From: Utricularia gibba
Lineage: Eukaryota > Streptophyta > Magnoliopsida > Lamiales > Lentibulariaceae
Length of the DNA stretch: 64,000 nucleotides
Direction: 5' to 3'
NCBI GenBank assembly: GCA_002189035.1
Contig: NEEC01000015.1
Coordinates: forward strand, 434,001-498,000
The notes under the pieces are model-generated. The model searched no databases. It had not been told where the DNA came from and saw nothing but the letters and a program-made list of their open reading frames with translations. A program made the position numbers and the translations under genes. Shown piece by piece: positions 1-64,000 of this stretch (position 1 is its first letter; every line of letters starts with the position of its first letter).

Positions 1-1954
1 CAAGGTCAAAGGCAGGGAGTTGTAACTAGGCTACTGTTAACTGAAGCACAGCTACGAAATTATAAGCACATTTAAGTAAAAAGACTATGAAACGAACTTT
101 CAATCACAAAAAATCGTCGGAATGGAGCTGACAGAAAAGAAAGAAGCAACTAGGAAATGACCATTCTGACGAAGGGCCAACCTTTCACAATCACAACATC
201 CGCAAAGGGACAACGCATTCAACGGGGTGGAGCCCAGAGAAACGTTTTCATGTGTCTTTTACGGTTCATGTTGAGCAGTAAATAACAAACAGCTCTACTA
301 TTTGAATAAGTCTACGGGGGGAGAAGATGTTTAGATTGATGTCAAACATGATGCATGCATCTATGGGTAAGCATGACTCACATAGAAGAGCATGCACAAA
401 CATGGCAAATACAGCGACAAAAAACCACTTCGAAAAAGATGGTTACGAATCACTTACGAAAAAGCTCGAATGGTGAGAGCATAATTCCATGGCATTAGCA
501 CAAGGAAGGAATAAAGTTGAAGAGAACTATAGTAAAAAAAAAGGGGGGGGGGGGGGGGGGGGTTCACTATGCCTGAAAGCATCGATGTAATGATAAAGCA
601 ATAATAACCTCATATTTCTTCTGCGCAGAAGTTGCAGGCACGTGTCCTCAACTTTTTACACTGGATGGTGAAGTATCGTAAGAGACGGGTACACAATATT
701 TATTTAAGTATGAAGATAGTGTTTTTTTTTTCGGGAAACATCATACTTACAGTGCGGTGGGAACTCCTTCACGTGCCATGAAAATGCACACAGATGTAGA
801 GATTATAGAAGGATCAAACAGACTGGATGAAAAGTTACAAGCACAAAATAAGATGGATTTCCATGGAAATGGTTTTGTGCCCGCATCTGCAAAATCTTTC
901 CATATCCTTGTCCCTTGGATGTAGACAATTTAGAGGCTCTTGTATACCAAAGCAACTGCAGCATGAATGATTAAAATATGCATAAGAAAAATGATGTTGA
1001 CTGACAAAGAAAAATGCCCAAAAAGTAGATGGACAAAAACTGGGATTTTACCTTCTAATGTAGATTGTCTTCTCTTGGAGAAGGATAGTGATATCGTCAC
1101 TCTTCAATCATAATTGTGTCCTCATTTCCTAATTAACTTGATATACTTCTGCTTCTGTAGGGACACAGCACAGAATCTGTAAAATCATCTTGGATTGCAT
1201 ATGCGATGGTCCCAGAAATTCTGACACACTTTTGTGTCCAGTGATTATGCATATTTTGAAAAATTCACTGCTTCTGTAGATCCATCAATCCGTTCTTAGA
1301 AAAGACCTCGATGTATAATAAAGAAACACATGAATTCTGAACAGTGTTATTGGGGCCAATTATGATGAATTAGCATTCTCATAATCCAGATAACAAGTGA
1401 TTTGACAACCACCCCCAAAAAAGCTTTGGATATGCACGGGAATCGAAGATCATGGTCCATCAGATAATGTGAAAGCCAAGTCATGTGCCATTCATGATTT
1501 CTTAAAGTTCAACTTCATCATCTCCCATTCGAGCGAAAAGCTATTCCTTTGGTTAAAGGTGAAGAGAACCACAGTCATCCCAATAAAGAGAAGAAGCATT
1601 AAAGAACGAGATCGTCAACTTTACTTTCTTTTTCTTCTTACCTTTAGTTTTAAATTTCGGTTATCAAACTCTGTCTCCTTCCCTTTGGCCCATCATGAAC
1701 TTCTCCTGAAAAAAAAAAAAGAGGAAATGAGAACATTGAGTTCAAACTTATGCTTCTCTTATTCTTTGAAGGAAAAGAAGATACACAGCCGAAAGAGTAG
1801 CTTTAGCTTCTTCCTTCAAGCTGAATACTCACTTTTCCACAAGATGATTGATTCTCTTATCCTATACAAAACATTAAACTTCCACTGATTCCCTCCATTT
1901 TTCCTTTCTTATTATCCTTTCTGGCTTCTTCATCCAGAACAAAATTTGTTTCTC
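1..1954. other. Gene-free leading region
   Basis: No coding region is recognisable in either strand of this stretch. It contains a poly(G) tract at 543-562 and is otherwise AT-rich unique-looking sequence. The right part (about 1500-1954) is presumably the promoter and 5' UTR of the BAM3-like gene. The left part could be the flank of a gene outside the window. Confidence 0.6.
543..562. repeat. Poly(G) tract, 20 bases
   Basis: Twenty consecutive G follow nine A (534-542). It lies in the gene-free leading region. Runs this long are difficult to sequence, so the exact length should not be trusted. Confidence 0.95.
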
Positions 1955-4900
1955 ATGAAGCATTCTCTGGAAAGCATGCTTTCCACCATCTCCTTATTGC
2001 TGTGGATACTTACATTCTCTCAAACTTCTTTTTGCTCCCTCATGTCTGATGCTGAAGCACTAATTGCACTGAAGCAAGGATTTGAGTTTTCCAACTTGAG
2101 CTTAGCAAGCTGGGATTCTTCCAGACCTACTTCAGTTTGTTTGTGGTTCGGAATCAAATGCTTGGATGGACGAGTAGTCTCTCTCAATGTATCGAATATG
2201 GAACTCCATGGTTCTGTCTCGCCAGAGATCTCAAGACTAGACAACCTGATAGAGCTGCTCCTAGATGGAAACAACTTCACAGGCGAGATCAGCATTGAAA
2301 ATATGGGAAAACTCCGATTTCTCAACATGTCAAATAACCAGTTCAATGGAAGCCTAGATTGGAACTACTCAACCCTTTACAATCTTGAGGTTCTTGATGC
2401 ATACAACAACAACTTCTCATCAAATCTTCCCTCGCAGATTCCGAACTTACGGAGCATCAAGCACTTGGACTTGGGAGGAAATTATTTCTCAGGCAACATT
2501 CCAAGTAATTATGGAAACTTACTTAGGTTGGAGTACTTGTCATTGGCAGGAAATGATCTTCAAGGAAAAATTCCAAGAGAATTGGGGAATCTCACCAACC
2601 TCAAAGAAATTTACTTGGGTTATTACAATGTTTTTGAGGGTGGGATCCCCAACGAATTTGGAAATTTGGTTAACTTGGTGCACATGGATCTTTCAACATG
2701 TGACTTGGATGGTTTTATACCTCCTGAGCTGGGGAAGATGAAGTCTTTAGAGACCTTGTTTCTGCATATTAATCGATTATCTGGGTCCATTCCAAAGGAG
2801 TTGGGCAACATGACAAGCTTGATAAATCTTGATCTGTCTCTGAATAGCCTCACTGGAGAAGTTCCATTCGAATTCGTTGAGCTCAAGAAAATCAAGCTGA
2901 TGAATTTATTTATGAATAGACTTCAAGGCCATATCCCGGGTTTTTTCGCTGAATACAGAGAGCTGGAGACTCTTAGTCTATGGATGAACAATTTCACAGG
3001 TATAATCCCAAGAAATCTCGGGAAGAATCAGAGGCTCCAAGCCCTAGATTTATCTTCTAACAAACTCGTGGGCAAAATCCCGAAAACTTGTGCTCCTCTA
3101 AACAGCTCAGAGTGCTGATTCTTCACAACAACTTCCTATCTGGGCCAATCCCAGAAAATTTGAGCACTTGTTTGGGTCTTCTGAGGTTGAGGATAGGCCA
3201 GAATTTCCTTAATGGCAGCATTCCAGGAGGTTTGATTTACCTGCCAGAGTTAAATTTCCTTGAACTGCAGAACAATATGTTGTCAGGTTCTCTGTCTGAA
3301 AACACAAATTGGTCATCAGAGGCAGTGGCACTAGGTCATATAAATCTTTCCAACAACCGCTTATCAGGGCCATTGCCGAACTCTCTTTTAAAGTCCTATT
3401 CCCTTCAAATCCTCTTGCTGAATGGAAACAATTTTTATGGCCCCATTCCTCAATCCATCGGCAACCTCAACCAAGCAGCAGTAATTGATCTTAGTAGAAA
3501 TTCCTTGACAGGAGAAATTCCTCATGAAATCAGAAGATGCGTTCATCTCAACCACTTAGACTTGAGCAGTAACAGCCTTTCCGGCCCAATACCAGAAGAA
3601 ATCTCGAATATTAGAATACTGAATTACTTGAACCTGTCAAGGAACTACTTGAATGGGGCAATACCTCAGTCACTGGCCTCTATGGAGAGCCTCACAATTG
3701 CTGATTTCTCGTACAATGATCTATCAGGCGAGCTTCCTCAATCAGGTCAGTTTTCCATATACAATGTTTCCTCTTTTGTTGGCAACCCTCAACTCTGTGG
3801 GCCGTTGTTGACGAAACCCTGCACCTTCATAACAAGTAGAAGTCAACATGGAAAAACGCACTATGAATTCAAGCTAATCTTTGCACTGGGACTGTTAATC
3901 TGCTCACTAGCATTCACAGCAGCAGCTATAGTGAAAGCCAAGTCATTCAAGAAAACTAGTTTGCATTCATGGAAAATGACTTCATTTCAAAAGCTTGATT
4001 TCTCAGTTACAGACATTCTAGAATGTGTCAAAGAAGGCAATGTGATAGGCCGGGGAGGTGCTGGGTTGTCTACTACGGAAAAATGCCAAATGGTGTTGAA
4101 ATAGCCGTCAAGAAACTGTTTGGGCTCAACCGCATCAGCAGCCATGATCATGGATTCAAGGCTGAGATCCAAACACTAGGAAATATCAGGCATAGGAATA
4201 TTGTGAAACTGCTAGCTTTCTGCTCCGATAAGGACTCAAACCTTCTACTCTATGAGTACATGAGAAACGGCAGCCTGGGTGAAGCCTTACATGGGAATAA
4301 AGGAGGATCATTGGCCTGGAATTTCAGATACAAAATAGCAATGGATGCAGCCAGAGGTCTTTGTTACCTTCATCACGATTGCTCGCCAATGATCATACAC
4401 CGTGATGTCAAGTCAAACAACATCTTGTTGAACGCCAGCTTTGAGGCACACGTCGCTGATTTCGGATTAGCCAAGTTTCTGGAGGAAGGATGCGCCTCTC
4501 AATGCATGTCTGCAATAGCAGGATCTTACGGTTACATCGCTCCAGGTAAAGAGCAAGAAGATACATACAGAAAAAGTTTCCGTTCTGTCAATTTTCTAAT
4601 CCACAATATTCATCGGCATTTGCAGAGTACGCTTACACATTGAAAGTCGACGAGAAAAGCGACGTCTACAGTTTCGGAGTGGTGCTCCTTGAACTCATCA
4701 CGGGACGGCGCCCGGTGGGCGGCGAGTTCGGCGAGGGCGTCGACATCGTGCAGTGGACCAAGTGTTCGACGAATTGCCTCAGGGAAGAAGTGACTCGCAT
4801 AATCGACCCAAAGCTGACGGTGGTTCCCAAGGACGAGGTCATGCACGTTTTCTTCATTGCCATGCTTTGCGTTCAGGAAAACAGTGTGGAACGCCCCACC

Positions 4901-5044
4901 ATGAGGGAGGTGGTGCAGATGCTATCTGAATTTCCCCGCCACTCGCCAGAGCAGCAGCCATCCTCATCCAACCGCCGCTCCCAGACCCAAGACAAGTGTT
5001 TTTCCGATCAGAAAGCTCGACGGAATCCTTTTCCTTTGATATGA
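1955..5044 (+). CDS. BAM3: BAM3-like LRR receptor kinase, two frameshifts
   Basis: CLAVATA1/BAM-class leucine-rich-repeat receptor kinase that in this family binds CLE peptides at the plasma membrane. Exon 1 is 1955-4545, intron 4546-4625 (phase 1, within the Ala-Pro-Glu motif of the kinase), exon 2 4626-5044. In order: signal peptide, N-terminal cap beginning [12 protein letters not shown], about 20 LRRs, one membrane span (near 3870-3935), then a Ser/Thr kinase with IHRDVKSNN and DFGLAKFL. The start is the first ATG of the open frame. Two single-base losses break the frame: in a TT run at 3088-3089 (inside an LRR) and in a GGG run at 4063-4065 (inside the glycine-rich ATP loop). With both allowed for, the protein is about 1003 residues, the usual BAM3 size. 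It is either a recent pseudogene or, more likely, a gene with sequencing errors. LRR spacing and the GYYN-containing repeat favour BAM3 over BAM1/2. Confidence 0.85.
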
Positions 5045-5459
5045 AATGAAGTTTTTTAGGGGTTGACAGGAAGCATATATCCATCCATATCTGGATCAAG
5101 ATATTCGTCCCCTTGATCCTCATCTAAGATCTAGCAAAGCGCTATATAATCTAACACGAAGGGCGTCGTGGGTGACCGTACTCGGCCGCCATACAACTTG
5201 AACTCGGGTCAGAACCTAAACACACGAAGAACTAAGCAGACAAATTCAGAAATGTGATGATCTAAAGCAGCCACCCAGATCCATAAATGTTCAACCAGAA
5301 ACTGTGAAATGTATACACACAACGGCACTACAAGTCAAGTCAAAGAGCAACATGCAACAAAAATTGTAAGGGTAGTAATAAATTCCCAGGCATGGAAACA
5401 CCAGCATATGCAGGAGCCAGTGTGAAACTCACCAAGGTTTGCCGAGGGATAGGAAACCA
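5045..5459. other. Convergent 3' region
   Basis: This stretch lies between the convergent ends of the BAM3-like gene (+) and the RABA2 gene (-). It should hold both 3' UTRs. Nothing else is seen. Confidence 0.6.
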
Positions 5460-7648
<2,189 letters not shown>

Positions 7649-10207
7649 TCAGGCTGCAGAGCATCTCCGAGCTTCAAGCAGTACACAGCTGTGAAGCTTC
7701 ACTTCATACGTCAGCTTCCCGGGATCAAGAGCGGCGCCGTCCGCTGTGAAGAAGCCGGGAAACGGGAGCGCCGTGTCGACCAAGCGAAACCACCCCTCGC
7801 CGGGAGCAGGCTGTGGGAGTACAACTTTCTCTGTTTGGATCCCGCTGTTGAATGCCATGAACAAGTCACCTCCAAGATTCTGGGAGCCTGATGCTGGGCT
7901 AGCTTTGGCCTTCAGAATCACGGCCAAGAATCTGGATGATGGTTCGTCCCAGTTAGGCGGGGATTGGTGCGGTCCACGCCATTCGATTCTTTCTTCCTCC
8001 AGGAAGCGGTTTCTCTGAAGGAGATCGCTTCGCCTTGCTTTCAAGGAGCTCAAGAATGAAATGAACTGTCTGATCTGCACACTGAAGCTTGATTTCATGG
8101 CATTCCAATTCAGGGGTTGGCGTTGGGAGTATAGCAGTGAACCTGCAGCCGACTGGCCGCACTCATCTCCCATGTTAAGCACAGGGACACCCAGTGAAAC
8201 AAACAGGATGAAGAGAAAGTTGCGGATTTGCTTGAGTCGTGTTTCGAGCACAATGGCCTTTCTGGAAGGCCCTTCCTCCCCAGAATTCCAACTGAATTCT
8301 GATGATTCCGAATCCCTGCTGCTGAAGCTGACCAGGTCTACAAGGCTCAGCCCAACATTTCTGGTAATGTAATTGAAGGAGAAGGCCGGACCACGGCCAG
8401 CCAAAAAGAGATCGCCACTGCCACACAAACGGGTTGCAAAGTTGCTCAAGGGACATTCACCCTTCAAAAACTTTCTGACATCTGTGCAAAATTTTGAGTT
8501 CATCTCTGCCCATCTTTTCCAGTGAGGAAACAATGTTTCCTTGATCTCCACACCACGTGGATCCCAGAAATCTGCTATGATCTTTGCTTTTGAAAGAAGA
8601 GGATCAAAAGAAATAGCTTCAATCAAGGGAGGGCGTGAAAGAGACTCCCCTTGGAAACCTTCCAACAAAGCAGATGCATTTATGAAGCAAAATCCATCGA
8701 CATGGAAATCACTCACCCAATAACGAAGACTCTGTAAAATCATTTCCAGGACAACAGGGTTGTTGCAATTTGAAGTGTTTGTAAGTTTCACATCCTCGCC
8801 TCCCTCGATCAGATAATGAGAAGAGTTATCAACTTCTCTTGAGGCTCCACCTTCGCTAGCATGTGTAAAAGCAACTTCCAGCAAAACCTCTATTCCATTG
8901 GCATGCAGTTTTTTCACCATCTCTTTCATTGACTTAGCAGCAGCTTTGGGATCTTTGGAAGCTGCAAACAAGTTACTAGGAGAAAAGAAATGACATGGAA
9001 AATAGGGGCCCTTTTTCTCATCAAAGGGGAATATCGGCTCTAGTAGGATTGCATTCACACCAAGATCTACGAAATGTTGCAGCTTCTCAGAAACGCCTGA
9101 AAAACTACCAGAGATATTCGTAGGTAGATTGCTTGAACCGTCTTTGGTAAAGCGTGTGATGTTCAATCTGTAGATGATCAGTTTTTCCATAAGCAAGTTA
9201 GGACGAATTTCCCCACTCCAATCAAATGAAGGCTCCTCATACAATCTTCCTTGCCTCTTACCCAGAAAACCTGTTCCACTATCATGAATAAACCTGGAGT
9301 ATGGATCCAGTAGCATATGTTGATCTTGGCTGTCTGAGGCGCTTCTACAACGATAGCCATATTTAACAAAAGGCGTCGAATCATAGATTAAAGCATGCCA
9401 AATATCACCGGTGCGATTGACATAAGAGTCAAGATCAATCTCAATGGAAGGTTTATCTGCTTTTTCATCAGCATAGAGACAAAGAACTACCCTGTCCACA
9501 CTGCCCGCGAAGAAAGCCAAATTTACAGACCCATCATCCAAAAATGACAATCCCAATGGATATGGATTCCCAGAGCCAAAACCAACAGGTACAATGAAAC
9601 TTGTTTCCCTGTGACTTCTGATTGTTGATGACGAAGAACCTAGCTGAGACTTTAGTAGAATCGATACATACAAAGGTGCTAAATTCTCTTTAAAAACCAG
9701 TTCAGCAGCTAATCTACCAGCTGAATTTCGGACAAGTCGAGTTTCAGTGCAGCCAGTAGACCCTGACCATTTAGAGCCTAGTGGAAGAAAACTCGTTGAA
9801 TCAGCCTTGAACACTCCCCATACCAGAGTCAACTCCTGGAGTTGATCAGTATCTGGCAACAATTCCATCTCAACTTGAACTCCATATGTACCATTTGGCT
9901 TCTTATGAACAACAGCGATCAGATGCTCCTCAGTCTCCATCATAAAACGGTATGCAGCTTTCTTTTCGGAGGTCTTAACGTCAGAAAAACTTGAACGAAC
10001 TAATGCTCTCACTGCATAATGATCGCAAGAAATCCTTCCAGTAGATCTCACAAATTGTCCATGCATTGTTTTCTTCCCAGCAACCATTCTATCAGAACAC
10101 CAAGAACCCAAGTTTTCACCATCAAAATTGGAAAAAAGCAGTAGAGCAGATACAGAAGTGCCACCCCACAAATTCCGTGGCAGAACTGTGTTTCTTAATG
10201 ACAACAT
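7649..10207 (-). CDS. ISA2: Isoamylase 2, non-catalytic debranching subunit
   Basis: Plastidial isoamylase-type protein of 852 residues in one exon; the Arabidopsis ISA2 gene is also intronless. In the family ISA2 is a regulatory partner that forms a hetero-complex with ISA1 and helps trim pre-amylopectin. The N-terminal ~90 residues look like a transit peptide. A starch-binding/N-terminal domain (about 90-300) is followed by a GH13 barrel. The catalytic positions are not conserved: the nucleophile motif is DGFCFINAS (about 504-512) where active isoamylases have DGFRFDLAS. The acid/base region reads ADFWD (545-549), and the HDG motif is RNVG (about 616). Region I is AFTHASEG. This is the expected signature of a catalytically dead ISA2. 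The start is the first ATG in the open frame; a three-codon upstream ORF precedes it. Confidence 0.93.
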   Translation of the reverse strand: MLSLRNTVLPRNLWGGTSVSALLLFSNFDGENLGSWCSDRMVAGKKTMHGQFVRSTGRISCDHYAVRALVRSSFSDVKTSEKKAAYRFMMETEEHLIAVVHKKPNGTYGVQVEMELLPDTDQLQELTLVWGVFKADSTSFLPLGSKWSGSTGCTETRLVRNSAGRLAAELVFKENLAPLYVSILLKSQLGSSSSTIRSHRETSFIVPVGFGSGNPYPLGLSFLDDGSVNLAFFAGSVDRVVLCLYADEKADKPSIEIDLDSYVNRTGDIWHALIYDSTPFVKYGYRCRSASDSQDQHMLLDPYSRFIHDSGTGFLGKRQGRLYEEPSFDWSGEIRPNLLMEKLIIYRLNITRFTKDGSSNLPTNISGSFSGVSEKLQHFVDLGVNAILLEPIFPFDEKKGPYFPCHFFSPSNLFAASKDPKAAAKSMKEMVKKLHANGIEVLLEVAFTHASEGGASREVDNSSHYLIEGGEDVKLTNTSNCNNPVVLEMILQSLRYWVSDFHVDGFCFINASALLEGFQGESLSRPPLIEAISFDPLLSKAKIIADFWDPRGVEIKETLFPHWKRWAEMNSKFCTDVRKFLKGECPLSNFATRLCGSGDLFLAGRGPAFSFNYITRNVGLSLVDLVSFSSRDSESSEFSWNSGEEGPSRKAIVLETRLKQIRNFLFILFVSLGVPVLNMGDECGQSAAGSLLYSQRQPLNWNAMKSSFSVQIRQFISFLSSLKARRSDLLQRNRFLEEERIEWRGPHQSPPNWDEPSSRFLAVILKAKASPASGSQNLGGDLFMAFNSGIQTEKVVLPQPAPGEGWFRLVDTALPFPGFFTADGAALDPGKLTYEVKLHSCVLLEARRCSAA

Positions 10208-11355
10208 AGGAATCGGCTGTAGGGGATTTATGTCTTCAAAGATTCACCGCAGCATCACAGCTTCCTGATGCCAAAAACATATCACAAATCAATCCGAATG
10301 AAATGAAAACGCACATTGACATCATTTGCATCATCCAACAGACAGAAAACTGAAAGCCCATAAAAATCCAACCAAGGATAACTAAGCTACGCATTCATTC
10401 AGAAAAATCCCGCAGTTCGATACTCCAAAAAGCAATCCCCTTTGAAGCGCCTTGATCATATAAACCTAGGATGGCGGAACGGATATCTATGGGCCGCAAA
10501 AAACTAAATAAATAAATAAATAGAAAAATGAATAATAATAGCGATAACCCGCCTACAATATCCATGCAAATCCATCCGTGCCCCAATCTCGACTCCGGCT
10601 GAAAATTGCGCCACCGCGCCGGTAACTGCATCGTCTCTTCTATCGTCAAGCACAGGAAAATGGTGTACCCAGACGCAACCTATATGCATTGAGTTGGTTT
10701 CGATTTTCGGGGTTGGATCAAAATGACACTCTTCAAGCACTGATTGGGTAGTTGCGTTCAGCAAAAGACAGCAGCAAACCCACTCAGCCTCGGCTAAGTA
10801 TCGCTATAGATGCTTTATTATTAGGGTTCAGGCCTGTCAGCAGAACTTCTCCTCCTCCTCGGGCTTCCCTGCAATTCGTTCCCAAACTCTATCCCGTCTG
10901 GCTGTCATGGGTTCCGTTCCGGGGATTCAGACTCCTACTTTCGAGTTCACTCTTTCAATGAGTGGACAGGGAATGCACATTTGCTTCTTCGGTTTGATTT
11001 CTGTTTGTGCTTTGGGGAGGAAACAAAAGTAGGGAAATTTACTGTCTCTACTCGAGGGAGGATCTTTGTTACTTCTGCAGGCCTTGGATCGTTAGAATTG
11101 CATACATATTCTTTGCTATCTGTTGGGGTCTGTGGAGCCTTTGCAATTGTTAGATAGTCTCAAACCTGGGATTTGGAGAGCCATGTGCCTCTGTCAGACG
11201 TAGCTACATAAGCAACTACGTCCCAATCGTTCATAAAAGCAACAACAGTTTAGTTTCAAGGTCCTGGTCTTGATAAAAAGAGAGTATCAAGGCATTTGAG
11301 GGTCAGGTGAAACAAGTGCCAGGTGTTTTTCATCAAATGAAACAGAGGGATGGTT
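10208..11355. other. ISA2 upstream and delta-COP 3' region
   Basis: This holds the ISA2 5' UTR and promoter (minus strand; a plausible 5' UTR intron acceptor lies just upstream of the start) and the 3' UTR of the delta-COP gene. No further coding region is recognised. Confidence 0.6.
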
Positions 11356-14348
11356 TCAAACAACTTGGTAGTTTTCTGTTGCGAGCAGCCTTCTCTGTGA
11401 GAACTTGGGAGGATTGCCGCCTTTGATGGGAAGAATGTTGAGCACCTGCAGATTCAGATGCACCTTTTAGTCACCATGGTTCATTTCTAACAAAAAGGAG
11501 GGAGGCAGCATTTGAAAAAAAGTAACCTTAAGATCGCAGAAGGTGGTGGTAGAAGAAAATTGAACTGAAATGGGGAATAGATTCGCTGGATCCACAGCTG
11601 GGATGATGAACTCCATAGCCCCACTGCAGCGTTTGGGGCTCCCAGTTAGATGACATGCAAACGCACAGAAACATAACTTCGACCGGAAAGGGAAGAAGAG
11701 CTAACCTGCGATTCGAGTTATCAATGAGATCGATGGACCACTGCAGGAGGGACTTTCTTGCATCGTATCTGCAAACACCATCGTTCATGGGACATTAGCA
11801 AGACGAAAAGAGGAAAAAAAAAACAAAAGCATGTGATGCAAAACAAAACCAGCACATGAAAAGAGAAACTCTAATTTCATATATTCTTCTAAGCCCCAAA
11901 TTGAACAGACCATTAGCAAACGAGTCATATATTAATCTCCAGTTTGGAAAAGGAGGGACGATTCAAGCTCTCTGATCGATCACCTATGACTAACATTATT
12001 TGGAGATTCTAAAAAACGCTGTAGTTACCTCCATTCCCCATCAATCTGCTGCACATTTGGTGGGTCTCTGAGGGCTGGAAGAGGAATTGAGATGACGACG
12101 TTTTGCAAATTAAACGACTGCGGTACCTCATACTCTAAGTTGACGTATGTTTGGTTCCCAGAAACTGAAGGCCAGCAGTTAACTGCATAATTGTTTCAAC
12201 ATCAGGAAACTGTGTTACAAACAGCTAAGTATGTGGTCAGGAAGAGAGCCTGGATAAAATGAAACTCACTTGAAAATGGCACTAGTGATTCGTCTGCAAC
12301 CTGCATCCGCCATTTCAGCAAGCCAACACCATCAGCAGCCTGGCCAGTAGGAAATGATCGAGTGGGGTCCTTGAGACCCAATATATTATCACTAGCAAAC
12401 AGTTCCTTGTTGATGTTCGGGTGTGTTTTGAAAAGAATTCCAGGGTGACCACCAGACTCAATCTGAAAATAAGACAGAAGTAGAAGGTATGGGAAAAAGC
12501 ATCAAAATTAAAAGACCATAGACCTGTGAGCACACGCAAGCAGCTTAGTAAGGGCTATAGAGTACAAAACAAACCTCAATTTGGATGAATCCATCGTCTT
12601 GGTTCAGTATTTGAAGAGAGAGGGTACCCTGTAGATCAAAGTTTCTGATTCCACCGTCCTGCTTCAATGTTACATTAAGCTTTTCTTCAACAGTTAAAGT
12701 AACAGGATCACTTGGCGGTGGAGCGGCTGGTTTAGAGCCCACGCTTGGTCTGACGTCTTCAACTATCACCTCACCTTCAGCCTTGAGAGATTCCAAAAAC
12801 TGATTTGTCTTTTGCGTTTTCCCCAGTTGCATACCGAGGCCCTTAGATGGAGCCACAGCAGATACTGCTGATCGGCCTAGACAATCAAGTTCAGGTTATT
12901 TAGTGACACTGATAGTTACCACCAGAATAAAACCCCCAAAAAACTATCCTCACTAAATTTTCTTATGAATCATATCGAATTAAGAGATTAAGAGCACTGA
13001 AAAGTTGCTTCTGGAATCAGATCAAGTAAGAGAATCACGAACCTTTGGGCTTTGATGAGGTGGAGTCTATTTCAGTAATCAATCCAAACCCTGAACCACT
13101 TCCAAAACCACCAGAGTTACCTGTCAAACCAGTATCACTACCAAAGCCAGTACTACCCATGGACTGCAGAGGGCGAAATCCGGCTTTTTCAGTTCTGTTC
13201 TTCTCAAGCTACACAATAGCATGATAAATGCGTCATTACATGCAGACAATAGTGGAACGAAAATAACCCACTGACTGCACCAACATACCTTGCTTTTGTC
13301 GATCTCACTAGCCTTCTTCTTCATTAGATCTTTAGTCTCATTAATCTTGCTTTGTAACACCAACTTGTGCAATCTCTCTTCATGACTTTCCATCTCACAG
13401 AACTGTTTGACTTGTGAAACAGTGACATCCTCTCTGTGCCCAAGTGAAATCACTTCATCAAATGCAAAAAGAATTTCAAATGCCATCTTGCCAATTCCCT
13501 CCTCATCGGGGAGTAACAGTATTCAGCCACCTATGAGAAGTCAAGGAGAGACAAAATTTCCACGCAAAACGAGACACTAGAAGGCATTGGCAAAAGAAAA
13601 AGCTTCACAAAGTATAGTCATGAAAGGGCACACATCCTCATTAGAATGGACATATTTTCTCAAAAAAGAAAGCAGCAAACTGAACAAGGATACAAGTTTA
13701 GAAAGCAGCATGAGGGTTTCCAAATCTTCAACAATGTTGCTCTGTTTATTTGTGACAAGAAGCAAGTAGAGTGACTCAATTGGTTGATATACATATCGGA
13801 CATTTTCAGTCTCAACATATGTGTGCTGTTTCCCTGTTCCAACCAATTTTGGAAATGCTGCAAGGTATCCCTCAATTCGTATGCGAGACATGTCAACAAA
13901 CTGCCTCGAAACAAGAGCTGAAACATAGAATATCAGATGTCTTATCAAACAACACAAGATTCCATAATAACAAAACTTGAACCAAGAATGCCATGAAATA
14001 AAAAGCCTTCAGTTTTTCAATGAACATAGAAGCTACAATAAAGAAGAGAGTAGTGCAGGAAACAAAGAAAAATGTATAAGGCCAAATGAGACAAACATAA
14101 ATGTTGCCGGATCCAACACCAGAATACAGAAATAACGAATCAAATAAAAGGAAAAACAATGAAACAAGTTAGATAAAACAAAAGGAGAGCCCAGTTTATC
14201 CGCACACCAGGATGCTACCTTTTCCTGATTTGCTAATGATAGAAGCTGCAAGTACAACCTGAAACACAAATTTACACACAAAAACATGATCGCATAGGCG
14301 ACTTGACAAAATCGAAAAAACAATGATAGGAATTCAAGAAGTTACCAT
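11356..14348 (-). CDS. Coatomer subunit delta (delta-COP), one frameshift
   Basis: Subunit of the COPI coat for Golgi-to-ER and intra-Golgi vesicles. The coding exons, 5' to 3' on the minus strand, are 14348-14346 (only the ATG), 14258-14219, 13917-13694, 13530-13289, 13208-13043, 12876-12575, 12462-12270, 12182-12029, 11768-11706, 11623-11527 and 11445-11356. The N-terminal longin part contains [20 protein letters not shown]; the linker has [11 protein letters not shown]; the C-terminal mu-homology domain has [28 protein letters not shown] and the end ENYQVV. All phases agree except in the fourth exon, where one base is missing from the GGGG run at 13508-13511 (CCCC in the coding strand). 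Allowing for it gives 524 residues, the usual length. COPI is essential, so a sequencing error is the likelier explanation. Confidence 0.93.
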
Positions 14349-14976
14349 TTTCCTTCGATAATTTTACCAGCAATGCTACTGAGCAATCTAAAATCCTAAA
14401 ATGACCAATAAAAAAACACAATTACCGACAGATTCGAGGTCAATACCCACCATTTAGATCACCGATACATTAGTCAAAATGATAAAAACCAAACAGAGAT
14501 AGAAAAAGCTCAGATCTATAAAACCGATGAACGGATCACGATCTACGGAGTGTTGCTTGAACGGTAGAAGCACCGTGGTAAAATCTACTTACAACAGTTA
14601 AATACGCGAAAATCAAAGAGATTCAACGATGCCGACGATCGCAGAAACCGTCCGCGGCACTTTGTATACTCGTGAAATCCCTCGCTCGGTGTCGCGTTTC
14701 GCCCTCACCCCCGCAACGGTTTAGAAACCTTAACAGAACAAAGCGCTTCTTTCTCAGTCGGTCTTTGGATTCTTAAAATGTGAGGAAATATATTACAAAA
14801 TGTAATGAATATTTATTTTATTTTTTTATTATACAAAGTTTTTTTGCGGATTTTTTCACAGTCAGTTAAAAGGTTAAAACTCAAATTATTTTATAATGCG
14901 ATTTTAATTAAATTTATGAACGGTGTTCCACAAACGGACGAAAGAGCTACACGGCTGTTAGAAATTTCCGAGGAGA
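14349..14976. promoter_or_regulatory. Shared upstream region of delta-COP and cytochrome c
   Basis: The two genes are head-to-head with 628 bp between start codons. This segment must hold both 5' UTRs and both promoters. I see no coding potential in it. The assignment as promoter comes from position, not from a specific element. Confidence 0.6.
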
Positions 14977-16177
14977 ATGGCGTCCTTCGGCGAGGCACCG
15001 CCGGGAGATCTCAAGTCCGGCGAGAAGATCTTCAAGACCAAGTGCGCACAGTGCCACACTGTCGACAAAGGCGCGGGCCATAAACAAGGTGCGATTACTC
15101 TTTCTATCAGGTCGATTCTTTTGTCGGTTTCCGTGTTTTTTTTTACATCTTATTGTTTGTGTGTTCGTGTTAATTCTCATTTTTTACATCTGGATCGCGT
15201 TTTGGTTTACGGGTTTTCGATCAAACGACCAAAACTCCACTTAATTGATTGGGACTATGCTTTAATTTTTCATCTCATATTTTCTGGATGGTATTTTTTT
15301 GTATGGACTACCTTTTTGAGTAGTCTGTGGAACATATGGATTCAAAATTCAATTCTTATTATTTTGAGTTGCACTTCAATTTTTGCAAGTTTCATGCCTC
15401 GAAAATCTGCAGGTCCAAACTTGAATGGCCTTTTTGGGAGGCAATCTGGCACCACGCCAGGTTACTCTTACTCTGCTGCAAACAAGAACATGGCTGTGAT
15501 ATGGGAAGAGAAGGCACTCTACGACTACCTGCTTAATCCAAAGAAGGTAAACACATGAGGATTCGTATTCGAATCCATTGAATCAATATTTTGACATATA
15601 CATACCAACTCAAGCAAGCTAACTCATTTTGCATCACCTAAGTATATTAAGCTTCATCCTACATAGCGTTCAGTAGGACTTGCTCCTTCTTAGTTAGCCA
15701 ACCGTTAAACTAAATGCTTCACAGACAACAGCAATGTATTTGGTCTTTGTTTTCTTTTCTAGTCTGCTGTTATGTAATGCCAAAATATTGCCTTTTTGGG
15801 AATTAGCATGGATGACTGAATACACTAGCCCAAATTGAAGAGGTCTAAACCTGCCTTCCTACTTGCCTATGGACATGGGAGTCTTATGCCGTAAGGCGTG
15901 GTGCAGGCTACTTACTGAACTTGATCACAGATTTTCACCAAATTGGGTAGACTCTTTGGTAGAATCTGCATGAACTCCAAGTCAATTTTGGCATGTAAAA
16001 TCTGCTTTAGTTATCGCCGAATGTGCAAGTGGAGTAGCAAATTGTGCACCATTATCTGTAACGCTTGTTTTTGTGTAAATGCAGTACATTCCAGGTACTA
16101 AGATGGTGTTTCCCGGACTGAAGAAACCTCAAGAGCGTGCGGATTTGATCGCTTATCTCAAGAATGCCACTGCTTGA
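14977..16177 (+). CDS. CYTC: Cytochrome c, mitochondrial
   Basis: Soluble electron carrier of the mitochondrial intermembrane space, shuttling electrons from complex III to complex IV. Exons are 14977-15088, 15413-15546 and 16085-16177, with GT-AG introns of 324 and 538 bp; the join gives 112 residues, normal for plants. The haem-attachment motif CAQCH is at residues 23-27, and the axial methionine lies in [10 protein letters not shown] in the last exon. The extended plant N-terminus [10 protein letters not shown] is present. The frame is intact. Confidence 0.97.
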
Positions 16178-17339
16178 AGCTTCCATGATCTTCCCACATC
16201 GAATAAGTACATCCATTTTCAACAGGATACGGCATTTTCATTGAAATGATTCAGACTTGAGTGCCAGTTTCTTAATCGTTGAATCAATTGTGTACTGCTG
16301 TTAGTTTCAATAAGTCCAAGGAAACCTGTTTGTGTGTGGATTATAGATGATCATCAACATGATCACACGTTACTTCCATCATGTTCTTTTTGAACGCAAA
16401 TATTTTGATGAAACCAAATAAAAATCGGATTTTTATGCATGTCATCTGTTGCAAAGATTGGACTTTTTAGTGCCCCTCAATCATTCACCACGAGGGACCG
16501 TTCGCATTTGTTGACTTGAAAGCAGAGCAACATCTCATTTTGTGATGATCCCAGATTTCGTTTGGTGGTCACAGTGAAGTACGGTTGACGGCACTTGACT
16601 TTTTATGGTATCAATAACTTGGTCTCGACCATAGATTCCGATATTTAAGTCCCTGGATTTGATGTTGGCGCTTTTTCCGCAAATAATTGGCAATTGCTGT
16701 CAGAAGGTAAACCGTATCAATTTCAAATGCGACGTGGGCGGTGGGAGGGGAGCCCGTTACTGTTAGTGGTCAAGTTTTCGGGGAAGTTTCGTAAGGGATT
16801 TTAGGGAGGGATAAGGAGGAAGAAAGTAATACCTTATTGGCTTCAGTGGCTTTGTATTTATTCTTTGCCTTTTCCTGCTGGTAAAGCGTCGTTATCGTTT
16901 CTGGGTTCTTCTCAAAAGTGGGTGTCTTGGAAGACGGAATCATTTTTCTGGTCGTGTACGGAGCATCAAAATATCTGGGACTTTTTCGGGCTCCTCGTTT
17001 TCATGTCCTCGAGAGATGAAGGCTGATAATACCGTAACTACTTCCTGCTCTGTCTCTCGATATACACGATCCCATGTTGTCTTTTCAGCTTTACTGATGT
17101 CTTCTTTTGTCTGCTATGAGACAAGTCCAAGTTTTTCTGGTTTTGGGTTCGCGATAATTTACTGATTCCCCCTGAAAAACTTGTCTTTACTCTTTGATGA
17201 TTCGGAAAATTCTCTTTATGAACTCGAACAAGAGGAGCACAGGGAATGTTGCTGATTCCTTTAGCTGGGAACTTTGTTTGGCCTAAAAAAAAAAATCATA
17301 TTCCGTTGTTAATGCATTTAATGATGTTTTCTTCTGCAC
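16178..17339 (+). other. Cytochrome c 3' UTR and DUF707 upstream region
   Basis: The left part holds the cytochrome c 3' UTR. The right part is probably the promoter, 5' UTR and perhaps a first exon or intron of the DUF707 gene. A possible ATG near 17016 opens a short frame, but I could not connect it to the conserved exons. Confidence 0.5.
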
Positions 17340-19674
17340 ATGGTTTACCTCTTCCAGTTTCAGGTTGCTCACTGGTCGGATCATAAAAGCAGATCATGTC
17401 TGTGTACCATTTTTGCCACCGTCAGTTTGATTTGTGGTGTTCTCTTTGCTGGTGGTGCATGGTTCAGGGCAAACACTAATCTCACCTCTGATATTTTCAA
17501 GGCAAACACTCGGATATTTTCTTTATTTGAATATTACATTTGGTATGTAAAAGCAGCAAGACAATTGAATAGATTCTTGCTGCTTCTTGATGGCCTCAAT
17601 CTCCTTTTTTTTTTTGTCATACTTTTTGACATTAATCCATGTGTAAAATATAGCTGTCACCTGAAATTGGAATGAAGACAATTCAACAACCTACGGATTC
17701 CAGCAAATGCAAGGTGTAACTCTCCATTGCCAAAATGAACTTTCACTCTGATGTTTCCTTACTTTCATTTTCTGAATGCTTTGAGTTTCTATTCAGGAGA
17801 AGTGCAGGCCCATTGGCTCTGAACCTTTGCCTGAAGGAATTGTTGCTCGGACATCTGATCTTGAAATGCATCCCCTGTGGGGAAACATTTCCAATGACGT
17901 ACAGGTACAGATAGTAAAATTTTGACCATGTTTCTTGGAATTATGACTCACATTGCATGTTTCTCTCAACTGGAAAAAGCTGAAAGCTTCTGTAGGACTC
18001 TTGGCAATTTCAGTTGGGATAAGCCAGAAGATTTTGGTTGATAAAATAGTAACAAAGGTACATGATCATCACCATTCCATCTCTTTAAGCACCAATTATG
18101 ACCAGTAGGCCAATCTGGTGGCAGTTTCTAGGACACAATTTTGCTGTGATGCTTTTTCACTACGATGGAATAGTGGATCAATGGCATGATTTACAATGGA
18201 GTTCGCAAGTCATTCATGTTTCCGCAATGAACCAAACAAAATGGTTAGTTATGCTCTTACATCTCTTTTATTGGAGGATGATGAAACAATCTGCTGTTTT
18301 TTCAACTGGTGTCCTCCTCTTGTGTGTTTGAAATTTAATGCAACAGGTGGTTTGCCAAGCGGTTTCTACATCCCAACATTGTTGCTGATTATGACTATAT
18401 TTTCTTATGGGATGAAGACCTTGGAGTCGAAAACTTCGATCCAGGACGGTATGAATTGCATTGTTATGCATATGCTTTTTCATCAACAGTGAACTTGAAC
18501 CAAGAGTGTCCTTCATCTTTTCAGGTATTTGTCCATTGTTAAGGAGGAAGGCCTAGAAATATCACAACCAGCTCTTGATCCTCTCAAGTCCGAGGTTCAT
18601 AACCCCATCACTGTAAGAAGGTCACGGTCCAAGGTCCACAGGTTAGAACATCACATGCTCCTTCTTCTCCCAGTTTTCAGAAAACTAAGAAAATGAGGTA
18701 TTTCTTGATGGAATTTTGGAATTCACAAGTTACAAACACTTCTGTCGATATGAATAGGCGTTACTACAAGTACAAAGGTGGTGCAAAGTGTTACGCCAAC
18801 AGCACAGCTCCTCCCTGCGTTGGGTGAGCAACCAGACCTGCTTATACTGAAACTGATGAGTTCCTCTTCACCTAGACATACTGAAGTTCTTGATTCTGCA
18901 CAGTTGGGTGGAAATGATGGCTCCCGTATTCTCCAGAGCATCATGGCGATGCGTTTGGCACATGATCCAGGTATCCTAAGCTGCAAGTTTTCCAGCACAT
19001 CTTGAGAAAACTGATGATGACATGATCCTTGTAGAATGATCTGGTCCATGCTTGGGGTCTGGATACCCTGCTTGGCTATTGCTCTCAGGCAAGTCATCTG
19101 GTCGTAGTTTAGTGTCCCTTTTCATCTACTATCTGGAAATGCATTGCGTCTACAGGGCGATCGGACTGCGAAAGTTGGCGTTGTCGACGAGCAATACATA
19201 GTTCACTTGGGCCTTCCCACCCTTGGTGGCACCTCTGGTTCTGATAAAAACAAGGTGAAAATGAAGCTCATCTCCTAACCTGCTCCGGCTCTTGGTTCAT
19301 CATTTCTTTGGTATGCAGCTTGTGCAGCCGTCTAGCAACTCTACGAACCCCTTCTCCGAATCGCCCTCGCCGGTTTGTGCAATTATCTGCTTCCTCTTGA
19401 GATGAAGCTGTGAGTCACATCGCAGAATTGAATGAATTGGGAATACGTGCAGGTGGCTGAGGCTGTGGAGTACGGAAGCGGCAACAGATCAGCTGTATGC
19501 TCATGCTTTGATCAGAGCATTGTGTTTGTGTGCGTCTGTGTTCTGTGATTTGCTCCTCCTGCTTTCCAGGTTCGGCGAAGATCTTACGACGAAATGATCG
19601 TTTTCCGACGGAGGTGGAAGCAGGCGGTTGATCAGGACCGGTGCTGGAGGGATCCCTTTGCAAAGGAACACTAG
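17340..19674 (+). CDS. DUF707 membrane-anchored protein, 5' end uncertain
   Basis: Plant protein of the DUF707 family, sometimes labelled lysine-ketoglutarate-reductase trans-splicing related; its biochemical function is unknown. Exons I can join: 17797-17904, 17980-18057, 18125-18243, 18347-18448, 18525-18641, 18758-18823, 18904-18970, 19035-19088, 19156-19254, 19319-19372, 19453-19494 and 19570-19674. All phases agree. Conserved segments include CRPIGSEPLPEGIV, FAVMLFHYDGIVDQW, FLWDEDLGVENFDP, SIVKEEGLEISQPALDP and WVEMMAPVFSRASWRCVW. The first part, from an ATG at 17340, contains a membrane span (CLCTIFATVSLICGVLFAGG), fitting a type II Golgi-like topology. How it joins to 17797 is unclear: a GC donor at 17504 and a small exon ending at 17716 are possible. 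The intron at 19089-19155 has a GC donor. Confidence 0.82.
19089..19155 (+). other. GC-AG intron in the DUF707 gene
   Basis: The donor reads CAG|GCAAGT, the classic GC donor consensus, and the acceptor is TACAG. Removing it joins GYCSQ to GDRTAKVGVVD in frame, as in relatives. Confidence 0.85.
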
Positions 19675-20157
19675 ACAGATGATGCCTCCTGCTGCTCTCT
19701 CCTGTGGCTCTTTATACACAGAAATGGAAGAAGAGTTTGTATATATATATATATATGCGTTAAGTGAGTGGGTTGTGCGTGAAATATAAAGGGCAAATTC
19801 GTCATTACACCACGAAAGATATTTTCTAAATTTTACTTTTTTTTATAATTTAACAAAAAGAGGAATTTACGGGTATTCAGAAATATGACAGCACTACATG
19901 ACAGATCTGATCACCCTCAACGTATTTCTTTTAATACTTCAAAAGAGCTGTGATAAATACATGTGCTTTTTTTTTTTTTATTTGAAAATCTTCAAAATCT
20001 ACTACAAGTTGTGATAAAGATCAAGCAATGGATGCTTGCTTTTCAGTGACTGATGAGCAAAGAATGCACATACCACAGCTAATTTAAACCCGTGCTTCAA
20101 ATTAAAAAGAGTTAACACAGAAACAAACGTGTACGGAGGCAAGTATATTGAATGCAG
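19675..20157. other. Convergent 3' region with (AT)8
   Basis: This holds the 3' ends of the DUF707 gene (+) and RPT5 (-). An (AT)8 repeat is at 19741-19756. No gene is seen. Confidence 0.65.
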
Positions 20158-22905
20158 TTAGGCATAGTAATTCAGGCTTGCTTTCTTCTTGGCTTGTACT
20201 TGTATGATGCCTTCGTTGAAATCTTCATGGTTCACCTGGGGAGATTAAACACAAAAGGTTAGGTTTTTGAACAGCCTGTCTGTGTGTGTGTGTTTTGCAG
20301 GAAAAGAGAGAGACCTCTGTGGCGTCACGTCGAAGTGCCAACATGCCAGCTTCTACACAAACAGCTTTAAGTTGGGCACCATTGAAGTCATCTGTTGAGC
20401 GAGCAAGCTCCTCAAAGTTGACATCAGGATGAACATTCATCTTCCGAGAGTGGATCTAGGGTTGAAAAGTAAAAGGGAAAACAAAGGTAATTCTAGATGC
20501 CTTCAAGATGAAAAGTCAAGGATTTGGAGATAAGGGAAGTAGCCCGATTGAAGCATCAAGGCATCACTAAATACTCCATCTTACCTGCAAAATGCGAGCC
20601 CTGGCTTCCTCAGTGGGATGGGGGAATTCGATTTTACGATCCAGACGGCCAGATCGCATTAAGGCAGGGTCTAAGATATCAGCACGATTAGTAGCTGCTA
20701 TCACCTGAAGTATTTAGCAAAAATCCCAAAAGAGCAAAATCAAACGACATATTTACTACACGGATTAACAAAAAACTGAATTTGACACTGCTAGGTATCA
20801 GTAAGCCTGTACAATAAATACACCGAAAACAGAGATAGAGGAGCAAATAAGAACCTTTATAGTTTCATCGCTGCTGAAACCATCAAGTTGATTAAGCAAT
20901 TCCAACATGGTTCTTTGCACCTCCCTGTCACCACTAACTTCACTGCAAGTATCAGAAAATTGTGAATCAAATAAGAATAAAGAGGAATTGCCATCAACAG
21001 ATGAGTCCTAAGTGACTACATCAGAAGCTTGTAAACATTTGAAACCAACAATAGGAATCATGGATGTAGGAGGCAGTTACCTATCAAAACGTTTGGTACC
21101 AATGGCGTCAATCTCATCAATGAAGATGATGCATGGAGATTTCTCTTTGGCGAGTTGAAATGCATCACGGACAAGTTTGGCTCCATCTCCAATGAACATC
21201 TACGAATTATTATGAAATTTGAGTAACCACAGAAAAATGATAAGCATAAATAAACCATTTTTCCTTGGCCTAAAGAACAAGAAGAAATCAATATAACAAT
21301 ACGTTGGATTTGCAAGACACCCAAAAGAAAAACTTCAGAGTAGGTCTCCTAGAGAATTGAATTATCCTGCATTAGTGTATGATGGGATATGCTTGCAGCG
21401 AATATATCAGGAGATGGTTAGGTACAGCCTAACAGTAAAACAAAGTATGATACGATGTCATCTATACCTGAACAAGTTGAGGACCAGCCAATTTCAGAAA
21501 GGTTGCATTAGTTTGTGCAGCACAGGCACGCGCCATAAGAGTCTTCCCTGTTCCTGGAGGACCATACAAGAGAACGCCTTTTGGTGGGCGAATTCCAAGT
21601 TTCTGAAATCTTTCCTTGTGCGTCATTGGCAAAACAATTGCCTCGACTAACTCTTGAATCTGCGATGGGATAATAAAAAATGTATACAAAAGCCTTATAC
21701 TGCATCTAATAAATCTGTTGAAACAAGACAAACATGCCTGTTTCTCCAGGCCTCCAATATCATTGTAGTCTTCAGTTGGTTTCTCATCAACCTCCATGGC
21801 CTTTACACGAGAGTCATACTCAGATGGGAGCGTGTCTAATATGAGATAACTGTCCTTATTCACCCCAACAAGATCACCCGGCTTCAACTTATCAGGGTCA
21901 ACCAGGCCAACAACCGGAAGGAAAATTGTCTACAAATGCAGTATAAAGAGTTCACAACACTATAAAAGAGAACCTTCAAATAAGAAGCAAAAAGTACCTA
22001 AATCCTTAAAAAAACGATTTCATTATGATATATCAAACAAGAAAACCTAATCAAAGAGAAATATTACACACCTGACGTGTGCTTGTTTTGAGCACTACAC
22101 ATTTACCCTTCCTTTGTGAGTCAAGGTCAATGTTTGCACCATCCTCTTCAGCCTCTTCCTCAGGGTTCATTTCAAGTATCTGATGAAAGAATATAGACAA
22201 ATATACTGGTATGAGGAAGTGCTTCTCTTGGTAAAATAACGATTTCACACACACAAAACTACCAGAACATAAGGTGAGCATGCATTGGCTAAAGTCCAGC
22301 ATCATCATGTGAACCTCAAGTAGCATTTAACCAAAAAATGTTTTATCGGAGGAAAAACCATCTAAATGAGGATCGTAAATCTACGCATCAAGAAATCAAT
22401 ACAACTACAGACTAAAACTTATGTTCGACCACCCAGTTTAAACTTAAGAGACTAAAATTAAGGCTTCCATCGAACCCTAATGTTCTTCACAGGTCCGAAA
22501 AAACAGCACTTTAAGAAACCGTAAGATAAAAAAAAAAAAAGAAATGCACTATTCAAATATGGGTACCTCAACAATATTGCCAACCAAGTAAGGCAGCTGC
22601 TTGTTCAGCTTGATTTTTTCTTGGTTCTCTTTCGTCTTCTCCTTGAACGACTCAAGCTCCAGGTTCGTACGCTGCAGCTCTTCCTACAAGACAAAGAGAA
22701 TAAAAAAAGATTCAATTATCAGTTGAAAAAAAACATAAAATCGACCAAAACCCTCCCCCAAGATCAGCAAAATTTTAGACGGGCATGGGACCTTCAGAAT
22801 TCGAATTTCATTATCAAGAAGGCGAGAGGCCCGCTGAATGTCCTCAGTCGTCATTGACGAAAGCTGATCATCCTCAAAGTTGTCTTCTGCCATCGGCGTC
22901 GCCAT
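20158..22905 (-). CDS. RPT5: 26S proteasome regulatory ATPase RPT5 (subunit 6A)
   Basis: One of the six AAA+ ATPases of the 19S base, which unfolds ubiquitinated substrates and opens the 20S gate. Exons on the minus strand: 22905-22792, 22683-22567, 22179-22072, 21929-21738, 21659-21468, 21199-21081, 20942-20855, 20704-20585, 20455-20315 and 20235-20158, summing to 422 residues with no frame problem. It has an N-terminal coiled coil, an OB-fold region with [13 protein letters not shown], then the AAA domain with Walker A GPPGTGKT, Walker [11 protein letters not shown] and [13 protein letters not shown]. The C-terminus ends NYYA, an HbYX-type tail that docks into the 20S ring. The intron after the fourth exon starts with GC instead of GT. 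The upstream region carries two site II elements. Confidence 0.96.
21660..21737 (-). other. GC-AG intron in RPT5
   Basis: Reading the minus strand, the donor is CAG|GCATGT and the acceptor CGCAG. It separates the conserved GGLEKQ from [11 protein letters not shown], so the GC donor is required by the protein. Confidence 0.85.
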
Positions 22906-23802
22906 TTTCAGCCGCTCCTAGTGTCAGATTGTGCAGGAAGGGGAGATCTCAACACCGCACAGCAGATTCGTGGAAGGAAACTGCCCCTTCTTCCTCCCTT
23001 GTTCCTCAAGCAAGCTTTATATGGGCCTTAACAAAATGAGCCACAGCACAATTAAGGCCCAATAAGTTTATTTCCTTTATAATAATTATAATAAAATTTG
23101 GCAAATTCAATCCATAAATTTTGAATTGAACCTTTTTTATATTATTTTTAATCAGATTGAATCCATTTTAAAAAAAATTACAATATATCAAGTTAATTAT
23201 TTAAATTTAAAAAAATATAATTTTTTTATAAAAATTATTGAATCGAATCTAGAGAGTTATAGATTCACATTAAATGACCAAACTTCCAATTCCATCCCAC
23301 ATTTTAGAAGCAATACTGTAACGACGCCGTTTTGTGGCTAATGATATTGAAGACCGAAAAATATATATAAATATACAATATTTCATATTTTCGATATTGA
23401 AATAAAAAAGACAAGAAAAATGTTTCACATTGTTGGAAGAACCAAGGCAGCTGAGAAATACAAAAATGGGTGGAAGGAAGCAGCTGCTGTCATCTGCTGT
23501 GCTTTGTGGCTCTTCCTGCTTTCCCACATTCTCCAAAACATGAAATCTGGCTGCACTTGCTCTTCTCCCCCTGCAGTTGTGCACTTAAAAAGGATTCCAA
23601 AGGACCCAACCCGGGTTGCATTTCAGAGTGCGCTAATTCCTTACCTTGACTCGCGGATGAGCTCTCCTTCTGTTCCAGCAGAATAGTCGACCGCAACCAG
23701 GTGCCTTTGCTGATCCTGATTCATATTCCCTGCAGACACGATGTTCTCTCAATGGCATGCATCAGGTATTTGCTTGTTTGTGTGGAAAAGAGAGAATGAT
23801 GC
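22906..23802. other. RPT5 promoter and STICHEL-like 3' region
   Basis: Next to RPT5 this is its 5' UTR and promoter, followed by a very AT-rich segment (23080-23420) without coding signal. The rest should be the 3' UTR of the STICHEL-like gene. Confidence 0.6.
23022..23061. promoter_or_regulatory. Pair of site II elements upstream of RPT5
   Basis: TGGGCC at 23022-23027 and its reverse GGCCCA at 23056-23061 lie about 115-155 bp upstream of the RPT5 start. TGGGCY (site II) boxes are bound by TCP factors and are common in plant housekeeping promoters. The assignment is by motif and position only. Confidence 0.6.
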
Positions 23803-26800
23803 TTACATGCTGTCCAAGCTGAGACTGCTCATAAAGCCGCCGTTGAGCGGGCGGCATTTGCTTCTATGGAGTTTCTGCTCCTTTTGGTTCATCATGGCTT
23901 TGATCTCTTGATTCAACTCATCTTCCCATTTCGGGAGGGGGCATCTGAGCTCACTGAATCTGCTCCATTTGTGGATGGATACTCATTGTCCTGAGGCAAG
24001 ACCTGGTTCCGTTCAGGCCTGACACGGGCTGGTGTGCTCTTCCCCGTTGCCTGCATTTCCATTCTCTGGTCATGGATGATGGACTCGATTCGCTCATCTG
24101 GAAGGCTGGGCTTGCTATTCTGTGGAGTGGCCATCCGGGAATCCCCTGAAAACGGACCCCGGTTCTCCACTGGATTGAAACATCTACCACCGGATGCTCT
24201 TGATGGTTCCAGGACAAGAGATTCAGGCAAGAGGATGATCTTAACCTCCACATGTTGCTGCAGAACGGCTTCCAAAGAATTTGTGATACTGCTGATGAAA
24301 CCTTCAGCTCTGGTTCTGATGTTCCGGTCAGAAAATGCGATATGCACGAGAAGACCACCTGCATGATAATAAGAAAATGTGCGTGAAACCATCAAGGCAA
24401 AAAGTTCTTAAAGATTTTTAAGATAAGAAAAAGCATAGAGATTAGAAGTTGTGAATGAGTGTTTTACCTTTGATGTCAGATATGGACACAAGCCTTCCAT
24501 TTGCATAAAGAAGTTGTCTCAGTGTATTTGAACGGCACTTTTCAATGCAGCAATTCCAAATGTTATTCAACATCTTCGAGTCCATGCATTTGAAGGCCAG
24601 TCTTCCATCTGCCGGAGCAGTTGTTTCTTCAACACTATCGGTAGCCTTAGTTGAACCATCTTTGCCGGCGAAATCCCGGGGAGCTGATGCCGGTTGTGGA
24701 GAAGCTGAATTTCCAGTGATCAAATGAGCATCAGATTTTCTGCTCAAAGGGGTAACTTGTCCTAGCGTACAGCTCTGGTCCTCTCTGATCACCTTTGAGC
24801 TCGGCCTTCGACTGCTCCCTGAATGGCTTAGGTCTGATGCAGACAGAGAACCCAAATGCAAAAGGGTCGCCTTGAACCAAGTTGAGCGCTCAGCTGAACC
24901 TCTGAGATGCTTTTCCGCATCACAGAGAATGGCTAATGCCTGCTTCAGCCTGGCTACTTCTCGTTCTGTCACTGAAACAAATCCAAAACAGCTTAGATGG
25001 GACTGCAGTACTTGCTTAAATGCAGACAGTTAGGCCACTTACAGCTTCGCCTATTTGAGAAAGAATCAAACTTTCCTCCCACACCAGCATGAGTCCCAGC
25101 AATCATGTCTACAATAAGGGTTGCCATCTGAGACATGAGAACGATCGGATCGACGCCCAAGTCCAGCAACTCACGAGCTCGGATCACGGTTTCTGTGGTG
25201 TTAGATGACATTGCAAGCTCTAGCAGTTCCAGTAGCTTTTCATCAGAGACACCACCCATCTGCATGATATGGCCAGCCACATAGTATGTAAGCATACCAG
25301 GAGACATCATTTAATCTAATGCAGGGATGATATCAGAAGAGAGGAAATACTCACAAGATCATTGACTAAGGATATGGTGATTCTCTTTCCCAACAAACTC
25401 AACTGATCTAGCATGGTTTCGGCATCACGAAGAGAACCATCTGCATTGGAAGCAATCAGCTCAAGCGCATCTGACTCTATGTCCAAGCTCTCACTGGTAG
25501 AAATCTTCATTAGACGAGCAATTATTTCACCAGTAGCAATTCTGCTGAAAAGATGCCTTTGACACCGGGAAAGTATGGTGTGTGGTATGCTCTCAGCATC
25601 TGTTGTAATGAAAATGAAAACAATATGGGGCAACGGTTTCTCAAGAAGCCGAAGAAATGACAGCCATGCCTTTGAAGGCAACAAATGGCATTCCTCAATA
25701 ACAAAAACCTTGAAATCTTTCAAAGCTGATGGATGGGTGCTCAAGAGACTTTTCAGGTGATTCTTCATGCAGCTGATTTCCTTTCGGTTGCATCCATCAA
25801 CTTCTAACAGGCAGCTGCTCTTACCAGATATGAAGTTATTGCATGCCTTGCAAACCCCACAAGGCTTTGCCTCTTCAATGGCAAGGCAATTTAGTGCAGC
25901 AGCAAATATTCTTGCTGTTGAAGATTTTCCAGTTCCACGAGGGCCATGGAAAAGATAAACTGGGGCGATTCTTCTTCTTGAAATCGCAGTCCTCAGAGAA
26001 TGAACAACTATATTCTGCCCAACGAGTTCATCGAAAAGAATAGGTCTGTATTTATGGCTCAGGGTTCTTGTACCTTCATCATTTTCATCATCTGGTTGAT
26101 CACAAAGAGCAAGTGGTTCAGACCCTTGTCGATTTCCACAAGCTGAAGGCAATCTTCTTCCATCCAACTGGCTCATTGCCTCCAGATGAAGCTCTCCAAG
26201 ACTCATCAAGCTTTCGTTGTCACTACTCCCACTATCCGATGATGCCACTCGATGCCTGTTGTCACCATTAGAAAGAAGCGGGACAAGACTTTGAACTAAT
26301 CCTCGAGAATTAAGTCTCCTGTTTGCAGAACTTAAAGATGAACAGTTATGCTGCTTTAGGCAGATAATGCTGCTTCCTTTCCTTTTCAAGATGTCAGACA
26401 GGGATGGTGAGCAGCAGCTCCCATACCCTGTTCTTGACTTCGGAGTTGACCTCTTCGACCAGCAGCAAGAAATCCCACATCCCTGTCGCTCTGGAAAATC
26501 CCATTGATCATCTACCTCATCATCAGCATCATTCAGAGATGCTGTTCCTGTATCCCACAACTCGATGCTAGGATTTGGAACTGCATTTTTGTGGTATGAG
26601 CTTGTGGAAAGCGCAGGGGTACTTAAAGAAGCGGAATCATCATCTTTCCCACGGCCCTTTATAAGCTTCACCGATGAATGTTTCCAGCCAGCATTCTTGA
26701 AACCAGCAAGAAATGGTGAAGATGCAGACTCCCTTTTCACATCTTCGAAGTTATCACAGTCCTCCTCACTCTCCCCCATTTGACAGACCAAATTCACAAA

Positions 26801-27484
26801 ATCGTCTCCTGGCAAACCTACACCAGACACGCCATCTGCATTGTGTTTTCCATATCTAAGATATACATTCTGCTTCCCGGATTTCAGATTCTGATTCTTC
26901 ACACGAACACCAGAAAAACTCCTCCTCGGTTTCTTCTTGATTGTTCTCCGCACTGACGGAGTAAAACTCGCTTCTCTACACTTCAAGATCATAGAAGCAT
27001 ATCTCTCACTGAACCAAGCATCACTCTTGCAATCATTTCCACCACCAAACCTCGCATCACTCAAGATATCTGCATCCATTTCTTCATCAGGAGCTGAAAA
27101 CAGCTCCTGCCCTTTGTTAATCTCACCATCATGTTCTTTCCCATTCTGCTTGCACCTTAAATCCCTATCCCAGTTACATAAGAAAATCCTCTTGTCTTTC
27201 TCCATCACATTCAGGTTTCCCTTTTCGCCAACTACAGTATCATCATTGTTATCAACTTGCTCTGTAATCCTAGAACCATAGCTACCGCCGCAATCATCGT
27301 ACCCACTCTTGAGACGTGGCCTGGAAACGGTTCTTGAAGAAAAAGGAGTCTGCATCAAGGAAGTACACGAAGTCCCAGGGTCTCTCAACACCCTCGCGGC
27401 CTTGCGAATTTGAGTGAGTTCTTTCTTCAGATGAAGGTTGCTTGGATAAATACCACCGCAAGAATCCTTGTTCACGGAACCCAT
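23803..27484 (-). CDS. STICHEL-like DnaX-type ATPase, frameshift near the end
   Basis: Plant STICHEL family protein related to bacterial clamp-loader gamma/tau (DnaX); STICHEL itself controls trichome branching. Exons: 27484-25355, 25259-25043, 24971-24468 and 24358 to the end, all in phase. The N-terminus has the family motif LHLKKELTQIRKAARVL, followed by a long Ser-rich low-complexity region. The clamp-loader core follows: RPILFDELVGQ, P-loop HGPRGTGKSST, zinc module CGVCKAC, FVIEECHLLP, and ILSRCQR with its arginine finger. A C-terminal region contains ELLELAMSS and LTEREVARLKQAL. As read, the frame stops at 23913. If one C is missing from the run at 23937-23941, it continues through PKWEDELNQEIK to a stop at 23803-23805, giving about 1135 residues, close to STICHEL-like 1. 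The core is certain; the C-terminal extension is probable. Confidence 0.88.
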
Positions 27485-29068
27485 TGCTTCAGAAACTCAG
27501 ACAACGCGGATCTGGAAAAGAAACAAAACCCAGAACGGCGTTTTCACTCCTACATTCCAATTGCAGAAAAAAAAAAAGACAATCTTCATTGTGCATTTCG
27601 AAAATGTTAAAACCCACCACACAGATCTGTCAAATTGTAATATCCGGCATTAATGACAAGGTGGGCTCTCGTCTATCTTCACCATGAATGCACGGACAGC
27701 TGCTTAACAGCTTGGTATCTAGACTGTTGAGTGGAAGGACAACGAATGGACATCACATAAACGAGAAGTAAACTCAACTGAACTCCACTCCCATCAACAT
27801 CTTCTCTACAAGAAAATGAATAGTAAAAGCTGTACCTTTCCTTCTGCGGAGCTCCCCCGGACAGCACTCGCCTTCGTGGGCCGCTTTATTGTCCGAGATT
27901 TGCTTCCTGATACCCAGTCCCATAACAAAATAAATAAGAAAAAACAAGTGGGATTCTTCCATTTGAGCTCTATGATTAACCTATCAACAACGAACTGCTT
28001 ACCTGTGAAGGCATGTGGCGTTCTGTGCTATGTTCTTAATAAAACAACAACAACAAAAGGTTCTTACACTACAACTCGATTTATTGTAAAGTTATTGCTA
28101 CTCACTCATCCAGTGTGAGAAGATGCTGAAACATATGGGATGCTTACAAATTAAGAAGCTATTCTTAAATGGGTAGGTCTGAATCATAGAGAGACAATTG
28201 ATTTCATGCTTTTGATCAAATCAAATCTTGGGTGATTCCATTTCCTTAAACGACAATCATCCAGTCGGATTGAGTTACAAAACCACTAAAAAAGCGTTAT
28301 TTTCTAGTGATTTCAGCTACGCCTTGCAGAATTGAAAAAGGGGTAAGGAATCACTACCGAACTTCGCTGCATTAAATGCAAGGTCATTCATATTCACACC
28401 ACGTCGCATATCGTTGGGAATTGGGATCAATCAGTGAATCAATCATTGATCTCCACCCTCCAAACCCATTAGCTACAAGCCCTCAGCAATTTAAATCATT
28501 GAAATTGGATCACAGATAGCTGTTCATGAGGTCCATGTATTGTTCAGTTAGTGTTCACTTCAACACAAACTACTGCACTAGTCTTGCTAGGGACAAGCTC
28601 TAGTGGTCCATACCACACTCACTCTTCAAGCTCATTAGATAGGAGTACTATGCAACTCAACAAACCAACCCCATTCAAAGGTTAAAAGATTGAATTCATC
28701 TCAAAGCTTTGCCATTTCTTTGAACTTACAAACATGGCTTTTGCCTTGTCCCTAACTGATGATGAACAAGGGATGTTTCTCAAGAAACCAATCTAGAAAC
28801 AGAACTGCACCTTAACTGTTAGCCTCTAAAGTTATAAAATTTATAGCAGCTTGCTTATCCATGAAACATGATGGATTAACTCTAGCATAACAGTTGGATT
28901 TAGTATATTTTGGTTCAGCACTTCGTGCTTTTTGGGCAATACACCGAAACAAAGATTTTGGACCTTTAGAGAAGAGTTGGTGTTCATGAACAATAGCATT
29001 AGTAATCCTGGACGGGTAAGAATTACCAACAACTGAAGCAGCTTATTGATCCATGTAACTTTGATGGA
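27485..29068. other. STICHEL-like upstream and Alfin-like 3' region
   Basis: This should hold the 5' UTR and promoter of the STICHEL-like gene and the 3' UTR of the Alfin-like gene. Only short open frames with no family resemblance occur. Confidence 0.6.
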
Positions 29069-30769
29069 CTAACCTCTAGCCCTCTTGTTGCTGCATGCAG
29101 GGCACTTGTACTGCTTGATATGTTCGGCCTTCGCTGGAGTAATCTTCACACATTTACCATGGAACCATCGTTCACATATATCACAACATATCCAGAACTC
29201 GTCGCTCGCATAGTTATCACCGCATGCCCCACACAATGTACCTCCCTGTTCATCCTCCTCTTCCTCTGCTTCTCCACCGCTCTCAGCCTCATCCCCTGTT
29301 ACAGGATTCGTGCTTGCTTTGGACTGGGATTCGATCGGCCTAGATGGCTGTAGAAACGAGAGTAAAGAAATAAACACTAAAATACCACATATCGATGAAA
29401 TTAAGATAGACAGGGCGACCCAGATGGATGGATACTTACATTTCTGCCAATATGTTTGCTCTTGCTGCTGTTATTTGGGCCAGAAGAAACGTGCTCTGTT
29501 ACCTGATTCGCAGCACCTGATGCAACTTCAAATACTGTTGGTAGTTCATTGATCATCTGGAAGAGTCTCTTCCTATGGAGATGAAAATTCAGTACAAGTT
29601 ATATGCTTCCAAGGACTAGCATGTAGACAGCGGACGAGGTGAAAATAAACAAGAGGCGCGGCTTTGCGAATATTCATCCACAAACTCGCTCAACAGTGGC
29701 AAAAGCAAACAAATAGATTGAAAATAAGCCGCAGCCCAAGTACATAGGTTTTCAGAATCATCTTCTTACAAAGTCATATGGATATCACACGTTGCATTGA
29801 ATAAATGGTACATAGTAGTAGAGCAAAAAAAAGGAGCTCTCAGCAATGATCCTACCCTAATAATTTCCCTAACACGTGAAGAAATGTTATGAAGTCGTGT
29901 GGATTCCAGTATGTGTACATTTTTTAAAAGACACCTACCGCTCAGCTTTTCCGAATCCAAAACGAGCACCAAAGTAGAATGCAACAGAGAGAAGCCATGA
30001 GTCACTGTGCACTGCAACAAGAGATAACCAGTCTTTTTCCTGCATGCCATCTCTCGCAAAATTTATTCCAAGTGCCGGCTCAGGCAGTTCAGGAGGCACT
30101 TCTTCGACAGGTAGATTCACCTCCCATGTCTCGTTTGGCAGCCCATAGAGACAAAGGTTTTCCTTTTCTATATAACATTAAAAAAAAAAAAGGATGAACA
30201 CAATGTGAAACATGCACAGTCGCAGAACAACTACTTCTAGACACATTATGCATAGACACAAACACAAGGCACTGGAAAACCACATGATGAGCAACTGCAC
30301 GTGCCTATGGTAAAGAGTGCATAACTTGCAATTCGCAGATAAACGAAAAATTGGAGCTTTAACAGTCATTAACAAATTCAGCAGCGTTTTTGACCGAACA
30401 TAACGATGATATAAGAAGATCCGAAGCAAGCGGCAACCGACAGTCAGTAAACCCACGAAAGCAACTCACCGGGATCACACTGCTGGTAAAATTTGTCAAC
30501 ATCTGAAACAGGGAGAACAAAAGATCAACATGAGAGTAAACTGATCCAAAAAAAGGCATTGTACACGAGCACTAAGAACAAATCCGATGTGCATGCTAAT
30601 GTTACAGGAAACTAAAGCCACTAAAGTGCAACACGTGCTGCATCACATTCCAGGCGGGCAACGAATACGTACCAAGTGTGAGAGCTTTGATTAACCCAGC
30701 CCTTCGGCCTTTGAAATCGTTGAAGACCTCATCAACAGTTCTGGGCCCATCTTGCGGAGTTCCCTCCAT
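29069..30769 (-). CDS. Alfin-like PHD-finger protein
   Basis: Plant-specific nuclear reader of histone H3K4me2/3. Exons on the minus strand: 30769-30673, 30502-30470, 30167-29939, 29572-29440 and 29347-29069, giving 256 residues. The N-terminal Alfin domain contains [58 protein letters not shown] and [19 protein letters not shown] variable acidic linker ([11 protein letters not shown]) is followed by a C-terminal PHD finger with the full Cys4-His-Cys3 ligand set (CGACG, CCDIC, WFHGKC, CPAC), ending NKRARG, a likely nuclear signal. The sequence is intact. The exact paralogue (AL1-AL7) cannot be fixed by eye. Confidence 0.95.
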
Positions 30770-32484
30770 TCCCAATTCTTCAACGCGAATTCAATCCCAA
30801 AGTACGATAATATCGAACAACCAAAACGAAGGCAAAGGTGAAATTGGATCGGTCGAAAAGGGTATCTATCATTGAAGACCAGAGCAAGGCCTTCTTCTTC
30901 TTCCTTAGAAGAAGCAGAACATCCCAAAAACCAATTTAACGGATTGGGGGTTGGGGATAGGGTTGTCAGACCGGCACCCGATTGGACAGGAATCTCCCAG
31001 ACAAATACATTAGCCGAATCTGAAGGAAGCAACGAGAATACCTTAGCAGGACGACGACTTCCCCAACCTTCCCTAATTCTCATTGTACGAAATAAAAAAT
31101 TACATAAATTTAATTAATTTTTAATTAATAAGAGAATCTGATTGGACCAGCACTTCCTGGTCGAAACTATCAAATAAAATGGGCACATTTTCCACATCAT
31201 GTCCAACTATTTAAACATGTGTTTAAATTGTATATATATTGAATATTTTATATTTAAATTATTAATCACACCTATACTCATCTCATACACATCAACATAA
31301 GAAGCTTAATTATTTTAATAAAATCAACCGAAAATTACTCCGCTGTTTTGCCTTGTGTTTCAAAAATGACAGTTAAATTACGATTTTACCATTTTGAACT
31401 GTGAATAGTTCATCAAATTTTTTCGATTAAATTCAAATCGTTTTAAAATATAAAAAAATGAATCATGATCCAATTATAATTCTATCATAATTCAATTATG
31501 ATATAATTATGGTTTAATATTTTTTTCATAAGAAAAATAGTTTTTTAAAAAAACGAGCAATTTAATCACCTTTTTATAATTTAAAACATGATTTTAGGTA
31601 TAATTTTAATATTCCTTGTAGTCAATTTACTATAATACCCCTACCACTCCCACAGGACACACAACCCGTGGTTGACGCGATGCGGATATAATATTTCTGT
31701 TTTAAATGATATTATAAAATATAGTTAAAACTTAATAAAATGAATTCAAATCATTATAAAATTGATTCAACAGAGTTTAACCATTTTTATAGGTATAATG
31801 CAGACTTTGGTGCTCGTCCTCATCTAAGGCAGGGCATTAAGTTTGGGGTACGGTCAGTGATTATAGGGTTATGGGGAGGGTGGGATAGGGTAGGGGCAGC
31901 CTCACCGAGTGTCCACATGCTGCCTCCAAGGGTAGGGCAGCCTCACCCAGGCTTGGTCAAACTCGCCGCTTCTGATGCAAACACGACGAAGACGTCTCTC
32001 TCTCCGAGGTCTTCTGCCAGTCGACTGTCGTTCCTGTCTTGTTACCACAATGGCGAACTCCATGGAGACAGCGTTTGTTTAGTACAAGACTCTCGTGTAA
32101 TGATTAGGGAACCCGACAGGCGATCAGCAGACGCCATGAAACTCGGTTGTTCCATTTGGATTACCAGATTGATGGCTTGTTGTTTAGTTTAAAGTCAACC
32201 AAACTACAAAAAGAAGCCGGCAGTAACGTGGGAATCCTTCATCCCCATTGACATTTTCTCTGTTATCCACCTGATCTGACACAATCCATGGATTTGGAAA
32301 GAAGAAGGTGCGAGTAAGAAATTCAGAACATTAAAAGTGTGGCAGGAACTGGGTGATTCGATTTTCATCATTTGAGGAGTATAAAGATGGATATCTGTCT
32401 GTATCAGGGCAATTCTTCTGCATTCATTCACAGAATGTATAATGAACCTGAAGATAACGTACAACTAAAAAAGAAGGATGCAGG
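30770..32484. other. Intergenic region with AT-rich and GC-rich blocks
   Basis: The Alfin-like 5' UTR and promoter lie at the left (to about 31100) and an AT-rich block at 31100-31750. A purine-rich patch at about 31800-32000 carries a short direct repeat, and the NAC 3' UTR lies at the right. An open frame of 150 codons on the plus strand (31740-32192) resembles nothing I know. Confidence 0.6.
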
Positions 32485-33697
32485 CTACTTGAAAAGGGCG
32501 GTGAAATCCTTACTTCCGTCATGTATGTCTTTCCAATCCCATGGATATGTAACATGGGATGATCCTGGGTTATCCGGCCCTGCCGTCATCGGTGTCGCCT
32601 CCGGCTGCGGCTGCGGAGTTGGGAAGTAGGAGACAAGGCTAATGGGGCCAACGGGAGTCGAAAAATGAGGGTTTTCATGGCTTTCTGCCTCGGGATGCCT
32701 GAAGCTGACGCCATTCACTAGCTTATGCAGATCATCGACGTTGGAATTCCGATAGATTGTCGAGGAGTTTGAAGAGCTAGAAGGGGGTTTGAAATGTGGG
32801 AAAGCCATGGTTTCTTCATCATCTTGCATTGATCTACTAGCTGCTTCCTGCTTAGCTGGAGGAGCTTGACTCATGGCTGGTTGTGAGCCTTTGGATCTCG
32901 GTATGGATCGTGGAATCGACGCATGATCTTCGATTCCCGGCCGTTTGTAAACCCGGCAAAGGGAGATCTCGGCCTGAAACCAACGCAAATAAATGTCTGT
33001 AGATTTAAGGATCTGAAAGAGGCAACAAGGTCCAAGGAACCATACCTTCTGGTGGCGTTCGGTTTCGTGAATAGGCAACCGGAACTCGTTCATCGTCCAC
33101 CCGGTTCGGATTCCTTTGGGGGCTTTTCCGGAGTAAAAAACAAGGGTTTTCTTGATTCCGATCGACCGCAAACTCTCGCTTCTTATCATTCTATCAGCTC
33201 CGGTCGCCTTCCAGTACCCCGACTTCGTCACGCGGTTCGGCCGATCCCCGTTCCTGTACTTCTTATCTCTGGGCACGTAGAAATACCATTCCTTCTCCCC
33301 AATCGCAGCCAAAGCTGAACGTTCATCTCGATTTGAGGGGATGTCTCAGCGCATTAGTCTTATAATTTTTAGATTTTTATAACTTAGAATTCAATTCAAA
33401 ATTTTGACTCAAGAATTCAATCCATAACGGCAGCATACCAGGAAGTTCCCAAGGATCGTATCGATACAGGTCCAAAAAAGTGATGAGTTCCACATTGAAG
33501 CGTTTGCCTTCGACCTTGCGACGGAGATAGAACTCGATGAGCTCCTCCTCCGTGGGATAAAACCGGAACCCCGGCATGACGGCGTCCTGCTCGTGCTCAT
33601 CCACCGGAGGAGCAGCAGCAGCTCGAGAGTGACGATCTTTATCATTGCTTTCTTCTTCCTGACGAGTGCTCATTAGACAAGTTGCTTCAATTGCCAT
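32485..33697 (-). CDS. NAC035: NAC transcription factor, NAC035/LOV1-like
   Basis: Nuclear NAC-domain regulator; its Arabidopsis relative NAC035 (LOV1) affects flowering time and cold response. Exons: 33697-33439, 33314-33046 and 32973-32485, giving 338 residues. The NAC domain (about 40-200) shows subdomains A-E in order: [75 protein letters not shown] with [14 protein letters not shown], and [12 protein letters not shown]. Intron positions match the standard NAC gene (after WELP and before the [11 protein letters not shown] block). The C-terminal half is the variable activation region, rich in Ser, Pro and Gln, ending DFTALFK. An alternative start is nine codons downstream. Confidence 0.93.
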
Positions 33698-34436
33698 ACA
33701 ACAGCAGCAGAAACAAACCCCTCAAAATCCCCCGATCTTCCCTTCCATGGTGGGTGAAGAAGAGATTCCAATTGGGAGAAGGAAGGAGAAAAGAAAGCAA
33801 GAAGCCCCAAGGAGATAAATAGCGGAAAGAGATTTGTGGCTGGTGTCCAGTGTCCACTAGTTAAAGAAGACTCTGTACCCTGAGTCAGCCCCCCTCCATC
33901 CCTCTCCTTTCCCTCAATGAAACAGCATCCATATCTAGGCTTAGTTGTGTGCTTTGTCATTAGCGGCATCGGAGACAGAAGAATTCAAAGAACCCAACAG
34001 GAAAGCATGTGACGTTGCCGTAAAAAAATATTCCTGAGGTCAGAAGATCAGTAAATAATGCCTTTCCAGTACAATCATAGCACCTCCTTCAGCATAATGT
34101 GAATCTAGGTTACGCAGAGGGGCATTCAGGAACAATAATTTCCCCATTTTCTTACAATATAATAAACCCTTATCTTATTGCACCTTCATCGCCATTCCCA
34201 TAACTGTCTCCTTGACCTGATACAAACCCCCACCGGCAGCGCCCTGGATGAACAAACCCTAAACGCCTCCACATGCAGAGATTAATTTGGATTTAACGTT
34301 TTTAAATAAAAACGGATAAAAAAAATTAAATGGGAAGATATGGAATTTTGTGGGACCCGCATGCATTCAACGCCGCGTGACGAGATGTGATTGGACCTTC
34401 TATGGGCGGCGGGGGGTTGGGTGTCCGAACTCACCT

Positions 34437-34444
34437 CACGTGTC
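34437..34444. promoter_or_regulatory. G-box/ABRE-like motif upstream of the NAC gene
   Basis: CACGTGTC combines a G-box core with an ABRE-like ACGTGTC, about 740 bp upstream of the NAC start. bZIP, bHLH or PIF factors bind such sites. A single motif of eight bases can occur by chance. Confidence 0.35.
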
Positions 34445-35167
34445 ATAAGTACACCAAATATTCATTATTATTATTACTTTTTTTCCCATTAATCGGTAAT
34501 TATTTCGTAATAAAAGGAAAAATCAATCGGTATTGTATATTCTAAACTATTTTGAGAAATAAATTATTAATGAAAAATAAGGGGGGAGAAGGTGTGTGAA
34601 AATAGGTTATAGAGTAAAGGCGGCAAGTGATTAGTACTCTTAATCTCGGTGTAATTAATTGTTAATCACCCTAAGCATTAATAATTAAGCGTAGATTAAA
34701 CCCAAAGGAGGCGTCCATGGTCACATAACTACAGCTCGTGACACAATCTAACAAGTCAATCAATCAATTTCAATATTTTAAAATCATGGAGTTAATATAA
34801 ATAAATCTAGGAATTGATTTAATGCATTTAAACAATAATTTTTAAATATAATTAAAAATTAATGATTTAAGTTATTATAAAAAATTAATTTAAACGCATA
34901 CTAAACTGGACAATGAATTCAATTTTTTTTAAAACACTGTTTGCTAGTTGAATTTGTTAATTTTTGGAATTGAAATATTGTCGAAATTATTAATCAAATT
35001 TAAATGATTTTTTATTTGATTTCTTTGAGATGGAGTGTAGTCATTTTCTACCTTTACCAAAAATTTTAACTGGGGCGAAAAGGGCAATCAAGGAACGATA
35101 ATTTTGTTTTATATTTCTTAGTGAAAAATTCCTAAACTATCCCTATCATATCGTAATAAAATCATCT

Positions 35168-35309
35168 TGGGCCCAAAACAAAGGCCTTTTAGTAGCCTAT
35201 ACGAAGGTCTTGAAAGACTTGGGCCTTTATGGGCTCCGGAAACGCGAGATATGAGCCGAACATATGGCCCATGAATCAGCGGAAAGGGAAAATGGGTACA
35301 CGAGGGTTT
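35168..35309 (+). promoter_or_regulatory. Site II boxes and telo-box of the RPL7A promoter
   Basis: TGGGCCCA at 35168-35175, TGGGCC at 35220-35225, GGCCCA at 35266-35271 and the telo-box half AGGGTTT at 35303-35309 all lie within 180 bp upstream of the RPL7A start. Site II plus telo-box is the known signature of plant ribosomal-protein promoters. Confidence 0.75.
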
Positions 35310-35347
35310 CTGCTGCAGCCATTGCGTTTCGCTTTGCTCAGAGGAAA

Positions 35348-36718
<1,371 letters not shown>

Positions 36719-37721
36719 AGGATCGTGTATGACAGCTCTTCCCTAGGCAGAACGCTTACTTAATCTCCCATATCATGTGATTTCAGTTTTGGTTCTTGTG
36801 TTCAGTTCTCAGCTTGCAACATGAAAAATTTTGGATTTTTACATCTGATATAAAACTTGAAGAGCGACTGAGGTGTTCATCAGGCGCAGATTTCGTTTCT
36901 TAACAAACGTATTACTGCATTGGTTTGGTGTTGTGTTCCTTTCAAGTTCATCTGCCTGTGTAACGTTTGGCTGGAAATTGAAGAAGCTCTCCAGGTGCTT
37001 CACTGACGTACGAATTGAAATGAAAACGCTTTAGTGGCGTGCAAATCCCCCAAAGACAGGCTTTTTATTCCTACGGTTGTTCTCTAAAATCGACTCCCGG
37101 TTTCAAGGTGCATTCAACTCATCAATGAACACGAAACCCTTTTTTAAGTGGGAGTCTGACGGATCTTGGGTTTGGTTCTGAACCTTTTGGGTTGATATCT
37201 TGGTGGGTAAGTTAACGAAATTTTCAGCTGACTCATTAATGGCGTTTAAAAGCAACTTCGATACCCGAAATCCGAAAGTGAAGGGGGTTGTTCAAATTGC
37301 AGAAGAATTTGAAACAGGGGCTCGTTTTCATATTCCCCTGGTTGCCCGCCTACTCATTTCCTTCAGAGGGTCAACTTCCCCTTGCTGCATATTTGTCTTC
37401 TTTTCCTACGGAAGGAAGAAAGACCGTTGTTGCAGGTAAAGAATCATTTTTGTGCAAGGAAATGATGCCTCGTTTTCTCGTTACATCTGCGAAGATTTGC
37501 TTTCTCCCCGCTTCTACTGGGGCCATTTTAGACGCGTTAGGATTTATAGGACTTTCTGGGTTCTGGGTCTTGCTTGAGATTGCAAAATTTACTGGTTCAA
37601 CACTTACTAGGGTTTTTCTTTTTGAGTTCACGGATGCAATGAACGCGCATCAGGAGAAGATGGGTTCGAGGTTTAATTTGTTTGTCTTGTTGGCAGGCCC
37701 GCCTTTGGTATCTCTTAGAAG
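36719..37721 (+). other. RPL7A 3' UTR and VTT-gene leader
   Basis: This holds the RPL7A 3' UTR, then the promoter and probably a spliced 5' leader of the next gene; an acceptor-like TTGGCAG at about 37691-37697 precedes its ATG. Short open frames at 37200-37750 look like leader noise. Confidence 0.5.
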
Positions 37722-39099
37722 ATGCCAGATTCAGAGTTGGGGTTGGAAATAAAGTGTGATAATACCGTTGTTCAAGTGAGGGAAGAAGGTGAGTGTGTGA
37801 GGTTGGTTGCGCCAAATGAACTAACAGTACCCGACGCCGGAGCAGAACCAACGGTTCAACCAAGAAGTAGGAAACTCACATGGTGGATCAAGGCAATTTC
37901 ATTGTTTGCCCTTGCTGTAGCTCTGTTTCTCATATTCATCAAATGGGGAATGCCAGCAATCGTCCGGAAGGTATTTTATCTTTTCAACATCCCTTTTTCT
38001 TTTTTTTTTTTTTCTCTGCATTTACCATCACCAAGAGAGATGCCTTGCAAACAACCTGTGACTACTTAGCTGTGAAGTTGGAAACGGAACTACAGATTCT
38101 GTTAAAAGAAGAAGATTCCAAGATACTTAAATCCATGAACAAGATCTTTCAGTAGAGTCTATGAAACAGAATAAAGTACAACTTAGAGCTTACAAGAGTA
38201 CCTGAGCTTTTTATCTGACTGGGATGTTGTTTCTCACTGTACATGTCCTTCTTATCAGATCGTTTTCCCACTATTGAGGTGGGAAGCCACTACATTTGGT
38301 CGTCCAGTGCTAGCAGTTATACTAGTAGCATCTTTGGCTTTGTTCCCCGTGTTCTTGATCCCTTCTGGTCCTTCCATGTGGCTGGCTGGGATGATCTTTG
38401 GATATGGCTTGGGTTTCTGCATAATCATGGCTGGGACAACCATCGGAATGGTCTTGCCTTATTTAATCGGCCTGCTGTTCCGTGAAAGAATCCATGTAAA
38501 CCTACCACCCTTTCCACATATATATAGTGTTGTTTATGGCCTTGCTGTACTGAATTTCTTTCTCTGGGCTTGTTTATCTGCTAGAGATGGCTAAAGAGAT
38601 GGCCTCAAGCTGCTGCTATGATTAGGCTTGTAGGCGAAGGAAGTTGGTACCATCAATTCAAAGTGGTTGCTCTCTTCAGAATCTCTCCATTCCCATACAC
38701 CATATTCAATTATGCAGTTGTGGTAACAAACATGAGATTCCAGCCATATGTGTGTGGTTCTGTGGCAGGGATGATACCAGAAGCATTCATATACATCTAC
38801 AGGTTCACCTTCTTTTTCTTACCAGCCACATTGGTGTGATGCTTCCTTACATTTCCTCAAATTGCAGCGGGCGTCTGATGCGGACGTTAGCTGATGCACA
38901 GTTCAAGAACCGCCATCTGACGCCGGTGGAAATCGTCTACAATGTGGTTGCCTCCGCCGGAGCGATTGCTGCTGTCATAGGTTTCGGTGTATACTCCAAG
39001 AAGGCGCTGGCTAAGCTTAAAAAGGTAGAGATGGGAGAGGATGGAGGGAAAGCTTCCCCTTGGATGAGCCAAACAGTAGCTGCAGACTGCCCTGTTTGA
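37722..39099 (+). CDS. TVP38/TMEM64 family membrane protein (VTT domain)
   Basis: Integral membrane protein of the SNARE-associated/DedA (VTT) superfamily; relatives act in Golgi or ER membranes, some as lipid scramblases. Exons: 37722-37970, 38259-38495, 38585-38802 and 38868-39099, giving 311 residues. After a cytosolic N-terminus of about 50 residues come a membrane span ([20 protein letters not shown]) and the VTT core with [20 protein letters not shown] and [20 protein letters not shown]. Next are [18 protein letters not shown] and [20 protein letters not shown], then a C-terminal span ([22 protein letters not shown]) and a short tail. The conserved R-x-SP-x-P motif is present. The sequence is intact; substrate unknown. 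Confidence 0.92.
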
Positions 39100-39970
39100 T
39101 TAACAAGTGATCAGTGCAGCTTACTAGAAACATAAAGTGTTGCTGTTCATAGACTGTTGACAAATACCTGATAGTGATGTTCAATGAAATTGAAATATGC
39201 TTAACAATCTATGCTCAGAAAAATCCTTCAAGTCCAGAAGAGAATCGATGCCCGGCCACCCAAAGCGCCCAGTTTGCTCAAATTTCTCTGCACCCGTCGA
39301 TTTGGGAATTAGGGCTATAAGAAAATTGGGGCTTCATTAGTCCTATGATAGGAATGCTACTTTTTTTTAATCTTATTAAATGATTAATTTTATCTTAATT
39401 TATAAATATATTGAGATTTTTCATGCTCAGTAATATATTACAAAAAACAATCTATATTATTTTATAAATATCATTATCAAATGTAACGTCTCAATTTTTT
39501 TATACAATATCTTATATTTTGGGTGTCCAATCTCTACGATTTTATGTTATTTATTTTTGATAAAAAAATTCCATGCAAAATTATAGAAAATTATCCTATA
39601 TAAATTGTCTATCTATTATATGGTAAGCGCCTGAAGTCTTGCACCCTCACGCCGGTCATTTCTGCACTTTCTTGAAAACTCATCATCGAGTTTTGTCCCA
39701 ACATAGATCATAGTTCCGTACATGGCAAAAAGCAAATATAATAATATAATAATAATTATTATTTTATGTTTCACTTTGAGAATATAAATATTAAAAAAAC
39801 TATTACATAAATACCAGAAAAGCCATTTTCATATGTATATATTTCCCAATACAAATCACACACAAACCCTCATTTAGTAATATTTATATTTAGAAATTTC
39901 TTTATAATGGAAAAAGGTGAGGGGGAGAAATCGGACAATTTACAAACGAAACTCGCGCCGCTCTGATCAA
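39100..39970. other. AT-rich convergent region
   Basis: These are the 3' flanks of the VTT gene (+) and the NPF gene (-). The 39360-39880 block is strongly AT-rich. Nothing coding is seen. Confidence 0.65.
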
Positions 39971-42315
39971 TCATTGGGAAGCCTCCGCCATAGCGCCGCC
40001 GTTGGCTGATCCGCCGACGGCGTCTACTTGTATGTTCTTGTACTTGTACCGATTGGCCCAGAACAGGTAGCTGAAGAAGTTTAGAGCACTTAGTATGGCC
40101 AAAAACCAGTAGAACAAATCCAATTTGTTGTGATCCAAATCCTGCCCACTCAGCCATCCGCGTTTGTCGTGACTGCTTCTGCCCGTTATGGAGTTTATCA
40201 CATCGACGAAAACGCTGCTTAAGAAGTAGCCGAAGGAGAGGGAGATGTAGGTGAAAGAGGTGGAGAGTGATCTCATCCCCTCCGGGGCTTCTCGGTAGAA
40301 GAATTCCAAGGATCCGACGAGGGTAAACATATCCGCGATCCCGAAAACGCCGTACTGGAAAGCCAGCCAGAATAGGCTGATGGGCTTCAGTGGGTTTTTA
40401 AGAGAATGGCTTCTTCTCTTCACTTCTACCAACGCGGCGATGGCCATGGAAACGACGGAGAGAGCGAGGCCGATGCCTATTCGCTGCAAATGAGTAATGC
40501 CTGATGGGTGTTTGGTGAAATTCCTCAGAGAAGGAACAAGGAGGCGGTCGTAGATTGGTATGAGAATGACCATGAAGAGTAATGGGATGACGGGAATTGA
40601 GGCCGAGGGGATTTGGAAGGAGCCCAAATGGGTATCCGTTCTGTAACCTTGTTGAACGGAGAACGTTTGTAGCTGAGCCATACATGTGTTGAGAATGATT
40701 GTGCTGGCAATGATCGGCAACATTCTTGCTAGAATTTTCACTTCTTCTACTTGTGTAACCGTGCAGACTTTCCATGGAGACAGCCCTGTGTTGGTCTGGA
40801 CAATTGCCGCCTTGTCTAGCCATCTGCATCCGAGTAAGTTAACAAAGAGTTGTGCATCAGTTCACAGTTCATGCAGAGCACACAGTTACCTGAATTCTTC
40901 TGTGTGCGCCATTTTCTTGAACTCTGAGCTTGATGCTTTCTCATTGACCTCATACAGTTCACTGGGGCTCTCTGGAAGCGGCAAGCCACGGTTCCTGATG
41001 GCAGCTACTATAACCTGCAAGGTGCCCAGAAATCATTAAGAGGCTTTCTGAATCAGAATACCGGATTCAGCTACATCTTGCTACAACCTGCACAATTCTC
41101 AGAAGAGGGCTATCTCTAGGAACATGAATCCGATAGAAGATCTTGCCAAGCAGAAGACAAATGAGACCGAGGAATGCACCCACAGCCGTGATAAGAAACC
41201 CCTTCCACCAGTTGTGATTGTTCTTATTGGTGGCAACCCAAACAACAAGAGTGACTCCCAGAGATGCGCCAGAGACAGAGCTGAGCAAGAGCCAGTTGAA
41301 GTAACTGGCTAGAGCCTTAGCCCCTTTGGATTCCCTTGGATCAAACTGGTCAGCTCCTAGTGCTGGAATCGACCCACGGACCCCACCTGCGCCAAGAGCC
41401 ATGAGACACAATGACGCATAAAAGAAGACAGCAACACCTCCCTCCACGCAGCTCGGCTTCCCACATGGTCTTGGTAGCAACGCGCTGGTCTTAGCCTGGA
41501 TTGTCATCATTGAGAGTGCCTGGAGATGAAAACCAAACCTCATCAGACATTGTTGGATTGTGAAGTCGACTCATATGGTCCCTGTCTTCTCTCTCAAAAG
41601 GAATTGATTGCTTCACCAGACCGAGTGACAGTCAAAATTTTCAGCTTCTGCTTGTAAAGCATAGTAAACCATCTGGTTCAAGAGTAGTCTTCACAAATTT
41701 CTACTGTGAAGAAAAAAGGGGGGCAACAAGTACACGAAACCATGCAAGTTGTGATGTGTAGATATGGAGAGAAACCGACGACCCTCTGTCTCGCCTTACT
41801 GCGGTAACTTTAGGTGAAAATGGAGACAGTAAAATAATGTTCTCACTTCTACCGATGATGACGACGCGGTAAATATGAAACCATATGAAGGCATTACCAG
41901 AACCTCGACGGCGGCGAAGGCGGCGGAGGTGGCGAAGCGATTGAAGTAAGTGTCGGAGACGAAGCCGCCGACGAACGAGAGCAGATATGTTGATCCCATC
42001 AGATTTGTGAAAGTGTTGGCGGCGGTGGACAGATCGAAGTGCATCTTATAAGAGAAGTAGAGCACTAAGCTCACCATATTCGCCACAAATCCCATGTTCT
42101 CCAACCCAACAAATCCTGCCACGAAAACCAGCAACAATTTCAAATCTCTGAAACCTACATTCCCCAATTCCCCACATAGCAGCTTTATCAGACTCACCAT
42201 AGATAAAAGAAGCAGCTCTGAATCCGCCTCTACCGCTCTCACCCTGGTAAAAAAGAAGGGAACTTTGATGACAACAGAGCAAGGAAAGGAAGACCCAGTT
42301 CACTAAACTCACCAT
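39971..42315 (-). CDS. NRT1/PTR family (NPF) transporter
   Basis: Proton-coupled transporter of the NPF/MFS group, whose substrates include nitrate, peptides, abscisic acid and glucosinolates. Exons: 42315-42313 (only the ATG), 42243-42198, 42115-41898, 41519-41088, 41014-40890 and 40823-39971, giving 558 residues and about 12 membrane spans. Conserved segments are GGFRAASF in TM1, STAANTFTNLMGSTYLL, LGAGGVRGSIPALGADQFD, SYFNWLLLS, YRIHVPRDSPLLRIVQVIVAA, CTVTQVEEVKIL and FTLVGSLEFFYREAPEGMRS. The usual TM1 motif ExxE[R/K] reads VGLEN here, so the first Glu and the basic residue are replaced. The end resembles subfamily 4, but I cannot assign it with confidence. The frame is intact. Confidence 0.9.
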
Positions 42316-44366
42316 TGAAGCTGATCTCGAGACAAGAAGTAAAGGAATTGAAGAGGGGAAACTAGCAAGTATACATATAGTGGTGGTGGAGAGGAAGAAC
42401 GAAGAAAGAGGTAGAAGAGGTCCTCCACTCAAGTAGTCTTGTCGAGTTCGTGTCCCTTTCTCTCTTGTTTCTTTCCAAAGAGATAGACGACTGTGACACA
42501 GTGACACTGGTATACGAACGCCACCCCACTATTTAAAAGCCACCCAAGCTAATGCATAGAAACACAGAAACAACTCAACACCAAAAGAAACAAATTACAG
42601 ATGGGAGAACTGTTTATTGCATCCAAGATCCTGTGATGATTACAGATAAGATAGATGATTGATCCAGAGGGAAATATTCCTTGTGTTTTGGAAATTAGTA
42701 GTAGGATTAGAACAAAAGGAACATGGGGTTTGGATTAAGGGGAGTCGTGGGTGTAGAAAGGGACCATATGGAGAGTGGGGCTCCCCTTCCTCCTTTTTCC
42801 CCTGTAAGTCATCCATCAGCTCTTCTTCCCTTCTCCATTCCTTCCTCCACTCCCCTTGCAACCCGCCAGCTTGGTCTCATCCACTTTCATTTCACAACCC
42901 CAACGAATCATTCCATATAAAGCGACAGTTTTATCACGTAATCTCCCCATAATCGTTACGGCTGGAATTCCCTCCATTCCAGGTTTAGCTTCAAACTCCA
43001 CTAGCACATCTCATTTGATTTGATGCAGTGACATCATTGAGGAGAAAAGATGAGGCCTTGATTGATTCAGTGTGGAGGGTAAATCCAAGTCAAAGTCAGA
43101 ATAAGGAAACCAAACAGTACAACTCTGGATTCATTAAATGAAGTTTAAATACTTGGGGCATCGCCATTAACATCCACCAAGCATCAAAAGGGATAATATC
43201 ATGCATTGTTGGGTGCTTTGGAGCAAGTGGTGCATGTGGAAACTCCATCTTTATTCTTGGAATGATAATAAAGTTCTAAGAAGCACGTGACAAAGCAACT
43301 TTTTTGGGTTTTTTTTTCTTTTCTTTCTTGAAAAAGATCGCATTTTTTTTGTTCAGTAGAGTTGGAAAATATTCTTGCATCACATCAGGCCTCATGCATC
43401 CCATCACGTCAACCTTAAACAGTTGCCAGTCAGACAACTGCACATTTTCCGCTGTCCGGTCTCCTTCATCTCCTTTCCCTCCCCTTGACAGTATAATAAT
43501 ACTCACACTCCAATCCCAGATCGATTTCTTGAAGAGAATGGCTGAGCTGATCTGTATTGGAGAATCAGCTTTGCAAGTTCATCTGAAACTGGAATAAATG
43601 TGGGTGCTTTGGGACTGGATGCGGAGAAGGTGCGGGAGGGACAGGGGGGCGAGCGCAGGGTGGTGCTCGTGCGCGTGTCTTTTAGTAGGTATGAACTGGC
43701 AACGCCACCAGGTCGCTTGGTCAAAGGGATAATATTGGAAATGAAGAGAGCAGCGGGGCCGCCTCCCCACGTTCGTCTGCTGGCTTCTTCCTCTTCACCA
43801 CCCTTGTTTACAGTCTCTGTCTCTTTTCAAAGTCTCCTGTTCTGGTGGCCGTTACGCAAACGCAAAAGCTTCCACACTCAAAAAGTAAGAAGAGGGTTAC
43901 CAGGTCTGACAGCTCCTGATTTTCGCCATTCGTGTGTGCACAGACAGACACGGGGCTGAATAATTAACTATTTACAGCTGCAGTGGTAATGCGTTTTCCA
44001 AGATGAGCTTGTTCTTGCATTGGGCCGGATGCCTCTGTTCAGAAGCATTGGTGAAGCCCAGAACGATGGGCGGTGCGGTTTGATCAGACAGTGATGCTGT
44101 CTATGATCAGATTGTCTACAACACAGGAGAATTGCAACTCCATCCTTAAAAACCTCCATATCTATCTTCTTACAAGATGCAGTGATGCAAATGGTGTTTT
44201 CTGGACAACAACAAACAACAACAACAACAATCAGTCTTGGAGTTATGGTTTATGGGGATTGCCGGGATTCTCCTTTTCTACAACACAAGCCATGTACAGA
44301 GAACTAAATAACAGGGGAGTAGGACAAGTCAACTCACACAAATTGATGAAGATCTGGGCTTTGCAG
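42316..44366. other. NPF upstream and PHYA 3' region
   Basis: This 2-kb stretch holds the NPF 5' UTR/promoter (left) and the PHYA 3' UTR (right), with a (CAA)-rich stretch at about 44213-44231. Open frames around 43300-43960 have no resemblance to known families and no splice context, so I do not call a gene. Confidence 0.55.
44213..44231. repeat. CAA-rich simple repeat
   Basis: An imperfect run of CAA units lies downstream of the PHYA stop, probably in its 3' UTR. Confidence 0.8.
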
Positions 44367-47300
44367 TTATCCGTGGGACTGCTTTTTGTTGGCAATGGCA
44401 AGCTCTACCTTGATGATGAAAGTGGACCCCTCGGCCTCCCTCAGATACTGAACTTCTCCATTCATCATCTTCACCAGCTTTCTGCTGATGAACAGGCTAA
44501 TCCCATCCTCCGTTGCCCCGCCATCTTCTTCGAACATTTCACTCAACACTTGTTGAGGAACCCCTCCGGCGCTGTGTGTGATCCTGCGAATTCGCAAGGG
44601 AAAGGAATGAAAAACAGAGCTCTGCTCTCAGATGAAACAGGGCATGTTGTCTATTGGAACAATCCTTGTTCCCACTAGCAGCATATGTGCGGAATACAAG
44701 ATCAGCTGTCAAATGCAGGATGCTGTTGTAATGCAGTACACACCTGAACTCCAACCGGGCGAGATGAACCGAGATTCCTATGGAATTTCTAGTCAGGTTG
44801 GCCGATACCGAAACCTGGCTTCCATTTGATGCAGATGTGACTGAGGTTAGCAGGAATGCAGCCAGAACTTGTTGAAGCCTCAAACCATCCCCGAGGAGCA
44901 CGTCCCGATTGAGATCCCGGCTGACATTGTTCACCACAGTAATACTCTTGTCTCTGCTTTTCTTCATTACCTGGCTGATGGAAGCTGTAACCACATCCTG
45001 GAGATAGAATTCTACCATGTCCAAAGCCAGGTACCTTGTGATGAAGACAGAGAAAATCCCATGAGGCAATAAGCTTCAACAACTTGTACGTTTGAAAGTT
45101 TGAAATCATGAAGGTTTTTATTACAAACAGAAACATTGCTTACCCTTCAGTTATGTGATCGAGATCTGTATCATCTAGTACTCTGTTCAGCTGGTGCTGG
45201 CAGTGACCACTCATGCGTATAAGGTTCTTTTGCTTGTCATCAAGCTCAGTTCCTTCCAGCATTTTTGTTGAGAACATGACACCGGAAAGTGAACTCCTAA
45301 CCTCTCTTCTCATATATGCCAAGGCCCTCTGCGGCTTCAGTGCCTTTTGTTCGGACAACTTCTGAAGGTGAAGTGCCTGCTGCAGCTCATGACTAGCAAT
45401 ATGGAGGAAGAAGATGACACCCTTTACAGCCTCTTCCCCATCCATATTTTTGTTTACACATAGCAAGCACTCAACGTACTTCCCAGTTTTAGAGAAAAAA
45501 CCAAACGGAACCCTTTCAGAATCCTGGCCACTCAGAGCACCATTCAGCACAATACCAAGGTTTACATAATCTTCATTGCTTTTAAGACGGCAACAAGCCC
45601 CATTTGTTCCGAATATCTCCCCAAGGAGCATTTTATTGATGGCATCTTCTCGTCGCAATCCAGATACTCTGGTCATGGCTGTGTTCCACTCTGTGCACCA
45701 GCCAAATTCATCTGTTCCAAATATAGGAGGGATCAGAGGGTTGGGATTGTGGACAATGCTCTTGTAGTCTCCTTCTATCCTTGTAAACTTGTCCATCATG
45801 ATCTTTTGAGCTGTTAAGTCCTGAGCTATGAAGCATACTCCTACAGCATTCTCCTTCACATCCCGGCTTGTGCAAGCATTCACGACTAACGTGATGGGGC
45901 CTGAATCACTCTTCTGCGCATGTGTTCTTATCTGAAACTGCACATCGTGTTCTTCTTTCCCTGATCACATATCAATCAAATGATTTATTAGACACAGAAT
46001 AATACATTGATGACAAGGTAGCACATAACCATTTTGACATAGGCACCTTGAAGAGCCAGTTCAAGCATCCTACTCACAGTAGCAGATGAAGAATCCTCAA
46101 CAAGCTCCAGAAAATGCTTTCCAATCGCCTTGTCAAGGGGAAGGCCTGTTAACTCGGAGATCTTCAAATTCCATCCATTGACAAAACCATTTACATCAAC
46201 AGCAAATATGGGTACGGAGGCCGTTTCTATAAGTCGGACCATTTCTGCTGTCACTGCTTCTAACTCTTGCATCCCACCAATCTGCAGATCATTCAGCCCT
46301 GTGCGAATACTTGTTGTATTTGCATCCTTCTCTGCAGCTTTTGCGAAAGCATTCCTCAGGACAAGCTGCAAAGAGTGGATTGCATCCATTTCATCTTTCT
46401 TCCATGGTAGACTCCGCCTCTTGACAACTTCCAGGAAGGCTTTGAATGAAGATCTAGGATGCATCTTTGTTCCATCATCCTTCTCATCAGGTTCATGCTT
46501 CGCACCACCCCATCGAATAACAGAAGCTGTGTGTGATCTAAACCAAAATACCCAATCTTTATTGGTTATTTTAACCACAGCCATTCCACAGATGGCTTCA
46601 CCCAGCGCCAAAGCCCCAGGATAACCAGCATCATATAAGCTCTCCATGCTCAAACCTGTGGAATCCCTGTGGTGATCTTCTAGCCAAAAGACTATATCCT
46701 GCATCTGAAAGTCAGATGGAGTTATTCCAAGCTTGTAGTTTTTGTTCTTGTAGATCAACACAGCACCATCACATTTCACAAGATCCATGATATTGGGACT
46801 CTGAGAAACAATACTTATTGGTGCATCTCGTGCTAGCATATCACATAAGAGAGACTGAGTTTTGAGGATTCTCTTCTCCAAAATCTGATTCTCGAGTTCT
46901 ATCTCCTTGCTTACATGGATAGCAAAAACCTGAGCAAGAAACTCACAAGCGTATCTTAGAGGAAAGGGAACGAATCTAGGAGATGTGTGGTGGCACACAA
47001 CTAGACCCCATAGTCTTTTTTTGCTTTCGGAACGTGAAGAATCAGAAGCACCCTCTTCTTCTTTCTCATTAACAACAACTGCCAACACTAAAGAAGCAAT
47101 ACAATTCATATTCTCCATATATTGCAAATGGCAGCTGTGTGGAGCTCGAAGGGTTGAGCCACACAACGTCAGTTCAAAAGGAAGCTTCTTGTCTTGAAAC
47201 ACGTTTACATGATCTGCTCTACAATCACAGATCATCCGCACCTTGTTCTTCATAAACAAAAACCTTGACGCCTGCGGCACATCTGTAGCAGGATAATGCA

Positions 47301-48093
47301 AGCCCAAGTAAGGATCAAGGCCAGGTTTCGTGATCTCAGCCACAACCTCTCCATGCTCATCCTCGTGAAACTTGTATATCATAACTCTATCATAGCCAGT
47401 GAGCTCAAAAACTTCGTTCACCATTGTATCACACAGTCGCTCCATGCTCCCACCAGGCAAGGATTGCAAGCGAGAGATAGCTTTTGCTGCAAGCTTGTAC
47501 GATTGTAATGCCCCGGCAGCGGATATTGGAAGCTCTTGAGGCTTCACAGGTTCTAAGTCAACGATCAAACTACCTGTGACCCGATGGATTATAGCATAAA
47601 ATGGCTTCCCAGAAGTTTTGCAGTGAACCAAGATCGGATTCAACAGAGAGACCTCACTGAATCCGGAAGCCTTATGCAATGCTGCACTACTAGGATCAGT
47701 GAAAATGGTCCTAATATCAGAACCAATGCCGAAAGCCACATGGTCACCAACACTTGGCACCGCATGGGTAATCGTTGTGAGCATCTCATGAGCATTCTCA
47801 CTGTATGCAATTACTCTCAGAGATTTCTCATCAAGGGCCAGCAAGCAGCCAAACGGCTGGATAAACTTTCCTTTCTGTATCTGGTGCAGATAGGCACTCA
47901 CAACTTTATCAGACTTGGGCCTCTTATCTCCCTCAGTCCCATCAGTTACACGAACTGAGCTGAAATAGTTGAAAGAACTCCCGGACTCTTCAAAATCAGC
48001 ATGTAGCTTGGCGTCTATGGATGTCTGTGTAAGTATTCTTGCACTGTGCCGGGACATCGCAGAACTTGTCGAGTGAGCTGGTTGAGAAGACAT
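44367..48093 (-). CDS. PHYA: Phytochrome A
   Basis: Red/far-red photoreceptor that controls de-etiolation and far-red responses, moving from cytosol to nucleus on activation. Exons: 48093-46047, 45960-45144, 45034-44744 and 44583-44367, giving 1123 residues with no frame problem. It has a Ser-rich N-terminus, then PAS ([11 protein letters not shown]) and GAF with the bilin-binding Cys321 in APHSCHLQY. The PHY domain, two PAS domains and the C-terminal histidine-kinase-related domain follow; the latter lacks the phospho-accepting His, as is normal in plant phytochromes. The long first exon and three introns are the standard PHYA gene structure. A TTTCAG acceptor 18 bases before the ATG indicates a 5' UTR intron, also typical. 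The [21 protein letters not shown] start marks PHYA rather than PHYB/C/E. Confidence 0.96.
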
Positions 48094-49792
48094 TCTTTGA
48101 CAGCAAACCTGAAACAAGGGACAAACCAGCAAATCGACTACACATATTCCAAAAAAAGCATCATGGGTACCAAAAAGAACTCAACTTCATCATTACCCAC
48201 CTAAAGAAAAGAGCAAAACAATATCCTACTTCTCTCACATGACCTGTAAGTAACCATACAAGACTGATTCATCGCGACTCTGAAAACTACCCATCTAAAT
48301 CTGAATCCATGAGCGAATCAGACTTGAGCAACAGAAGCACCTTACCAGTAGCTTATAGGTACCAAAAACTCCTCAATTATTTGAGACCCTGAAGCAATAG
48401 ACCAAGTCAAAATCGAAAAACCAAAGCCCAGAACAAAAAGAATGAAGACACCTCACAGGCAGAGGAAAAGGGCTGCGCACCAATGGGTCATCCCCTCCTC
48501 CCACGCTTCGATTGGATCGGTTTCTGTTTCCCACCGCAGAGATGCATCATTGGGGACCGGCCTTCCATCTCCCCCCACATGCTGCAGACCCACAGAAAAC
48601 CAGTAAACAACCCCTTGCGCCCCCAGTTCCCGAAGCCACGACTACCAAAGCTATCTGGTAAAGCTTATCCCTTTTTCTTTCTGATAGGTAGTAGATAGAT
48701 ATATATATTAGATGCCCCTGGCCCGTCCTACTTTCGGAGAGGATGATTAACTTTCCGACTTTCTTTTTCCATTTTTGTATGATTCGGACAAGTATGTTTT
48801 TCCCTACAGTTTTAGTAAAAATCCATGAACACACTTTAATACTGTTTTTTCTACCATTTTATTTATTTAAAACATGATATTTCTGGAACATTCCTTTTCA
48901 AACCCAAAGCACCAAATACTTATTCTTGCAATTCTTGATTAAAAAATATATACGGGAAACCTTATAAATTCATCTTTAAAAAATCCCAATATTCGCCGCA
49001 AGTGTCATGCCTGACGTGGCATTGCGTTTGGTACGGGCACACGCACACAGATGTCTGGCACTTACTACACCTATTCAGTTACTGGTCCGGACAAAGACAT
49101 ACCTTGAACACATCATCAGCTAATTGCGTCCATGTCTGTACTGGATATGGACCCTTAACTCCTTTAACTTCCATCCCTGTGAAGGAGGACAGGAAACAGA
49201 GACGAGATGAAAAACGAAAAACTACAATGGCCTTGCGTGCAAAACTAGAAGGATTTACAGAGAAACAAGCATGCTGCATGAGAAGAAGGGCTGGCAATTA
49301 CATCTCACCTTGAGCAGTGTTCAGCAGTCAGTACCAGAGTTGGAGGATAGTACTGTGTTTCTTCAGCATCTCGTGACAGGATCCATAGCTACAGGCTGGC
49401 CACCATGTCTAGGAAATGTGAAATCAAATCTTAACCCGGGATTTACAGGAACGCAATGAATCAGCACAGAAAGCATACCACTATCAGCGATTCTAGGTTG
49501 TGGCTCTGCATTCTGAGAGAAATTCTTAAGCAGTTGACCTGCTTAACTATGAGATCATGCAGGCATTTGACTGTAACCTGCATTACAGTGATCCTTGCAT
49601 CATGTTGCTTCTTCATGTTCCACAACAAAGCAAGCGGGCCTTCACTGCATAAAGAATCAACAAATGTACCTACCAAATTCAAGGGGAAAGAAAAAAGAAG
49701 ATTTTTATGTGGTGTAAAGGAATCAGCATGAGTTCTAAAGCATCGACAATTGGGGAGGGCATCCTAATGGGAATCAGATTTCCTCTCATCAT
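48094..49792. other. PHYA leader and promoter region
   Basis: Immediately upstream of PHYA lies its leader, with a 5' UTR intron ending at 48109. The rest should be the PHYA promoter and the 3' flank of the next small gene. No further gene is recognised. Confidence 0.55.
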
Positions 49793-50137
49793 TCATTCGT
49801 CTGAGAGGAAGGAGGGATTGCATTCCTGGGAATAGAAACCGTTGCCTTCGATGAATTGTCTCAGCATATCAAAAGTGAAATCCCGACTATTGGGATCACC
49901 GGTGGGCGATGCAGCGCCGTATTCGAGCGTCCGTGGCTGCTTCTTTAACCCAAAGCAGCAAAGACGCTGCTGCGGCGCGCGTTCCCATCTCGGATTCAGA
50001 TGTTTCTTGCTCTTTCCAAGCCGAAACAGAGACGGCAGTTTCACTTCCTTCCCGCAACCCCGACACTTGGTCTTCTCTCGGACTCGGCCCGCCGCATCGA
50101 CTCCCCCGCTGTTGGCCGGCGGATCCTTATCAGGCAT
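49793..50137 (-). CDS. Small plant protein of unknown function with CxxC
   Basis: An open frame of 114 residues from its first ATG, starting MPDKDPPANSGG. Function unknown. A basic region with a CRGCG motif (a possible half zinc site), a pair of cysteines (LCCFGLKK), and a C-terminal block, RDFTFDMLRQFIEG followed by FYSQECNPSF, are visible. That last block resembles a short motif I have seen in small plant proteins of unknown function, which is the main reason to believe the gene. The open frame continues upstream without another ATG. It lies between PHYA and another small gene on the same strand. Confidence 0.6.
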   Translation of the reverse strand: MPDKDPPANSGGVDAAGRVREKTKCRGCGKEVKLPSLFRLGKSKKHLNPRWERAPQQRLCCFGLKKQPRTLEYGAASPTGDPNSRDFTFDMLRQFIEGNGFYSQECNPSFLSDE

Positions 50138-51120
50138 GCAACGCAGTCCGAGCGGCGATTGACGCAGGGGAACGGTCTGGAAGCATATAATTGGAGACAA
50201 AATAGGGGCGGAAGGCCAGAAAATCCAGATTTGTGATACGACACGGTATCGGAGAAACTGATCACGCTCCTCCCTATCGATGGACAATTTGTGCGGAGGG
50301 GGCTCGCAGGAGGAGCGGGGACGAGGGAGACGTTGGTTGGCTGTCTCAAGCGGTGGTGTCCCGCCACGTGTCCCACCCCATTACCCTTCGTCCCGGAAAC
50401 TGAAAATCTGTTGCCAAACCAAACTTCCAAGTTCCACCTCCCCGGCTCGCCACATCCACAGTGGGATCCATCAACCAGCACCATACCCAACCTTAGAGTC
50501 AGCCGTGGTCCAGTTCGCGCTTAGTCCAAGTTTGAGTCCATGGACTGGAGGCCTGGATGATCCCGACTCTACTGGGTCGGATTCAGTTGAAGGCAGAGCA
50601 CTGGAGCCTGGAGGAGCAGCGCAGACCCTTCAATCAGCAACGGCGTGTTTATTACCCAGTTGCCGAAAACTCTGTAGGAGAAGAGCCAGCTTTCTAGCAC
50701 CCGGCTGCTCTGGATTAGATCTGGGGCCATATGGAGTCGCCATTTTTGCCCGTTCCGAGAACATCCCCTTTGGATATCGTTCCGATTACCATTCACCAGA
50801 AAAAAGGCTTGCCCTAAACACCATCACTTTTAACTGGCATTGGATGATACGGAAGGCAGAGACAGCAACCAAAACGAGGAAACTGTTCATCAGAAGTGAA
50901 CATCGGAAAATGAATAATGAAACTAGACCTGCTTACAGTGCTCGTCGAGAAGGAAGCTTGGGATCATGGGTATGGGTGGAGTAATCTATCTAAACGCTAA
51001 AAGCCCATGCGATTGAAGTGCCAGTGGGTGGGTTCTCACAAATGGATTGGAATTGAAACTGATGATAAACATAAGCATCTGAAGTCACGAGAAGCCGCAG
51101 GTTAAAATGTCTTTCGACAA
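50138..51120. other. Intergenic region between two small genes
   Basis: This is the upstream region of the 114-residue gene and the 3' flank of the 101-residue gene. An open frame on the plus strand (50280-50984) has low-complexity composition and no family resemblance. Confidence 0.5.
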
Positions 51121-51426
51121 TCAAAAAACTACCCGGAACTGGGGAGATTTGGGGTCCCTCGCAGGGAGAATTTCCCAGCGGCAGGGCTCTATTTCCTCTG
51201 AAACTGGGCAATAGCCAGCCAGAGTCACCTGGTCTCCGGAGGCGGCGACTGAACCGAACTCAAACACCGACACTTCCGCCGCTGGAATCTCCGGTCTTCG
51301 GACCTCCATCGCTCCATTCAAACCGGGAACCTCAACCGCTTCTGTTTTTGTCCCCGCCTTGAGGATCTGCGATTCATCGCCTTTCTCCTCCGCCTTGCGT
51401 CCGTTGAACCACGAAAAAATGCCCAT
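51121..51426 (-). CDS. Small conserved plant protein, MGIFSWF type
   Basis: A single-exon gene of 101 residues beginning MGIFSWFNGRK. Its second half, VSVFEFGSVAASGDQVTLAG followed by CPVSEEIEPCRWEILPA and ending PQFRVVF, matches a small uncharacterised plant family as I remember it. No membrane span or known catalytic motif is visible. The start chosen is the ATG at the conserved MGIFSW; an extension 12 codons upstream lacks conservation. The gene is head-to-head with UTP21, with 235 bp between start codons. Confidence 0.75.
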   Translation of the reverse strand: MGIFSWFNGRKAEEKGDESQILKAGTKTEAVEVPGLNGAMEVRRPEIPAAEVSVFEFGSVAASGDQVTLAGYCPVSEEIEPCRWEILPARDPKSPQFRVVF

Positions 51427-51661
51427 TGCGCGATTCCGGAAACTCCTTCTAAGGTTTCGCACCTTGCTTATCCGATATATTTATTATACAAAGGGAGGGA
51501 GGGGGTATTCTATTAACGAATGACGAAAACACCCTTTGTGGTTTTCTTTTCTTTAACAGAAGCTCCCGCGCCGTGCCTATTAGTTGGAGAAACCCTGAAC
51601 TTCCGTCGGCGCCGCCGCGTCTTCGTCTGATAGCCGGTTCTGGTGAGGGGCTAGATAAATA
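51427..51661. promoter_or_regulatory. Putative bidirectional promoter, small gene and UTP21
   Basis: Only 235 bp separate the two divergent start codons, so both 5' UTRs and core promoters must overlap in it. A TATA-like AT stretch lies at about 51474-51490. The assignment is from position. Confidence 0.6.
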
Positions 51662-54600
51662 ATGGGCATATTCGAGCCATATCGTGAAATTGGATACATA
51701 GCGGGAAACGTTCCTTTCTCGGTGCAGCGTCTCGGCACCGAGACTTTCGTTACCGTCAGCATCGGAAAAGCTTTTCAAGTTTACAATGTCAGTTTCATTT
51801 CAATTTATAGCTTTTATGTTGGAGGCAGTTCACAATTTCCTCGGTTCAGTGACTAAAATTGTTTTATCTCGTGACGTGCAGTGTTCCAAGCTTAATCTCG
51901 TAATCTCTGGTAATTTTGTAGTTCTTGTCTTGTCTAGTTCCTGCTCGGTTTGAAGGATTCTGTTCTACTTTGTGCCGGCTGCTCGTAAGTTTGGGAATGG
52001 CTTACGCTTTCTCTTGGATTGCAGGCCCCCAGCTACCAAAGAAAATCAGAGCTTTAGCCTCATATCGTGAATATACATTTGCAGCGTACGGGAAACATAT
52101 TGCTATTGTGAGGCGTGCCCATCTGGTATGTGATTGTACGTAGTAGTATGATCAAACACTGTTCATGTTTTGCTTCCCTAACCAGATATTAGCAATGATG
52201 CCTGCCATGCTTTGGAAACTAATGATATGTGAAACTTGGCTGATTGTTGCATCACGTATTTATTGCATTATATCACACCTTCCTTGATATCATACTTTGT
52301 ATGATATTGGTTTGGCTATGTGGTTAGATATTGTCAAGAATTTGGAACGTGCCTATTTTTATGCTGTGTACAATTAAATCGTTAGTGGCCATGCTTTACT
52401 GGGATAATCCTTTTACAGGTGGCAACTTGCAGTGGACATACTTCTAAGATCAATCATTTGCTACTATTTGGCGAACACATTATAAGCACTGATGTTAAGG
52501 GAAGTGTGTACATCTGGCCCTTTAAGGGGCATTCAAATAGTATATCTCCTGTAGGCCATATATGTCTAGAAAGCAAATTTACTCCGAGCTGCTTGATGCA
52601 TCCAGATACATATTTGAATAAGGTAGTCCTTCACATGTCACTGGCATAGGACTATACTGATGCAGAATTGTTTTTTAACCTTTTGTTATCTAAACCGTTT
52701 TTTCCATGTTATAAAATAGGTAATTATTGGAAGTCAAGAAGGCTCATTTCAACTATGGAACATCAGCACAAAGAAAAAACTCTATGATTTTAAAGGATGG
52801 AATGCTGCCATATGCTGCTGTGTTTCATCACCAGCACTACATGTAGTCGCTCTTGGCTGTGCTGATGGGAGAGTTCATGTTCACAATATATATACGGATG
52901 AAAAGCTTTTTACGTTTGCTCACTCCACTCGTGGTGCTGTGACTGCTTTATCATTTTGCACAGATGGACGCCCTTTATTGGCATCTGGTGATTCATCTGG
53001 TGTCATATGTCTATGGAATCTTGAGAAGAATAGACTTCATTCTGTTATCGGAGAAGCCCATAACGGTTCTGTAATCTCTCTCTACTTTTTCCCAAGAGAG
53101 CCTGTGTTAATGAGTTCATCAGCTGACAACTCTATAAAAACGTGGATATTTGACACCAGTGATGGGGATGCTCGTCTTCTGCGCTTTAGAAGTGGTCATA
53201 GTGCACCACCTCTATGTATTAAGTTCTATGCTAATGGAAGGCACATACTCTCTGCTGGGCGAGATCGGTCCTTTCGGCTTTTCTCCATAGTACAGGATCA
53301 GCAGAGCAAAGAACTTTCTCAGCGCCATGTATCAAAGAGAGCAAAAAAGCTAAAGCTGAGTGATGCTGAAATCAAACTTAAACCTGTAATTGCATTTGAT
53401 GTAGCAGAAATCAGGGAGCGTGATTGGTGTAACGTAGTCACATGCCACCTGGATACAGCCAAAGCATACGTGTGGAGGCTTCAAAATTTTGTCATCGGAG
53501 AGCATATTCTTTCACCACGCCATAAGAGCCGAACTCCAGCTAAGGCATGTGCTATCAGTGCATGTGGAAATTTTGCACTAGTAGGTAATGCTGGTGGTTG
53601 GATTGAGCGCTTCAATCTTCAGTCAGGAAACAGTCGAGGCAGCTATATCGACAAGTCAGGGGGGAATCTCTCTGCGCATGAGGGTGAAGTGATTGGCATT
53701 GCTTGTGATTCAACAAATACCATTTTGATTAGTGCCGGTTTCCATGGGGATATTAAAGTATGGGATTTTAAGGGACTAACATTAAAATTTAGAATGGATA
53801 TGGGTTGTACACTGGTTAAAATTGTCTACCACCGTTATAATGGCCTTCTAGCAGTCATGGCTGATGATTTACTCATCCGGTTGTTTGATGTTGTTGCACA
53901 GCGAATTGTTAGGAAATTTGAAGGTCATACGGACCGTATAACCGATGCTTGCTTTAGTGAGGATGGTAAGTGGCTTTTAACTTCTAGTATGGATAGTACT
54001 GTCAGGGTGTGGGATGTAATCCTAGCAAGAGGGATTGATGTGTTGAACGTCGATGTGCCTGTGATAGCGCTTTCTTTGTCACCGGGTATGGATGTTTTAG
54101 CAAGTGCTCATGTGGATCAGAATGGGATATATCTGTGGGTCAATCAGGAAATGTTTTCTGTGCCAAGTAAAGCTGTTTCCTTTGGGCGTATGAAGGACAA
54201 TGCTGGTTCCTTGGGCAGCGGTTTTGATGAGGCTGAAGAAAACCATCAAGAAAAGCAAGATGAACAGAGTTTTCACGTTTCATGTGATCACCTACTTGAT
54301 CTCGTGACTCTTTCTATGCTGCCCAAGACCCAGTGGCAAAGCTTGATCAACTTGGATTTAATAAAAGCTCGTAACAAGCCAATTGATCCTCCAAAGAAGC
54401 CAGAGAAGGCACCATTTTTCTTGCCATCAATTCCATCTCTCTCTGGAGACATTGTGTTTAAGCCTGGTGTATCTGCAGAAGGTGAGGATAAACAGATAGC
54501 TGAGGTAGAAAAGAAACAGGAAAAGAGTGGCATTGCAGTTACACAGTTTCTACAGCTTCTTGAATCATCATCCAGGGAAGGGAACTGTAAGTTCAGTATT

Positions 54601-55183
54601 CTTATACTCTCCATGTAACTGCACAAATCTAGTTATGCTCACATTTGAATGTGCTTCCAGTCGCAGCTTTTACAGATTACGTCAAGGGCTTATCGGCTTC
54701 AAGCTTGGATATGGAATTGAGGGTGCTTCAGATTATAGATGATGTCGACGAGGAAGATCTCATGAAGAAACCTGAAACACACTTCATTTTACTCCTGATG
54801 GAATATTTCATCCATGAGATCTCAAGGGGTCACAACTTCGAGTTCATACAAGCTCAAATCCGTTTATTCTTGACGGTATGTACCCATCTCCATTTTTCCA
54901 TTTTTATTTTTATTTTTTTTGATAACGCGAGCCAAAGCGATGGAAATTTTTCATTGTTGGAGCTAATAGTGTCAGTGCTGAGTAATGTTTTTTTCGCAGT
55001 TATTCTCATATAGTTTCGCTTGTTTCATGACAGATTCACGGGGAAACCATAAGACGGCAGCAAGTTGTACGAGATAAAGCTCAGAAACTGCTCGAGACTC
55101 ACTCCGCTGTCTGGCAAAAACTCGATAAGATGTTTCAGAGCGCCAGATGCACCTTGACATTTCTCAGCAACTCACAGTTTTGA
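51662..55183 (+). CDS. UTP21: WD40 protein UTP21/WDR36, small-subunit processome
   Basis: Nucleolar component of the U3 snoRNP/SSU processome needed for 18S rRNA maturation. Exons: 51662-51787, 51882-51909, 52025-52125, 52419-52622, 52720-54586, 54661-54875 and 55034-55183, giving 896 residues, all in phase. It has two tandem beta-propellers with repeated GH...WD units: for example TCSGHTSKINHLLLFGEH, SGDSSGVICLWNLEK, SAGRDRSFRLFS, FHGDIKVWDFKG and SSMDSTVRVWDV. A C-terminal Utp21 domain (DLVTLSMLPKTQWQSLINLD, FTDYVKGLSASSLDMELR) follows. Most repeats are in one 1.87-kb exon. The sequence is intact. Confidence 0.94.
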
Positions 55184-55478
55184 GCATGCCTGTCTTATTG
55201 CAGGCTTTTTTATATTTGAATGACTGGAGAGCATACAGATGGCCATTTTCTCTATAGTATTACCATTTTGTTGCCCATGTTTTCATATTTGACCTCAGTT
55301 TCTCAATGAGTTTGCCATTGCAGAAGGCCACAGCAACTTGTAATGATTCATGGGATCTTTGGAAGGTTTTACATAGAAACAATACAAGGAAACTGCTCTT
55401 CACAGATATTATAACTATCCCATTGCCCTTGTAGAATGATGGTGAGGTAAACTGCCACCAGCCACAGGAGCATCATCA

Positions 55479-57966
55479 TCATCTCACAGCTTCGGGAGCC
55501 GAATTGCAGTAAGGCGTATGCAAGCACACCAGCTTGGTGCATGTTAGACACACGGTGGCAAACACTGAACCAACAACAAAACCAAACATGCTCCTCCTCC
55601 TATCCAAATTCACTGCTCGTCGGAAGATGCTGCCAAAGCATGGAAGGAGCCCCCCACAGGCGAAGATCATTGCATGATCCAAGCCACTGTAATCTATCCG
55701 AGCAATGATGGCTCCAATGGCGGATAAAGGACCGACCACCCAACAAGAGCTGCCGATAGAATGGACCCATTCCAACTGTCTGTTGCTCCAAAGATGCAGC
55801 TCGCCACTGCAGCGCCTCGAGGGAAGCCATGGAGGGCGACCGGCAGCAGCATGTGTCTTCCGAGGCCGTAAGCCGACGGTGCGGCGACGCCCAAGGCGAG
55901 ACCCTCAGCAAGAGCGTGGAGAGCAATTGCAGCACAAGCCAGGATAGATTGGAGCGTCAGGGAGCTGAAGGAGAAGCCTGTTATGCTGGTCAGTGAATCA
56001 GCTGAAGTTTTCTTACGAGTCCCAAGGTTTTTAGCAGTGGAGATGACTGTGCGGACAAACGCAGATCCAATCCCAAGAAGAATGAGGACAGGGAGAAGGC
56101 CCATTTTTGAGGAAAGGATCAGTTGAAGGGGTCTCCACAGACTAAGTACAGCAGCAATTCCAGCAGCCACACCGGTTAGAAGTGCATGCTGAAGTTGGAA
56201 TATGAGAGCAAACGCTACGAGGGCAAGGCCACCAAGCAGTGGACCGAGGCCAAATAGGAGAGATACTGCATAACCAGAGGCGTCTTGAGGGCTGAAAAAA
56301 TAAGACAAAAAATAAAGGAAAAATCCCATATTAAGGAGACGTACATGTTAGAAACATCAAACTCCCATATTAAGCCCCAGACAGATCAGATGACAGAAGG
56401 AACCACAGATGGCAAAAGGGTGTCAGAAAAAAATGGAATAGCATTAGTGAAAGAGATCTCACTTGTAGTTGTTACCGAAGTACTCAAAAATTGCACTGAG
56501 TGCTTCCATAAATGCAACAGAAAGTGTCGCTGCCGATGCTACATGAGATGGGGCAGCTTCCTGCAGTGGATATGGATGCACCATAAATGAAGTAACCAAT
56601 TTATGCTAAGTAAAGAAGTTCACATGTAATGATGTGCTTGTGCTCGAAAGCCAGCCTGATTTAAGGGGTATGAATAATCTGTTTTCCATCAACGAAAACT
56701 GTTTGATGCAAAAGCATGGAGCGCTTACAAATATATGGCCATCAAGAAGGACAACATGGTTACCTTGAAGCCATCAGGGAGAACCTCAGACACCACCATC
56801 CAAAGCATACACCCTGCAGCAAATCCGGTTGCAAACGGCAAGAGCTTGTTGAATGCATCAGCACAAATAAATGAGGGGATGGCCACGATAGGCTGCAAGT
56901 TGATCATCGGTGATTAGAAGAAATCGTGGAAAAAGTCAGGTGATGTTGAATTGTCGAGACTCCATACCTGGGGCAATGATGTAATCACGCTCCATAACAT
57001 GGCATTTCTGGGAGATACTCCTCTTGATGCCAGGACCATGCTCACAGCCAATCCTTCAGGTATATTATGAATGGCAATAGCCAACGTAACCAATATACCG
57101 TTTGACAGGCCTTTGGAGCCAGCAAAAGAAACTCCAACACCAGAGCCCTCTCCAACAGAATGCAGTGTCATGATCCCCACAACAAGAATTGCTTTAGCTG
57201 CTTCTGCTCCCTTAATATCCAACATGCTCACTTCACCATGCCCCTCGAGAAACTGAAGAGGAAATAAGTGTTGTAATACCAACATAAAAGAAAGCCTTCG
57301 AAAAGTTCTTGCTAGATGATTATAAAAAGTTAGATTCACATAGCGATGAACATAACCAGATTTGAATGAACGTTAATCACATCATCCTTCTTGCATTTGG
57401 GTATGAAATAGTTAACCGTGCCAGAAAATATCAAAGGCTGTAACTAAGGGAGATGGGAATAATAGATACGGCAAATGAAAATCACATATCCAAATGCATA
57501 CCTTCTTGGAAAGCAATATGAATATGCCACCAGCCAAAATGCCCAAAACCACCCAACCACCGCTCCCGTGTTCCTGCCCCTCCTGTATAAGGTCAAAACT
57601 AGCTGCAAGCATTACACCTGCAGCCATTCCATTGCACACTCCTGCCCATTGAGGATCAAGCTCCACAAAAAAGAATGGCACAGCACCCAAACCAGTAGCA
57701 GCAGCCATGGCGAGAGTTAAAAGTGCAACCGTCAGCACTGGCACTCGATTGTTTCCACCAACGACTCCAGAAATATCACCACCACCCGCATTCGAGTCAA
57801 ATGCATACTCCTTACCAGACCCATCTATGACAGTGCCCCATCCATTCCCTTGTGGGGCAGTGATCATTGTTTTCAAGGTTTCATCCTCATGCCTGGCTAT
57901 GGCAAGATGACCGAAAGCAAGCATACAGAAAAGAAGCGAACTAATCCAACTTGCTTTTAAGTACAT
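55479..57966 (-). CDS. ZIP-type metal transporter (At3g08650-like), one frameshift
   Basis: Predicted zinc/iron transporter of the ZIP superfamily, similar to the plant protein At3g08650. Exons: 57966-57502, 57252-56968, 56892-56764, 56560-56463 and 56291-55479. It begins with a signal peptide or first span (SWISSLLFCMLAFGHLAIA). It has many membrane segments and the metal-site motifs TLHSVGEGSGVGVSF and AIAIHNIPEGLAVS, repeated in the second half as ALHALAEGLALGVAAP. The C-terminus CTKLVCLHTPYCNSAPEAVR is conserved. In the last exon one base is missing from the CC run at 55736-55737 (GG in the coding strand), shifting the frame between AALVGW and GPLSAIGAI. Allowing for it gives 596 residues and restores agreement with relatives. 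A sequencing error is more likely than decay because both sides are well conserved. Confidence 0.9.
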
Positions 57967-59624
57967 TCTTATATAACGTCAACTATCTCCAAGATCAATC
58001 TATCAGGATCCTGCCGCAAAAACACCCAACAGACTTGTGTTCGATCTTCCCAGCCACAACGGCTGGACAGATCAAACAAGATCAATCGGGGAACAGAAAG
58101 TCCCTAAATCATTATAGATACCATAAAATCCTCCTGCAGTAGAAGTCTGAATTTGCGGACACAGGTTATCCCAATAGAAGCCCGTCTCAACAGCTGCAGA
58201 AACAATATGCTAGAGCTTATGTCATACATGTACAAAGTTAGAATTGTGAAAAAAATGATGTGGATATCATAAACATGGACACCAGAACGTTGTACCCAAG
58301 AGAAAGAAACACGAGCGGAGGTGGAAAAATATCTGTTCCGATAAGAAAGAAATGATGTACATGATCAACGACCTTCAAATAGATGAAGAAAATAACCCAC
58401 CTAACCTAACCTAACCAATAGGCGTCGTCGTTGATCTCCTATGAAGAAGTAAAACCGCAGGTTTTATGTGCCTACAAGCGATATCCAAACTCTGAATCGA
58501 GTCTCCCTCCTTCCCCGTTTGAAGCGAAAGGAAAAGAGAGGAAATTTCCAACAACCCAGATAAAAATCTACCCAAAAATCAGTACCTTGCACCGGGTAGG
58601 ACAGAATCAGGGTTGAACTAAAAAATGGGAATATAATATTCAATTGCCCTTTTCCTGTGGGCTGCGGTAAACCTTGGTCACCGGGGTATTGATTCCGCTC
58701 TTGTACGAAATAATGCAGCACCCGCAATCCAGCGTTGACGACCAACAGAGATGACAACAACCCCTACCTTCAATTAGTTTGATCTTTCTGCACTACCACT
58801 AGCCTGTATTGTTTAACGGCTTTAAGTTGAGCAGAAAAGATACTACTGTAAATCATGCTGAATGCTGTTCACGACGCATGAGTTTGCTCCTACAAGAGGG
58901 TCTCTCTATAACACAAAAATATTCATCCCATTCCCAGCGATGGAACCGGATCTGTGGCTCAAGATCTTTGGCCTCTGCCCGGACCCGATGGAAAAATGTG
59001 ATCACTTCTTATTGGCTCGCTGGGAATGATTCGGATCTAAAAAAAAAAGACAGGCGGATCCCCTCGTTACACAACTACTCATCATACCACTGTCTATGAC
59101 AAGTTTCTGGTGTGTACCTCATCATAGTCTTCTGGAGGAGGCAACACATCAAAGACAATGTAGCAGCAAGATGATAACCAGTAGAGTAGCAGTTCATGCA
59201 AGTTTGGTTCAAGCAGATTGGCCACTAGCTATGTGGCCGTTCAAGCCCATTAGGCAGTCAGCAACCATAGCAGCAGAAAGTTTCATGCTTCCATGGTGGA
59301 GGTAAATTCAAATAAAACATAGTCGCATTTGGCAGCAGGAAAATCCTGAATGTAGTACACAGGTGCAAAATACGCGAGCATTAGGCTTCTGATAAACACC
59401 AGCCAAGAGTTGAACCAGCAGATGTATGTCACAGAAGTGCTTATGCAGTGAAGAACAGAATACAAAAACTATCTATGTTTTCCAAACATTTGCTCAAAAC
59501 CGATTTATACAAAGTGACCGGATTTGGGACAGTCGAACCGAATCAAATCTTTGATGGTTTTGATTCCCATCGATGGAAAAGAACTGCTTCTGCCAGTGAT
59601 ATCAGACGATACACTAGCAAACAA
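57967..59624. other. ZIP upstream and PDF1A 3' region
   Basis: The left part holds the ZIP 5' UTR and promoter, with a short CTAAC repeat at about 58400-58416. The right part is the PDF1A 3' flank. No coding region is recognised. Confidence 0.6.
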
Positions 59625-61044
59625 TTAGCGGCTACCCAGTTTGGGGCAACCGGCAGCAAGAGGCAAGTCAAGATTTTCGACACACCTGAAAGTTCTCTGG
59701 ACCATGCGATCTACATACAGTGTGCCTTCGATATGATCACATTCGTGCTGTAAGATTCGAGCTTTCCAACCTGAAGCCTCCACTTTAAGGGGCTGGCCGT
59801 ATCGGTCTAAACCGGTGACCTCGACCTGCAAATGCCTTTCCACTACTGCCCTGAATCCATCCACACTGCAAATCATCCATGGTCACAATACTACCCCAGG
59901 AACTCAGTTGGTATGGAGTTTCATGAACCTTCAGTTCCTAAAACCTTCATGATGGCATCCACAATCTGTCTTCTCTTTGAGTGGATTGCAGAATGACTAG
60001 TCGAAATGATGTTTATAGACGAAGGCCATCAATATCAGTAGCCGTTGTTAAAGAAGCAAATGATACGGATGTTCTTGGTCTAGAAACACCACTTTCAACA
60101 AGCATTCAACAATCTTCTCAAGGAGAAGACACAAAATGGAAGCACTTGTTGCAAGAGAAAAAGTTGTGGATTCTCACCTTAGACATCCTTCAAAAAAGAA
60201 GGCTGTTTTGGTGCCCTTCTTCTTGAGTATTGGGTTCACCAGCACCTGCACTAAAGAGGAGAAACATTCAATACACCACAAAGTCGTCCGCTTAAAGGGA
60301 GAAAAAACTCACAACAACACACGCTATAGATGCCATTGAGGGATCAAAGCTTTCATCTTTGAAGGAGATCATCTATTGTTTACCACCGGATCATCCACTA
60401 ACACTCATATGCTCACAGTTGCATACCAGTAGATCGAATGGTTGCCTATCTTGTGCCTCAGCCTCTGCCTTGGATACATAACTAACGTATTCTTTTGTAT
60501 CTTCCAAGACGATAATCTGCAAGACAATTGCATTGAATGGAAAATCAGAATAAGCTGTTTTCTGATCGTGTACACTAAAAGTAAGCGAATGCAGAGATTT
60601 AAAACGTGGGCAGTCTCAGAAATTCTCAGACATAAAAAACGAGAGATAACAGACCCTCAATGGAATACCGATTTGAGGCGCAGCAAGCCCAACTCCCGGC
60701 GCCTTTCTCATCACCATCACCATATCGTCAATGATTTTCTGTATCCGCTCCGATGCGATATCCGCCGGCGGGACTTCCTCCGCCTGCTCATGAAGAACGG
60801 GATCCCCGGCTTTAACTATTTCTGGAAGCACAATTTTCTCCTTCCGCATCCCCGAAAACCACCCCGCTCGAGCGGCGAATTTGGACTTGGAACTGAAGTT
60901 CCTTCCATCTTCCGGCACTGCAACTGCGTCCCTGAATTGGGGAGGGTGATTCGTAAAGCTTTGGCTACGGATTCTTGAAATGGGCCTCAGGCATTGCAGC
61001 CTCAATGGCGAGAATAAGCGATTCATCATCACCATCGTCTCCAT
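59625..61044 (-). CDS. PDF1A: Peptide deformylase 1A, organellar
   Basis: Metal-dependent enzyme that removes the N-formyl group from new organelle-encoded proteins. Exons: 61044-60655, 60516-60427, 60245-60178 and 59865-59625, giving 262 residues. The first ~75 residues are rich in Arg/Ser and look like a transit peptide. The three PDF motifs are all present: [15 protein letters not shown] (created by the splice between exons 3 and 4) and QHECDHIEG, which supplies the metal-binding His and catalytic Glu. The sequence is intact. The start is the first ATG of the frame; other in-frame ATGs follow within seven codons. It is head-to-head with the Alba-like gene, 205 bp between starts. Confidence 0.95.
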
Positions 61045-61249
61045 TTCAAGACGGTTTTCAGGGAGGACAAAAGCATCGCTGTGGTCTGTGGATATTGGGT
61101 TTAAAAAGTATCAATAATATGAAATACTTTAAATCTAAAAATAAAATTAGGTTAAAATTTGGGGTATTTAAGCAAAGCCTCTGGTGCGGGCGAGCGAAAT
61201 CGTGAAGCAGCTTTCATTTCTTGCGCTATCGAGTAGTCGGTTTGCTGAA
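61045..61249. promoter_or_regulatory. Putative bidirectional promoter, PDF1A and Alba-like
   Basis: The divergent start codons are 205 bp apart, so both genes must draw their core promoters from this segment or from each other's 5' part. I see no clear TATA box. The assignment is from position. Confidence 0.6.
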
Positions 61250-62065
61250 ATGGCGCTTGGAGTAGAGGAAACCCAGAAGAAGAATCGGATTCAAGTGTCC
61301 AACACGAAGAGGCCGCTCTTCTTTTACGTTAATCTCGCTAAGGTTATTTCTGTTCACTTTTCGTTGTTGATTCCAAAAATTCCTGTTTTTGTTTTTTGAT
61401 TTGTGGTGTGACTGCTAGAGATACATGCAAGAGCATAACGAAGTGGAGCTTTCTGCGCTTGGCATGGGTAATTTCCGGTTGTTGCCTTGCTGGTTGGTTT
61501 TCGTACTCGGTGCCTGATATGTATTTCTCTCCATCTTCAGCTATTTCGACTGTTGTCTCGGTTGCGGAGATTCTCAAGAACAGCGGATTTGCTGTTGAGA
61601 AGAGTGAGTTTTCGGTGTTGGAATATGATTGCATTGCTGTGTAGTCTGTAGCGTGCATCTTATACATCATGGTGCTGAATTTAACTTTACGTTCATTTGA
61701 TATCCCAGAGATCACCACATCGTCTTTGGAGATAAGTGATGATTCAAGGGACAGGCCCATCCAGAAGGCCAAGGTATGGCGTGATAATTCTTCATTGTTA
61801 TGCTGATACTATTAAGATGCTTGTCAATGATCACCTTAGAGGTTGGCGTTTCTGATTCTGGGTTCGGTAAAGAAATGGAGTTTCCATTTATGTGTCAAGA
61901 GCATGCTGCTCTTAGTGAACTTTGGGTTTCGATGTTCTGTCTCCAATCACGAGTCTGCTCTTCATTTGCTTCCCTTTCCTTCTGCAGATTGAAGTAGTCC
62001 TCGAGAAAACAGCAAACTTTGATGCACTGATGGCTGCCGAACCAAATGAGAATGAGGAAGAGTAG
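61250..62065 (+). CDS. Alba-domain nucleic-acid-binding protein
   Basis: Small protein of the Alba family (like Arabidopsis At2g34160), which binds RNA or DNA. Exons: 61250-61342, 61419-61467, 61541-61603, 61709-61773 and 61988-62065, giving 115 residues with consistent phases. The family core is clear: QKKNRIQVSNTKRPLFFYVN, LAKRYMQEHNEVELSALGMA, VVSVAEILKNSGFAVEKKI and RPIQKAKIEVVLEK, with an acidic C-terminus. The sequence is intact. The introns are short (65-214 bp). Confidence 0.94.
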
Positions 62066-62281
62066 TTCAATGAAATATGATCGCAGCCATCACTTCCTGG
62101 AGGTCGTTTCTGTATCCGCATAGCCACACTTTAGTACTTTCCTAGTCATGTTCGAGATCTGTCTGTCTTCTCCTTGCAACCGCCTACTGCTTGCTTGACA
62201 AGCTTTTTTGTTATATGTGGGCAAATTGTGTTATCATTAGAACCAGCCTTCATTAATAGAACAAATCATTGCAAACCAACC

Positions 62282-62647
62282 TCAGCATTTTTCATGGTGC
62301 ATTGCTCTTACCTTCAGAACGTGTTCGTCTACAACATACCGCACGGATGGATGAAACACCTTAAGATCAACGACAGTAGACTGAGCAAGGGAGGGATGTT
62401 TATTACCTAGAAAATCTTCCCAGTTGTATTTCACTGACGCAGGCCATAACAAGAGAGGATGACTAGGATTGCACAATGAACATTCCCTACTTTGCATCTT
62501 GCGACTAAAAGGCACGAGCCGCACAAAGCTTGCATTCGTATCGGGGGCTACAGAAATTGGGATTATGAGTGAAGAAGATTTCCACCCACCGTCATGAGTT
62601 AATCTCGCGCAGCGGCGGCCGGCGACGGAGGTGACAGTGAAACTCAT
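62282..62647 (-). CDS. Tentative small ORF facing LOLITA
   Basis: An ATG-initiated frame of 121 residues that I do not recognise. It begins MSFTVTSVAGRRCARLTHDG, has a Ser/Arg-rich first half and a central CSLC pair, and ends in EHVLKVRAMHHEKC. It is placed like a real gene (202 bp from a divergent start), and its ATG overlaps a TGGGCC box. Length alone is not strong evidence; the start could be spurious or the frame part of an untranslated exon. Confidence 0.3.
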   Translation of the reverse strand: MSFTVTSVAGRRCARLTHDGGWKSSSLIIPISVAPDTNASFVRLVPFSRKMQSRECSLCNPSHPLLLWPASVKYNWEDFLGNKHPSLAQSTVVDLKVFHPSVRYVVDEHVLKVRAMHHEKC

Positions 62648-62716
62648 GGGCCTTAGTGCACTATTTGGTTGGGCGGGCCTGGGCAGGGCTCACTAGGGCC
62701 ACCTTTACAATGGGCC
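62647..62716. promoter_or_regulatory. Site II elements upstream of LOLITA
   Basis: TGGGCC occurs at 62647-62652 and 62711-62716, with related GGGCC/GGGCGG sequence between, 135-200 bp upstream of the LOLITA start. Site II boxes are typical of plant housekeeping promoters, often bidirectional ones. The assignment is by motif and position. Confidence 0.55.
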
Positions 62717-62849
62717 CCAAGTCGAAATAGTTGAAAATAGAGTAAAAAGGTGGGGCATTTTTGAAAATAGCGGAAATACTGGGAGAAACTTTCCCAAGAC
62801 AAAACTCATTCTCTTTGAAAATTTGGGGCAGAGGAAGGGAGCTCATCAA

Positions 62850-64000
62850 ATGTTGCTCGCTGTCTTGATCGCCAATTCCCAAGGCAACATTCTCATTGAA
62901 CGGTATACATCAATTTTCGTTCCATTTTGGCTGAGAAAAAGAATATTTTCTGTTGTTGTGGTTTCCTGATCTGCGATCTTCGATTCCTTGTGTATGTTTT
63001 TCCTCGTAGGTTGTCGTTCTCTGTTTTGGGTGGAAATTCAGTAGTTTGTACTTTGAAATGCCATGAACCTGTGCGCTGATCGAGTTTTAGCTTTGTCAAG
63101 TCTTGTAGGGGGTGCTCTCTAGAAGTTGATACAGCGATCTTGAGTGTTCTCTGGGTTTTGGAGATTATTCCCATATGAATATTTCCTTGCCATATTCTGT
63201 CGACAAAGCCAAATCCGTATCACATGAATAAAAAGCTCTGTGTTTTTTTTTGTTTCAGTTTCAATGGGGTTCCACCAGAGGAGCGTCTTCATTGGAGATC
63301 CTTTTTAGTGAAACTGGGATCAGACAACATCAGGGGAATCAAGAACGAGGAGCTTCTCGTTGCAAGTCACAAGTATGACACTTGTTGTTTTCTATTTTTC
63401 CCATTGTGATTCTTCTTGGCAGCTATGGCTTGTAAAATATTGGAGATACAATGCTCCAAGCAATTTGTTGTAAAATCCTAATGAACAGGCATGACGTAAG
63501 TCCCGGGGAGGATCCCTGCCATCGTCAAACCATGGCAAGATGCCCTAATGGCCCTTTTTCCCTTTTCAGGTCTGTTTACATTGTGTACACAGTGCTTGGA
63601 GATGTCACTGTTTTCGTGGTTGGAAAAGATGAATATGATGAGCTTGCCTGTGAGTATACCATTCAGATGTTACTATTACTTTCAAGAGATCCTTTTGCTC
63701 CTGTTACATGATCTGATGAAGGCCATTTCAAACAGCTCGGATTTGTGCTAAGCTCTATTTTCCTGTTGTTAATGATCCTAGTGGCAGAAGCCATCTTCGT
63801 CATAACCTCGGCCATCAAGGACGTGTGTGGGAAACCGCCGACGGAGCGTGTCTTCCTCGACAAGTACGGGAAAATATGCTTGTGCTTGGATGAGATTGTG
63901 TGGAAGGTGAGCAATACTTTGTGTTTCATTCCCCATTAACTGTTCCCACTCTTGGCATTTACATTGAAGCTTCCCGTTTGGAAGGGTCTGTTGGAGAACA
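62850..64000 (+). CDS. LOLITA: LOLITA, TPLATE-complex small subunit, partial
   Basis: Longin-fold small subunit of the TPLATE/TSET adaptor complex that acts in clathrin-mediated endocytosis at the plasma membrane. Exons: 62850-62902, 63259-63372, 63570-63649, 63782-63906, and the first 16 bases of an exon from 63985 that runs off the window. The 129 visible residues begin MLLAVLIANSQGNILIERFN and include PPEERLHWRSFLVKLG, SVYIVYTVLGDVTVFVVGKD, AIFVITSAIKDVCGKPPTER and FLDKYGKICLCLDEIVWKG. All phases agree. The full protein should be about 146 residues, so only the C-terminus is missing. Alternatives are other longin/sigma-type adaptor subunits, but the sequence matches my memory of At1g15370-type proteins. 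Confidence 0.8.

What the first reader, a model, noticed from the sequence alone, without database searches (positions are those of the whole stretch)
3088..55737. Five single-base losses, all in homopolymers, break four conserved genes
Seen directly: reading frames of the BAM3-like (3088-3089, 4063-4065), delta-COP (13508-13511), STICHEL-like (23937-23941) and ZIP (55736-55737) genes each resume in another frame after one base is lost from a run of two to five identical bases. There is no opposite case (insertion) in about 29 kb of coding sequence I joined. Independent decay of four unrelated genes would also give substitutions, stops and insertions, and delta-COP is expected to be essential. 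Inference: residual homopolymer under-calling in a long-read assembly, about one per 6 kb of coding sequence.
Basis: partly seen in the sequence, partly recalled or inferred. Interest (0 to 1): 0.65.

Follow-up and report, generated by a model that had tools for sequence, protein, structure and literature searches.

The report
Assembly errors, not broken plant genes
Four conserved genes in this bladderwort (Utricularia) genome look broken because the long-read assembly dropped single bases, mostly in short G or C runs, and the same error recurs in unrelated genes all over the genome, so it is a sequencing artefact rather than biology.

Summary
The five frame breaks are real in the given sequence, and each is one missing base. 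Tested genome-wide, the same lesion recurs in unrelated families on many contigs: 3 in 44 PPR genes, 5 in HSP70 genes and 13 in GRAS genes. I read 26 junctions as one-base losses and none as a clean one-base gain; two junctions in one further gene are ambiguous. Residual runs at the breaks are longer than random deletion gives (mean 3.9 vs 2.2, none of 20,000 draws as high), and 22 of 26 are G or C runs (11 expected). Two assembled copies of one GRAS locus differ over 2.2 kb by one substitution and one G in a G run, which breaks the frame in one copy only. Delta-COP in the window is the only complete copy in the assembly; its two relics show a stop and 2-bp and 4-bp gaps, as real decay does. 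Codons after the breaks look constrained. COX1 and contig sizes suggest the U. gibba PacBio assembly. No reads were available.

The parts
1956..5044 (+). BAM3-like LRR receptor kinase gene, read in three frame segments (start approximate)
   Evidence: LRR and kinase Pfam hits in three overlapping ORFs; paralogue on C98 with one 907-aa ORF
3083..3089 (+). Break 1: one base missing near AAAA/C/TT
   Evidence: paralogue alignment
4063..4066 (+). Break 2: one base missing at GGG|TT; five paralogues have an Ile codon here, so probably not a run base
12029..13930 (-). Delta-COP (coatomer delta) gene, the part studied; only complete copy in the assembly
13508..13511 (-). Break 3: one base missing at a C run (C4 left)
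23823..27480 (-). STICHEL-like gene (DNA polymerase III subunit-like AAA domain)
   Evidence: paralogue on C375
23933..23941 (-). Break 4: one base missing at CCCCC T CCC
55479..57961 (-). ZIP-type metal transporter gene
   Evidence: Pfam PF02535 (E 4.5e-05, below the curated cut-off); paralogue on C213
55736..55741 (-). Break 5: one base missing at GGG T GG

Best explanation
The five breaks are residual consensus errors of a long-read (very probably PacBio) assembly. During consensus calling one base was dropped at each site, preferentially in runs of three or more G or C. The genes themselves are very probably intact in the plant. Shown here: one lesion type, one direction, run and G/C enrichment, genome-wide recurrence, and the lack of other decay in these genes. 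Inferred: that reads from the plant carry the base, and that the assembly is the U. gibba PacBio one.
For: 1) All five are net one-base losses. 2) The same lesion recurs elsewhere: PPR 3 in 44 genes and 62.8 kb, with no gains and no in-frame stops in the motif chains; HSP70 5; GRAS 13. 3) Residual run length at the break averages 3.88 against 2.20 for random deletions (0 of 20,000 draws as high); 14 of 26 have a run of 4 or more against 2.4 expected; 22 of 26 are G or C runs against 11.0 expected. 4) Two assembled copies of one GRAS locus differ over 2.2 kb by one substitution and one G (G3 vs G4) that cuts the long ORF in one copy. 5) Delta-COP is the only complete copy; its relics on C2 and C375 carry a stop, 2-bp and 4-bp gaps and many substitutions, unlike the window copy. 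6) Codons after the breaks look constrained against the paralogues: pN 0.116 vs pS 0.876 after BAM3 break 2, 0.150 vs 0.578 after the ZIP break, 0.147 vs 0.608 after the STICHEL break. 7) Precedent: a Quiver-polished PacBio plant assembly had 38,889 deletion-type and 8,611 insertion-type conflicts with short reads but only 1,631 substitutions, dominated by runs of more than three bases; 91 of 91 Sanger checks agreed with the short reads, and more than 1,000 genes would have been broken (PMC4663752).
Against: No raw reads, transcripts or second assembly could be examined. One probable non-run loss (4063) and one GRAS site with no residual run show that the errors are not strictly homopolymeric. 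The precedent also shows insertion-type conflicts, and I found no clean gain among 26. One HSP70 break is shared by contigs C304 and C241; their coding part is identical, so they are not independent. Breaks are not visible in the P450 and CCT tables.
Confidence: 0.95

Rival explanations
1. Real, recent loss-of-function mutations: after whole-genome duplications, redundant copies are decaying and a single deletion has just broken each gene.
For: BAM3, ZIP and STICHEL have paralogues with long open frames; dead relics of delta-COP show that gene decay does happen in this genome.
Against: All 26 resolved lesions are one-base losses with no clean gain, and no in-frame stop was found in the PPR chains; spontaneous Arabidopsis indels run 47 insertions to 62 deletions, and indels are only about 10% of mutations (PMC10731980). 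Delta-COP has no other complete copy. Sequence after the breaks looks constrained. Real relics look different.
Confidence: 0.03
2. A real lineage-specific mutation process: deletion-biased repair of oxidised guanine runs in Utricularia, a genus whose COX1 carries the Cys-Cys change linked to reactive oxygen and genome shrinkage.
For: Strong G/C-run bias and exclusive loss; COX1 reads LLLLCCSALVE; deletion-biased repair has been proposed for this family (PMC11688529).
Against: It would have to break many conserved genes at once, including the sole delta-COP, without leaving other damage. Two copies of one locus, 99.9% identical, differ by just such a G, which is simpler as a calling error.
Confidence: 0.015
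3. Programmed ribosomal frameshifting or transcript editing that restores the frame.
For: The downstream frame is conserved in the window genes tested.
Against: I see no shared motif or position beyond the runs; the junctions lie in unrelated families, and paralogues of the window genes are in frame without a shift. Editing by base insertion is not known for plant nuclear mRNAs (own knowledge).
Confidence: 0.005

Closest known systems
Residual homopolymer indels in PacBio (SMRT) plant assemblies, e.g. azuki bean (PMC4663752)
   Same: Indels far outnumber substitutions, deletion-type conflicts outnumber insertion-type 4.5 to 1, runs of more than three bases dominate, coding frames are broken in many genes
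   Different: Here I find no clean gain among 26; the platform is inferred, and no short reads were available to confirm single sites
Gene-fragmenting errors of long-read assemblies (PMC12007338; PMC8812927; abstracts)
   Same: Frameshifts that look like pseudogenes; homopolymer-length errors are the commonest residual type
   Different: Those papers treat small or bacterial genomes
True pseudogene relics of delta-COP in the same genome (C2:5923445-5923956, C375:2813374-2813496)
   Same: Same gene family
   Different: Relics keep only one or two exon pieces, with a stop codon and gaps of 2 and 4 bp; the window copy has all the exon pieces searched for and one missing base

Membership tests
Residual long-read consensus error | Single-base indels, one dominant direction | tested here: met
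   26 of 26 resolved junctions are one-base losses; two junctions in one further gene (L109) ambiguous
Residual long-read consensus error | Concentrated at homopolymers | tested here: met
   Mean residual run 3.88 vs 2.20 null, 0 of 20,000 draws as high; window sites alone p = 0.004; PPR sites alone not significant (p = 0.32)
Residual long-read consensus error | Spread over unrelated genes and contigs | tested here: met
   PPR, HSP70 and GRAS genes on more than ten contigs besides the window's genes
Residual long-read consensus error | Copies of one locus assembled apart disagree at runs | tested here: met
   C316 vs C412, one G-run difference in 2.2 kb; one locus only, and an allelic difference is not excluded
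Residual long-read consensus error | Independent accurate reads carry the base | not testable with these tools
   No reads or second assembly available
Unitary or duplicate pseudogene | Mixed lesions: stops, substitutions, varied indels | tested here: not met
   No stops in 62.8 kb of PPR chains; window genes show one or two missing bases only; delta-COP relics show the mixed pattern
Unitary or duplicate pseudogene | Relaxed constraint after the lesion | tested here: not met
   pN well below pS after the breaks in BAM3, ZIP and STICHEL; a very recent break would not show in this test
Programmed ribosomal frameshift | Conserved shift site shared by relatives | tested here: not met
   Paralogues of BAM3, ZIP and STICHEL read through without a shift

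The most novel reading that the evidence does not exclude
The losses are real: this bladderwort lineage has a mutation or repair process that deletes single bases from G/C runs and has recently broken many conserved genes at once.
Probability: 0.02. Interest if true: 0.75.

Novelty: not a real feature. Interest (0 to 1): 0.2.

Why it matters
If this is the public U. gibba reference, many of its gene models, those of GRAS genes in particular, may carry false frameshifts. Claims of gene loss, truncation or pseudogenization that rest on the assembly alone then need a read or transcript check first. It has no biological novelty.

Tried and rejected
Intron mistaken for shift: PPR locus L079 and GRAS locus L101 proved to be introns; the Utp21 and phytochrome ORF changes in the window are introns. 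'All DELLA genes broken at one site' was considered as evidence and dropped: two intact DELLA-like copies exist (C451, C375). The C304/C241 HSP70 break was considered as an independent replicate and dropped, because the coding part is identical in both contigs. GRAS loci L109 (two junctions that fit +1 or -2) and L111 were left out of the counts. P450 and CCT tables showed no clear adjacent-hit breaks, but these only detect breaks where both sides score. Lan et al. 2017 was not held in the paper library, so the assembly's polishing history was not checked. The U. gibba truncated DCL3 report was considered as a possible victim, but its authors say they confirmed it by RNA-seq and 5' RACE (PMC8333044).

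Full report
What was checked. Translation around the five positions shows each gene's frame resuming after a net loss of one base. The genes are a BAM3-like LRR receptor kinase, delta-COP, a STICHEL-like AAA protein and a ZIP transporter (Pfam; delta-COP also by gap-free alignment to coatomer delta 5a1u_H across the break). Other frame changes among large ORFs of the window, Utp21/WDR36 and phytochrome, are ordinary introns.

Where the window lies. It is C412:434001-498000 of a 100.09 Mb assembly in 516 contigs. The mitochondrial COX1 reads WLLPPSLLLLCCSALVEVG; the two adjacent cysteines are shared by all Utricularia studied and some Genlisea (PMC11688529). A 6.8 Mb contig (C451) matches the 6.8 Mb Unitig_8 named for the U. 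gibba PacBio assembly (PMC8333044). I infer, without a named record, that this is the U. gibba PacBio assembly.

Paralogues. BAM3 (C98, 81% over the kinase piece, 907-aa ORF), ZIP (C213, 70%) and STICHEL (C375, 78%) have a second copy with long open frames, so single-copy essentiality cannot be claimed for them. Delta-COP differs: a search with 428 residues found all exon pieces only in the window; C2 holds two pieces, one with a TAA, and C375 one short piece, with 2-bp and 4-bp gaps in the DNA alignments. These relics are an internal picture of true decay, and the window copy does not look like it. A gap or withheld stretch in the assembly could still hide another copy.

Genome-wide control. 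PPR genes are mostly intronless. In 44 loci (62.8 kb of motif chain) there are three frame changes, all one-base losses (L044, L047, L078), no gain and no in-frame stop within a chain. HSP70 matches break at five junctions with overlapping or abutting hits, all in the loss direction, confirmed by sequence at C304, C451, C496 and twice at C255. GRAS matches break at many places; sequence shows thirteen one-base losses in twelve loci. Two of these loci, L103 and L110, share one conserved C-run site, as L098 and L099 share another. L101 is an intron, L109 is ambiguous and L111 was not used. PPR loci were chosen by profile score, not by being broken. HSP70 and GRAS junctions were found from the break itself, so their rates are approximate.

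Run context. For each of the 26 junctions I took the longest run touching the two bases left of the damaged codon or their neighbours, and compared it with random one-base deletions in coding sequence of the same families. Observed mean 3.88, null 2.20, maximum of 20,000 draws 3.08. Runs of 4 or more: 14 against 2.4 expected. G or C runs: 22 against 11.0 expected. By group: window p = 0.004, HSP70 p = 0.005, GRAS below 1 in 20,000, PPR p = 0.32 (three sites). The anchors on either side of each break were placed by hand from family consensus or paralogues, which is a source of subjectivity. The GRAS and HSP70 backgrounds are short (3.3 and 1.6 kb), and several GRAS sites share ancestry, so the sites are not fully independent.

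The homopolymer claim needs care. The missing base is usually at a position where several bases give the same or a similar residue, so its identity is not shown. At 4063-4065 all five paralogues carry Ile after Gly, which points to a lone A and not a run base. One GRAS site (L097a) has no residual run at all.

Within-assembly replicate. C316 (38 kb) and C412 carry the same GRAS locus: over 2,200 aligned bases there is one substitution and one missing G (G3 vs G4), and the copy lacking the G has its ORF cut to 412 residues where the other is open for at least 598. An allelic difference cannot be excluded, but the lesion type is exactly that of the finding.

Constraint. Against paralogues, codons after the breaks keep pN well below pS: BAM3 after break 2, 0.116 vs 0.876; ZIP after, 0.150 vs 0.578; STICHEL after, 0.147 vs 0.608 on 27 codons. 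Pairwise values average both lineages, and synonymous sites are near saturation for BAM3, so this shows no long relaxed phase; it cannot date a very recent break.

Conclusion. Residual base loss in a long-read consensus is the best explanation (0.95). It is a documented error type in PacBio plant assemblies (PMC4663752). A real deletion-biased process in this lineage is the most interesting reading not strictly excluded, and it is unlikely. No reads were available, so the last step, seeing the base in independent data, remains undone.

Noticed in passing
L115 (C316:31000-33200) and L116 (C412:853373-855573): Redundant contigs in the assembly: the same GRAS locus is assembled twice, differing by one substitution and one G. 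C241/C304 is another such pair, and equal scores suggest C376/C413, C377/C321 and C251/C244 as more (not fetched).
   Followed up: partly
L096 (C515, COX1): Mitochondrial COX1 carries the Cys-Cys motif typical of Utricularia, which helps to identify the source organism.
   Followed up: yes
L002 (C2:5923445-5923956) and L003 (C375:2813374-2813496): Two dead relics of delta-COP with a stop codon and small gaps; the C375 relic lies about 19 kb from the STICHEL paralogue, echoing the window, where the two genes are about 10 kb apart, so that block probably comes from a duplication.
   Followed up: partly
L098 and L099 (C375 and C142); L103 and L110 (C255 and C412): Pairs of GRAS paralogues are broken at the same conserved C run, so the error recurs at the same codons in separate genes.
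   Followed up: yes
L109 (C414:3444770-3444960): A GRAS gene near a contig end with two junctions that fit either one-base gains or two-base losses; the only candidates for the opposite direction.
   Followed up: partly
window 543-562: A run of 20 G in non-coding sequence is kept in the assembly, so long runs are not simply collapsed.
   Followed up: no
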